Assembly: GCA_900315575.1 (NCBI GenBank)
Contig: OMZR01000045.1
Location: 1 to 46,208, forward strand
From: an uncultured Veillonellaceae bacterium
GTDB taxonomy: Bacteria > Bacillota > Negativicutes > Selenomonadales > Selenomonadaceae
Length of the DNA stretch: 46,208 bases
Reading direction: 5' to 3'
Of the stretch, positions 1-46,208 are shown one piece after another. The notes beneath the pieces are model-generated. The model was given only the letters and a program-made list of their open reading frames with translations, was not told where the DNA came from and did not search any database. Made by a program: the position numbers and the translations under genes. Positions within the stretch are counted from its first letter, which is position 1. Every line of letters starts with the position of its first letter.

Positions 1-2
1 AG

Positions 3-242
3 GGCGACGTGCTCGTCGCGATCTCGAGTTCTGGCCAGTCAGAAAACATCCTGCGTGCGGCGCACCTCATGAATGATCTCGGTGGCACGGTCATGACGTT
101 CACCGGCTTCGCGCCAGACAATCCGCTCCGCCAGCTCGGCGGATTCAACTTCTACGTGCCGAGCGATAAATACGGCATCGTCGAATCCATCCACCAGCTC
201 GTCCTGCAGCAGGCTGTTGACGAACTCATGGAACGTTACTAA
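3..242 (+). CDS. SIS-domain phosphosugar isomerase, C-terminal part (GmhA-like)
   Basis: The reading frame is open from the window edge, so the true start lies outside and only about 79 residues are seen. The segment reads as the second half of a SIS (sugar isomerase) domain: a serine-rich phosphate-binding motif SSSGQSENI near the beginning, then a helix and a strand with MTFTGF, as in sedoheptulose-7-phosphate isomerase (GmhA). In that family the enzyme turns sedoheptulose 7-phosphate into a heptose 7-phosphate in the cytoplasm. The next two genes, an epimerase and an HldE-like kinase/nucleotidyltransferase, fit the same heptose-activation pathway, and the gap of 17 bases suggests one operon. 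Other SIS isomerases cannot be excluded from this fragment. Confidence 0.8.
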   Translation, partial: GDVLVAISSSGQSENILRAAHLMNDLGGTVMTFTGFAPDNPLRQLGGFNFYVPSDKYGIVESIHQLVLQQAVDELMERY

Positions 243-259
243 AAAGGAGTCTTCTTCAT

Positions 260-1264
260 ATGAAATCCATTGTCACCGGCGGCTGCGGCTTCATCGGCTC
301 GCATATCGTTGACCGCCTGCTCGCCGAAGGGCAGGACGTCACTGTTATCGACAACTGCAGTACAGGCCGTCTTGAAAATCTCGCGCATCACAAGGGTGAT
401 CCGCATCTGACGATTGTCGAGGCGGATATTTGCGACCATGAAAAGATTGCACCTTTGTTTGAAGGCGTGGACTGGGTCTTTCACATGGCGGCACTTGCTG
501 ACATCGTGCCGAGCATCCAGCGGCCGCAGGATTACTTTCATTCAAATGTGGATGGTACGTTCTCCGTCCTGCAGGCGGCGAAAGCAGCAGGCGTGAAGAA
601 ATTCCTCTACACGGCTTCTTCCTCCTGCTATGGCATTCCCGACCATTTTCCAACCGATGAGCATGCGGACATCCGTCCTGAGTATCCATACGCGCTGACG
701 AAGCGCCTCGGTGAAGAGCTTGCGCTCCATTGGGCGCAGGTCTACAAGCTCCCCGTTGTCTCTCTCTGCCTCTTCAACGTCTACGGGCCGCGCTCCCGCA
801 CGAGCGGCACGTATGGCGCGGTCTTTGGCGTCTTTCTCGGGCAGAAGCTCGCAGGCAAGCCCTACACCATCGTCGGCACAGGGGAGCAGACGCGTGACTT
901 CACCTACGTCACCGACATCGTCGATGCGTTTGTGACAGCGGCGAAATCCGACAATCCGGAAATCCTCGGCCAACGCTTCAACGTCGGCAGTGAGCACACC
1001 TACTCCGTCAACCGCCTCGTCGAGCTTCTTGGCGGCAAGGATGCGAACGTCGTCCACATCCCGAAGCGCCCGGGCGAACCAGATTGCACTTGGGCCGATA
1101 CGACGAAGATCAACAAGATGCTTGACTGGCATCCGAAAGTCACGCTCGAAGAAGGCGTGCAGCACATCCTTGAAAATATCGACTATTGGAAGAAAGCCCC
1201 CGTCTGGACGCCCGATACCATCAAGGACGCCACGGCCGACTGGTTCAAGTACCTGAGCAAATGA
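260..1264 (+). CDS. NAD-dependent NDP-sugar epimerase/dehydratase (GalE/WbpP-like SDR)
   Basis: 334 residues, the usual length for extended short-chain dehydrogenases. The N-terminus carries the Rossmann dinucleotide motif [10 protein letters not shown], then the conserved DNCSTGR turn, a catalytic Ser segment (TASSSCYG) and the YxxxK pair in YPYALTK. The later motifs FNVYGPR and [12 protein letters not shown] are typical of UDP-sugar 4-epimerases and related enzymes that act on an NDP-sugar with bound NAD. An AAGGAG site stands about ten bases before the ATG. Lying between a SIS isomerase and an HldE-like gene, it could act on an ADP- or CDP-heptose or on a UDP-hexose; the sequence does not settle the substrate. 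It looks intact. Confidence 0.9.
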
Positions 1265-1273
1265 AGGAACATT

Positions 1274-2818
1274 ATGGGAAATTCTAAAATCATCAGCAAG
1301 GAAGCATTCGCCAAACTTCGTGACAATTTCCGCCGCGAACACAAGACCATCGTTCTCTGCCACGGTGTCTTCGACCTCTTACACTATGGCCATATCGAGC
1401 ACCTGCGCGAGGCGAAAGCCCAGGGCGATATCCTCGTCGTCTCCGTTACGGCCGCGCGCTTCGTCAACAAAGGCCCAGGCCGTCCGTACTTCAATGACCA
1501 GCAGCGTCTCTCGTTTCTCTCTGAGCTCGACTGCGTTGACTACGTCATGCTCTCCGAGGCCGTGACCGTCCATGAAGTCGTGAAATGCGTTCAGCCGGAC
1601 ATTTACGTCAAAGGCCAGGAGTACGCTGACGCTGCGAGCGACGTGACTGGCAACATTGGTCCCGAGCAGCAGATCGTCGAGCAGTACGGCGGCCGCATCT
1701 ACTTCACGCAGGGCGAAGTCTACAGCTCGACAAAGCTTCTCAACAACTTCTTTGGCGCACTGCCCGAAGCCGTCGTGCAGATGTCGCGCGGCCTGCGGGA
1801 GAAATATGGTGCAGATGTCGCTGAGCAGGCACGAAAGATCGTTGATAGCTTCGAAAAGCTCAACGTCCTCGTCGTCGGCGACATCATCATTGACGACTAT
1901 GTCTTTTGCAAGGTGCAGGGTCTCACGACGAAAGATGCGGCCATGTCCACGCGCTACGACTTCCGCGAACGCTACGCTGGCGGCGCGCTCGCTATTGCCC
2001 GCCATCTTGCGAACTTCGCAGGCCATGTCACGCTTCTTTCCATGATGGGGCCAGAGCAGGATATCGCTGACTACATTGTCGAGAAGATGCCGCCGGTTGA
2101 GTGCCGCATCGTGCAGGACAGCCACTTCGTGACGCCCGTCAAGAAGCGCTTCCTCAAGAGGCATCCCATTCGGCAGCAGTATGAAAAGCTTTTTTCCGTT
2201 AATCGATTGCTCGACATTGAGGGGATGCGGCAGGTTCGTTACCAGAATTTCTACCGCAATCTTGAAGAGCTCCTGCCGCAGTATGATCTCGTCGTTGTTT
2301 GCGATTATGGTCATGGCCTTATCGACAGCCATGCCATCGGGCTCATTGAGCGGAAGAGCCGCTTCCTTGCATTGAATTGCCAGACGAATTCCTCGAACCA
2401 CGGCCGCAACATTATCACGAAATACCACCACGCCGATGCCTTTGTCGTTGACGAACAGGAGCTCCGCATGCCGTACGGCCAGAGTCTCGCGGAAAATGAC
2501 GAGCTCCTCGGAAAGCTCTGCCACGACCTCGGCAGCACATCGGGATGGGTCACGATGGGCGCGGTCGGCGCGCTTGGCCAGCATGGGGAAGAGCAGGCGC
2601 AGATCCCAGCCGTCACGCTTCATGTCAAAGACACAGTAGGCGCGGGCGATGCGTTTTATGCGATCGCGGCGCTCTGCGCAGCACAGGAAACGTCGATCGA
2701 TCTTGCGACGCTCCTCGCAAATATCGCAGGTGCAATCAAGACGAACCTCGTCGGCAATTCGCAGCCTGTCGCGAAGGTCGATTTGCTGAAGTTCCTTGCA
2801 ACCATCCTGAACGTCTGA
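1274..2818 (+). CDS. Bifunctional nucleotidyltransferase-PfkB sugar kinase, HldE-like with reversed domains
   Basis: 514 residues in two modules. Residues about 20-160 form a cytidylyltransferase-type domain with the HxGH signature HYGH at 37-40. Residues about 195-510 form a ribokinase/PfkB kinase, ending in the DTVGAGDAF anion-hole and catalytic-Asp motif near 450-458. Known HldE (RfaE) has the same activities, phosphorylating a heptose 7-phosphate at O-1 and then transferring AMP, but with the kinase first and the transferase second. Here the order is swapped. The neighbours (SIS isomerase, epimerase) support a role in making a nucleotide-activated heptose or similar sugar. The start ATG lies nine bases after the epimerase stop. 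ADP or CDP as the activating nucleotide is not decided by the sequence. Confidence 0.85.
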   Translation: MGNSKIISKEAFAKLRDNFRREHKTIVLCHGVFDLLHYGHIEHLREAKAQGDILVVSVTAARFVNKGPGRPYFNDQQRLSFLSELDCVDYVMLSEAVTVHEVVKCVQPDIYVKGQEYADAASDVTGNIGPEQQIVEQYGGRIYFTQGEVYSSTKLLNNFFGALPEAVVQMSRGLREKYGADVAEQARKIVDSFEKLNVLVVGDIIIDDYVFCKVQGLTTKDAAMSTRYDFRERYAGGALAIARHLANFAGHVTLLSMMGPEQDIADYIVEKMPPVECRIVQDSHFVTPVKKRFLKRHPIRQQYEKLFSVNRLLDIEGMRQVRYQNFYRNLEELLPQYDLVVVCDYGHGLIDSHAIGLIERKSRFLALNCQTNSSNHGRNIITKYHHADAFVVDEQELRMPYGQSLAENDELLGKLCHDLGSTSGWVTMGAVGALGQHGEEQAQIPAVTLHVKDTVGAGDAFYAIAALCAAQETSIDLATLLANIAGAIKTNLVGNSQPVAKVDLLKFLATILNV

Positions 2819-2828
2819 GGAGGTCGTC

Positions 2829-4445
2829 ATGAAAGCGAAAACGATCGAGGACGTCTTCGCATTTGCAAAGGCGCATAAGCCTCTCATCTGCTATGGCGCG
2901 TCCGACCATGGCCACATGGTCAAGCACTTCCTTGAACGAAGAGGCCGTCTCATCGATGCGTTCTGGATCACCGACCCCGTGCCAGAGGGAAAGATGCGCG
3001 ACGGCGTGCCGCTGCGTTCTGTGCAGGATGTAAAGCCAGACAAGAAAACAGGCATCCTGCTCGCACTTTACGAACGCCATCACGATAGCATCGTCAAGAC
3101 GCTTGTAGAAAAAGGCTTTTCGGAAGACCAGATCTGCTGCATCCCCGATGACATGCAGCACGAAATGCACAAGAAAGTCCTCGTGCAACGGAGGATGGAG
3201 CTACTGTCCGCCACGCCAGTGTGTACAGCAGAGCAGAAGCAGCAGTTCGAGAAACGGGCAAAGGAGATTCTGTCCGAGTATCCGACGATCAAGTGCCAGT
3301 TCTGGGCCGTGTTCCGCATTGGTGCGGTAGCGCTCTGGAACGAAAAGGCGTTCCTGCGGCAGAAGACGAAAGATGGCAAGTTCTGGTTGTTTTATCCCGT
3401 CGCACACGAGCATCGTCCCGACGAAGAACTGCGCGGCGCGAATCCATATTTGCTTACGAAGCTCTCCATTGACGGTGCCGAAGTGCTGACGCCAGAGAAT
3501 CTGGCCTTCTGGCAGTATATATACCAGAGGTATGACGATCGCTTTGAATTCATCAATAGTTATGAATTCCTTGGCTGGTCGCCAGAGACGGCGGAATGGA
3601 ATCGTGAAATCGACGTGACGCACAGCTGGCTCAAACTCACGCCGGAAGAAGTCAAGCGGGGAGAACGAGAACTCAAGGCTCTCGGCATCCGCTGTCCGTT
3701 CATCTGCATCTCGAATCGCGATCCCGTCTTCCTGCAGAAAGAAAAAGGCGACCGCATCGTCCCAGACTTCCGCGACAAGTTTCGGAATTTCCCCATTTCG
3801 GATTACGCATTGGCGCTCGATTACCTGCAAGAACAGGGCATTCAGGCCGTCCGCATTGGCACGGCAGCTGAAGGCACGCTCGACCATCCCAATCTGGTGG
3901 ACTGCACAAGCGAACGGCATTCAGATTTCTTGGATGTATATCTCGTCAGTCAGGCAAAGTTCTTTGTCGGCGGACTTTCTGGCATATTGACATTTGCAAT
4001 GCTTTGGGCAAAGCCCATGTTGATTTTGAATGCGCCGATGTTTACGACACGATATGATGCTATGGCGTATTTTAATCCAGAACGAGATATTGCATTGCCG
4101 AATAAGATGTGGGATGAAAGTCGTCATCGCTATTTGACTTTGCGAGAAGTGCTAACGTATGAAGTAAATTCCATCTATCTGGAAAAGAATTCACCGGCGG
4201 GAACATTCCGCGCCTACGAACGAGATGGTATGAACCCTGTCAAGAATTCGCCAGAAGAGATTTTGAATGCTATCAAAGAGCTGAATGGACGAATCGATCA
4301 TACAAGTACATACGATGACATGGATCAGGAACTTCAATCACGCTACCGCGACATCATCGATCATTTTCCGTACGGCATTGATGCTCCGAACCTTTGGCGC
4401 ATCGGCGCGAAGTTTTTGCGGGAAAATCAATGGCTGCTGGACTGA
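2829..4445 (+). CDS. Rossmann-tagged TIGR04372-type putative glycosyltransferase
   Basis: 538 residues. The first ~110 residues are a small Rossmann-like domain with CYGASDHGH followed by a DAFWITD strand, the same kind of domain found on many proteins in this locus. The rest, especially about 290-420, resembles the TIGR04372 family of putative glycosyltransferases: CISNRDPVFL, an FRNFPISDY segment, VRIGT, SDFLDVYL, and then FFVGGLSGI. The family is common in glycan clusters but its reaction is not firmly known. AGGAGG stands six bases before the ATG and the previous gene ends ten bases upstream, so it is read in the same operon. The stretch from about 3900 to 4350 is more AT-rich than the first genes, a possible sign of mixed origin. 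Confidence 0.7.
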   Translation: MKAKTIEDVFAFAKAHKPLICYGASDHGHMVKHFLERRGRLIDAFWITDPVPEGKMRDGVPLRSVQDVKPDKKTGILLALYERHHDSIVKTLVEKGFSEDQICCIPDDMQHEMHKKVLVQRRMELLSATPVCTAEQKQQFEKRAKEILSEYPTIKCQFWAVFRIGAVALWNEKAFLRQKTKDGKFWLFYPVAHEHRPDEELRGANPYLLTKLSIDGAEVLTPENLAFWQYIYQRYDDRFEFINSYEFLGWSPETAEWNREIDVTHSWLKLTPEEVKRGERELKALGIRCPFICISNRDPVFLQKEKGDRIVPDFRDKFRNFPISDYALALDYLQEQGIQAVRIGTAAEGTLDHPNLVDCTSERHSDFLDVYLVSQAKFFVGGLSGILTFAMLWAKPMLILNAPMFTTRYDAMAYFNPERDIALPNKMWDESRHRYLTLREVLTYEVNSIYLEKNSPAGTFRAYERDGMNPVKNSPEEILNAIKELNGRIDHTSTYDDMDQELQSRYRDIIDHFPYGIDAPNLWRIGAKFLRENQWLLD

Positions 4446-4463
4446 GGAAAGAGAGAAAATCCC

Positions 4464-5621
4464 ATGCAGGAAATCACAAAGGAGAATGTTCAGCAACTGA
4501 AAAAGCAATTTTTGGCAGACGGTTGCAACATCTTATATGGAGCAGGCGATACGGGGCATCAGATTGGTGCGATCTTAGATGATTTAGGTATCGCAACACA
4601 ATATTGTGTTGATGATGACGAGACAAAACAGGGGACGCAGATGGACGGGAAACCAGTCATTTCACGTATGGAGCTTGCAATGATCGCGGAGAAGCAATCA
4701 GTGAACGTCATCTTGTCAAGCATTTATGCGAAGATGATGGAACAGAAACTTCATGCCTTGCCAGTCCAGGTTTTCAGCATCTTCGGTCTCTATGTATCCG
4801 ACAAAGAAAGAGCATTGACAACGATCCTCAAGCTCAAACAGGCAGAAGAAACATGGCTGAAGAAAATGAAGGAAATTAAAGAATTCTTTTCGGATGCGAT
4901 GTCGCGACGGATTCTGGAAGTTTTGCAGCAAGTGGGATTGGAACGACGTCCGGATGGGCGGCTCGGAAATCCGCGACAAGATTGGTTTGTGGAGATTGCT
5001 TCTTCAGAAGAACACTATTTTGTAGAACCTGTTCCGCGCCTGCTCGGGGATTCATCTGTTTTGGTGGATTGCGGTGCTTATACAGGCGATATGCTTGGAC
5101 AACTGGCGCATCATCAATATCCATTCCGTCGCATTTATGCTTTTGAAGCGAATCCAACGGTGTTTCAAACCTTACTGAAACATGCTGCTGATTTGAACCT
5201 TCAGGAGAAGACAGAAGCCGTCAACTGTGGCGTTTGGAATAAACCGGGAGAGTTGGAATTCCAAGTAAGCGATGTGCACCCTACGGGAGGACAACTGATT
5301 CCGGGGGGGGCACAGGCCAGCGGATACGAAAAAATTACGGTTCGCACCGATACGCTCGACAGCTTGATTTCCGAACCCGTCGATTTTCTCAAGATGGACA
5401 TCGAGGGAGCCGAGTTGCCTGCCTTGCATGGAGCAACAAGGATCCTGAAGGAATCTCGTCCAATTCTGGCGATTTCGATCTATCATTCGCTGGATGATTT
5501 GGCAGATATTCCTATCTTCCTGCATGAGCAAATGAAAGATTATACGTTCTTCTTGCGCCATCATTCTTTTACTGTGGGTGAAACGGTGATGTATGGCATT
5601 CCGAAAGAACGCGAAGCATAA
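4464..5621 (+). CDS. FkbM-family methyltransferase with N-terminal Rossmann-like domain; contains a G8 tract
   Basis: 385 residues. Residues about 18-115 are a small Rossmann-like domain (LYGAGDTGH, then CVDDD). A helical linker follows, and residues ~195-375 form an FkbM-type SAM methyltransferase with motif I VDCGAYTGD, an acidic YAFEANP segment, and FLKMDIEGAE, which is diagnostic of the family. FkbM enzymes usually O-methylate a sugar hydroxyl. A run of eight G (5303-5310) encodes Pro-Gly-Gly-Ala near residue 280. At this length the frame is open to the end; gain or loss of one G would cut off the C-terminal quarter, so the gene may be phase variable. It lies 18 bases after the preceding gene. 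Confidence 0.85.
   Translation: MQEITKENVQQLKKQFLADGCNILYGAGDTGHQIGAILDDLGIATQYCVDDDETKQGTQMDGKPVISRMELAMIAEKQSVNVILSSIYAKMMEQKLHALPVQVFSIFGLYVSDKERALTTILKLKQAEETWLKKMKEIKEFFSDAMSRRILEVLQQVGLERRPDGRLGNPRQDWFVEIASSEEHYFVEPVPRLLGDSSVLVDCGAYTGDMLGQLAHHQYPFRRIYAFEANPTVFQTLLKHAADLNLQEKTEAVNCGVWNKPGELEFQVSDVHPTGGQLIPGGAQASGYEKITVRTDTLDSLISEPVDFLKMDIEGAELPALHGATRILKESRPILAISIYHSLDDLADIPIFLHEQMKDYTFFLRHHSFTVGETVMYGIPKEREA
5303..5310 (+). repeat. Poly-G tract (G8) inside the FkbM methyltransferase gene
   Basis: Eight consecutive G on the coding strand, in frame as written. It is one of four G8-G9 runs in the glycan region and the only one in the middle of a conserved catalytic domain. Such tracts change length by slipped-strand pairing in other bacteria such as Campylobacter; variation here is inferred, not seen. 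Confidence 0.8.
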
Positions 5622-5639
5622 ATTGGAGAGAACCGTAAA

Positions 5640-6701
5640 ATGGCAGAAAACATTCGCATGGATTCCCACAAGTTGCTGTACCACCCAGAACGGGTGACGA
5701 AATGGCTGCGCGGGAAGACAATTTACCCGCTCGAGATGGAGATCGGCATCTCTGGTGGCTGCAATCATCGTTGCATCTTTTGCGCGGTGGATTACATGGG
5801 CTACCAGCCGCGTTTGCTGGAAAAAGACGTGCTCGTCCGCAACTTGCGCCTGCTCGGGCAGAAGGGGCTCAAGAGCATCATCTATGCCGGCGAGGGCGAG
5901 CCGCTTGTGCATCCCGACGCACCGGACATCTTCAATGAGACAAAAGCCTGTGGCATTGATGCAGCGATGTCTACGAACTGTGCGCTGTTCTCGCGGAAAA
6001 AGGCAGAATCATGTTTGAAGTCCCTGACTTGGGTGCGCGTGAGCATCGCGGGCGCGACGGATGCGACGTATGAAAAGATCCATCAGTGCCGCAAAGGCGA
6101 CCTGGAACGCGTTCTTCAGAATATGGAGAACATGGTCGCCGTCAAGCGCGACCAGCAACTTTCGACCACACTCGGCGCACAGTTGTTGCTTTTGCCGGAG
6201 AACAAGGATGAGGTCGTGCAGCTCGCGAAAATCGTGCGCGGCTTCGGCTTCGACTATTTCACAGTCAAGCCGTTTTCCCAGCATCCTTTGAGCAAGGCGA
6301 AGTTGCAAGTGGACTACTCCGAAGCCGAAGAGATCGGCCACGAGCTCAAAGAATACGAGACGGACGATTTCAAAATCTACTTCCGTTCCCGCTCCATCGA
6401 GAACCTTGGCATGGAAAAGCCCTACGACGAGTGCGGCGGCATGCACTTTATGGCCTACATGGATGCGGCAGGCGACGTCTTCCCGTGCATCGTTTTCATG
6501 GGGCGCGACGAATTCGTCTATGGCAACATCCACGACGAGGATTTTCCGACGCTTTGGGAATCCGATCGTGCGAAGAAGATTCGTGCGACGTTCACGGGAG
6601 ACTTCATCCACCAGAACTGCCGTAAGAACTGTCGCCTCGACGAGATCAACAAGTATCTTCACGAACTCAAGCATCCTGGGGCGCATGTGAATTTTATCTG
6701 A
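5640..6701 (+). CDS. Radical SAM/SPASM enzyme (glycan locus, copy 1)
   Basis: 353 residues. The radical SAM CxxxCxxC cluster motif is at Cys41, Cys45 and Cys48 (CNHRCIFC), followed by AGEGEP, the usual glycine-rich SAM-binding strand. Near the C-terminus, DECGGMHF, FPC and CRKNC form a SPASM-like set of extra cysteines for an auxiliary cluster. The protein ends HVNFI. It is clearly related to the radical SAM genes at 7694 and 8890, which share spacing, an N-terminal LLYHPERV-type start and a similar tail. The reaction is unknown; in a sugar locus it might epimerise, dehydrate or rearrange a sugar or a small precursor. The ATG lies 18 bases after the FkbM gene. Confidence 0.88.
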   Translation: MAENIRMDSHKLLYHPERVTKWLRGKTIYPLEMEIGISGGCNHRCIFCAVDYMGYQPRLLEKDVLVRNLRLLGQKGLKSIIYAGEGEPLVHPDAPDIFNETKACGIDAAMSTNCALFSRKKAESCLKSLTWVRVSIAGATDATYEKIHQCRKGDLERVLQNMENMVAVKRDQQLSTTLGAQLLLLPENKDEVVQLAKIVRGFGFDYFTVKPFSQHPLSKAKLQVDYSEAEEIGHELKEYETDDFKIYFRSRSIENLGMEKPYDECGGMHFMAYMDAAGDVFPCIVFMGRDEFVYGNIHDEDFPTLWESDRAKKIRATFTGDFIHQNCRKNCRLDEINKYLHELKHPGAHVNFI

Positions 6702-6728
6702 AGATTGGCAGCGCAAATAGCGGTGCAT

Positions 6729-6763
6729 AAAAAAGCAGCTCCGTCAGTATGAAACTGCGGAGC
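6729..6763 (-). terminator. Intrinsic terminator of the first Rpn gene
   Basis: Read on the minus strand, a GCTCCG...CGGAGC stem with an inner CAGT/ACTG extension is followed by a run of six T. It lies just beyond the stop of the Rpn gene at 6787. Confidence 0.75.
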
Positions 6764-6786
6764 CGTGAAATGAATGTGGTGACGTT

Positions 6787-6960
6787 TTAGGATTCATCGT
6801 CCATGTGGTATTCGCGATAAAGTTCATTTCGAAATGTGATATCTGTTGATGCACGCTCCGCATCCTTTGTACGACCATCACGGAAGAGAGCAGCCATGAG
6901 ATCGGCGAATCGCGCTTCGCCTTCGCTCCGCTGTTTTTTCATTTCCATCATGAGCGTCAT
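6787..6960 (-). CDS. Possible internally initiated C-terminal Rpn fragment (RpnS-like), copy 1
   Basis: Inside the Rpn gene an in-frame ATG at 6960 is preceded by GAGG nine bases upstream (6970-6973 on the minus strand). It would give a 57-residue protein with an MKKQRSEGEARF segment. In some Rpn systems a short C-terminal protein made from such an internal start blocks the toxic full-length nuclease. The ribosome site is only moderate, so this is tentative. Confidence 0.3.
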   Translation of the reverse strand: MTLMMEMKKQRSEGEARFADLMAALFRDGRTKDAERASTDITFRNELYREYHMDDES

Positions 6961-7587
6961 ATATTCCCACCTCGTTTCCTTGTGTTCTTTGACTTTTCGG
7001 ACTTCCTTCTCAATGTCCTTGGCAAAACGTCCTTTTGCCACAAGGCCATTCACATAATCAAGGAAGGCAACGATGTCGGGATCAAGTCCGTCGCGGTTTC
7101 CTTGACTGTTTAAGAAAATTTTCGTCGTTTCGTCTCCCATCGTCAGAGTGGGATTTTCTTTGCACGTTTCTTCGAATGTGTAGAAGCTCTGTCCAGCACC
7201 GAAGGGATCGAATGTGCAGATAAAGATGACGAAAGATGTTCGGAGCTTCGTATAAAATTCGCCCTTGTTCAGCACGTCCATATCCATCATGGCCTGGTAG
7301 TAGCGTGCACGTTTTGGCAGTTCATCAGGTGTGTCGCCATCTGTCGTCTGCATCTCGATGTCATAGAGCGTTCCCTTGTCATCCTCGACAAAGACATCAA
7401 GCCGCACGCTCTTGCTGTCATAGCGGATGTCGATGGCTTTCTCGGTGACAGGGTAAGAAATCCGACGGATGCGGATGCCAAGAATTTTTTCGATGAGTCG
7501 TTTGCATATCCGCCGGTTCTGCATGACTTTGAGAAACAGAAAATTGTCGCGGATGGTCAGCTCATCCCATGTCTTGATTTTTCCCAT
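6787..7587 (-). CDS. Rpn-family PD-(D/E)XK nuclease (copy 1)
   Basis: 266 residues on the strand opposite to the glycan operon. It matches the Rpn/TIGR01784 family, often annotated as a putative transposase but in fact a PD-(D/E)XK nuclease: an N-terminal DELTIRDNFLFLKVM block, then VRLDVFVED and YDIEMQ, which supply the catalytic Asp and the ExQ pair. The ATG at 7587 is chosen over the upstream starts because AAGGGG lies nine bases before it and the family begins here. Known members nick DNA and act in recombination and phage defence. It sits between two radical SAM genes with its own promoter and terminator, so it looks like an inserted cassette. A possible internal start at 6960 is listed separately. 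Confidence 0.85.
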   Translation of the reverse strand: MGKIKTWDELTIRDNFLFLKVMQNRRICKRLIEKILGIRIRRISYPVTEKAIDIRYDSKSVRLDVFVEDDKGTLYDIEMQTTDGDTPDELPKRARYYQAMMDMDVLNKGEFYTKLRTSFVIFICTFDPFGAGQSFYTFEETCKENPTLTMGDETTKIFLNSQGNRDGLDPDIVAFLDYVNGLVAKGRFAKDIEKEVRKVKEHKETRWEYMTLMMEMKKQRSEGEARFADLMAALFRDGRTKDAERASTDITFRNELYREYHMDDES

Positions 7588-7612
7588 CGGAATCATCCCC
7601 TTCTTTGTTCTT

Positions 7613-7641
7613 ATTTTACGGCGAACGGAAGAAAACCGCAA
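7613..7641 (-). promoter_or_regulatory. Promoter of the first Rpn gene
   Basis: On the minus strand TTGCGG (7636-7641), a 17-base spacer and TAAAAT (7613-7618) form a sigma-70-type promoter 26 bases before the start codon. The second Rpn gene has the same layout, and both share TAAAATAAGAA at and just after the -10 box. Confidence 0.5.
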
Positions 7642-7693
7642 GATAGAGAGGGGAGCGGGATGGAAATTGAAGAGAAAGAAGGTAATTTTTCAG

Positions 7694-8842
7694 ATGAAAC
7701 AAAATTTGATTTTGGATGGCAGCAAGGTGCTGTATCATCCTGACCGCGTGCAGGCGTGGCTGCGGGGCGAGCGGATCGCTCCGATCACGATCGATTGTGC
7801 GTTGACAACGCATTGCAGTTATCGCTGCGTCTATTGTTATGGCAAGATGCAGCTTATCAACCAGGCGCCGAACCTGCCGCGTCAGGTTGTCATGGACTTC
7901 CTCGATGATGCGGCGGAGATCGGCGTGAAGGCCATCAGCTTCGTCAGCGATGGCGAGAGTACGTGTAATCCGTGCATGTACGAGGCCATCCAGCACGGCA
8001 AGGCGAATGGCCTCGACATGGCGCTCGGTACAAATGGTTTCCTGCTGAAGGACGAAGAACTGCCGAACATCCTGCCATGCCTGACGTACTTGCGCTTCAA
8101 CATTTCGGCGGGTGAGCGCGACCGCTATGCCTACATCCACGGCTGCGACCCGACGTGCTATGACAAGGTTATCGAGACGATCCGCAAGGCCGTTGCCATC
8201 AAGCGCGAGCAGAAGCTCCCCGTGACGATCGGCCTCCAGATGGTGCTGATGCCCGATTTCCGCGACCAGATCCTACCACTTGCGCAGCTCGGTCGAGAGC
8301 TCGGCGTCGACTACCTCGTCATCAAGCATTGCAGCGATGATGAAGAAGGCACGCTCGGCGTCGATTATGCCGCCTACGATGCACTCGAAGATATCCTGCA
8401 CGAGGCGGAGACCTACAGCACGGAGACATACCAGGTCTCGGTCAAATGGTCGAAAATCCATGCACATGGCACGAAGTGCTACAAGCAGTGCTATGGAACG
8501 CCGTTCATTCTTCAGCTTTCGGGCAGCGGCCTTGTTGCGCCGTGCGGCATGCTCTTCAATGAAAAGTACAAGCGCTTCCACATCGGCAACATCAACGAGC
8601 AGCGTTTTAAGGACATCTGGGCGAGCGACCGTTACTGGGAGGTCATGAACTACATCGCCTCGCCGAAATTCGATGCGCAGACGGAATGCGGCACGCTCTG
8701 CTTGCAGCACAAGACAAACGAAGTCCTCTGGCATATCAAACATGACTTGAATGGACAAATGCCCTCGGGGGGGGGCACAACAGACCAAGGTGCAGCACGT
8801 CAATTTCATCTGAGGCTACTTCCTGAACTCCGGGCCGGCTGA
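7694..8842 (+). CDS. Radical SAM/SPASM enzyme (copy 2), C-terminus shifted at a G9 tract
   Basis: 382 residues as written. The start is the ATG at 7694, because the protein then begins MKQNLILDGSKVLYHPDRV, matching the related gene at 5640, and Cys41, Cys45 and Cys48 (CSYRCVYC) fall at the same positions. SPASM-type cysteines follow near the end (CYKQC, APCG, CGTLC). A run of nine G at 8767-8775 changes the frame: the sequence ends in an unrelated tail at 8842. With eight G the gene would stop at 8811-8813 with the tail HVNFI, as in the sister enzymes. The catalytic core is upstream of the tract, so activity may or may not be lost. The divergent Rpn gene starts 106 bases upstream. Confidence 0.85.
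   Translation: MKQNLILDGSKVLYHPDRVQAWLRGERIAPITIDCALTTHCSYRCVYCYGKMQLINQAPNLPRQVVMDFLDDAAEIGVKAISFVSDGESTCNPCMYEAIQHGKANGLDMALGTNGFLLKDEELPNILPCLTYLRFNISAGERDRYAYIHGCDPTCYDKVIETIRKAVAIKREQKLPVTIGLQMVLMPDFRDQILPLAQLGRELGVDYLVIKHCSDDEEGTLGVDYAAYDALEDILHEAETYSTETYQVSVKWSKIHAHGTKCYKQCYGTPFILQLSGSGLVAPCGMLFNEKYKRFHIGNINEQRFKDIWASDRYWEVMNYIASPKFDAQTECGTLCLQHKTNEVLWHIKHDLNGQMPSGGGTTDQGAARQFHLRLLPELRAG
8767..8775 (+). repeat. Poly-G tract (G9) that shifts the end of a radical SAM gene
   Basis: Nine G in a row. Eight would restore the tail conserved in the two sister enzymes, ending HVNFI at 8811-8813. Nine leads to a 29-base longer frame. This is the clearest sign that tract length matters here. Confidence 0.85.
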
Positions 8843-8889
8843 TTCAGAACAACGATCGATCTTTTTTTGTTTTTCTGAGGAGGCCAGTC

Positions 8890-9969
8890 ATGGAGACCAA
8901 AGCAACCCCGTACAGCAATCTGAAAATCTTTCATCATGCAGAGCTCTTGCAGAAGCTCAAGTGCGGCGAGCGTGTCGCGCCGATCTATATCCGCATCAAG
9001 CCGACGAATATCTGCAACGAGAACTGCTATTATTGCCATTACAAGAATTCGTATCTCGATCTTGGCAACTACCGTCCGAATGACAGCATCCCACGGGAAA
9101 AGATGCTTGAAATCATAGACGACCTTGCCGAAATCGGCACGAAGGCCGTGACGTTCTCCGGTGGCGGCGAGCCTACGGTATATCCGTATATCAATGAGAC
9201 GATGGAGCACGTGCTTGAAAAGGGCATCGATCTCGCCATCATCACGAACGGCACACGCCTTAAAGACCGGACGGCAGAACTGCTCGCTCATGCAAAATGG
9301 GTGCGCTTGTCGATTGATTCAAGCAACGCGAAGCTTTATGCGGAGACGCGCGGTGTCAAAGAAAGCATGTTCCCCGCTCTCTGCCAGAACATCGAATCCT
9401 TTGCAAAGCAGAAAGATGAGGCGTGCGAGCTTAGTGTGAACTATGTCGTCAGCGAACGCAATCATGGAAATGTGCTGGAAATGGCGCGTCTGATGAAATC
9501 GCTCGGCGTCAACCATGTGAAGTTCGCGCCCGTCATCAACAACGATACGGAAGCCTACCATGCACCATTCAAAGAGCAGGTCATGCGCGATCTGGAAGAG
9601 GCCAAGAAGCTCGAGGATGATCATTTCCGCATCATCGACCTCTATACGAGCGACGTCCATCGATGGGAGAGTGGCATTTTGTCGTTCAGCCGAGCCTACA
9701 AGCAGTGCTGGATGAAGGAACTTCATTGCATCATCGCGGCCGATCAGCGCATTTACTACTGTCAGGACAAGGCATACCTGCCCAATGGCGTCGTTGGTGA
9801 CTTGCATGATCGCCGTTTCAAGGATGTCTGGTTCTCGCCAGAGACGACGAAGTTGTTTCGTGAATTTGACGCGCACAAGACGTGCGCCGAGCACTGCGTG
9901 CATGATGACCGCAACATTATGCTGAACCAGTTCTTCTCCATCGACCAGAACCACGTGAATTTCTTGTAA
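8890..9969 (+). CDS. Radical SAM/SPASM enzyme (copy 3)
   Basis: 359 residues. CNENCYYC places the radical SAM cluster at Cys42, Cys46 and Cys49; SGGGEPT is the SAM-binding glycine strand and IITNGT a later core strand. C-terminal cysteines (YKQCWM, LHCI, YYCQ, CAEHC) form a SPASM-like cluster site, and the tail NHVNFL matches copy 1. GAGGAGG stands shortly before the ATG. The substrate is unknown. Three sister enzymes in a row suggest successive steps on one unusual glycan precursor, or paralogues with different substrates. It looks intact, and the next gene follows after 12 bases. Confidence 0.88.
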   Translation: METKATPYSNLKIFHHAELLQKLKCGERVAPIYIRIKPTNICNENCYYCHYKNSYLDLGNYRPNDSIPREKMLEIIDDLAEIGTKAVTFSGGGEPTVYPYINETMEHVLEKGIDLAIITNGTRLKDRTAELLAHAKWVRLSIDSSNAKLYAETRGVKESMFPALCQNIESFAKQKDEACELSVNYVVSERNHGNVLEMARLMKSLGVNHVKFAPVINNDTEAYHAPFKEQVMRDLEEAKKLEDDHFRIIDLYTSDVHRWESGILSFSRAYKQCWMKELHCIIAADQRIYYCQDKAYLPNGVVGDLHDRRFKDVWFSPETTKLFREFDAHKTCAEHCVHDDRNIMLNQFFSIDQNHVNFL

Positions 9970-9981
9970 GGGGGCAGCAGC

Positions 9982-10644
9982 ATGCAGTATATCGACTTCA
10001 TCGAGCAGCAGCACAAGAGCACGAAGCGCGACTACCTCGGCCGTGTCAACGAGGCGAGCAAGGCGGAATGTGCAAAGATTGCCAAGCAGTTCGGCTATGA
10101 CTTCTTTGATGGTGAGCGCAAATACGGCTATGGCGGCTACAAATACGACGGCCGCTGGGCACCGGTCGCGAAGCAGATGATCGAGCATTACGGCCTCCGG
10201 CCAGGCATGAAGGTGCTCGACGTCGGCTGTGGCAAGGGTCACCTGCTTTATGAAATGAAGAAGCAGATGCCAGAGCTCAACGTGCTCGGCATCGACCCGT
10301 CCGAGTATGCGATCACGCATACAGTGAAGGAGATCGAGCCCGATTTGCAGGTTGGCCGTGCGCAAGACCTCGGCCGTTTTGGCGACAATGAATTCGACCT
10401 CGTCATCTCGCTCAACGCCATTCACAACCTCTACATCTACGACCTCGTTGATGCAGTCAAAAATATCGAGCGCATTGGCCGCCAGAAATACATTGTCGTC
10501 GAATCCTATCGTACAGAAGAAGAGCGTGTCAACATGCTCTATTGGCAACTGACCTGCGAATGCTTCTTCAAGGTGGAAGAGTGGGAATGGATCTACAAGC
10601 AGTGCGGGTATACGGGGGATTACAGCTTTATTTTCTTTGACTAA
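9982..10644 (+). CDS. Class I SAM-dependent methyltransferase
   Basis: 220 residues. Motif I, VLDVGCGKGH, is at about 78-87, followed by an acidic residue in LGIDPSEYA and motif IV-like FDLVISLNAIHNL, the usual layout of Methyltransf_11/25 small-molecule methyltransferases. A preceding YKYDGRWA segment may contact the substrate. It is probably soluble and works on a sugar nucleotide or precursor made by the radical SAM enzymes next to it. GGGG stands close before the ATG, and the gap to the preceding radical SAM gene is 12 bases. The acceptor cannot be told from sequence. Confidence 0.85.
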   Translation: MQYIDFIEQQHKSTKRDYLGRVNEASKAECAKIAKQFGYDFFDGERKYGYGGYKYDGRWAPVAKQMIEHYGLRPGMKVLDVGCGKGHLLYEMKKQMPELNVLGIDPSEYAITHTVKEIEPDLQVGRAQDLGRFGDNEFDLVISLNAIHNLYIYDLVDAVKNIERIGRQKYIVVESYRTEEERVNMLYWQLTCECFFKVEEWEWIYKQCGYTGDYSFIFFD

Positions 10645-10673
10645 GATACAAATGAAAAGCGATAGGTGAGTAC

Positions 10674-11567
10674 ATGAAGATTTTACTGACAGGTGCGAGT
10701 GGCTTTATTGGCCGCACGTTGTTAAGGCGTCTTCAACAAGAAGGTCATGAGGTTCTGGCGCTTTGTCATGCACATCAAGAGAATGGCATGTCGCTTGTGT
10801 CTTGTGACTTGTCAAAGCCGCTGACGTTGGCAGGAACATTCGATATTATCATTCATGCAGCAGGCATCTCGCCAGCACAGACGACATCGATGAAGGTGTT
10901 CAAGCATGCGAATGTAGACAGCATGGAAAATCTGCTGGCCTGGGCATCTGCAGGTCATGCAAGGCGCATGATTTTTCTCTCTTCGGTGAGCGTCTATGGA
11001 AAGATCCAGTCTGCGTGCATTGACGAAGATACTCCGATCATACAGCCAGATGATTATGGACTTTCCAAATACGTTGCCGAACGGCTGTTGTTGGAATCCA
11101 CAAAGGTAGAAGGACTTGTCTTGAGGCTTCCGGGCGTGTTCGGCATTCAGGCCGAGCGCCCATGGCTTGCGCATGTCGTGCAGAAATGCATGCGTGGCGA
11201 GGATGTGACGATCTACGCACCGGAATTCGTCGGCAATAACTATCTTTATATCGAAGATCTTGCGGCTTTCATCTTACAGTTGCTCGAAGAGAAATGGACG
11301 GGAAAAACGCTCCTTCTTGGTTTGACAAAGGGAATTGCTATCCGCCAGGCCGTTGAGGTTGTGCGCCATAAGATTGGTTCTGGATCGCGTATCGTAGTAG
11401 AAGAAAGCAAGACAGCACCTTTTACTTTAGATGTCAGCCGCGCTGTACGTCACGGTTTTGCTTCGCATAGTTTTATGTCCATGATTGATGGATGCCTGTG
11501 CGGGGGGGGTGGAAGCAACCACGATGATTTTGTGTATGCCACTGCAATCGATAAGGTGGCATCATGA
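10674..11567 (+). CDS. NAD-dependent epimerase/dehydratase (SDR); G8 tract near the end
   Basis: 297 residues. It begins with the Rossmann motif LLTGASGFIGRTL, then IIHAAGIS, a Ser segment FLSSVSVYG, and YGLSKYVAER, which supplies the Tyr and Lys of the active site. It belongs to the extended SDR family acting on NDP-sugars. A run of eight G (11502-11509) lies 18 codons from the end; in the present frame the gene stops at a TGA that overlaps the ATG of the next gene by four bases, so the two are probably translationally coupled. One more G would stop it about ten codons earlier and uncouple the next gene. The last ~25 residues look unlike a conserved domain. Confidence 0.85.
   Translation: MKILLTGASGFIGRTLLRRLQQEGHEVLALCHAHQENGMSLVSCDLSKPLTLAGTFDIIIHAAGISPAQTTSMKVFKHANVDSMENLLAWASAGHARRMIFLSSVSVYGKIQSACIDEDTPIIQPDDYGLSKYVAERLLLESTKVEGLVLRLPGVFGIQAERPWLAHVVQKCMRGEDVTIYAPEFVGNNYLYIEDLAAFILQLLEEKWTGKTLLLGLTKGIAIRQAVEVVRHKIGSGSRIVVEESKTAPFTLDVSRAVRHGFASHSFMSMIDGCLCGGGGSNHDDFVYATAIDKVAS
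11502..11509 (+). repeat. Poly-G tract (G8) near the 3' end of an epimerase gene
   Basis: Eight G in frame with a stop that overlaps the next start codon. A change of one base would move the stop away from that junction, so the tract could tune coupled translation of the following reductase gene. This effect is inferred. Confidence 0.75.
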
Positions 11568-12457
11568 AACAGTTGTTAGTTATCGGTGCGAGCGGGCTTG
11601 TCGGCAGGCGTGTGTATGAGCGGGCGAAAGCGGCAGGACTGGAGGTTGTTGGGACTTCGACGCATGGAAGCGGGACATTGGCATCCTTTGATCTGCTTCG
11701 TGATGCCCCTGAGCGATTACGTGATCTTCTACCGCTGGATACGGAGACGGCGGTTGTCGTGGCGGCAGGTAAGACAGAGATCCGCTGGTGCAGGGAGCAT
11801 CCGAGGGAGGCATACGCCATCAATGTTGCGGAGATGCAACGGTTGCTTGCATACGTCGTCGGGCAAGGAACGCAGGCCGTATGGTTTTCAAGCGATGCTG
11901 TTTTTGACGGCAGGCGTGGAAACTATACGGAGACAGATAAACCATCACCGCTGAATCTTTATGGCCAGCAAAAAGCTGAGATGGAAACATGGCTGGAGGA
12001 TCATCTGCCGCAGGTGCTTGTTTATCGCCTCGCAAAGCTCGCAGACGATCGCTTCGAGGGAAGGCATCTCTTTTCCAACTTGTACCAGCAGTACCAGAGC
12101 GGCCAGCCCATCCGTTGTATTGAGGGGCTGACGTTCAACCCGACGGCTGTGGATGACATCGCGGCCTGCGTACTGCTCGGCCTGAAGCAGCATCTTCATG
12201 GTCGGTACAACGTTGCGAATCCGCAGTCGTATACGCGAGAACAAATTGCAAGGCTCTTTGTCGGCGATCGGCCATGCATGATCGAGAGCCTGCCGCTTGC
12301 AGTGTGGCATTTTAGCGAACCAAAAGCACTCGATACAACGCTCGACACGGCGAAGTTTCAGAAGGCGTGCGGAGGGTATGCATTTCAATCGATGGATGAG
12401 CTGTTAGCATCGTTCTGGCAGCAGATTGAAGCACATGGAGGTGGAACACCAATATGA
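11564..12457 (+). CDS. RmlD-like NDP-sugar reductase (SDR)
   Basis: 297 residues with an N-terminal LVIGASGLVGRRVY dinucleotide motif and the RmlD-type features VVVAAGKTE, YAINV, WFSSDAVFDG and the active-site YGQQKAEME. Enzymes of this group reduce a 4-keto-NDP-sugar such as dTDP-4-dehydrorhamnose. The gene overlaps the previous epimerase by four bases (ATGA) and the next gene by four bases, so all three are probably made together. The substrate is likely the sugar produced by the preceding epimerase and transketolase genes, but that is inference. Confidence 0.8.
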   Translation: MKQLLVIGASGLVGRRVYERAKAAGLEVVGTSTHGSGTLASFDLLRDAPERLRDLLPLDTETAVVVAAGKTEIRWCREHPREAYAINVAEMQRLLAYVVGQGTQAVWFSSDAVFDGRRGNYTETDKPSPLNLYGQQKAEMETWLEDHLPQVLVYRLAKLADDRFEGRHLFSNLYQQYQSGQPIRCIEGLTFNPTAVDDIAACVLLGLKQHLHGRYNVANPQSYTREQIARLFVGDRPCMIESLPLAVWHFSEPKALDTTLDTAKFQKACGGYAFQSMDELLASFWQQIEAHGGGTPI

Positions 12458-13323
12458 CAGATGAAAAAAAGAAAGAAATTGCAAAGATCGCATTGACGAT
12501 CCGTCAGACGGTGCTCAAGATGGCTGTCCGTGCAAATGGCGGACATATTGCGCCGGCCTATTCCATGACGGACATTGTCGCGGAGCTCTACTTTGACGGA
12601 ATTCTTCGCTATGATGCGAAGCAGCCGGATTGGCCGGGACGGGATTACTTCATTTTGAGCAAAGGTCATGGTGCGCTCGCTCTCTATGCCGCGCTTGCGA
12701 TGGCGGGCTATTTCCCAGAGAAAGAGCTCTGGACGTTCTGCAAGCTGGGTTCGCGGCTCGGCAGCCTCGCGAAGAAGGGCTCTGTTCCCGGTATCGAAGC
12801 AACGACGGGCTCGCTCGGCCATGGCCTTTCTTATGCTGTCGGCATCGCGTTGGCATGCAAGATGGATGCCCTCGACAACCGCATCTTCGTCATGCTCGGC
12901 GATGGCGAGTGTGAAGAGGGTTCTGTCTGGGAGGGGCTCATGGCGGCGGCACATCATGAGCTTGGCAATCTGACGGTCATTATCGATTCCAACGGCCTTC
13001 AGGCCATGGACAGCGTAAAGAACATCATGTCGATTGACGGATTCACGGAAAAGCTGTGCGCGTTCGGTTTCGATGTTGAGGATATTGATGGTCACGATTA
13101 TGCTGCCATCCATCAGGCACTGATGAAGCAGAACGTCAATCAGCCGCGCGCTGTCATCGCGCATACGGTCAAGGGCAAGGGAATCTCCTTCATGGAGGGC
13201 GTGCCGATCTGGCATTATCGCATCCCGAACGAAGAAGAAATGGACATCGCGCTTCGCGAGTTGCAGATGACGAGAGAGGATCTGGGCAATTATGAGAAAT
13301 GCTTATTTAGAAACGTTATATGA
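12454..13323 (+). CDS. Transketolase, N-terminal (thiamine diphosphate-binding) subunit
   Basis: 289 residues, the usual size for a split transketolase N subunit. SKGHGALALY and TGSLGHGLS match the TPP- and substrate-binding loops, and GDGECEEGSVWEG with a later Asn is the thiamine diphosphate/Mg motif. It pairs with the C-terminal subunit that starts 32 bases before this gene ends. Transketolases move a two-carbon ketol group; a dedicated pair inside a glycan locus suggests chain extension or branching of an unusual sugar rather than general pentose metabolism. The start overlaps the previous gene by four bases. Confidence 0.92.
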   Translation: MTDEKKKEIAKIALTIRQTVLKMAVRANGGHIAPAYSMTDIVAELYFDGILRYDAKQPDWPGRDYFILSKGHGALALYAALAMAGYFPEKELWTFCKLGSRLGSLAKKGSVPGIEATTGSLGHGLSYAVGIALACKMDALDNRIFVMLGDGECEEGSVWEGLMAAAHHELGNLTVIIDSNGLQAMDSVKNIMSIDGFTEKLCAFGFDVEDIDGHDYAAIHQALMKQNVNQPRAVIAHTVKGKGISFMEGVPIWHYRIPNEEEMDIALRELQMTREDLGNYEKCLFRNVI

Positions 13324-14152
13324 TCTCGCCCAGAACGACCCGTGCGTGCTTGCGATGATTTCTGACAATGGCGCGATTGTCTACGACAAATATCGGCGGG
13401 ATTTGCCGAAGCAGTACATTAATGCAGGAATTTCTGAGGCGAATATGGTTGGCATGGCAGCCGGCCTTGCAGAGCGCGGAAAGATTCCATTCGCTTATAC
13501 GATCGGTGCGTTCCTCGCATATCGCGCCTATGAATTCATCATGAACGACGTTTGCCTGCAGAACGAGAACGTCAAGCTCGTCGGCATCGGCGAGGGCGTC
13601 TCATACAGCCTGCTCGGTTCATCGCATCATACGATCTTCGACGTTCCGGCACTCCGAGCTTTGCCAAACCTGACGATCCTATCACCCGCGAGTCCGCTCG
13701 AAGTCAAGAAATGCGTCCGTGCTGTTTATGAGATCCAAGGCCCCGTCTACCTCCGTCTCGGCACGAACCGCGAGCCGGAGGTCTATGAAAGCGCGGATTA
13801 TGATTTCGAGGTTGGCAAAGGCGTCGTGCTGAAAGACGGCACGGATGTCACGCTCGTCAGCACGGGCAGCATCGTCTACGACGTGTTGCAGGCAGAGAAA
13901 GCGCTCGAAGCGCAAGGCATTTCCACACGTGTCGTGAACATCCACACGTTGAAGCCGTTTGACCGCGAAATCATCATCGAATCAGCCGCTAAGACAAAAG
14001 CCATTGTCACCGTTGAAGAACAAACTATCTACGGCGGTCTTGGCAGCATGGTGGCAGAAGTCCTCGCAGAAGAAGGCATCGCGATAAAGTTCCGCCGCAT
14101 CGGCCTCACGGATCGGCCTCACGGATTTTGCACATGGGTATGGAAAGCATGA
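13292..14152 (+). CDS. Transketolase, C-terminal subunit, frameshifted at its end
   Basis: 286 residues as written. The pyrimidine-binding domain is present: NAGISEANMVGMAAGLA with the catalytic Glu, HHTIFDVPAL, and a C-terminal domain with TVEEQTIYGGLGS. A 13-bp tandem duplication (14099-14126) then shifts the frame after LTD and the protein ends in an unrelated short tail at 14152. With one copy the frame would continue as TDFAHGYGKHDEV and stop at 14217-14219, giving about 304 residues and a tail typical of the family. The start overlaps the N subunit by 32 bases. Whether the present form works is unknown; the core is intact and only the last ~30 residues differ. Confidence 0.85.
   Translation: MRNAYLETLYDLAQNDPCVLAMISDNGAIVYDKYRRDLPKQYINAGISEANMVGMAAGLAERGKIPFAYTIGAFLAYRAYEFIMNDVCLQNENVKLVGIGEGVSYSLLGSSHHTIFDVPALRALPNLTILSPASPLEVKKCVRAVYEIQGPVYLRLGTNREPEVYESADYDFEVGKGVVLKDGTDVTLVSTGSIVYDVLQAEKALEAQGISTRVVNIHTLKPFDREIIIESAAKTKAIVTVEEQTIYGGLGSMVAEVLAEEGIAIKFRRIGLTDRPHGFCTWVWKA
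14099..14126 (+). repeat. 13-bp tandem duplication causing a frameshift
   Basis: The unit CGGCCTCACGGAT occurs twice back to back (14101-14113 and 14114-14126), and the period extends two bases to the left. Removing one copy restores an open frame of about 31 more codons that reads as a normal transketolase tail. It could be a recent mutation, a reversible switch or an assembly error. Confidence 0.9.
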
Positions 14153-14231
14153 CGAGGTCAAAGAAGAAAACGGCATCGGGCAGGATGCAGTGGTTAGTCT
14201 CATAAAGAAACTTTTGTGAGGATGTTTGTTC

Positions 14232-15470
14232 ATGGAAGAAAAAATCAGCATTGTTGTTCCCGTCTACAACAAGGAGAAGTATCTATATCAGTGCCTTGAA
14301 AGCCTTCGAATGCAAACCTATCAGAACATTGAAATTCTTCTCGTCGATGATGAATCGACAGATGATTCTCCTTCTGTTTGTCAGAGATTCTGTCAGATGG
14401 ATATGCGCTTTCGCTATATTCGTCAGAAGAATGGTGGACAGAATGCAGCACGGAAAACTGGCGCTGAAATGACGCAGGGCGCATGGGTGATGTTTGTCGA
14501 TGCTGATGATTATGTATCGCCAGAAATGTGTGCTGTGCTTATGCAGCACCAGGAGGAAACTGGAGCAGATATGGTTTATGGATGTATCCAAAAAGTTCCT
14601 GGCAAGAAAGGCGAGAACGCCTATCACGGATGGGATGGTGTGCTGTCTGGAAAGGAAATCCTCAGAAATGTTTTGCCGATTGGAAGTTCGGTGAGAAAAA
14701 GGAAAAGTGGCGTCAGTGGATTGGGGTGCGGATTGTTCCCCATCCTGATGCGGCTGGAGTTTGCTTTGGATGCATTTCGTCATGTGGACATGCGTATCCG
14801 ATACTCGGAAGATCTTGGATGCCTCTTTTATATCTTATTGCGTGTGGAGAGTGTCGCCTTTGTACCAGAAATCGTTTATTACTATCGGCAAACACCTGGA
14901 TCGGCCTTGCATGCGCAGGGGCGGAGCTGTCTGCTGTCGACGAAATGGCTTCAAGCGTTTTTGGAAAAGCAATTTCGGGAGCAAGGGATGTTGCTAGAAG
15001 ATGAATGTCTAATCGAGCAGGCGTTGATCCGTACATTGCTTTGCGGGGGATATGAGTTCTTTGATGATTATCCAGGCATTTATCCATTTTTCCAAGGGCC
15101 GCGCGGGAGACGTCTCGCCGTTTATGGTGCTGGCGTGGTCGGCAAGGAACTTGTATATAAGCTGTCGGGCTTCGAACTTGCGGGATGGTTTGACCGGGAT
15201 TTCGAGCGATACCGGGCATTGAGGATGAATGTTCAAAGTCCGGCAGAAATCGCGCATTGTGATTTTGATGTGATGGTCATCGCGATCCAGCATCCAGAAA
15301 TTGCGGAGGTTGTCCGTAATAGCCTCGTGGAGGAATTGCCATTGGGGGTGCAGATATATACCTTTTCGGAAGAAATTCTCTGTTCCGGATATACGAAACG
15401 TAAGATGAAAGAACTGCATGATGTTGATGAGAACTATATCTATCAGCCACGTTCAGAAAATGAGAAGTAG
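14232..15470 (+). CDS. GT2 glycosyltransferase with C-terminal Rossmann-like domain
   Basis: 412 residues. The ATG at 14232 is preferred to an in-frame TTG two codons upstream because GAGG lies ten bases before it. The N-terminus is a GT-A family 2 domain: ISIVVPVYNKEKYL, LLVDDESTDDS and FVDADDYV (the DxD metal motif). A C-terminal domain from about residue 293 begins RLAVYGAGVVGKEL and continues AGWFDRD, the small Rossmann-like module shared across this locus. It likely transfers a sugar from a nucleotide sugar at the inner face of the membrane. The intact frame of the transketolase gene would end 12 bases before it. Confidence 0.85.
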   Translation: MEEKISIVVPVYNKEKYLYQCLESLRMQTYQNIEILLVDDESTDDSPSVCQRFCQMDMRFRYIRQKNGGQNAARKTGAEMTQGAWVMFVDADDYVSPEMCAVLMQHQEETGADMVYGCIQKVPGKKGENAYHGWDGVLSGKEILRNVLPIGSSVRKRKSGVSGLGCGLFPILMRLEFALDAFRHVDMRIRYSEDLGCLFYILLRVESVAFVPEIVYYYRQTPGSALHAQGRSCLLSTKWLQAFLEKQFREQGMLLEDECLIEQALIRTLLCGGYEFFDDYPGIYPFFQGPRGRRLAVYGAGVVGKELVYKLSGFELAGWFDRDFERYRALRMNVQSPAEIAHCDFDVMVIAIQHPEIAEVVRNSLVEELPLGVQIYTFSEEILCSGYTKRKMKELHDVDENYIYQPRSENEK

Positions 15471-15480
15471 AGGGGTATAA

Positions 15481-17073
15481 ATGAGGGTGCTTGCGATGTA
15501 CCTCCCGCAGTTCCACCGCGTGCGGGAGAATGATGCCTGGTGGGGCGAAGGGTTCACGGAATGGACGACGGTGCGATCGGCGGAGCCGTTGTTTCCGAGG
15601 CATGAACAGCCGAAAGTACCGATGAATCATCGCTATTATAATCTCCTCGATCCTGAGACGATGCGCTGGCAGGCGGAGCTCATGCATCGCTATGACGTGG
15701 ATGGCATGTGTTTCTACCACTATTATTTCAAGGATGGCCGCCGCATCCTTGAGCGTCCGGCAGAGAATCTTCTCCGCTGGAAGGACATCGACATGCCGTT
15801 TTGTTTTTCCTGGGCAAACGAGTCCTGGGTGCGGTCGTGGAGCCGGATGTCGCAGAATGAGGGGAATCCATGGTCGGCGAAGTTCGACGGTGCGGCGAAG
15901 CCGGGGGATGACGGCATCCTGCTCACGCAGGCATATGGCGATGAAGTTGCCTGGCGTGCGCATTATGCGTATCTTTCGCCGTTCTTTCACGACCTACGTT
16001 ACATCCTGCACGACAACATGCCGCTGTTCCTGATCTACAAGCCAGACCTTATCCCCTGTTTGCGCGAGATGCTGGCCTGCTGGGATGAGCTCGCACGTGC
16101 CGAGGGATTCGATGGCGTCTATGTCGTCGGAACGAATGTCCGTGATGCGGCAGCCAAAGGGCTGAAGGGCGTAAACCTGCAGGAACCGCAGGATACGATG
16201 CGGCGTTTCTTCCCAGAGAACTACCAGAATCCGGATCATGTCGCGAAAAGCCTGGATTATGCGGAAGTCTGGCAGCGCCTTGTCAACAAATCCGTTCCGC
16301 AGGGGATTTCCCTTGGCGGGTTCGCTGGCTATGACGATACGCCGCGCCGCGGCCACGGCGGGTCTGTCATTCGCAAGCGGTCGCCGGAGATCTTTCAGCG
16401 CGGGATGATAGCGCTTCTTCGAAAGGCGGAAACGGTCGGGTCACCCTATATCTTCCTCAATGCATGGAATGAATGGGGCGAGGGAATGTATCTTGAGCCC
16501 GATGAAAAAGATGGACTTGCGTTCCTTGAAGCGCTAAAGGCAGCACGGAAAGACGCGAAGCGACATCTGGAGGTGGATGACGAGAAAATGGCATCCACGG
16601 GCGCTTCATCATCCTCGGAAGCGTCTGCAAAAATCGATGCACTTGTGGCTGAAAATGCGACGCTGGCAAAGAATTGCGACCGTTATCGCGGCTACTGGAC
16701 GACCATGGAGACCTGGATCGGCTTGCTGGAGACCGGCGGCAGCATTGCAACATGGCTGCGGTCGCAAGGCATCCAGAATATTGCGATTTACGGCCTCGGC
16801 ATGATGGGAAAGCATCTTTTGTACCAGCTGCAAAAAGAGAAATTTTCCGTGTACTATGCCATCGACCAGCAGACGGAACAGGGGCATGGTGAACTTTCTG
16901 TTTATGCGTTGGAAGATGAACTGCCGGATGCTGATGCTGTCCTTGTGACGGTGCTCTATGATTATCCGCGCATCCGTGCTTCACTGGAGGGACGTCATCC
17001 ATGGCGCATCTGGGCACTTGACGAAGTACTGCGGGCAGCATCGGGGCGCGAGGAGTTGGGAGGTACGAAATGA
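15481..17073 (+). CDS. WbsX/GH99-like glycan protein with C-terminal Rossmann-like domain
   Basis: 530 residues. The first ~360 residues match the WbsX family (glycoside hydrolase 99-like): MYLPQFHRVRENDAWWG, EGFTEWT, CFYHYYFKDGR, CFSWANESW and NAWNEWGEG. WbsX proteins are common in O-antigen and capsule clusters and are usually listed as glycosyltransferases, although the fold is that of a hydrolase. A short low-complexity Ser/Ala linker (~370-385) leads to a C-terminal Rossmann-like domain from about 430 (IAIYGLGMMGKHLLY, then YYAIDQQ). The gene overlaps the next by four bases. Transferase versus endo-hydrolase action is not decided. Confidence 0.8.
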   Translation: MRVLAMYLPQFHRVRENDAWWGEGFTEWTTVRSAEPLFPRHEQPKVPMNHRYYNLLDPETMRWQAELMHRYDVDGMCFYHYYFKDGRRILERPAENLLRWKDIDMPFCFSWANESWVRSWSRMSQNEGNPWSAKFDGAAKPGDDGILLTQAYGDEVAWRAHYAYLSPFFHDLRYILHDNMPLFLIYKPDLIPCLREMLACWDELARAEGFDGVYVVGTNVRDAAAKGLKGVNLQEPQDTMRRFFPENYQNPDHVAKSLDYAEVWQRLVNKSVPQGISLGGFAGYDDTPRRGHGGSVIRKRSPEIFQRGMIALLRKAETVGSPYIFLNAWNEWGEGMYLEPDEKDGLAFLEALKAARKDAKRHLEVDDEKMASTGASSSSEASAKIDALVAENATLAKNCDRYRGYWTTMETWIGLLETGGSIATWLRSQGIQNIAIYGLGMMGKHLLYQLQKEKFSVYYAIDQQTEQGHGELSVYALEDELPDADAVLVTVLYDYPRIRASLEGRHPWRIWALDEVLRAASGREELGGTK

Positions 17074-18788
17074 AATATGCGATTTATGGCGCGAACCGCG
17101 TCGCAAAAGATTTTTTCTATATGTTCCGAGAGCTCGATATCGTTTGCTGCTATGCAGCGGAAGGGGAAGATACAGCGGTTTTTGCCGCAGGGACGGGACG
17201 TATCTGCAAGCCGCAGGCAGACCTGGCGGCGGGACGGTCAGAAGTCGACGTCATCATCGTCTGCGATTTTCCAGGCGCGACGAAAAAGGCCAAGATAGCA
17301 TATCTCGAATCTCTTGGCCTGACGCACGGCAAGGATTACCGACTGGAAGAGGACTTTTTTTGCGCTTTTGATGAGGAGAAGCTCAATCTGGCAAAAAAGC
17401 AGATTTTTATCTGGGGCTGCGGGCGCAAGGGAGAGATGTTTTACCATTGGAATGCACGTCGCGAGCATCCTTATCTGATTGCTGCATTTCTCGACATGCA
17501 TCCAGAGAATGTCGGCCAGTTCTGCGGTCATGATGTCGAGCACCCCGAGGACAGGCTTGAGGAAGATAACGCGTTCTTTGTCGTGACAGTCAAAAAGAAC
17601 GCTGACATTCTCCAAACGCTCGAAGCACATGGCAAGCAGCATTTTCGCGACTATTGCACGTATGACGATCTCATGTCGCTGCCGTCCGAGATGCTGCGCC
17701 GCACGATGTTCGAGCGGCAGGTCTACGACTTGTTCTGTGAGAGCATGCTGAACCATGCCGAAGTCGGCGATGGCGACGTAATCTGTTGCTGCTCGACGTT
17801 CATCGAGAATACGATCGGTCGCATCGATGCGACGCATGATTTCAAAGATTGCTGGCAGTCGCCACTCCATCGCATCCTGTGCCTTGCAACCGTGAACCGG
17901 ACGTATACCTTCTGCCTTACGGACATGTGCCCGCTCTTTATCGGGCGCACGAAATCAGAGGTTTATGGCCTCGCACGTCCATATCCCGAGATCGAGTCGT
18001 CACCACGTACGGTTGCGGTCGGCTTTGATGGGACATGCAATCTCCGATGCATCACGTGCCGCGACGAATTCCGCATTGCGAAAGGCAAAGAAGCGAAGCA
18101 GTGCCAGCACTATGCGGATGTCGTGGCCAAGGACGCATTGCCCGGCTGTGAATTCCTCATCATGGCGGGCAATGGTGAAGTGCTCCTGAGTCCCGCCTAC
18201 CATGCGCTCTATACAGATCCGGCCGTCCGCCATTTGAAATGGTTGCGCCTGCTCACGAACGGCACGCTTTTCACACCGGAAAAGTGGAAGGAACTCCGCT
18301 CACACACCGATGCGAAGATCATGATGACCGTCTCCATCGACGCAGCGACAAAGGAAACCTACGAAAGCATCCGGCGTGGCGGCCATTTCGACCAGCTGGA
18401 AAAGAACATGGAGTACGCCGCAGAACTCCGCAAGCGTGGCGAACTTTCCTACCTGCGCTTCAACTTCGTCGTGCAGCGGAAGAACTATCAGGAAATGATT
18501 CCCTTTGTAGAGTGGGGCGAGCGGCTCGGCATCGACGAATGCTTCTTTACGAAGATCCTGAACTGGGGCACGTACACACGCGAAGAGTTCAAAGACATCA
18601 GCATGATGCAGGAAGACGGCCTGACTCCGAAGCCAGAGCTCCAAGCTGTCCTCGATGATCCCGTCCTGCAGCACAAGATCGTTGATCTCGGCACGATCCG
18701 GTATCATCACGAAGACGCAGGAGCACGCGAGGTCAAGAACTACTATCGCTGGGAGCTCGAACGGAAAGTGCCGGGGCTGTTCCAATGA
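17070..18788 (+). CDS. Radical SAM protein with two N-terminal Rossmann-like domains
   Basis: 572 residues. The protein starts with a Rossmann-like domain (KYAIYGANRVAKDFF) and has a second from about 110 (QIFIWGCGRKGEMFY, AAFLDMHPENVGQ). A MoaA/NifB-type radical SAM domain follows, with CNLRCITC at Cys323, Cys327 and Cys330, then LTNGT and SIDAATKETYESIR. No C-terminal SPASM cysteine cluster is seen, unlike the three other radical SAM proteins. It is the only protein here with two copies of the shared domain. It overlaps the WbsX gene by four bases. Function unknown, presumably glycan-precursor or tether chemistry. Confidence 0.82.
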   Translation: MKYAIYGANRVAKDFFYMFRELDIVCCYAAEGEDTAVFAAGTGRICKPQADLAAGRSEVDVIIVCDFPGATKKAKIAYLESLGLTHGKDYRLEEDFFCAFDEEKLNLAKKQIFIWGCGRKGEMFYHWNARREHPYLIAAFLDMHPENVGQFCGHDVEHPEDRLEEDNAFFVVTVKKNADILQTLEAHGKQHFRDYCTYDDLMSLPSEMLRRTMFERQVYDLFCESMLNHAEVGDGDVICCCSTFIENTIGRIDATHDFKDCWQSPLHRILCLATVNRTYTFCLTDMCPLFIGRTKSEVYGLARPYPEIESSPRTVAVGFDGTCNLRCITCRDEFRIAKGKEAKQCQHYADVVAKDALPGCEFLIMAGNGEVLLSPAYHALYTDPAVRHLKWLRLLTNGTLFTPEKWKELRSHTDAKIMMTVSIDAATKETYESIRRGGHFDQLEKNMEYAAELRKRGELSYLRFNFVVQRKNYQEMIPFVEWGERLGIDECFFTKILNWGTYTREEFKDISMMQEDGLTPKPELQAVLDDPVLQHKIVDLGTIRYHHEDAGAREVKNYYRWELERKVPGLFQ

Positions 18789-18791
18789 GAT

Positions 18792-18824
18792 AAAAATAGC
18801 TCTGGAGCACGAAGCTGCAGAGCC
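18792..18824 (-). terminator. Intrinsic terminator of the second Rpn gene
   Basis: On the minus strand a GCTCTG...CAGAGC stem is followed by a T-rich run (TATTTTTA). It lies between the radical SAM stop at 18788 and the Rpn stop at 18841 and resembles the terminator after the first Rpn gene in size and position. Confidence 0.6.
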
Positions 18825-18840
18825 GTTAGAAGCTATGGAA

Positions 18841-19083
18841 TTATTCGACCGCAAGCCCGTTTTTCTGGGCGAGTGCACGGATTTGGTCAGCTGTCCAGCC
18901 CGAAATGCGCTCAATCACATCGATGTGCATGTGCTCTTTGAGCATATTGAGAATCATCTCGCCCTTTCCTTCCGAACGACCTTCCGAGCGACCTTCCGAG
19001 CGACCTTCCGAGCGTCCTTCTTCCCTTGCGTATTCTTCACGGTATTTCCTGGCTTCTTCTTCGTTCCATTGCAGTGAAAACAT
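18841..19083 (-). CDS. Predicted internally initiated C-terminal Rpn protein (RpnS-like antitoxin)
   Basis: An in-frame ATG at 19083 inside the Rpn gene is preceded by AAGGAGG (19092-19098 on the minus strand) with an eight-base spacer, better than the site of the parent gene. The product would be 80 residues: MFSLQWNEEEARKY, four GRSE units and a C-terminal helix pair. In described Rpn systems a C-terminal protein made this way neutralises the full-length nuclease. The AAG GAG GTT codons encode Lys-Glu-Val of the parent, so the ribosome site might be partly coincidental. Expression is inferred. Confidence 0.55.
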   Translation of the reverse strand: MFSLQWNEEEARKYREEYAREEGRSEGRSEGRSEGRSEGKGEMILNMLKEHMHIDVIERISGWTADQIRALAQKNGLAVE

Positions 19084-19743
19084 ATTGATAACCTCCTTGC
19101 CATATTGCTTGAGAAAGTTTTTCAGAATGCCTTGGTCGATACAGGCGAACACCGCTTGTTGGATAGCTTCGTCATCGGTCATGCCATGCAGCTGGTTTGC
19201 ATGAATGAGATACACAAGGTAGCTGTAGTCATGTAACGGCTGGCAGGCATTCAGGATTTCGCTGTTGCAGTCATAGGAAATGTCGATGACGTGGCAGACG
19301 AGCTCGAGGTCGCCGTCCTGCGGATTCTCAAACGCATCAGAAAGTCTGAGCTCTGGACGGGGCGCGGATAGCTTCGGACCGTTGTAGAGAATGTAGAACT
19401 TCGGCGTCGGAATTTTGACGAGCTTCGAGAGGTAGATGGCGCGCTTGGCGTCTCGTTCCTTGATGATTTTCCGATACATTTTGTCAATGTATGGCAACAT
19501 CCGCAGAGGCATATTCTCGTTCCACGTGCTCTGGTGCTCGATGAGGATGACAGACTTGCCCTTCCAGAGAAACGAGAGGTCGTTTTTCTGGCTGTCGAGA
19601 AAGACGTTCCGGAGTGTCGTGATCTTGATGTCTTTCGGGAGTACTTCGATGCCGGGCTGGATGGCTTGGTAGAGCTTCGCGAGTTCTCTGCGGTTGTTGA
19701 AGAGCTTGCGGAAGACGGAGTCCTTGACTTGACGATTCGCCAT
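18841..19743 (-). CDS. Rpn-family PD-(D/E)XK nuclease (copy 2) with GRSE repeats
   Basis: 300 residues on the minus strand. The start at 19743 has AAGGGAAG shortly upstream and gives the family N-terminus MANRQVKDSVFRKLF. The catalytic core reads DLSFLWKG, then VILIEHQS, supplying the acidic residue and the ExQ pair. The C-terminus has four Gly-Arg-Ser-Glu units followed by a helical ERISGWTADQIRAL segment, typical of Rpn proteins. It interrupts the glycan operon like copy 1, with its own promoter and terminator. An internal start at 19083 with a perfect ribosome site suggests a second product. Known relatives are DNA nucleases in phage defence and recombination. Confidence 0.87.
   Translation of the reverse strand: MANRQVKDSVFRKLFNNRRELAKLYQAIQPGIEVLPKDIKITTLRNVFLDSQKNDLSFLWKGKSVILIEHQSTWNENMPLRMLPYIDKMYRKIIKERDAKRAIYLSKLVKIPTPKFYILYNGPKLSAPRPELRLSDAFENPQDGDLELVCHVIDISYDCNSEILNACQPLHDYSYLVYLIHANQLHGMTDDEAIQQAVFACIDQGILKNFLKQYGKEVINMFSLQWNEEEARKYREEYAREEGRSEGRSEGRSEGRSEGKGEMILNMLKEHMHIDVIERISGWTADQIRALAQKNGLAVE
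18969..19020 (-). repeat. Four 12-bp tandem repeats encoding Gly-Arg-Ser-Glu
   Basis: Units of CTTCCGAGCGAC, one with a single change, occur at 18969, 18981, 18993 and 19005, ending in a partial unit. As 12 is a multiple of three, copy number could vary without breaking either the Rpn protein or its internal C-terminal product, both of which contain it. Confidence 0.9.
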
Positions 19744-19768
19744 GCTGTCACTTCCCTTTATGATTCTT

Positions 19769-19797
19769 ATTTTACATAGATTTTTCTTGGTTGGCAA
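19769..19797 (-). promoter_or_regulatory. Promoter of the second Rpn gene
   Basis: On the minus strand TTGCCA (19792-19797), a 17-base spacer and TAAAAT (19769-19774) form a good sigma-70 promoter 25 bases before the Rpn start. The -10 region TAAAATAAGAA is shared with the first Rpn gene. Confidence 0.6.
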
Positions 19798-19818
19798 GAT
19801 GAATGAGGATTCTCATTT

Positions 19819-21021
19819 ATGAGGAAGACTGGGAAACTCGAGATAGTTCCAGGTTGTTTGAGCGAGTTTCTTGAGAGATGGTGCAAGAGTATGAGACTTG
19901 GGATTTATGCGTTTTATGATGCAGAAGGAATTGCGGATGAGGGGGACTTAATCTATCTTTCGGCAGTGCGTAACGAGCTTGACGAACTCATCATCGTCGT
20001 AAATGGAAAGCTGGCATCCAGAACACGAGTAGTTTTCGAATGCTATGCATCGCAGATTTTCTGTCGGGAGAATCACGGATATGATGGCGGTGCGTTTCAA
20101 GAGGTCTTGCTCAAACATTTGCCGCGCACGGTATGGGAGGCTGTCGATGAGCTGGTTCTGTTCAATAATACGGTGTATGGACCGCTTCAGCCACTTTCAC
20201 CCATCTTCAAAGGTTTCTTCGCATCGCAAGCAGATTTCTGGGGAATGACACTCTTTCATGCTCCAGAGCTGCCCGATCATATTCAGAGCTACTTTTTGGC
20301 TTTCAAAAAATCGGTGCTCCAATCATCGGCCTTTTGGAATTTCTGGAAAAACTTGCGAATGGATTTCACCGTTTCTGATTATCTGATTGCCTCATATGAA
20401 ATTCGCTTTACGGAGACACTACATCGAGCGGGTTTCCGATATGGCGTGTTGCAGGTGATGAAGGGCGACCAGATTTATGACGAGCCGCTCAAGAGTTATG
20501 AGATGGGGATCCCCGTTTTGAAGAAGAAGATTTTTCGGTCGTCCGCATTCCGGATTCGGCCTGCGGAGTATGAGGCGCTCTTGCAACACTTGGAAAACGA
20601 GCATCCGGAGGTTGCTTCTGCCGTGCATGCCTACATGCGGCACCATCGTTATCATTGGAAGGAAGCGCCAACGTATCGAGGGCTCTGTTGGTCAAATGAA
20701 GCTGTTCTTGCGGCAGTACGGCCATATCGAAGGATTTATTTCTATGGTTGCACGGTTCGCAGCTTCTATTTGATGTCGCTGCTCTCCGCTGAAGAACGCT
20801 TCTTTGTCGAAAGCGATGCATGTTGGCACGGTTCGCAGCAGGGCGAATATCGCGTCCTGCGCCTGTCAGAAATTTTTGTCCGCCGGGGGGGGGACGCTAT
20901 CATGGTGGTATTCATGCGCAGACATAATGCAGACCCGTTGCGGGAGAGATTGGGACGGCTCTTCGAGCATGTCATCTATCTCTGCGATCCCATGCCAATG
21001 GGAGAGACGGCATCCTCCTGA
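19819..21021 (+). CDS. RgpF-like rhamnan synthesis F protein with C-terminal Rossmann-like domain; G9 tract
   Basis: 400 residues. The main domain matches the rhamnan synthesis F family: LGIYAFYDAEG, ENHGYDGGAFQE, LFNNTVYGPL, FWGMTLFHAP and SYFLAFKKSVL. These proteins help build rhamnose-rich polysaccharides and are probably glycosyltransferases. From about residue 304 a small Rossmann-like domain follows (IYFYGCTVRS). A run of nine G (20885-20893) lies in this domain at about residue 356; with nine G the frame is open to the end, so a slip would delete the last ~45 residues. The start is uncertain: ATG 19819 has weak GAGG upstream, and ATG 19891 would fit the family start better. Confidence 0.75.
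   Translation: MRKTGKLEIVPGCLSEFLERWCKSMRLGIYAFYDAEGIADEGDLIYLSAVRNELDELIIVVNGKLASRTRVVFECYASQIFCRENHGYDGGAFQEVLLKHLPRTVWEAVDELVLFNNTVYGPLQPLSPIFKGFFASQADFWGMTLFHAPELPDHIQSYFLAFKKSVLQSSAFWNFWKNLRMDFTVSDYLIASYEIRFTETLHRAGFRYGVLQVMKGDQIYDEPLKSYEMGIPVLKKKIFRSSAFRIRPAEYEALLQHLENEHPEVASAVHAYMRHHRYHWKEAPTYRGLCWSNEAVLAAVRPYRRIYFYGCTVRSFYLMSLLSAEERFFVESDACWHGSQQGEYRVLRLSEIFVRRGGDAIMVVFMRRHNADPLRERLGRLFEHVIYLCDPMPMGETASS
20885..20893 (+). repeat. Poly-G tract (G9) in the RgpF-like gene
   Basis: Nine G encoding Arg-Gly-Gly in the C-terminal Rossmann-like domain. The frame is open at this length. It is the longest such run together with the one at 8767. Confidence 0.8.
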
Positions 21022-21066
21022 TGCTCTTTCTGCAAGGTCACATTTCCTGGAAGGGAAGTGTGCGGC

Positions 21067-22236
21067 ATGACGGGGCAGGGCGCAGGGGATGTCATCGTCG
21101 TCATTCCCGTCTATCGGCAGATGGATTGGTTCGAGCGCGTTGCTCTGGAACAATGCGTGCGTGTGCTGCATCGCCATCCGCTGGCCATCATTGCCGGGCA
21201 GTCTATGCCACTTGATGATTTTCTGGCGTATCATCCATTTCGTGTCGAGCGGTTCCCAGACGAAGTGTTTGCGAGTACGCAGAGCTACAGCCGCCTGCTG
21301 CTGTCGCAAACGTTCTATGAGAGGTTTTCCGCGTTATCCTACCTCCTGATCTACCAGCTGGATGCATTCGTGTTTTCCGATCGTCTGCTGGAGTTCTGTC
21401 GGCAGGAGTATGACTACATCGGCGCACCTGTCCCGCGTTGGGGGTGGAAAGGCGTAAAAAATCGCGTCGGCAACGGTGGATTTTCCTTGCGCCGTATTGC
21501 ATCCTGCCAGCGCGTGCTGCGCGAGTATCCGCCAAGTCAATTTTTTGCTCACCATGACTACAAAGATGATCCGGAGGATGCTTACTTTGCAGGATGTGCC
21601 GAAGTGGGACGACTGCATTTCCGCGTACCGACGGTACGCGAGGCATTAGAGTTCTCTGTCGATTTCGATCTCTTTCATTGTTATCGATGGATGCCGGAGT
21701 GGCTGCCGTTCGGCTGTCATGCGTGGAATACGATCGACTACTGGCATTGGCGGCCGATCCTCCAGCGGTATGGGTATGAATTGCCCGTGCTACGGGGGAG
21801 CGCTGCCATGGAGGCGCGACGGTGCGTGCTGGAACGCTACCTAGCTAAACGGTTGTTGCGGCCGTCAGCGCGGCGGGGCGTTTTGTCATCTGTTCTTGCA
21901 AGCATTATTCCGTTCACGCGACCACTGATTCTTTGGGGATGGGGGGTGTATGGGAAACTGGTATTCGAGCTTTTGCAGGCAGCCGACAAGGATGTCGCTC
22001 TGATTTTTGACAAAAGCCCGTGTTCGGAAAGAGCTGTAGTGAGCCCTATTGTGGTGCCAGATGTGTCTGTAGTGAAAAACATGTGGGGATTTGTCCTCAT
22101 TACGACATTGGATTACGAAGACGAGATCAGTAGAGAATTGGAACAAGCGGAGATGGAAGAAGGAAACGATTATAATCGAGTTTCTCGATTGTTGCATAAT
22201 CTTATGATGACCTATATATCATCGTTTTTAACATAG
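21067..22236 (+). CDS. DUF5672-family glycan protein with C-terminal Rossmann-like domain
   Basis: 389 residues from the ATG at 21067, which has GGAAGGGAAG upstream; an in-frame GTG three codons earlier is less likely. The N-terminal ~200 residues match DUF5672: VVIPVYRQMDWFE, YLLIYQLDAFVF, YDYIGAPVPRWGW and VGNGGFSLRR. The family occurs in glycan clusters and is thought to be glycosyltransferase-like, without a proven reaction. A C-terminal Rossmann-like domain starts near 284 (LILWGWGVYGKLVFEL, then IFDKSP). The sequence becomes AT-richer over its last 150 bases. The preceding gene ends 45 bases upstream. Confidence 0.78.
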   Translation: MTGQGAGDVIVVIPVYRQMDWFERVALEQCVRVLHRHPLAIIAGQSMPLDDFLAYHPFRVERFPDEVFASTQSYSRLLLSQTFYERFSALSYLLIYQLDAFVFSDRLLEFCRQEYDYIGAPVPRWGWKGVKNRVGNGGFSLRRIASCQRVLREYPPSQFFAHHDYKDDPEDAYFAGCAEVGRLHFRVPTVREALEFSVDFDLFHCYRWMPEWLPFGCHAWNTIDYWHWRPILQRYGYELPVLRGSAAMEARRCVLERYLAKRLLRPSARRGVLSSVLASIIPFTRPLILWGWGVYGKLVFELLQAADKDVALIFDKSPCSERAVVSPIVVPDVSVVKNMWGFVLITTLDYEDEISRELEQAEMEEGNDYNRVSRLLHNLMMTYISSFLT

Positions 22237-22250
22237 GGAGTAATAAGGGG

Positions 22251-23702
22251 GTGAAGAAGGTGAGGATTTTATTGTTTGGGACAGGTCGTTTTTATCAACG
22301 ACGGAAAGAAGAGCTCGCCAAAGCTTTATATGGTGATAAAATCATTGGATTCATTGACAACCGTGCAAAAGAAATCGGGACATTTGAAGAGAAGCCTGTC
22401 TATTTGCCAAGAGATGTTCTTGTATTGGATTTTGACTACATCGTTTTGATGAGTATTAGTTTCTTGGAAATGAAGGAACAGCTGTTGGGGCTTGGTGTTC
22501 AACGGAAAAAAATTTTGGTATGGGAGCAATATCAAGCGACGAAGCCGAGATTATTGCGGAAAGATTTCTTGAGAAAAACGAAACAGCCTATATCGAATGG
22601 AAAGCGTGTGCTGGTCATTTCTGTTTCTCTGTTTTTGAATGGTGGCTCTATGGCTATCTGCTATATGGTAGAAGAACTTTTTCACCGGGGATGGAATGTT
22701 ACATTGCTAGTGCCGGGAGGAGCTAGAGAACTCATCTGCGCTCTTCAGCAGCGTGGTATCGATGTCATTGTGGTTCCAGGCTTGATGTTTTGCGAGGAGC
22801 GTTATTTGCGGCCGTGGATGCAGTTTGATGTTGTCATTGTGAATGTCTACCAGAACATCCGACTGGCATATCTTTTTTCGAAATTCGTACCGACGTTTTG
22901 GTGGATTCATGAGCCGTCTGCGCGTTATGCGCCTACGCTCTATCCTCTGCATCGAAAACTGTTTCCGCAGCTGGATACGGCTTCTTGGATGGGAAGAGTT
23001 CGTATTGTAGCGGTTTCGCAAATGGCGAAAAGGAATTTTGAAGATTACTATCCAGAGCAGGTTGATTACGTGCTCCCATTGGGAGAACGTGCGCCGGAGC
23101 ACATCATATTTGAAAAGATGACGGGCAGTCCGCTACGGTTTGCCATCATCGGATCCGTGGTGGAGCGAAAGGGGCAGGATGTTTTCTTGCAGGCAGTACG
23201 CTTGTTGCCGGAATCTTTGCGTCAGCAAGCTGAATTCCTGATAATCGGCGAGGATGATCCGGCATCGAGCTATGGAAAGCTCCTTTCCTCGCTCGCAGAA
23301 GGTATTCCGCAGGTACGGTTCCAAGCACCGCTCCTTCGTGAGCAGATGATGGCGTTGTTTCCGAAGCTCGATGTCATTGTCTGTGCTTCGCGCGAGGAGA
23401 CGCTTTCGATGACGGTTGTCGAGGGCATGATGTTTGGCAAGATCTGCATTACGACGGATGCAACGGGCATTGCAGAGTATATCGAGGATGGAAAGAATGG
23501 CTATATCGTTCCAGCAGGCGATGCGGCAGAGCTTGCTTCCTGCATGAAGCATGTCTTGGAGCATGCCAATGCGTTGGATGCGCTACGTCATGCGGCACGG
23601 GCTACCTATGAGAATACTTTTGCAATGGATGTCTTTGGCGACCACTTGGAAGCGGAGTTGCAGACGACAATGCAGGAATGGAAGTGGAGGTGCGGTAAAT
23701 GA
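22251..23702 (+). CDS. GT4 glycosyltransferase with N-terminal Rossmann-like domain
   Basis: 483 residues. A GTG start at 22251 with GGAG upstream is used; GTG 22260 is also possible. Residues ~3-95 are the shared Rossmann-like domain (RILLFGTGRFYQ, GFIDNRAKEIG). From ~115 a GT-B family 4 glycosyltransferase follows: LNGGSMAICYMVEEL, a WWIHEPS segment, GSVVERKGQDVFLQA and the ExxxxxxxE-type block EETLSMTVVEGM with TGIAEYI. It is expected to be a retaining transferase using a nucleotide sugar, at the cytoplasmic membrane face. Unlike the GT2 proteins it carries the extra domain at the front. It overlaps the next gene by four bases. Confidence 0.85.
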   Translation: MKKVRILLFGTGRFYQRRKEELAKALYGDKIIGFIDNRAKEIGTFEEKPVYLPRDVLVLDFDYIVLMSISFLEMKEQLLGLGVQRKKILVWEQYQATKPRLLRKDFLRKTKQPISNGKRVLVISVSLFLNGGSMAICYMVEELFHRGWNVTLLVPGGARELICALQQRGIDVIVVPGLMFCEERYLRPWMQFDVVIVNVYQNIRLAYLFSKFVPTFWWIHEPSARYAPTLYPLHRKLFPQLDTASWMGRVRIVAVSQMAKRNFEDYYPEQVDYVLPLGERAPEHIIFEKMTGSPLRFAIIGSVVERKGQDVFLQAVRLLPESLRQQAEFLIIGEDDPASSYGKLLSSLAEGIPQVRFQAPLLREQMMALFPKLDVIVCASREETLSMTVVEGMMFGKICITTDATGIAEYIEDGKNGYIVPAGDAAELASCMKHVLEHANALDALRHAARATYENTFAMDVFGDHLEAELQTTMQEWKWRCGK

Positions 23703-24847
23703 GTTATGTGACGATTTTTACAGCAGCCTATCAGAGGGCGGCAACGCTGCCGCGTCTCTATGCGTCGATCCAGCGGCAGACGTCAAAGCATTTCGAATGG
23801 ATCGTGGTGGATGATGGCAGCACGGATGGAACGGAAGCACTTGTACGTGGATGGGCATCGGAAGAACAGGTGTTTCCTATCCGCTATGTCCGCCAGCCGC
23901 ATGGCGGAAAGCACCGGGCGCACAATCGGGCCGTGCAGATGGCGCGGTACGAAGCCTTCTTTATCGTGGACAGCGATGATTATCTTGCGGATGATGCGAT
24001 AGAAAAGGTCGAGGCATGGTTTTCAGAAATCGAGTATGACAATCGATTTGCCGGCGTCAGCGGACTTAGGGCGCATTTTGATGAGCAAATTTTCGGCGGG
24101 AATGGTGGTGGCCGCGTCATCGATGCAACGAATATCGAGCGCGAAAAATATGACTTGCTGGATGAGAAGGCAGAGGTTTATAAGACGAGCATCTTGCGGC
24201 AGTTTCCATTCCCAGAGTTTCCAGGGGAAGACTTTGTTGGAGAGGGCGTGGTTTGGGATGTGATTGCAGTTGCTGGCTACAAGCTCCGCTGGCATCCTGA
24301 GGTGACGCAGTTTTGCGAATATCAGGCAGATGGTCTCACGAGGAACCGCGTCGAGCGGGACCGACGGAACCCGCTCGGCAGTCTTGCCTATCTACGTATC
24401 ATGCGTGGCTTCCAGGCAAAAGCAACAGTGCAGTTGGCCTATGTCGATTGGTACAGCCGAGGTCTTGGCACGTCAGCAATCAAGAACCTTCTTCCAGAAG
24501 AAGGTGAGATGATTCACTTAGTTCTAGAAGTACTGAAAAATGAAATTCGGAATTTCGTACAGACACAAAGGCTTCGGAGTCTTGCGCTTTATGGTATGGG
24601 GCATTATGGCCGGAGTTTTTCACGATTTCGCGATATGTGGGGCGTATCCGTTCCCTATGCGATGGATCGGCAGCCGATGGAGTCTTATGATGGCTTGTCA
24701 GTATATCTGCCAGAAGAGGAACCGGAACCGCATGCAGATGGCGTACTGGTCCTGATCAAGCAATATGATCCAGATCTGGAAGCGCAACTACGTGCATCAC
24801 ATCGAGCGGTGGCCTGGCTGGCTGACGTATTGGAGGCGTCCTTATGA
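23699..24847 (+). CDS. GT2 glycosyltransferase with C-terminal Rossmann-like domain (first of three)
   Basis: 382 residues. The family 2 GT-A domain is clear: VTIFTAAYQRAATLPRLY, WIVVDDGSTDGTE, GGKHRAHNRAVQ and FFIVDSDDYL with the DxD metal motif. The later WDVIAVAGYKLRW segment probably shapes the acceptor site. The C-terminal module begins near 292 with LALYGMGHYGRSF and runs to a PYAMDRQPMESYDGLSV strand. ATGA overlaps link it to the genes on both sides. It resembles but does not duplicate the next two GT2 proteins, so each probably adds a different residue. Confidence 0.85.
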   Translation: MSYVTIFTAAYQRAATLPRLYASIQRQTSKHFEWIVVDDGSTDGTEALVRGWASEEQVFPIRYVRQPHGGKHRAHNRAVQMARYEAFFIVDSDDYLADDAIEKVEAWFSEIEYDNRFAGVSGLRAHFDEQIFGGNGGGRVIDATNIEREKYDLLDEKAEVYKTSILRQFPFPEFPGEDFVGEGVVWDVIAVAGYKLRWHPEVTQFCEYQADGLTRNRVERDRRNPLGSLAYLRIMRGFQAKATVQLAYVDWYSRGLGTSAIKNLLPEEGEMIHLVLEVLKNEIRNFVQTQRLRSLALYGMGHYGRSFSRFRDMWGVSVPYAMDRQPMESYDGLSVYLPEEEPEPHADGVLVLIKQYDPDLEAQLRASHRAVAWLADVLEASL

Positions 24848-26127
24848 TCAGTGTGATCGTGCCAGTCTATAATACGGCATCGTATCTCTCGCGTTGCATT
24901 GAATCTTTGCAGCAGCAGACGGTTCAGGACATCGAAATCCTTCTCGTGGACAATGGATCGACAGATGATTCGTTGTCCATCTGCCAGGCGTATGCAGAGC
25001 AGGATCCGCGCATTCGTGTGCTTGAAGAATCGCGCAAAGGAGCGGCATATGCGCGGGAGATGGGAATTCATGCGGCTCGTGGGGCATTCCTTACATTTGT
25101 CGACAGTGACGACTGGATCGATGCTGATATGTACGAACAGATGCTGTCTGAGATGGAGACGGAAGAGACCGTTGACATCGTTGTGGGTGGTTTCGTGCGG
25201 AACATCGATGGAGCAGATCATGACGATGGTCCGCGCCATCTCATGCGGAGGGATGATGCACAGACGGCGATCGGAATCCTGCTTGATGGAGAGATATATG
25301 GCTGCATCCTTTGCGACAAACTCTATCGGAGATCCCTGTTTGACCATCTTCCACCGCTCAGCGATTATACACCATTTGCGGAAGATCTGGAATTGAATCT
25401 GCTCCTATTTCTGCGGGCGCGCTATGTGACGTTTCTTCCCATTTATGGCTACCATTATTACATGCGGCCGGAAAGCATATCGCATCGAGGCTTTTCTGTG
25501 GATTTTGTGCATCGCGTGCGAAGACTGCGATTTTTGCGGACGCTCTTCCCCGTAGATGCACAAGAACTCCGACAGCGCATGGATGTTCTGACGTTTGAGG
25601 CGGCATCGTCGTTCTTGCAAGGCATGCTATCTCAAAATGCTTTTGAAGTTCCGGAATATGAAGAGGTACAGGGCATTTTGAAAGAAAGCGGAAAGGAGCT
25701 TGGAATGGAAGTTCCATCGCAGCTTCTTGCATCCGTGAAACAGTGCAGGGAAGACCGAGCCGACCGACGTCATCAGATGGAAAAAGCGGTTCGCCAAGCT
25801 TTGCAGGAGACTGGAAAGAAGAAAGTTTATCTCTATGGCGCTGGCATCATCGGGCGTGAAACTGCAATGGCATTGCAGGAGAGTGGCATTGCTTTGAACG
25901 GATTCGTTGTTAGCAAAGTGCGCGATGCTATGGAATCTGTGGCGGGCTTATCAGTTGTCAACTTTGAAGCACTTTCTAGGGAGGAGCGGGAGCTGGCGCT
26001 GTTTGGCATAGCATTGAGCCGTCGGCATCTGGAAGAGATTCAAGGGATGCTGGCGGCAGCTGACGTATCTTATGTCGATCTCGGACAGTATAGCTATGCA
26101 TACGCGCCACAAAAGGAAGGTCGATAG
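24844..26127 (+). CDS. GT2 glycosyltransferase with C-terminal Rossmann-like domain (second of three)
   Basis: 427 residues. N-terminal GT-A domain: ISVIVPVYNTASYLSRC, ILLVDNGSTDDS and FVDSDDWI (DxD). A helical stretch follows (about 230-320). The C-terminal module begins near 326 with KVYLYGAGIIGRE and continues NGFVVSKVRDAMES...LSV. The start overlaps the previous stop by four bases. Its GT domain is close to the one at 14232 (both have the motif LLVD(D/N)xSTDDS). Donor and acceptor sugars are unknown. Confidence 0.86.
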   Translation: MISVIVPVYNTASYLSRCIESLQQQTVQDIEILLVDNGSTDDSLSICQAYAEQDPRIRVLEESRKGAAYAREMGIHAARGAFLTFVDSDDWIDADMYEQMLSEMETEETVDIVVGGFVRNIDGADHDDGPRHLMRRDDAQTAIGILLDGEIYGCILCDKLYRRSLFDHLPPLSDYTPFAEDLELNLLLFLRARYVTFLPIYGYHYYMRPESISHRGFSVDFVHRVRRLRFLRTLFPVDAQELRQRMDVLTFEAASSFLQGMLSQNAFEVPEYEEVQGILKESGKELGMEVPSQLLASVKQCREDRADRRHQMEKAVRQALQETGKKKVYLYGAGIIGRETAMALQESGIALNGFVVSKVRDAMESVAGLSVVNFEALSREERELALFGIALSRRHLEEIQGMLAAADVSYVDLGQYSYAYAPQKEGR

Positions 26128-26128
26128 T

Positions 26129-27421
26129 ATGTGCAAAGTATCCGTTCTCGTTCCTGTCTATAATGTGAAAACCTATCTTTCATCCTGTCTTGACAGTCTT
26201 GCGGCACAAACACTTCATGAGATGGAATTCATCTGTATTGACGATGGATCGACCGATGGATCGGAGAAACTGTTGGATGCGTATGCGGAAAAAGATGCGC
26301 GTTTTCATGTTATTCATAAGAGAAACTCCGGCTATGGAGCTTCCATGAATGTTGGATTGCGTGCGGCGCGAGGAGCCTATATCGGCATCGTTGAATCGGA
26401 TGATTTTGCATCTAGAGACATGTTCGCAGCACTTTATAATGCGGCGGAAGCGCATCAGGCAGATGTCGTGATGGCGAATCACTGGAATGTTACAGAGACA
26501 GAGACGACATTGGAAGAGTCATTTGCCGGACATCCCTATGACACGGTGTTTTCCCCCATACAGGAGGATGCGTCGCTCCTGCTTGCACCTCCTGTCATCT
26601 GGTCGGGCCTCTATCGGCGGGATTTCCTTTTGAAACACGATGTCTGGTTCAATGAGACGCCTGGCGCATCTTACCAGGATACCTCTTTCGTCTTCTTGGC
26701 GCGTGCACTGGCACAGCGGCTTCTTTTGTTGAAAGAAGGGTATCTGCATTATCGGAAGGATAATGCTGCTTCCTCGGTTCACAGCACAGGGAAGCTCTAT
26801 TGCATCATCGATGAATATGATGCTGTCGAGCGCTATCTGGATACGCATCCTGTCCAGGAGTCACAGAAGCTGCACAAACTGTCTGCCAGACTCTTTTATC
26901 AGAACTTCCAATTCAATGAAGAGCGTATCGGAAAGGAAAACTGGGTGGCTTTTTGGCAGCGGGCATATCCGAAGTTGCAAGAGGCACAGCGGCGCGGATA
27001 TTTTCAGGGAAATTTGGGAGAGAATATGGGCGCATGGATGGTCGAGCGCTTTACCCGGTATCAGGAGAAAGAGCTTTTGTTCCAAGGATTCCTCGCGCTT
27101 TGCAAGTCGGGGCCGAGGTGTTATCTCTACGGTGCTGGCAAGGTAGCAAGACGACTTCTTGCAGTCCTTCAGAACCATTGCGTTCAGGTGGCGGGGTTCT
27201 TGGTGAGTGATGCAGCGGAGAATCCATCATCGATTACAGGTTTGCCTGTTGATGTGATGGATGGATCGTCCGCCGACCGCGAACACGATATTATCATCAT
27301 CGCGATCACACCGCGCAAGCCCGCAGTACAACAGGAAATCTTCTTTGCGCTCGAAGAGGCTGGTTATCGCAATGTGATCATTCTGGCCGAGGAACTGCGG
27401 CAGGCACTTGCAGGAGCCTGA
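26129..27421 (+). CDS. GT2 glycosyltransferase with C-terminal Rossmann-like domain (third of three)
   Basis: 430 residues from ATG 26129, one base after the previous stop, with AAAAGGAAGG at a good distance; longer upstream starts lie inside the previous gene. The GT-A domain reads VSVLVPVYNVKTYLSSC, FICIDDGSTDGSE, KRNSGYGASMNVGL and IVESDDFA, resembling capsule and teichoic-acid GT2 enzymes of the EpsJ/CpsJ kind. The C-terminal module starts near 328 with CYLYGAGKVARRL, then GFLVSDAAENPSS. It is the last glycosyltransferase of the run before the zinc-ribbon gene. Confidence 0.86.
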   Translation: MCKVSVLVPVYNVKTYLSSCLDSLAAQTLHEMEFICIDDGSTDGSEKLLDAYAEKDARFHVIHKRNSGYGASMNVGLRAARGAYIGIVESDDFASRDMFAALYNAAEAHQADVVMANHWNVTETETTLEESFAGHPYDTVFSPIQEDASLLLAPPVIWSGLYRRDFLLKHDVWFNETPGASYQDTSFVFLARALAQRLLLLKEGYLHYRKDNAASSVHSTGKLYCIIDEYDAVERYLDTHPVQESQKLHKLSARLFYQNFQFNEERIGKENWVAFWQRAYPKLQEAQRRGYFQGNLGENMGAWMVERFTRYQEKELLFQGFLALCKSGPRCYLYGAGKVARRLLAVLQNHCVQVAGFLVSDAAENPSSITGLPVDVMDGSSADREHDIIIIAITPRKPAVQQEIFFALEEAGYRNVIILAEELRQALAGA

Positions 27422-27442
27422 GGAAAACAAGGTGATGTCTTG

Positions 27443-28039
27443 ATGAAACTTGAAAAGCATATCTGCGAAGACTGCGGCGCGGAGTTCGAAGCTGGAGCGA
27501 GAGCGCATTTTTGTCCGGAGTGCCGGCGAAAAAGGAATTGCGAAAGCAGCCGCCGCTACATGGATCGCAAAAGAAAAGAAAGAGCCCTGCAGCCGCCTCA
27601 TCCTACAAAGCTGTCGATTCTTCGACAACAGCGTTCCATCTCAAAGGAGAAGGAACACAAGCCGAAAAAGGTCAAGCTTTTGAAACGGATGAAAAAGAGT
27701 GTTTGCGAAGACTGTGGCAAGGAATTTATCGCTAGTCCTGGAGCACGATATTGCCCCGATTGCCGCAGAAAAAGGATGCAGTCGAACACGAAGGCGATCC
27801 GTCGTTGCACCATATGCGGGAAAGAGTTTGTCGGAGGTCCGCGATCCCTGTATTGCAAAGAATGCGGTATCAAGAAACGTCGTGAGCGTTGGCGTCACTA
27901 CATGGAGCGCCGGAAGGCAGGAGCTTCTATCGTGCTTGGTGAAACGGTGAGAACATGTGAAGCTTGCGGCAAGCCGTTCGTCATGATCGCGTCAAACCAG
28001 AAGTATTGCCCGGAGTGCATTGACAAAATGAATCCATGA
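27443..28039 (+). CDS. Four-zinc-ribbon protein of unknown function
   Basis: 198 residues, not recognised as a named family. It has four CxxC...CxxC pairs: CEDC/CPEC, CEDC/CPDC, CTIC/CKEC and CEAC/CPEC, each spaced by about 12-16 residues as in zinc ribbons. The linkers are very rich in Lys and Arg (RRKR, RMKKS, KKRRERWRHYMERRK), so the protein is strongly basic and may bind nucleic acid. The ATG 27443 follows AAGGTGATG closely. It is the last gene before the terminator, so it shares the transcript of the glycan genes and could be a regulator of them. That role is a guess. Confidence 0.6.
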   Translation: MKLEKHICEDCGAEFEAGARAHFCPECRRKRNCESSRRYMDRKRKERALQPPHPTKLSILRQQRSISKEKEHKPKKVKLLKRMKKSVCEDCGKEFIASPGARYCPDCRRKRMQSNTKAIRRCTICGKEFVGGPRSLYCKECGIKKRRERWRHYMERRKAGASIVLGETVRTCEACGKPFVMIASNQKYCPECIDKMNP

Positions 28040-28066
28040 TCCTTTTTCTCACACAATATATGCAAT

Positions 28067-28112
28067 GAAAGAGCCTCTTCCGTCTGCCTGTATGGACGGA
28101 AGAGGCTCTTTC
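28067..28112. terminator. Strong terminator closing the glycan operon
   Basis: A perfect 18-bp inverted repeat (28067-28084 and 28095-28112) with a ten-base loop, flanked by A- and T-runs in the arms, so it may work in both directions. It lies between the zinc-ribbon gene (+) and the alcohol dehydrogenase gene (-), which converge on it. Confidence 0.92.
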
Positions 28113-28131
28113 GTTGCGTATGGAGAGGGAT

Positions 28132-28971
28132 TCATGCGAGGAGGCTGTCCTGATAGAGGGCGCGGAGATCTTCCTGCGTCGTGTCGATGATGGCGCCGTG
28201 GCTGTTCTTGCTGGCAAAGGCGTAGGGCACATAGCGGTCGATTTCTTCCGGGGTGAAGGATTCCTTTTCCTCGAGCAGTGCGTCAATCATCGCATGGAAC
28301 GCGGCGAGGTCGTGCTGGCCGGCCGCAGCGAGGATGGGCGCCGTGACGCCTGGGGCGTGGTGCTCGAGGAAGTCGAGATACGTGGCGAGCGTGAGCGCAT
28401 CGAGCGCGGTGTTCACTGTCGTGCGATGCGGCAGCTGCGCCTGGTATTTCGGATCGAGCAGAGCGACCTGCGGAAAGAGCAGCGGCGTCGCGATGGATCG
28501 CTTCGTCTGCGCTTCGTCATCGCTGAGGATGGCATATGGCGTGACTTCGCTGCCAGTGCCCGACGTCGTCGGGATGTGGATGAGCGGCAGCGCGGCGGTG
28601 TAGGGGCCGGTGAAGAGCTGGTCGCGCGAGAGTGGCGAAGCGGCGAGGAGCGCGATGGCCTTGCCCGCGTCCATCGGCGATCCTCCGCCGATGGCGATGA
28701 CGAAGTCAGCGCCGGCCTCCTTTGCGATGCGTGCTCCTTCATAACAGGTTTCGATGTCGGGATTGCTCGGCACGGCGTCGTAAAGGACGTAAGGAATCTG
28801 GTGCTGCGCGAGCGCGGCGACGACGTCATCCTGCGCGCCATTCCGCTTGGCGGACGTGCGGCCGGTGACGATCATCGCCTTTTTCCCGCGTGCGAAGAGC
28901 GCGGCATGATGCGCAACGGCATCGGTTTCCAGGAAGACCTGGGTGGGCAGGGAAAAATGAATCGGTGACAT
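28132..28971 (-). CDS. Iron-type alcohol dehydrogenase, short form lacking metal-ligand block
   Basis: 279 residues, against about 380 for the family. The start at 28971 has AAAGGAG upstream. The NAD-binding half is normal: KKAMIVTGRTSAKRNG, IAIGGGSPMDAGKAIA and TTSGTGSEVTPYAI. After DALT the family normally has His (DALTHA) and a ~100-residue helical region with two more His ligands; here it reads DALTLATYLDFLE and goes straight to a family-like tail (HGAIIDTTQEDLRALYQDSL). Metal-dependent activity is therefore doubtful. It is divergent from the PucR gene, and might once have reduced malonate semialdehyde from beta-alanine breakdown. Confidence 0.78.
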   Translation of the reverse strand: MSPIHFSLPTQVFLETDAVAHHAALFARGKKAMIVTGRTSAKRNGAQDDVVAALAQHQIPYVLYDAVPSNPDIETCYEGARIAKEAGADFVIAIGGGSPMDAGKAIALLAASPLSRDQLFTGPYTAALPLIHIPTTSGTGSEVTPYAILSDDEAQTKRSIATPLLFPQVALLDPKYQAQLPHRTTVNTALDALTLATYLDFLEHHAPGVTAPILAAAGQHDLAAFHAMIDALLEEKESFTPEEIDRYVPYAFASKNSHGAIIDTTQEDLRALYQDSLLA

Positions 28972-29137
28972 GGAATCGCTCCTTTCGTGCTTCTTGTGCT
29001 TCGGCTGCTGCCTTGTGACATGAATGTATGGCTCAAAGTGTACGGCCTGCATGGCTGGATGTCAAATTGAAAAGGACGATTCGGGAGTTTGCACAGAAAT
29101 GGGCGCATGAAATTGTGCAGGCGTTCTTATGAAAGGC

Positions 29138-29222
29138 CACATGTATACACATGAAATCAAAGCACATGTCACAGAAAATATGGTATGATAAATACATCTT
29201 TGTTTTTTCGGAGGTGACATGT
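29138..29222. promoter_or_regulatory. Divergent control region between dehydrogenase and PucR genes, with ACATGT repeats
   Basis: The 251-base gap 28972-29222 holds no gene. It contains three ACATGT palindromes (29139, 29164 and 29217), the first within a near-perfect inverted repeat CACATGTATACACATG (29138-29153). A good -10 box TATGAT stands at 29184-29189, without a clear -35 box. These could be operators for the PucR-type regulator made from the adjacent gene. The call rests on symmetry and position only. Confidence 0.35.
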
Positions 29223-30404
29223 ATGGCAGTGACTTGTCAGGAGTTATTGCAAATCTTTGCTGCGCAGAAGATGAAGCTTTGCGCTGGCGGAAGCGGCCTC
29301 GGGCATGCCGTGAGATGGTTCCACGCCATCGAGTCCGTGGAGGATACGGAGTTCTTGCAGCCAGATGAAATCGTATTCTTTACCGGCGTCTCGATTGGCG
29401 ATGATGATGCGGCGTTTCGGGCACTCCTGCACGGCATTCTCATGCATCACGGCGCTGGCATTGTCGTGAATCTTGGAAAGTATATCCATGAGATTTCGGA
29501 GGCCGCCTGTGCTTTTGCGGAGGCAGAGGCGCTGCCGCTCTTTGTGCTGCCGTGGTCCGTCCGGCTCGGCGGCGTGACGCAGGCGCTCGGCACGCGCATT
29601 CTTTCCGAGCGAGCCAAGGAGAAAAATATCCGCGGGCTCATCAAGAAATGTCTGTTCTCATCACCTGGCAAGGCCGCGATGCTCGATTTGTCGCTGCTTT
29701 ATCATCGCGGCCTGCCGTCGCGTATCCGCGTGCTGGCGATTGCGTTCCGCGATTTCCCGCAGGAGCAGGCGTCCCTCGTGGAGCGCGTCGAGTCCGCAGC
29801 CGAGCGCGTGCTGCGCGAGGCAAAGGCGCCTGCGCGCTATACATGGAATGGCAACGAAATGCTCTGCCTGCTGCCGCCGCTTGACGATGCCCGCGGCCTT
29901 GCAGAAAAATTCACAGTTGCTCTCGGGGAAATCGGCCTTGTGGCAGACTATGGGCTCGGCAGCGTCGTGGAGGACGTCCGCCTGCTCTCGCAGAGCCACC
30001 AGGAAGCGCATTTCGCGCTGCGGATTGCGCGCGGAATGCCGCAGCATTTTGCAACGTATGAAGACGCTGGCGTCTTCCGCCTGTTTGCCCGCATGGAGGA
30101 TGACATCCTGCTCAGCACGTATGCTGAGGAATCTCTGGTAGCGCTTTCCGCATACGACCAGAAGAATCATACGGAATTCACGCAAACACTCGATGTCTAT
30201 CTCATGGAGAACGAGGATACGGCGGCGACGTGCGCCCGCCTCTTCATCCATCGCAATACGCTTTCCTACCGCCTGAAGCGGATTGAAGAGATTACGGGGC
30301 GCAGCATGGGGAGCGCGGATGCGCGCCTCGATTTCCGCCTCGCGTTCAAGATCCGCAAGTATCTCGCTCTGATGTCCGAACAGCAAGGGCTTTGTGCAAA
30401 CTGA
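29223..30404 (+). CDS. PucR-family transcriptional regulator
   Basis: 393 residues. GGAGG stands eight bases before ATG 29223; a longer in-frame start lacks a good site. The N-terminal PucR domain (about 1-130) includes QELLQIFAAQKMKL, FFTGVSIGDD, GIVVNLGKYI and LPLFVLPWSVRLG. A central GGDEF-like PucR region follows, and the C-terminal helix-turn-helix (~320-385) reads ENEDTAATCARLFIHRNTLSYRLKRIEEITGR, split here by family convention into two helices. PucR regulators control purine and related catabolism genes, usually in response to a pathway compound. Its place beside a pyrimidine breakdown operon makes that its likely target. Confidence 0.88.
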   Translation: MAVTCQELLQIFAAQKMKLCAGGSGLGHAVRWFHAIESVEDTEFLQPDEIVFFTGVSIGDDDAAFRALLHGILMHHGAGIVVNLGKYIHEISEAACAFAEAEALPLFVLPWSVRLGGVTQALGTRILSERAKEKNIRGLIKKCLFSSPGKAAMLDLSLLYHRGLPSRIRVLAIAFRDFPQEQASLVERVESAAERVLREAKAPARYTWNGNEMLCLLPPLDDARGLAEKFTVALGEIGLVADYGLGSVVEDVRLLSQSHQEAHFALRIARGMPQHFATYEDAGVFRLFARMEDDILLSTYAEESLVALSAYDQKNHTEFTQTLDVYLMENEDTAATCARLFIHRNTLSYRLKRIEEITGRSMGSADARLDFRLAFKIRKYLALMSEQQGLCAN

Positions 30405-30523
30405 CGAAAAGAAGGCGGAGCGCTTCGGCGGTTCTCCCGTAGACGGCAGTCGGCCATCCTGCTAGACTGTGAAGTGTCGAAAGCAAGACAACAGAACATG
30501 TTTTCAGGAAGCAACGAAGCTGC

Positions 30524-30563
30524 CGCCACGGGAAGAGGTCTCCTCGTCTCGGGCGGTTTTTTT
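30524..30563 (+). terminator. Terminator or attenuator in the leader of the aminotransferase gene
   Basis: CCGCC (30524-30528) pairs with GGCGG (30552-30556), an inner GGGAAGAGG pairs with CCTCGTCTC apart from one mismatch, and seven T follow (30557-30563). The ribosome site of the next gene begins nine bases later, so there is no room for a promoter after it. It either ends the pucR transcript or acts as an attenuator that must be read through. Confidence 0.65.
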
Positions 30564-30587
30564 GCATGAAAAGAGGAGGTACCGCCA

Positions 30588-31916
30588 TTGTACACGGCAG
30601 AAGAAATCCGAGACAAGACACGCGCCTATACGCTTACGACCTGGTCGAAACAGGGAAACCGCAATCCCATCGTCATCGAGAAGAGCGAGGGCATCTATTA
30701 TTGGGACAAGGAGGGCAAGCGCTACACGGACATGTCGTCGCAGCTCGTCAATATGAACCTCGGCCACAGCTGCCAGGACATCATTGACGCGATTCATGCA
30801 CAGGCAGACCGCTACTGCTTCATCTCGCCGGCCATCGCCAATGAGCCGCGCGCGCTGCTGGCGGAAAAGCTCGTGAGCCTCCTGCCGGATAATTTCGGCA
30901 AGATCTTCTTTACGAATGCGGGCGCGGATGCCAATGAGAATGCCATCAAGATCGCGCGTCTCTACACGGGACGCAAGAAGGTGTTCAGCCGCTATCGGAG
31001 CTATCATGGTTCTTCGTTCGGTGCAGGCAATCTCACGGGCGAGCCGCGCCGCTATCCTCTGGAGCCGGGCATCCCGGGATTCGTGAAGTTCTTTGATCCC
31101 TATGTCTATCGCGAGAAGATCCGGTTCGACTCGGAAGAGGAGGCGGCTGCGTTCTACGTCGCAAAGCTCCGCGAGCAGGTCATCTACGAGAATCCGGACG
31201 AAGTCGCGGCCATCGTTGTCGAGACGATTACGGGCTCGAACGGCGTCATCATCCCGCCAGAAGGCTATCTGCCGGGCATCCGGAAGCTTTGCGATGAGTT
31301 CGGCATCGTGATGGTCTGCGACGAGGTCATGGCGGGCTTCTGCCGGACGGGCAAGATGTTCGCGTTCGAAAATTTCGGCGTGAAGCCCGATCTCGTCAGC
31401 TTTGCGAAAGGCGTGACCTGCGGCTATACGCAGCTGGGCGGCGTCGCCGTTTCCTCGAAGATCGCGGATTATTTCGACGACCATTTCCTCTCGTGCGGCC
31501 TTACGTACAGCGGCCATCCGCTCTCATGTGCGGCCGGGCTCGCCTGCGTGAATGCCTATGAGAAATATCATATCCTCGACAAGGTCGCAAAGACGGGCAA
31601 GGTGCTCGGCGAGATTCTCGAGGACCTGAAGAAAAAGCACGCCTGCGTCGGCGATGTGCGCTACAAGGGCCTGTTTTCCGCCATCGAGCTCGTGAAGGAC
31701 AAGGAGACGCGCGAACCACTCGTCGCCTATGGCCGCGATCCGGAAGGCATCATGCCGGGCATCATCGGCGAACTGAAGAAGCGCGCGTTCATGACGTACT
31801 CGCACGAGAACATGATCATGGTGGCGCCGCCGCTCATCATCACGGAGGAGCAGCTGCGCGAGGAGATGGCGAAGATGGACGACGTGCTCTCGCTCGTCGA
31901 TGAGAAATACTGCTGA
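30588..31916 (+). CDS. Class III PLP aminotransferase, probably beta-alanine:pyruvate type
   Basis: 442 residues with a TTG start nine bases after AGAGGAGG. It has the class III fold markers MNLGHSCQDI, FFTNAGADANENAIK, YRSYHGSSFGA, MVCDEVMAGF and LVSFAKGVTCGYTQLGG with the PLP Lys, and the SGHPLSCAAG loop. Class III enzymes of this type move amino groups from omega-amino acids to pyruvate or alpha-ketoglutarate. As its neighbours make beta-alanine from uracil, it probably yields malonate semialdehyde. Another omega-amino substrate such as taurine or a GABA-like compound is possible. The sequence looks complete. Confidence 0.85.
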   Translation: MYTAEEIRDKTRAYTLTTWSKQGNRNPIVIEKSEGIYYWDKEGKRYTDMSSQLVNMNLGHSCQDIIDAIHAQADRYCFISPAIANEPRALLAEKLVSLLPDNFGKIFFTNAGADANENAIKIARLYTGRKKVFSRYRSYHGSSFGAGNLTGEPRRYPLEPGIPGFVKFFDPYVYREKIRFDSEEEAAAFYVAKLREQVIYENPDEVAAIVVETITGSNGVIIPPEGYLPGIRKLCDEFGIVMVCDEVMAGFCRTGKMFAFENFGVKPDLVSFAKGVTCGYTQLGGVAVSSKIADYFDDHFLSCGLTYSGHPLSCAAGLACVNAYEKYHILDKVAKTGKVLGEILEDLKKKHACVGDVRYKGLFSAIELVKDKETREPLVAYGRDPEGIMPGIIGELKKRAFMTYSHENMIMVAPPLIITEEQLREEMAKMDDVLSLVDEKYC

Positions 31917-31981
31917 GGCAGGAATGAAGCGGTTTTGTGGCGAATCTTTCCGAAACACGGTTTTGGAGGGGAGGTCCTGTC

Positions 31982-32380
31982 ATGGAACCATCGGCAAGAG
32001 ATGTGCAGCTGGCCGTCGGGCGTGTCCTGCGCCGGAGGCCGGAAAACTGGCGGAAGAATGTCGCAGCCTATGTGAACCTCGTGGAGGAGGCAGATCAGCT
32101 GCTGGCAGCGCTCCCGCTCGATACGTTTGAAACGGTGTTTCCCGAAAAGGGGAACTGTACCGTCAAGGCGCGTTGGGAGGTCATCTGGCTGCGCGAGGCG
32201 AATCCGGGAAAGACGGTCGGCGCCTTCGGTCTCGATGCTTTTTTGCATGCCTATCGGATCAATGACGACATCCGGACGTATACGCGGCTGCATGATTTCG
32301 TGCAATCCATTCTGCGCCCGCGCAATGTAGCGGTGCGCGTGCAGACACTGTTCTTCCGCGCCTGCAACATCGTGCCATAA
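31982..32380 (+). CDS. Unknown small protein within the pyrimidine operon
   Basis: 132 residues from ATG 31982 with GGGGAGG upstream; no recognised family. It is soluble-looking, mostly helical, with an amphipathic start (AVGRVLRRRPENW), a VNLVEEADQLLAALP segment and a KARWEVIWLREANPG block, and a conserved-looking DIRTYTRLHDFVQSI helix. It has no signal peptide and only one cysteine near the end. It lies 65 bases after the aminotransferase and before the terminator-like hairpin at 32415. The good ribosome site and high-GC codon use support a real gene. Confidence 0.6.
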   Translation: MEPSARDVQLAVGRVLRRRPENWRKNVAAYVNLVEEADQLLAALPLDTFETVFPEKGNCTVKARWEVIWLREANPGKTVGAFGLDAFLHAYRINDDIRTYTRLHDFVQSILRPRNVAVRVQTLFFRACNIVP

Positions 32381-32414
32381 CGACAAAAACATAGAAATCT
32401 AAAAAAGAGCAACG

Positions 32415-32464
32415 GAGCTCGCCGGAACGCAGGTCATCCTCCTGCGTGCTGGCGGGCTCTTTTG
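32415..32464 (+). terminator. Terminator-like hairpin just before the permease gene
   Basis: GAGC-TCGCCGG-ACGCAGG pairs with CCTGCGT-CTGGCGG-GCTC (32415-32459) and four T follow. An A-rich run before it mirrors the T-run, so it may act both ways. The ribosome site of the permease starts a few bases later, leaving no room for a promoter in between. Confidence 0.75.
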
Positions 32465-32485
32465 ATGAAAAGGAGGCAGACCTCT

Positions 32486-34073
32486 ATGAAGACGCAAAGG
32501 AAAATCGAAGGGCTCTATGAGCTCACGTCAGATGCGCATGATTCCATCCGCAGCAGCCCTTATTATAATGAAGATCTCGCGCCGACGCAGGTCGAGAAGC
32601 GCACCTGGACGACGTACAGCATGGCGACGCTCTGGATTGGCATGAGCATCAGCACGTCGGCCTACATGCTGCCAGCCAGCCTCGTGGCCGTCGGATTCTC
32701 CTGGTGGCAGGCCATCCTGACCGTCACGCTCGGCAACATCTTCGTCCTCGTGCCAATCATCCTCAACGCCCATGCGGGCACGAAGTTCGACGAAGTTCGG
32801 CATCCCGTTCCCCGTGTTCGCGCGCCTCTCGTTTGGCGTGCGCGGCTCGAACATCGCGGCCATCGCGCGTGCCATCACGGGCGCAGGGTGGTTCGGCATC
32901 CAGTGCTGGCTCGGCAGCGAGGCGCTCAACAGCATCCTATCGACGTTCAGCTCCGGTTGGGCGGCCTGGGATTTTAACAGTGCAGCGGCCTTTGCCATGT
33001 TCTGGGCGCTCAATGTCTACATCATCTACCGCGGCCCGGAGACGATCCGCTTCATGGAGTCCTGGGGCTCGCCGCTCCTCATCGTGCTGTGCCTCTCGCT
33101 GCTCGTCTGGTCAGTCAGCCAGGTCTTCGCGATGGGCAAGGGCTTTTCGGACATCCTGGCGAGCATGCCGACGACGATCGCGCCTGATGCGTTCTGGCCG
33201 ACGTTCCTCGGCGGCCTCATGGCGAACATCGCCTATTGGGCGACGCTCGCGCTCAACATCCCCGACTTCAGCCGCTATGCCAAGAATCAGTCGTCGCAGG
33301 TCAAAGGACAGCTCATCGGCCTCGTCCCCGCGATGTTTGGCATTGCCGTCATCGGCACGATTGTCACGGGCGCTGTCTTTGTCACGACGGGCAAGATCAT
33401 CTGGGATCCCGTGCAGGTCGTGGAGAACTCCGGCAATCCGATGATGGTGCTGCTCGGTGCCATCGGCCTCGTCATCGCGACGCTCACGACGAACATCGCG
33501 GCGAATGCCGTCGCAACGAGCAATGATATTTCCAACCTCGATCCGCACCGTATCTCGTTCCGCCGCGCTTCCCTCATCACGGGCGCACTCGGCGTCATCA
33601 TCATGCCGTGGAAGCTCCTCTCGAGCGCCGGTGCCTATGTCTTTGGCTGGCTCGGCACGTATGGCATGATCCTCGGCCCGCTCGCCGGCATCTTCATCGC
33701 AGACTATTATCTCCATCGCAAGATGCGCGTCGATGTGTTCGCGCTCTATGCGGGCAGCAAGGACAGCCGCTACTGGTACACGGGCGGCGTCAATGGGCGC
33801 GCCGTCCTCTGCTGGGCGCTCTCCGCGCTGCCGGCGCTGCTCGGTACGTTCGTCCCCGCGCTCTCATTCCTCGCCAATATCGGCTGGGTGCTCGGCTTCG
33901 TGCTGGCGCTCGTGCTCTATCCGCTGCTCATGAAGGGCGAGAAAGGCTCGATCCTCACGGAGGAAGAGGATGAGATCATCACGGAGTATGGCGAGTCCGT
34001 CGTGCTCCCCGCAAAGGAAAGCAACAGTGCAGGTGCCGTGGCTGGCGAGGCCATGCGTGTCCGCAGCGAGTAA
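32486..34073 (+). pseudogene. NCS1 permease for uracil/hydantoin, frameshifted by a 10-bp duplication
   Basis: A nucleobase:cation symporter-1 protein of about 525 residues if restored. The start ATG 32486 follows AAAAGGAGG. The 5' part reads RTWTTYSMATLWIGMSIST and ends in frame 2; the rest continues from FGIPFPVFARLSFGVRG in another frame to 34073. AGWFGIQCW and TTNIAANAVATSND match positions of substrate-binding residues in the hydantoin transporter Mhp1. The break is an exact 10-bp tandem duplication at 32780-32799; one copy would give TKFGIPFP without any other change. As written the protein stops early at 32977, so uptake would be lost. It is either a recent mutation, a switch, or an assembly fault. 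Confidence 0.85.
32780..32799 (+). repeat. 10-bp tandem duplication causing a frameshift
   Basis: ACGAAGTTCG occurs twice in direct succession (32780-32789, 32790-32799). With one copy the two parts of the permease join in frame. It has the same effect (+1 shift) as the 13-bp duplication in the transketolase gene. Confidence 0.92.
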
Positions 34074-34089
34074 ATAAGGAGGCTGTTTC

Positions 34090-35460
34090 ATGGATATGGT
34101 GTTTCGTGGCGGCACGGTCGTCACATCTCATGCGCGTTTTCCGGCAGATGTCTATGTCAAAGGGGAAAAGATCGCGGCCATCGGCACGGATCTCACCGTG
34201 CCAGAGGGGACGAAGACCATCGATGCGACGGGCAAGCTCGTGCTGCCCGGTGCCATCGATGCGCACACGCATCTCGAGTTCCCGTTCAATGGCACGACAT
34301 CGGCTGATGATTATTTTGCCGGCACGCGGGCAGCGGCCTGCGGCGGCGTCACGATGGTCTTCGACTTCGTCACGCAGCGCAAGGGGCAGGGGATTCGCGA
34401 GGCCGTACAGCCGCGCGACGCACTCTGTGCGCCGAAAGCATGTATCGACTATTCGTTCCATGTTGCGCTCACGGACCTCACGCCCGCCGTGCTCGAAGAG
34501 TTCGCAGACGCGGCAGCGGCAGGGCTGCCGAGCTTCAAGCTCTACATGGTCTACAAGAAAGACGGCCTCATGATGAATGATGCCGACATCGTCGCCGCGC
34601 TCGAGCGGTCGAAAGAGACGGGGACGCTGATCGCCGTCCATGCGGAAAACCCCGATGTCATCGATCGCAACATCGACATCTTCCGCGCCAAGGGAAAGCT
34701 CACGCCATGGTACCACTACAAGAGTCGTCCCGAGGCCGTCGAGGCTGAGGCGGACATCCGCGCCATCCATTGGGCGAAAGCCGTTGGCGCGCCGCTCTAT
34801 ATCGTCCACCTCGCCAATGACGAAGGCATGAAGGCCGTGCGCGCAGCCGTGAACGAAGGCTATCCAATCTATGCCGAGACGTGCCCGCAGTACCTGCACT
34901 TTACCTGCGACGTCTACAAGCGCGACGACGGCAGGAACTTCATCTGTTCGCCGCCGATGAAGGGACAGGCCAGCCAGGACGCCCTCTGGGAGGGGCTGAA
35001 AGAAGGCTATATCCGGACGGTTGCGACGGATCACTGCCCGTTCACGCAGGCGCAGAAAGATTGGGGCAAGGACGATTTCACAAAAGTCCCGAATGGCTGC
35101 ATGGGCGTCGAGAACCTTTATCCCTACCTCCTGAGCGAGGCGACACGCGGCCGCATTCCCTATGAAAAAGTCGTCGAGGTCTGTGCGGAAAATCCGGCGA
35201 AGATCTTTGGCTGCACGGAAAAAGGAGCGCTCGTGCCGGGCAAAGATGCCGACATCGTGCTCTACGATCCGACGATTCCGTTCACCATCACGAACGATAA
35301 AATGCATTCTGATTGCGACTATACGATCTGGGAGGGCACGGAGCTCTCGGGCTACATCACGGAGACGTATTCACGCGGCAAGCTCGTCTTTGAGGACGGC
35401 ACCTTCGTCGGAGAAAAAGGCTGGGGCAAGTTCGTCAAATGCGCGCCGCGCAAGGTCTGA
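34090..35460 (+). CDS. Dihydropyrimidinase/hydantoinase
   Basis: 456 residues, a full-length member of the cyclic amidohydrolase family. The metal site is intact: DAHTHLEF gives the HxH pair, SFKLYMVYK the carboxylated Lys, VHAEN and YIVHLAN two His, and ATDHCPF the catalytic Asp. The enzyme opens dihydrouracil to N-carbamoyl-beta-alanine, or a hydantoin to an N-carbamoyl amino acid. A ribosome site AAGGAGG lies close before ATG 34090, and the permease ends 17 bases upstream. Together with PreA it argues for reductive pyrimidine breakdown; a hydantoinase role is the alternative. Confidence 0.93.
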   Translation: MDMVFRGGTVVTSHARFPADVYVKGEKIAAIGTDLTVPEGTKTIDATGKLVLPGAIDAHTHLEFPFNGTTSADDYFAGTRAAACGGVTMVFDFVTQRKGQGIREAVQPRDALCAPKACIDYSFHVALTDLTPAVLEEFADAAAAGLPSFKLYMVYKKDGLMMNDADIVAALERSKETGTLIAVHAENPDVIDRNIDIFRAKGKLTPWYHYKSRPEAVEAEADIRAIHWAKAVGAPLYIVHLANDEGMKAVRAAVNEGYPIYAETCPQYLHFTCDVYKRDDGRNFICSPPMKGQASQDALWEGLKEGYIRTVATDHCPFTQAQKDWGKDDFTKVPNGCMGVENLYPYLLSEATRGRIPYEKVVEVCAENPAKIFGCTEKGALVPGKDADIVLYDPTIPFTITNDKMHSDCDYTIWEGTELSGYITETYSRGKLVFEDGTFVGEKGWGKFVKCAPRKV

Positions 35461-35519
35461 ACACTCCATTTTGCAAGCAGATATTGAGAGAACATCACAG
35501 AAGAGAAAGGAACAACATC

Positions 35520-36533
35520 ATGGCAGATACAGAGTGGAAAGCAGGAGCAAAGAACGTCATCGGCTATCTCAAAGAACTTCGCAAACTCACTGCAGATGCA
35601 GATGGTGCGCACCGCGTGGCGTGGACGCCGACGTGGGACAAGGCGCAGGCGTGGTTCAAGGAGAAGATGGAAGCTGAAGGTGCGGAAATCAGCGTCGATT
35701 CCGCGAACAGCGTCTGGGCGAAGATCCCGGGCGAGACGGAGGAGGCCGCAAAGCTCAAGGACAACGACGGCATTTCCTTCGTCGATGCCTTGAAGCGCTA
35801 TCATCTCGACGTGCACGATTTCCCGAAAGCACGTGACGAATTCCTCGCGAAGAACATCAAGGAGTATCTGGAACTCCATATCGAGCAGGCGCCCGTGCTC
35901 GAGAGCCAGAAGAAGTCCGTCGCCTGCGTCTATGGCATTACGGGCTGCGAACGCCAGTACATCACGTTCCACGGGCAGCGCACACATTCCGGCGCGCCTA
36001 TCCCGATGCGTCATGATGCCTTCCTGGCTGCGGCCGAGGCATCGCTGGCCTTCCGCGAAATCGGCTTCAAGCATGATGCCTATTGCACGGTCGGCAAGGT
36101 CAGCGTCGCGCCGGACGTCGTGACGATCTCTCCGGATACGTGCACGATCTCGCTCGACCAGCGCTCCATCGACCCTGATGTTCTCGCGGCTATCGTCAAG
36201 GAGGCAAAAGAGGCCTGCCTCGAGGCAGCAGAACACAACAAGGTGACAGTGACGTTCGAGCCGGTCTGGAGCATTCCGCCGACGATCTTTGACGAGCACC
36301 TCAAGAAGCTCTGCCAGGCAGCCGTCGAGGAGGAGACGGGCGAGCCGACGACAATGTTCTCCGGGCCGCTGCACGATGCGGCCGAGATGGCAAAAATCGT
36401 GCCGTCCATCATGATGTTCGCGATGTCGAGCCGCGGCCTCTCCCATTGCAAGGAAGAGGATACGCCGGAAAAGGATCTCGAACTGGCAATTGCCGCGTTC
36501 CTGCGTCTCGTTGACAAAGCCGTCAGCGAGTAA
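35520..36533 (+). CDS. M20-type carbamoyl-amino-acid amidohydrolase lacking part of its metal site
   Basis: 337 residues, against about 410 for allantoate amidohydrolase, N-carbamoyl-amino-acid hydrolase and beta-ureidopropionase. AAAGGAAC lies before ATG 35520. The N-terminus and later blocks fit the family: AWFKEKMEAEGAEI, NSVWAKIPGE, YLELHIEQAPVLE, THSGAPIPMRHDA and LSHCKEED. Between KIPGE and TEEAAKLKDNDG about 70 residues are missing, the block that normally brings SHxD, GxxDG and the EE pair (three metal or catalytic groups). Without them hydrolysis of N-carbamoyl-beta-alanine would not be expected. The frame is open across the junction. A real deletion, a collapsed assembly or an odd subfamily are all possible. 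Confidence 0.8.
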   Translation: MADTEWKAGAKNVIGYLKELRKLTADADGAHRVAWTPTWDKAQAWFKEKMEAEGAEISVDSANSVWAKIPGETEEAAKLKDNDGISFVDALKRYHLDVHDFPKARDEFLAKNIKEYLELHIEQAPVLESQKKSVACVYGITGCERQYITFHGQRTHSGAPIPMRHDAFLAAAEASLAFREIGFKHDAYCTVGKVSVAPDVVTISPDTCTISLDQRSIDPDVLAAIVKEAKEACLEAAEHNKVTVTFEPVWSIPPTIFDEHLKKLCQAAVEEETGEPTTMFSGPLHDAAEMAKIVPSIMMFAMSSRGLSHCKEEDTPEKDLELAIAAFLRLVDKAVSE

Positions 36534-36555
36534 GACAGAAAAATGTGAGGGCATC

Positions 36556-36619
36556 GGGGCTTCCCCATGTGCAGCGTCGCATGTTTCCCATGCACAGTGC
36601 GCATGGGAAAGCCCCTTTT
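36556..36619 (+). terminator. Terminator-like hairpin before the preT-like gene
   Basis: GGGGCTTCCCCATG near 36556 can pair with CATGGGAAAGCCCC ending at 36615, with a long loop containing inner TGTGCA/TGCACA pairing, followed by four T. The next gene starts about 40 bases later with no clear promoter between. Confidence 0.6.
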
Positions 36620-36657
36620 ATTGGATGGAATGATGAAATAGATGGAAGGTGAAGATG

Positions 36658-36984
36658 ATGAAAGAAATCGAACTCTCTCGTGCCGTGACGGAAGAAGCGG
36701 CGCGCTGCCTGCTCTGCTATGACGCGCCATGCGCGGCGGCCTGCCCGCTCGGCCGTGCGCCCGACCACCTCGTGCGCTCGCTCGTGCTCGGCAATCCGCT
36801 CGGTGCCATACAGCAGGAGCTTTCCGGCGCGTGCCCTGCGGATTGTGCGCGTCATTGCATGAAAGCCTGCTTGCGCGCAAAGATCGATCTGCCGATCCGC
36901 CTGTCGTTTTTGCGCAAATCCCTGCGCGAAGCGGCGCAGGGCACATCCATCACGACGATGACAGCAAAGGAGGCAGCATCATGA
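36658..36984 (+). CDS. PreT-like N-terminal iron-sulfur stub
   Basis: About 108 residues (ATG 36655 is also possible; GGAAGG lies upstream). It matches only the N-terminal Fer4_20 domain of PreT and related NAD(P)H-dependent subunits: ARCLLCYDAPCAAACPLG, then CPADCARHCMKAC. PreT is about 410 residues and continues with FAD- and NAD(P)-binding domains; here the frame ends after TAKEAAS, overlapping the start of preA by four bases. The stub has enough cysteines for two [4Fe-4S] clusters and probably forms a complex with PreA as an electron relay. The missing reductase part implies another electron donor, for example ferredoxin or a flavoprotein coded elsewhere. Confidence 0.75.
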   Translation: MKEIELSRAVTEEAARCLLCYDAPCAAACPLGRAPDHLVRSLVLGNPLGAIQQELSGACPADCARHCMKACLRAKIDLPIRLSFLRKSLREAAQGTSITTMTAKEAAS

Positions 36985-38156
36985 AAGACCTGTCCATCAC
37001 ATTCTGCGGGGTCCCATGTGAGAATCCTTTCTTTCTTGGCTCGGCATGCATCACGGCAACAGAAGACATGTGCGCCCGCGCGCTGGAAGCGGGCTGGGGC
37101 GGCATCGTGTTCAAGACGATCGGATTCTATCGGGCGCATGAAGTCTCGCCGCGCTTTGACGCCGTCCGCACGGGAGGCGGTCATTTCGAGAGCTTCCGCA
37201 ACCTCGAGCAGATTTCAGACAAGGCGCTCGATGAAAACCTCAAGGCGCTGGCGCATTTGAAGCAGCGCTTCCCTGACAAAGTCATCGTGGCGTCCATCAT
37301 GGGGGAGACGGAGGAAGAATGGGAGCGGCTTGCCCGCCTCGCGGAGGAAGCGGGCGTCGATCTCATCGAATGCAATTTTTCCTGCCCGCAGATGGCGGCC
37401 GAGGCGATGGGCGCGGATGTCGGCGTCAATGCAGAACTTGTCGGTACGTTCTGCCGTGCCGTGCGGCGCGGGACGCAGCTGCGGTTCCTCGCGAAGATGA
37501 CGCCGAACATCACGGACATCACGTTGCCGGCACGCGCGGCAATGGCGGGCGGAGCCGATGGTATTGCGGCCATCAACACGGTGAAGAGTCTCACGCATGT
37601 CGCAGGCGGTGTCGTGCCATCGGTCGGCGGCCATTCCTCCATCTCCGGGCTTTCCGGGCGGGCGATCCGCCCCATCGCCCTGCGCTTCGTTCATGACATC
37701 GCATCGTGCCCGGAGCTTGCGGGCGTGCCGATTTCAGGCATCGGCGGCATTACGACGGCGATGGATGCGCTTGACTTCCTCGCGCTCGGCGCGACGAATC
37801 TCCAGGTCGTGACGGCCGTCATGGAGTATGGCTATCGTATCATCGACGACCTCGCGGATGGCCTGAGCCGCCTTCTCGATGCACAGGGCGCCGAGCTCAA
37901 GGACGTCATTGGCTCGGCGCTTCCAGAAATCGTTCCCTGCGATGCGCTCGACCGGCAGACCATTCGTTATCCATCCTTTGCACAGGAAGGCTGTATCGGC
38001 TGCGGCCGCTGCTACGTCTCCTGCGAGGACGGCGGCCATCAGGCCATTCATTGGCAAAAGGATCGCCGTCGCCCGATCCTAGATGAAACGCGCTGCGTCG
38101 GCTGCCAGCTCTGCCGCCTCGTCTGCCCCGTCGGCGCTATCGAGGCAGCGGGGTGA
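36981..38156 (+). CDS. preA: Dihydropyrimidine dehydrogenase subunit PreA
   Basis: 391 residues. The flavin-binding barrel has CENPFFLGSACIT at the start, FKTIGFY, and ECNFSCPQM with the catalytic Cys, then AKMTPNITDI and GIGGITTAMDALDF at the phosphate site. Two C-terminal [4Fe-4S] ferredoxin motifs follow: CIGCGRCYVSC and CVGCQLCRLVCPVG. It reduces uracil or thymine to the dihydro form, normally together with PreT. The start overlaps the preT-like stop by four bases (ATGA) so the two are coupled. The gene looks intact. It could also act in the reverse direction during biosynthesis. Confidence 0.93.
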   Translation: MKDLSITFCGVPCENPFFLGSACITATEDMCARALEAGWGGIVFKTIGFYRAHEVSPRFDAVRTGGGHFESFRNLEQISDKALDENLKALAHLKQRFPDKVIVASIMGETEEEWERLARLAEEAGVDLIECNFSCPQMAAEAMGADVGVNAELVGTFCRAVRRGTQLRFLAKMTPNITDITLPARAAMAGGADGIAAINTVKSLTHVAGGVVPSVGGHSSISGLSGRAIRPIALRFVHDIASCPELAGVPISGIGGITTAMDALDFLALGATNLQVVTAVMEYGYRIIDDLADGLSRLLDAQGAELKDVIGSALPEIVPCDALDRQTIRYPSFAQEGCIGCGRCYVSCEDGGHQAIHWQKDRRRPILDETRCVGCQLCRLVCPVGAIEAAG

Positions 38157-38270
38157 AGTGTACGCAAATGCATGAAACATAAAATCGTGGAACTACATAG
38201 ATTTTTCACCCATAAAAGTGTAAAATGATACGCAAAGAACGCTCATGAAATTGTGGAGGAGGCGTTTCTT

Positions 38271-39602
38271 ATGGCGTATCTTCGGCGGAAAATCGATGCA
38301 TTCCTGCGCGGCTGGAAGGCGGCGGAAGAGCGGCAGCCGCTTATCGTGCGCGGGGCACGGCAGGTGGGGAAGACGGCGTCCATTCTTGAGTTTGCCCGGC
38401 AGAATTACGAGAACGTTGTCTACGTCAATTTCGTCGAGCAGCCTGCGTACCGGCAGATTCTCGTGGATGGCTATGGGACGGCGGATGTCGTGCGGAATCT
38501 TTCGCGTATCAACCCATCATTTTCTTTCGCGCCCGGGACGCTGCTCGTTTTTGACGAGATGCAGGCGTTTCCCGACATGGCGACAACGCTGAAGTTTTTC
38601 AAGATTGACGGACGGTTTGATGTCATTTGCAGTGGCTCTCTTCTTGGCCTTCACTACCATGAGATTGAGAGCAACAGCGTCGGCTACAAGACGGATGTCA
38701 CGATGCAGTCTATGGATTTCGAGGAATTTCTCTGGGCGAAAGGATATGATGACGCATTTGTTGATGACATGCTTGCACATATGAAAGATGGGAAGCCATT
38801 CAGCGCGTTGGAGCATCGTCTGCTCCTGCGGCTCTTCCTCGATTACTGCATCCTTGGCGGGATGCCGGCGGTCGTGCGCTCGTATATCGAGCGCGATACG
38901 TTCGAGGGGACGCTCGCGATGCAGCGCCAGCTCCTGCTCGATTATGAGGAAGATATTCGCAAGTATGCCAAGGGGCTCGACCAGGGACGGATCCTCCATG
39001 TTTTCCGTCAGATTCCTGTGCAGCTCGCGCGGGAAAACAAGAAGTTCCAGATTTCGAAAGTTGCGAAGGGGGCGCGCTTCAAGGATTATTTTGGCTGCAT
39101 TGAATGGCTTGCGGATGCGGGGATCGTGAACATCTGCCATGCACTTCAGACGCCGGAGCTCCCGCTCAAAGGAAATTACGATACGACGAAGTACAAACTC
39201 TACTATGCCGATACCGGCCTCCTCGTCGCATCGCTCGATGACGAAGTGCAGGAAGACCTCCGCGCGAATGGCAACCTCGGCGTTTCGAAGGGCGCACTTT
39301 ACGAAAATCTTGTCGGCGAAGCGCTGGTGAAGAGCGGATATGATCTTTTCTATTACAAGAAGGAAAACTCCACGCTCGAAGAAGATTTCTTTGTCCGTGA
39401 CCATACGTCGCTGATTCCCGTCGAAGTCAAGGCAACGAACAACCATGCGAAGTCCCTTGCAACGCTCGTCCGAAGCAAGCGCTATACGGACATTCAGTAT
39501 GGCATCAAGCTCTGCGGCGGGAACATCGGCAAGACGGAGGAAATTGAAACATTTCCATATTATTGCGCGTTTTTGCTGCGGCGCTATTTGAAGGAGCGCT
39601 GA
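38271..39602 (+). CDS. AAA ATPase with DUF4143-type C-terminus
   Basis: 443 residues, start chosen at ATG 38271 behind GGAGGAGG. The N-terminal AAA_14 domain has Walker A GARQVGKTAS and Walker B LLVFDEMQ, then SGSLLG as sensor. The C-terminal half, from KYAKGLDQGRILHVF to NTTLEEDFFVRD and VEVKATNN, matches DUF4143, which resembles a PD-(D/E)XK nuclease fold. Such two-domain proteins are common and scattered in bacterial genomes, and may act in DNA repair or defence, but no function is proven. A -10-like TAAAAT lies at 38221-38226 without a good -35 box. The next gene converges ten bases beyond, with no terminator visible. Confidence 0.88.
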   Translation: MAYLRRKIDAFLRGWKAAEERQPLIVRGARQVGKTASILEFARQNYENVVYVNFVEQPAYRQILVDGYGTADVVRNLSRINPSFSFAPGTLLVFDEMQAFPDMATTLKFFKIDGRFDVICSGSLLGLHYHEIESNSVGYKTDVTMQSMDFEEFLWAKGYDDAFVDDMLAHMKDGKPFSALEHRLLLRLFLDYCILGGMPAVVRSYIERDTFEGTLAMQRQLLLDYEEDIRKYAKGLDQGRILHVFRQIPVQLARENKKFQISKVAKGARFKDYFGCIEWLADAGIVNICHALQTPELPLKGNYDTTKYKLYYADTGLLVASLDDEVQEDLRANGNLGVSKGALYENLVGEALVKSGYDLFYYKKENSTLEEDFFVRDHTSLIPVEVKATNNHAKSLATLVRSKRYTDIQYGIKLCGGNIGKTEEIETFPYYCAFLLRRYLKER

Positions 39603-39612
39603 TCGTTCTGCA

Positions 39613-42501
39613 TTACGCGAGATGCTTTTCCATGAACTCCTCGAACTCTTCCTGCTTCATCGGCTTGGCGTAGAGGTACCCTTGCCCGTATGTGCAGCCG
39701 AGGTCTTTGAGGAGTTTTTCTTGTGCTTCGGTCTCGATGCCTTCGCAGAGAATCTTCATGTCGAGGGAGGCGCCGAGCTGGATGACGCTGCGGAGGATGC
39801 GCAGGGCGCGGTCGTCGTGTTCGGCGGCCAGGAGGATGCTGCGGTCGATCTTCATGCTGTCCATCGGCAGGTTCTGCAGCATGGCGATGGAGCTGTAGCC
39901 GGTGCAGAAGTCGTCCATCGATGTGGCGTAGCCGTAGCTTTTGAGACTGTCGATGATGTGGCGCGAGCTTTCTCGCGCCTCTTTTGTCTTGAAATCGACG
40001 AAGGCCGTCTCGGTGACTTCGAGGTCGAGGAGGCCGGCGGGGAGGCCGTAGGCTTCGGCGGTTTCCTTCATCTTGCGCAGGTAGCCGCCTTCGCTGATGT
40101 GCAGGGCGGACTGGTTGACGGAGACGGGGACGACGGGCAGGCCGCGTTTCATGCGATCTTCGAGGAAGCGCGCGACGTGGCCGAGCATGTAGTAGTCGAG
40201 GCGGACGGCAAAGCCGTTGCGCTCGAAGACTTCGATGAAGCGGCCGGGCGGCAGCAGGCCGAGTTCGGGGCTCTGCCAGCGGACGAGCGCCTCTGCGCCG
40301 ACGAGCTGGTGCGTGGCGAGGTCGTACTTCGGCTGGTACCAGACGGAAAATTCCTGCTGCGCGAGGGCTTTTGGGGCAAGCGTTTCGAGGCGGCTCGCCC
40401 AGGCGAATTCTTCTTCCATCTGCTGATTGAACAGCAGAAACGGCTGATTTTCCGTGCGTGCGAGGTCGAGCGTCGTGGAGGCGGCGCTGACGAGTTTTGC
40501 GATGTCGGGGCGGCCATTCGGCACCTGCACGGCGCTGACATGGTAGCGGATGCGCGTCATGACGTCGCCGAACGGGATGACGGAGGCGCCTTCCGTGACC
40601 TGCTGTGCAGCGCGTTCGGGCGGGAGGCCTGCGGGGAGCCCCCAGAGACTGTAGAGGCGCGTGCGGTCGCCGGAGACGGCGACGAGGCGGAACCAGGGAA
40701 AGGCGTCTTGCGCCCGGCGAATTTCGTGGACGAAGCTCTTTGCGAGGACTTCGCGCGAGTAGGTCGAGCGGTAGTAGGCCATCTGCCGCACGCAGATGGC
40801 GATGAGGTAGAGGCGGCCGTCGATGCGGGCGTTTTCCGCGCGCTCGATGGCGTCGGGCAGCTGTTTTTCGAGCCAGCGTTCGTTGTGGAGGCCCGTGACG
40901 GGTTCGGTGTAGGCGATGCAGGAAATCTCGGCGAGGTGGTTCCGGCGGATGCGCAGGATGAACAGGACGCCGGCGAGCAGTGCCAGGAAAATCAGCACGA
41001 GGATGCCGAGACTCTCGATCGGGTGGCGGTAGAGGTACGAGACGAGGGAAGTCTGCTCCGTTGTCGCGCGGGTTTCTTCGTTGATGGCGCTCTGGATGGC
41101 CGTGGGGTCGAGGTGCGCGATTTCCTTGTTGAGGATGCGCACGAAGATGGGATCGACGCGCTCGCTGACGGCGATGCTCGTGCCCTGCGTGTAGACGACG
41201 GTGTTGTCGGCTTCGAGGCGGAAGAAGCTGTTCCGATAGATGAGCGCCTGCGCGATGATGCTCTTGACGGCGGCGATGTCGGCCTGGCCTTCGCTGACGG
41301 CGCGCAGGCAGTCTTCGTCCGTGTCGCAGTAGCGGATGTCTTTTTCTGGATAGTTGCGCTCGATGTACTGGCGCGTGAAGTTGCGGCTGCGCGGCGCAGC
41401 GATGACGGGGGATGAGGGGATGTCCTCGTTGCGGCGATGGACGAGCACGTAGGTCACGACGAGGTAAGGATTCGTGATCATCATGTGGTGCTCGTGCGCC
41501 CAGTTGTAGTCAAAGAAGAAGTCGCACATGACGTCGGCCTCGCCATCGTCGAGACGGCGGAAGAGCTCTTCGTTTGTGCTGGTCGGGGTGATATCGAACG
41601 TGATGCCGAGGTCGTGCTCGATGCGGCGGAGGATGTCCTGCGTGACGCCTTTGTGCTCGCCGTTTTCGAAATAGGCGTAGGGCGGTTGGCTGGGCGAGGC
41701 AAAAGCGCGGATATGCGGGTGCGCGGCAAGCCAGGCGCGCTCGTCTGGCGTGAGGATGAGCGGCGCACCTTTCTGCTCCTGCCGTTTTGCGAGCAGGTAG
41801 GGGAGGAAGGGCGTGACGGTCAGCATGTCGTTGGCAGCATCGTCGAGCCGGTCTTTGAGTGCGTCTTCGCCCGGACGATAGAGGATGTAGTGCGAGAACA
41901 AGTACAGGTTGCCATAGGGCTGCGTGCCGGACTGCGGGTGGAGGCCGTCGTTCGCGATGCCCTGCAGGGCACCGCTTTCGATGTCCCGGTCAATATCATG
42001 GGCGTCTGTGTAGGGGAAAAGCGCATAGCGTCCGGGCGGGAGGAAGCGCGCGAGCTGGTGGTCGATGGCGTCACGGCTGTAGACGTCGCTGAAATAGCCG
42101 ATGCGGAGCGGGCTCGGCGTTTCGGGGCTGACGCCTCTGGCAAGCGAGAGCTGGAGCGGCGTGCGGCCGATGCTGTGTTCGCTGAAAAGGAAACGCGGAT
42201 CGCCAGGCTGGATCGTGCTGCCGATCAGAAGGTCAACGTTCCCCGCGAGGAGCGCGGCCTCCGTGCTGCTCTGGCTGAGATCGACATACTCGAAGCGGCA
42301 GCCCGCGTAGATGGCGAGCTGCTCGAGGTATTCGTAGCCCGAGCCGCGATAGTGGCCGTCCGCATCTTTCGTGAGGAAGCCGGGCACGCGGATGTAGCCG
42401 ACGCGGTACGTCGGAACGGCGGTCTCGTCCGCTGCGGCGCGTGGCAGCGGGAAAGCGAGCAGGCAGAGGAGGGCGATGAGTGCGAGGAAGAGCCGTTTCA
42501 T
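39613..42501 (-). CDS. Membrane EAL phosphodiesterase with two periplasmic solute-binding domains and a degenerate GGDEF
   Basis: 962 residues. The start at 42501 has AAAGGAGGAG about ten bases upstream. A signal peptide (LFLALIALLCLLAF) leads to two family 3 solute-binding-like domains (about 30-230 and 265-490), then one membrane span (SLGILVLIFLALLAGVLF). A GGDEF-like domain (~545-700) lacks the GGDEF motif. The EAL domain (~715-955) is complete: EALVRW, SVNQS, LEVTET, MDDFCTGYSS, MKIDR, CEGIET and YGQGY. It should break down cyclic di-GMP in response to an external small ligand, affecting motility or surface polysaccharide. It is divergent from the suf operon. Confidence 0.9.
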   Translation of the reverse strand: MKRLFLALIALLCLLAFPLPRAAADETAVPTYRVGYIRVPGFLTKDADGHYRGSGYEYLEQLAIYAGCRFEYVDLSQSSTEAALLAGNVDLLIGSTIQPGDPRFLFSEHSIGRTPLQLSLARGVSPETPSPLRIGYFSDVYSRDAIDHQLARFLPPGRYALFPYTDAHDIDRDIESGALQGIANDGLHPQSGTQPYGNLYLFSHYILYRPGEDALKDRLDDAANDMLTVTPFLPYLLAKRQEQKGAPLILTPDERAWLAAHPHIRAFASPSQPPYAYFENGEHKGVTQDILRRIEHDLGITFDITPTSTNEELFRRLDDGEADVMCDFFFDYNWAHEHHMMITNPYLVVTYVLVHRRNEDIPSSPVIAAPRSRNFTRQYIERNYPEKDIRYCDTDEDCLRAVSEGQADIAAVKSIIAQALIYRNSFFRLEADNTVVYTQGTSIAVSERVDPIFVRILNKEIAHLDPTAIQSAINEETRATTEQTSLVSYLYRHPIESLGILVLIFLALLAGVLFILRIRRNHLAEISCIAYTEPVTGLHNERWLEKQLPDAIERAENARIDGRLYLIAICVRQMAYYRSTYSREVLAKSFVHEIRRAQDAFPWFRLVAVSGDRTRLYSLWGLPAGLPPERAAQQVTEGASVIPFGDVMTRIRYHVSAVQVPNGRPDIAKLVSAASTTLDLARTENQPFLLFNQQMEEEFAWASRLETLAPKALAQQEFSVWYQPKYDLATHQLVGAEALVRWQSPELGLLPPGRFIEVFERNGFAVRLDYYMLGHVARFLEDRMKRGLPVVPVSVNQSALHISEGGYLRKMKETAEAYGLPAGLLDLEVTETAFVDFKTKEARESSRHIIDSLKSYGYATSMDDFCTGYSSIAMLQNLPMDSMKIDRSILLAAEHDDRALRILRSVIQLGASLDMKILCEGIETEAQEKLLKDLGCTYGQGYLYAKPMKQEEFEEFMEKHLA

Positions 42502-42576
42502 GATGCGGGTCTCCTCCTTTCCATTCAAGATTCTATCATCTTATTCTATTCGAGTTTTCTTTGGAAATCCCTGCTA

Positions 42577-42605
42577 TTGACAAGCGGCCATAAAAACCAT
42601 ACAAT
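42577..42605 (+). promoter_or_regulatory. Promoter of the suf operon
   Basis: TTGACA (42577-42582, perfect), a 17-base spacer and TACAAT (42600-42605) form a near-consensus sigma-70 promoter about 95 bases before sufC. It leaves a leader of some 85 bases. Confidence 0.88.
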
Positions 42606-42633
42606 GGAATCGTTAATCCCGAGCATTTTTATA

Positions 42634-42672
42634 AGGATTCGCGCATGAGCGGCACGAAAGCCTGCGAATCCT
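42634..42672 (+). promoter_or_regulatory. Inverted repeat in the suf leader
   Basis: AGGATTCGC (42634-42642) and GCGAATCCT (42664-42672) are perfect inverted repeats separated by 21 bases, lying after the promoter and before the ribosome site AAGGAG. It could be an RNA hairpin or a site for a regulator of iron-sulfur assembly. No known riboswitch was recognised. Confidence 0.45.
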
Positions 42673-42700
42673 CGCGATACAGTAAGGAGAGTTTGATTCT

Positions 42701-43459
<759 letters not shown>

Positions 43460-43472
43460 GGCGCAGTCGTTC

Positions 43473-44879
43473 ATGGCAAAGAAAAAGACCTTTGTGGAAG
43501 ACATCGAGCGCACGCTCTACGACATCAAGGACGCTGACAACAGCGTCTACAAGTCGGAAAGCGGCCTGACGGAAGAAATCATCCGCGACATTTCAGCGCG
43601 CAAGCACGACCCAGAGTGGATGCTCGAGTTCCGCCTGAAGTCGCTCGAAACATACAACAAGCTCAGCCTGCCGACCTGGGGTCCGAGCCTCGAAGATCTC
43701 GACATGGACCGTATCATCACGTACGTCCAGCCGGACGCGAAGATGACGGGCAACTGGAAAGACGTGCCGGAGGACATTAAGGACACGTTCGACCGCCTCG
43801 GCATCCCTGAGGCCGAGCAGAAATCGCTCGGCGGCGTCGGCGCGCAGTACGACTCGGAAGTCGTTTACCACTCCATCCAGGAGGACATGGTCAAGCAGGG
43901 CGTCATCTACACGGACATGGAGACGGCCATCCGCGAGCATGAGGACATCGTCAAAGAATACTTCATGAAGCTCGTGCCGCCGAAAGACCATAAGTTCGCG
44001 GCGCTGCACGGCGCTGTCTGGTCGGGCGGCTCATTCGTCTACGTGCCGGCGGGCGTGCAGGTCAAGATGCCGCTCCAGAGCTATTTCCGCCTCAATGCGG
44101 CAGGCGCCGGCCAGTTCGAGCACACGCTGATCATCGTCGAGCCGGGTGCGAGCCTCCATTTCATCGAGGGCTGCTCGGCACCAAAATACAACGTCACGAA
44201 CCTCCATGCGGGCTGCGTCGAGCTCTACGTCAAAGAGGGCGCGCGCCTGCGCTACTCGACCATCGAGAACTGGTCGCGCAACATGATGAACCTCAACACG
44301 AAGCGTGCCCTCGTCGAAAAAGACGGCATCATCGAGTGGGTCTCGGGCTCGTTCGGCTCGCATGTTTCGTGCCTCTATCCGTGCAGCATCCTGCATGGCG
44401 AGCGCGCGAAATGCGAGTTCACGGGCGTCACGTTCGCCTCGAAGGGGCAGGACCTCGACACGGGCGCGAGCGTCATCCTGACGGCGCCTGATACGTCCGC
44501 GAACATCAACACGCGCACGATTTCGAAAGCGGGCGGCAAGGCGACGTACCGCAGCGCTGTCAAGGTCACGGAGAACGCGAAGCGCGCGAAGTGCTCTGTC
44601 AACTGCGAGTCGCTGATGCTCGACAACGAGTCGCGCAGCGACACGCTCCCCGTCATGGACATCGAGGGCGACGACGCCGACGTCGGGCATGAGGCAAAGA
44701 TCGGCCGTATCAGCGATGAGGCCGTCTTCTACCTGACGTGCCGCGGCATCGACGAGGACGAGGCGCGCGCCATGATCGTGCGCGGCTTCGTCGAGCCGAT
44801 TGCAAAAGAACTGCCGCTCGAGTATGCGGTCGAGATGAACAATCTTGTCAACATCGAGCTCGAAGGCACAATGGGCTGA
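43473..44879 (+). CDS. sufB: SufB, scaffold subunit of the SUF complex
   Basis: 468 residues from ATG 43473; a longer frame upstream overlaps sufC and is not used. It has the SufB hallmarks: GLTEEIIRDISARK, a beta-helix core starting near HGAVWSGGSFVYVPAGV, FIEGCSAPKYNVTNLHAG, and C-terminal ISDEAVFYLTCRGIDEDEAR. It forms the assembly scaffold with SufC and SufD and receives sulfur from SufS/SufU. It follows sufC by 13 bases and sufD by 18 bases. Complete. Confidence 0.97.
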   Translation: MAKKKTFVEDIERTLYDIKDADNSVYKSESGLTEEIIRDISARKHDPEWMLEFRLKSLETYNKLSLPTWGPSLEDLDMDRIITYVQPDAKMTGNWKDVPEDIKDTFDRLGIPEAEQKSLGGVGAQYDSEVVYHSIQEDMVKQGVIYTDMETAIREHEDIVKEYFMKLVPPKDHKFAALHGAVWSGGSFVYVPAGVQVKMPLQSYFRLNAAGAGQFEHTLIIVEPGASLHFIEGCSAPKYNVTNLHAGCVELYVKEGARLRYSTIENWSRNMMNLNTKRALVEKDGIIEWVSGSFGSHVSCLYPCSILHGERAKCEFTGVTFASKGQDLDTGASVILTAPDTSANINTRTISKAGGKATYRSAVKVTENAKRAKCSVNCESLMLDNESRSDTLPVMDIEGDDADVGHEAKIGRISDEAVFYLTCRGIDEDEARAMIVRGFVEPIAKELPLEYAVEMNNLVNIELEGTMG

Positions 44880-44897
44880 TGGGGAAAGGAGATCTTT

Positions 44898-45740
44898 ATG
44901 GAAACAAGTGAAATCTATTCGAACATCCCCATGCGCACCTGGCGTTGGCTCGGCGTCAATGAAATCAAGCAGCCAGCAGGCATCGAGGCGGCGGGCGAGC
45001 TCCCGCGCCAGCAGATCGTCGTCGAGCCGGGCCAGTCGGACGAAGTCGTCCTCGAACACCGCGAGGGCGGCGCGCATGAGACCGTCGTCCACGTCGGCAA
45101 GGGCGCGAAGCTCCATCTCGTGCTCGCTGAGCTCGCACCTTCGGACGCGCCGTATACGAACCGCGTCAAGGTGCAGGTTGATGAAGACGGCGCTTTCTCC
45201 TATACGGGCGCCGAGGTCGGTGGCAAGACGACGGCGACGGAACTCACGGTGAATCTCGCAGGCGACCGCTCGACGGCCGATGTCTGGGCGCTCTATTTCG
45301 GTGACGAAGACCGCCTGCTCGATCTCAACTACATCATCCGCCAGGGCGGCAGGAAGACCGACGCGAACATGCAGGTGCGCGGCACGCTCATGGGCAAGGC
45401 CACGAAGAATTTTCGCGGCACGCTCGACTTCCTCGAAGGGACGAAGGGCTCGGTCGGCCACGAAAACGAAGAAGTCATGTTGCTCGATGAAGGCGTGCGG
45501 AACCGCAGCGTGCCAATCATGCTCTCGCACGAGGACGACGTCGACGGCCATCATGCCGTTTCCGTCGGCCGCATGGACGAGGCGAAGCTCTTCTACCTCA
45601 TGAGCCGCGGCCTCGACATGGAAGAGGCGAAGAGCCTCGTCGTCGAAGCATCGCTGCGCCCCGTCATCGACCGTATCCCCGACGAGAAGCTCCGGGACGA
45701 AATCGACCAGTATCTCAAAGGGAGGCTCGCAAATGGCTGA
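44898..45740 (+). CDS. sufD: SufD, scaffold subunit of the SUF complex (short form)
   Basis: 280 residues, shorter than the ~430 of the Escherichia coli protein, as it has only a brief N-terminal part before the beta-helix. Family motifs are SDEVVLEHREGG, ALYFGDEDRLLDLNYI, RGTLMGKATKNFRGTLDFLEG, ENEEVMLLDEGVRNRSVP and ISYLMSRGLDMEEA-like FYLMSRGLDMEEAK. With SufB and SufC it makes the Fe-S scaffold and helps iron entry. GGAAAGGAG lies before the ATG; the last eight bases overlap sufS. Confidence 0.93.
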   Translation: METSEIYSNIPMRTWRWLGVNEIKQPAGIEAAGELPRQQIVVEPGQSDEVVLEHREGGAHETVVHVGKGAKLHLVLAELAPSDAPYTNRVKVQVDEDGAFSYTGAEVGGKTTATELTVNLAGDRSTADVWALYFGDEDRLLDLNYIIRQGGRKTDANMQVRGTLMGKATKNFRGTLDFLEGTKGSVGHENEEVMLLDEGVRNRSVPIMLSHEDDVDGHHAVSVGRMDEAKLFYLMSRGLDMEEAKSLVVEASLRPVIDRIPDEKLRDEIDQYLKGRLANG

Positions 45741-46208
45741 TCCACAGGAATTTCTCAAAGACTTCCCGCTCCTCCATACGCAGATGAACGGCAAGCCCAT
45801 CGCCTATCTCGACAACGGCGCGACAACGCAGAAGCCGGAGCAGGTCATCCGAGCCATCTGCGGCTACTACGGCGGCTGTAATGCGAACCCGCATCGCGGC
45901 GCCTATGCGCTTTCCGTCGAAGCAACGGAAATCTACGAGAACGCGCGCAAGGTCACGGCGCAGTTCATCAACGCCAAGCGTCCCGAAGAAATCATCTTCA
46001 CGAAGAACGCGACCGAGGCGCTGAACCTCGTCGCTTACAGCTACGGCCTCACGAATGTCGGCAAGGGAGACGAAATCGTCATCACGATTGCCGAGCACCA
46101 CAGCAACCTCGTGCCGTGGCAGCATGTCGCAAAGGCCAAGGGCGCGACTTTGAAGTACATTTATTTGGAGAAAGACGGCAACCTCAGCGACGAGGACATC
46201 GAGACGAA
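45733..46208 (+). CDS. sufS: SufS cysteine desulfurase, N-terminal part
   Basis: About 158 residues, cut by the window edge. It begins MADPQEFLKDFPLL and shows AYLDNGATTQKP, NPHRGAYALS, FTKNATEALNLVAYS and the AEHHSNLVPWQ segment with the His that stacks on PLP, all typical of the SufS/CsdA class II cysteine desulfurases that supply sulfur to SufBCD. The PLP Lys and catalytic Cys lie beyond the end. The start, with GGAGG close upstream, overlaps the end of sufD by eight bases. Confidence 0.96.
   Translation, partial: MADPQEFLKDFPLLHTQMNGKPIAYLDNGATTQKPEQVIRAICGYYGGCNANPHRGAYALSVEATEIYENARKVTAQFINAKRPEEIIFTKNATEALNLVAYSYGLTNVGKGDEIVITIAEHHSNLVPWQHVAKAKGATLKYIYLEKDGNLSDEDIET

Follow-up and report, generated by a model that had tools for sequence, protein, structure and literature searches.

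Poly-G tracts in a Negativicutes glycan locus appear to belong to a genome-wide switch set that includes a re-used leader cassette

The four long runs of G in the glycan locus described here appear to be part of a larger arrangement, in which a genome-wide set of switches is combined with a re-used poly-G attenuator cassette that stands before glycan operons, including the one in the window. By the window we mean the whole stretch of DNA that was analyzed, 46,208 nucleotides from an uncultured Veillonellaceae bacterium. Our placement of the host in Selenomonadaceae draws on the nearest named record, a rumen contig of a Schwartzia sp., and is not a formal classification. We consider it likely that the four runs act as contingency (phase-variation) tracts within this genome-wide set, and that their operon is headed by a phase-variable attenuator. 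This reading rests on the heavy tail of run lengths, the bias toward surface and DNA-methylation genes, the placement of runs in promoters, leaders, and coding sequences, and the presence of frameshifted alleles. The phase variation proposed in the original prediction is thus well supported by the sequence, although it is not proven, as neither reads nor strain pairs were available.

The window contains four runs of at least eight G, all on the sense strand, and they lie exactly where they had been predicted, inside glycan genes whose Pfam domains agree with the earlier assignments. A G8 run (5303..5310, +) falls in an FkbM-type methyltransferase gene (4464..5621, +; Methyltransf_21 at residues 202-355), a G9 run (8767..8775, +) in a radical SAM/SPASM gene (7685..8842, +; identified by its Radical_SAM and SPASM domains and by homologue endings), a G8 run (11502..11509, +) in an NAD-dependent epimerase gene (10674..11567, +; Pfam Epimerase and frame table), and a G9 run (20885..20893, +) in an RgpF-like gene (19819..21021, +; Pfam RgpF at residues 57-242). 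The operon opens with a SIS-domain (GmhA-like, SIS_2) gene, of which the window holds the 3' end (1..242, +), followed by another NAD-dependent epimerase as the second gene (260..1264, +; Epimerase/GDP_Man_Dehyd); an HldE-like fused cytidylyltransferase/PfkB kinase (1274..2818, +; CTP_transf_like and PfkB) comes after it. When all runs in the window were counted, no G7 was present and the next length below the four was a single G6. No C-run of six or more occurred, the longest being C5, which bears out the claim that no C tract of such length is present. Given 49 G or C runs of at least eight in the 3.16-Mb genome, about 0.7 would be expected in the window (P of four or more = 0.005), so the window is roughly six-fold enriched. 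With the rate based only on non-hairpin runs elsewhere in the genome (30 runs), the clustering P was 0.001 in the window as a whole and 2e-5 in the 15.6-kb span that contains the four runs, a span that was picked post hoc.

Frame tables agree with the prediction that three of the genes are in frame and one is out: the FkbM, epimerase, and RgpF-like reading frames are open across their runs at the assembled length, and the radical-SAM gene is the shifted one. Its product ends in ..LRLLPELRAG* at the assembled G9 and in ..QTKVQHVNFI* at G8. All 12 of the homologues that we inspected end in H-[IVLM]-N-F-I-stop, and none of the 12 has a G-run at the end of the gene. Since only G8 gives the window gene its HVNFI ending, we conclude that the assembly carries a shifted radical-SAM allele. 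For the FkbM gene, whose run lies 73% of the way along, gain or loss of one G is predicted to truncate the protein within the FkbM domain. The epimerase frame would end at 11527 with G9 and at 11619 with G7, and its present stop codon overlaps the start of an RmlD-like gene at 11564 (ATGA), so that a slip would also shift the stop codon that overlaps the next gene's start. For the RgpF-like gene, G10 would truncate the product at 20927 and G8 would extend it to 21070. The radical-SAM, epimerase, and RgpF-like runs (at 94%, 93%, and 89% of gene length) meet a criterion of location in the C-terminal fifth of the gene, which the FkbM run fails. Because these three are so close to the 3' end, within the final 5-11% of the gene, a slip there would rewrite the C-terminus rather than plainly silence the gene, and we infer that it could possibly also alter the junction with the following gene. 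In the family sample, we found no run-bearing orthologue for any of the four window runs, and we also looked there for close orthologues in which the FkbM, RgpF, and epimerase tracts could be compared, and found none.

Across the genome assembly (221 contigs), we inspected the surroundings of all 49 runs. Their lengths (23 G8, 17 G9, 6 G10, and 3 G11, beside 59 runs of exactly G7) have a heavy tail, as geometric decay would give about 9 G8, 1.5 G9, 0.2 G10, and 0.04 G11. Fifteen of the 49 are part of an intergenic repeat, CCCCC-TCTAGA-GGGGGG, and make up a separate hairpin class. Of the 34 runs outside this class, 25 are located within, or immediately ahead of, genes for surface carbohydrates, flagellin, secretion, or DNA methyltransferases, whereas only one of the 19 control genes sampled by position, a flagellin gene, belongs to any of these groups (Fisher P ~1e-6); gene classes were assigned by hand and unblinded. 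The surface-carbohydrate genes include LicD, GtrII, FkbM, CDP-glycerol transferases, capsule synthesis genes, nucleotidyltransferases, SIS genes, epimerases, and PIG-L, and runs are also found at flagellin, ShlB-type secretion, N6_N4_Mtase, and N6_Mtase with Methylase_S genes. They are placed in coding sequences, in leader reading frames, and in -35/-10 spacers, with several separating the -35 from the -10 element in promoter-like sequences such as TTGCGGGGGGGGGACAGACCCTGTATAAT. By frame tables and by the promoter-spacer and leader runs, the criterion that a one-base change shifts the reading frame or promoter spacing is met. The original prediction had tied the tracts to one glycan locus; the four are indeed there, but others occur throughout the genome, mostly at surface genes. 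An excess of tracts unrelated to glycan genes, which would have counted against the prediction, holds only for the 15 intergenic hairpin elements. The hairpin-class and promoter-run loci gave no Rfam match beyond tRNA and 5S. A difference in run length between contigs C111 and C119 was considered as a within-sample polymorphism and rejected, as the shared ends proved to be a tandem repeat with 95% identity.

Five of the runs share one module, which consists of a promoter-like TTGCTA-17-TATGAT, a ribosome site, a leader reading frame with the G-run about 10 codons past its start codon, and a hairpin of about 30 bp. In each of the five leaders, one of the three frames is open through the hairpin, and the other two stop at codons 12-20, which is 40-65 nt upstream of it. 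The open-frame stop overlaps the next gene's start as ATGA in the C133, C167, and C182 leaders, overlaps it in C84, and lies 9 nt upstream of it in C117. The runs, frames, hairpin, stop/start overlaps, and conservation are plain from the DNA itself. As assembled, only the C167 leader (G8) is open; the remaining four, including C117 (G10), are closed. A scan with a promoter consensus detected the promoter of the C167 leader and missed that of C117 (8/12 matches by eye), and the terminator rule of the scan was unable to count stems longer than 20 bp. Leader peptides show no excess of synonymous change in the true frame, which suggests that the openness of the frame, and not the peptide sequence, is conserved; for the same reason we rejected the idea that the peptide is conserved as a functional protein. 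The leaders gave no Rfam match. We also rejected the cassette as a MITE, given that on inspection the inverted repeat is at one end only and the cassette holds a promoter and a reading frame.

One of these leaders can be placed before the window's own operon. Window bases 1-99 (99 nt) recur without a mismatch at the end of contig C117, an overlap length also found at other contig ends in this assembly, and joining the two yields a complete SIS-domain gene of 190 amino acids that begins on C117 and ends at 242. The C117 leader run then starts at window-relative position -512, and given this join and the closed frame at G10, a closed-frame leader most probably stands at the head of the window glycan operon. 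The join is supported solely by one assembler overlap.

In the mechanism that we propose, slipped-strand gain or loss of G would change reading frames or promoter spacing, and surface glycans, flagellin, secretion, and DNA methylation would vary as a result. Within the window operon, one run would truncate the FkbM methyltransferase and three would rewrite or cut a C-terminus. Just upstream of the window, a putative promoter would drive the leader reading frame, with its early G-run and internal hairpin. In the open frame, ribosomes would trail RNA polymerase through the hairpin and block termination before coming to a halt at the first glycan gene's ATG; in closed frames, translation would stop early, the hairpin would form, and the operon would be turned down. 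Slippage, termination, and read-through are all inferred, as we had no reads, second strain, or expression data, and frame-dependent attenuation is itself an inference by analogy with pil1, to which translational coupling with the first gene may perhaps be added. With somewhat less assurance than for the tracts themselves, we also favor the view that multiple cassettes placed before different glycan operons would allow independent, frame-dependent switching of whole pathways, on top of the single-gene switches.

Could the four window runs simply be chance runs of Gly-Gly codons in GC-rich sequence that do not vary? All four encode Gly-rich stretches, GGG makes up 16% of glycine codons, and without reads no length variation is observable at them. 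However, a second-order Markov model expects only 0.11 G-runs of at least eight in the window, against the four observed, the four G8-G9 runs stand beside no G7 and one G6, and the clustering, the genome-wide enrichment at surface genes, and the frameshifted allele at 8767 are left without an explanation, which makes this reading very improbable. A slightly less remote concern, although we still regard it as improbable, is that the runs are real and the odd lengths (at 8767 and in the leaders) are homopolymer errors of sequencing or assembly, given that homopolymers are error-prone, the assembly is a draft, and several runs are near contig ends. Yet any such errors would not be systematic, since the open frame is found in three of the four window genes and in one of the five leaders. 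In addition, genomes assembled into few long contigs from other genera of the family share the promoter-spacer layout and 5'-coding runs, the latter at TonB-receptor starts in genus g9, and an orthologous leader ahead of the same cytidylyltransferase gene differs in length between two congeners with separate assemblies (G8, open, on contig C3 of G006; G7, closed, on contig C14 of G003).

Other alternatives accept the leader and assign it a different function. It may act by translational coupling only, such that ribosomes moving through the hairpin uncover the first glycan gene's start and no terminator is involved; we judge this unlikely, although it remains a real possibility, since in almost every leader the open-frame stop overlaps the following ATG or lies right beside it and the Shine-Dalgarno sites are weak. 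What speaks for termination instead is the U4-U5 that directly follows the hairpin, which usually ends 25-90 nt before the ATG. Furthermore, a diverged leader in another genus (G020), ahead of the orthologue of the C133 gene, has a single long frame whose stop falls precisely at the base of a 26-bp hairpin and not at the gene, which anti-termination fits better. Hairpin leaders ahead of glycan operons are also typical of control by NusG paralogues, and the hairpin could thus be a loading site for a LoaP/RfaH-type antiterminator, with the G-run incidental. A search for a NusG paralogue found none, and the genome has a single NusG-domain gene, which, together with the lack of an Rfam family match, argues against this idea; it would also leave the frame architecture unexplained, and we give it hardly any credence.

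Phase variation of surface sugars has mostly been studied in mucosal pathogens. The poly-G/C loci of Campylobacter and Helicobacter (PMC6321876, PMC8355987) resemble the tracts described here, with G8-G11 in surface-glycan, methyltransferase, flagellar, and restriction genes and in promoters, and they differ in host, which here is a member of the Negativicutes. C-terminal phase variation in Helicobacter canadensis (PMC2823697) offers a parallel to three of the four window runs, as 3'-end runs there change the C-terminus and do not turn the gene off; here, by contrast, close or overlapping operon genes follow, and we infer that translational coupling may change too. Within the open-licence literature, our searches turned up no description of phase variation based on repeats in either Selenomonas or Negativicutes.

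Translation of a leader reading frame through an intrinsic terminator permits read-through in E. coli pyrBI, where control depends on UTP-dependent pausing, whereas the poly-G leaders would act as a heritable frame switch. To our knowledge, leader-frame attenuation as a stochastic switch has been shown experimentally only for the pili of Streptococcus gallolyticus. In pil1, a change in repeat number in the leader reading frame decides whether ribosomes open the terminator, as demonstrated experimentally (PMC3894217). The poly-G leaders meet the sequence criteria of this pil1 type, with a repeat in a short leader reading frame that has its own ribosome-binding site, a frame that sets the stop either far upstream of the hairpin or within or after it, and a stem-loop followed by a U-run ahead of the first gene. 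Like pil1 and pil3 (PMC3894217), they stand before a surface operon, and translation-dependent read-through is a further likeness that for them is inferred. They differ from pil1/pil3 in that those have GCAGA pentamers and control pili, and here there are poly-G, a hairpin of about 30 bp, and glycan operons, with at least five copies per genome, a leader frame that ends on the next gene's ATG, and no experiment.

If our reading is correct, the poly-G cassette system would be the first of its kind in Negativicutes and the first made of homopolymers. A gut-type member of this group appears to carry a full set of switches, for glycans, flagellin, two-partner secretion, and DNA methyltransferases, and the re-used cassette appears to put whole glycan operons under stochastic control by attenuation. 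The leader system yields precise predictions for each frame, and it is relevant to how commensals resist phages and interact with their hosts.

We sought further copies of the leader with a covariance model and found it to be rare in the family, with matches in 4 of 151 genomes. Contig C59 of the same genome carries a leader without a run, in which the frame is still open to a SIS gene. On contig C32 of G006, the run is interrupted and the frame is open, with a start that has no clear ribosome site and lies at a contig edge. An alignment of nine hairpins shows compensatory change in six base pairs.

Promoter-like settings of G-runs were observed within the glycan locus and beyond it. By eye only, the RgpF-like gene has its G9 run inside a promoter-like sequence, TTGTCC-16-TATCAT, at 20872-20904, which looks similar to the genome's spacer-type runs (those between the -35 and -10 of promoter-like sequences elsewhere) and from which the DUF5672 gene at 21058 could be transcribed. 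Two promoters at other loci (L084:900-990 and L099:3920-4020) each carry a G-run in the spacer. A short hairpin resembling a terminator, ACAGCGAACATC..GATGTCCGCTGTTTTTTT, shared by the two loci, comes immediately after each promoter, and both lack a leader ORF, the short run-bearing ORF that heads five glycan operons of this genome. The glycan locus also contains two PDDEXK_2 transposase-family-like ORFs (6787-7641 and 18841-19797), both on the minus strand, opposite to the glycan genes, and each sits immediately upstream of a gene with a G-run.

Simple G-run counts are inflated by a repeat family of about 15 intergenic hairpin elements (L071, L073, L074, L077, L079, L081, L083, L106, and others) built on the pattern CCCCCC-TCTAGA-GGGGGGG and then ACGGGCCCGAAGGGC. 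These elements had no match in Rfam and remain unexplained.

On other contigs of the assembly, G-runs occur near the start of an N6/N4 DNA methylase gene (L068, C60:28638) and near the 3' end of a fused methylase/specificity gene (L069, C66:27612), raising the possibility of phase-variable methylation. As assembled, the fused gene is cut, with 169 further codons beyond, and a flagellin gene is in frame with a G10 run in its variable middle part (L072, C69:17930).

Similar runs were seen in other genomes. In two genomes of another genus of the family (g9), G9-G13 runs lie at the beginning of TonB-dependent receptor genes (L129, L130, L134, L135, L137, and L138), and G9-G10 runs also occur in Lachnospiraceae glycan loci (L006, L007, and L008) that encode relatives of the window's heptose/radical-SAM genes.
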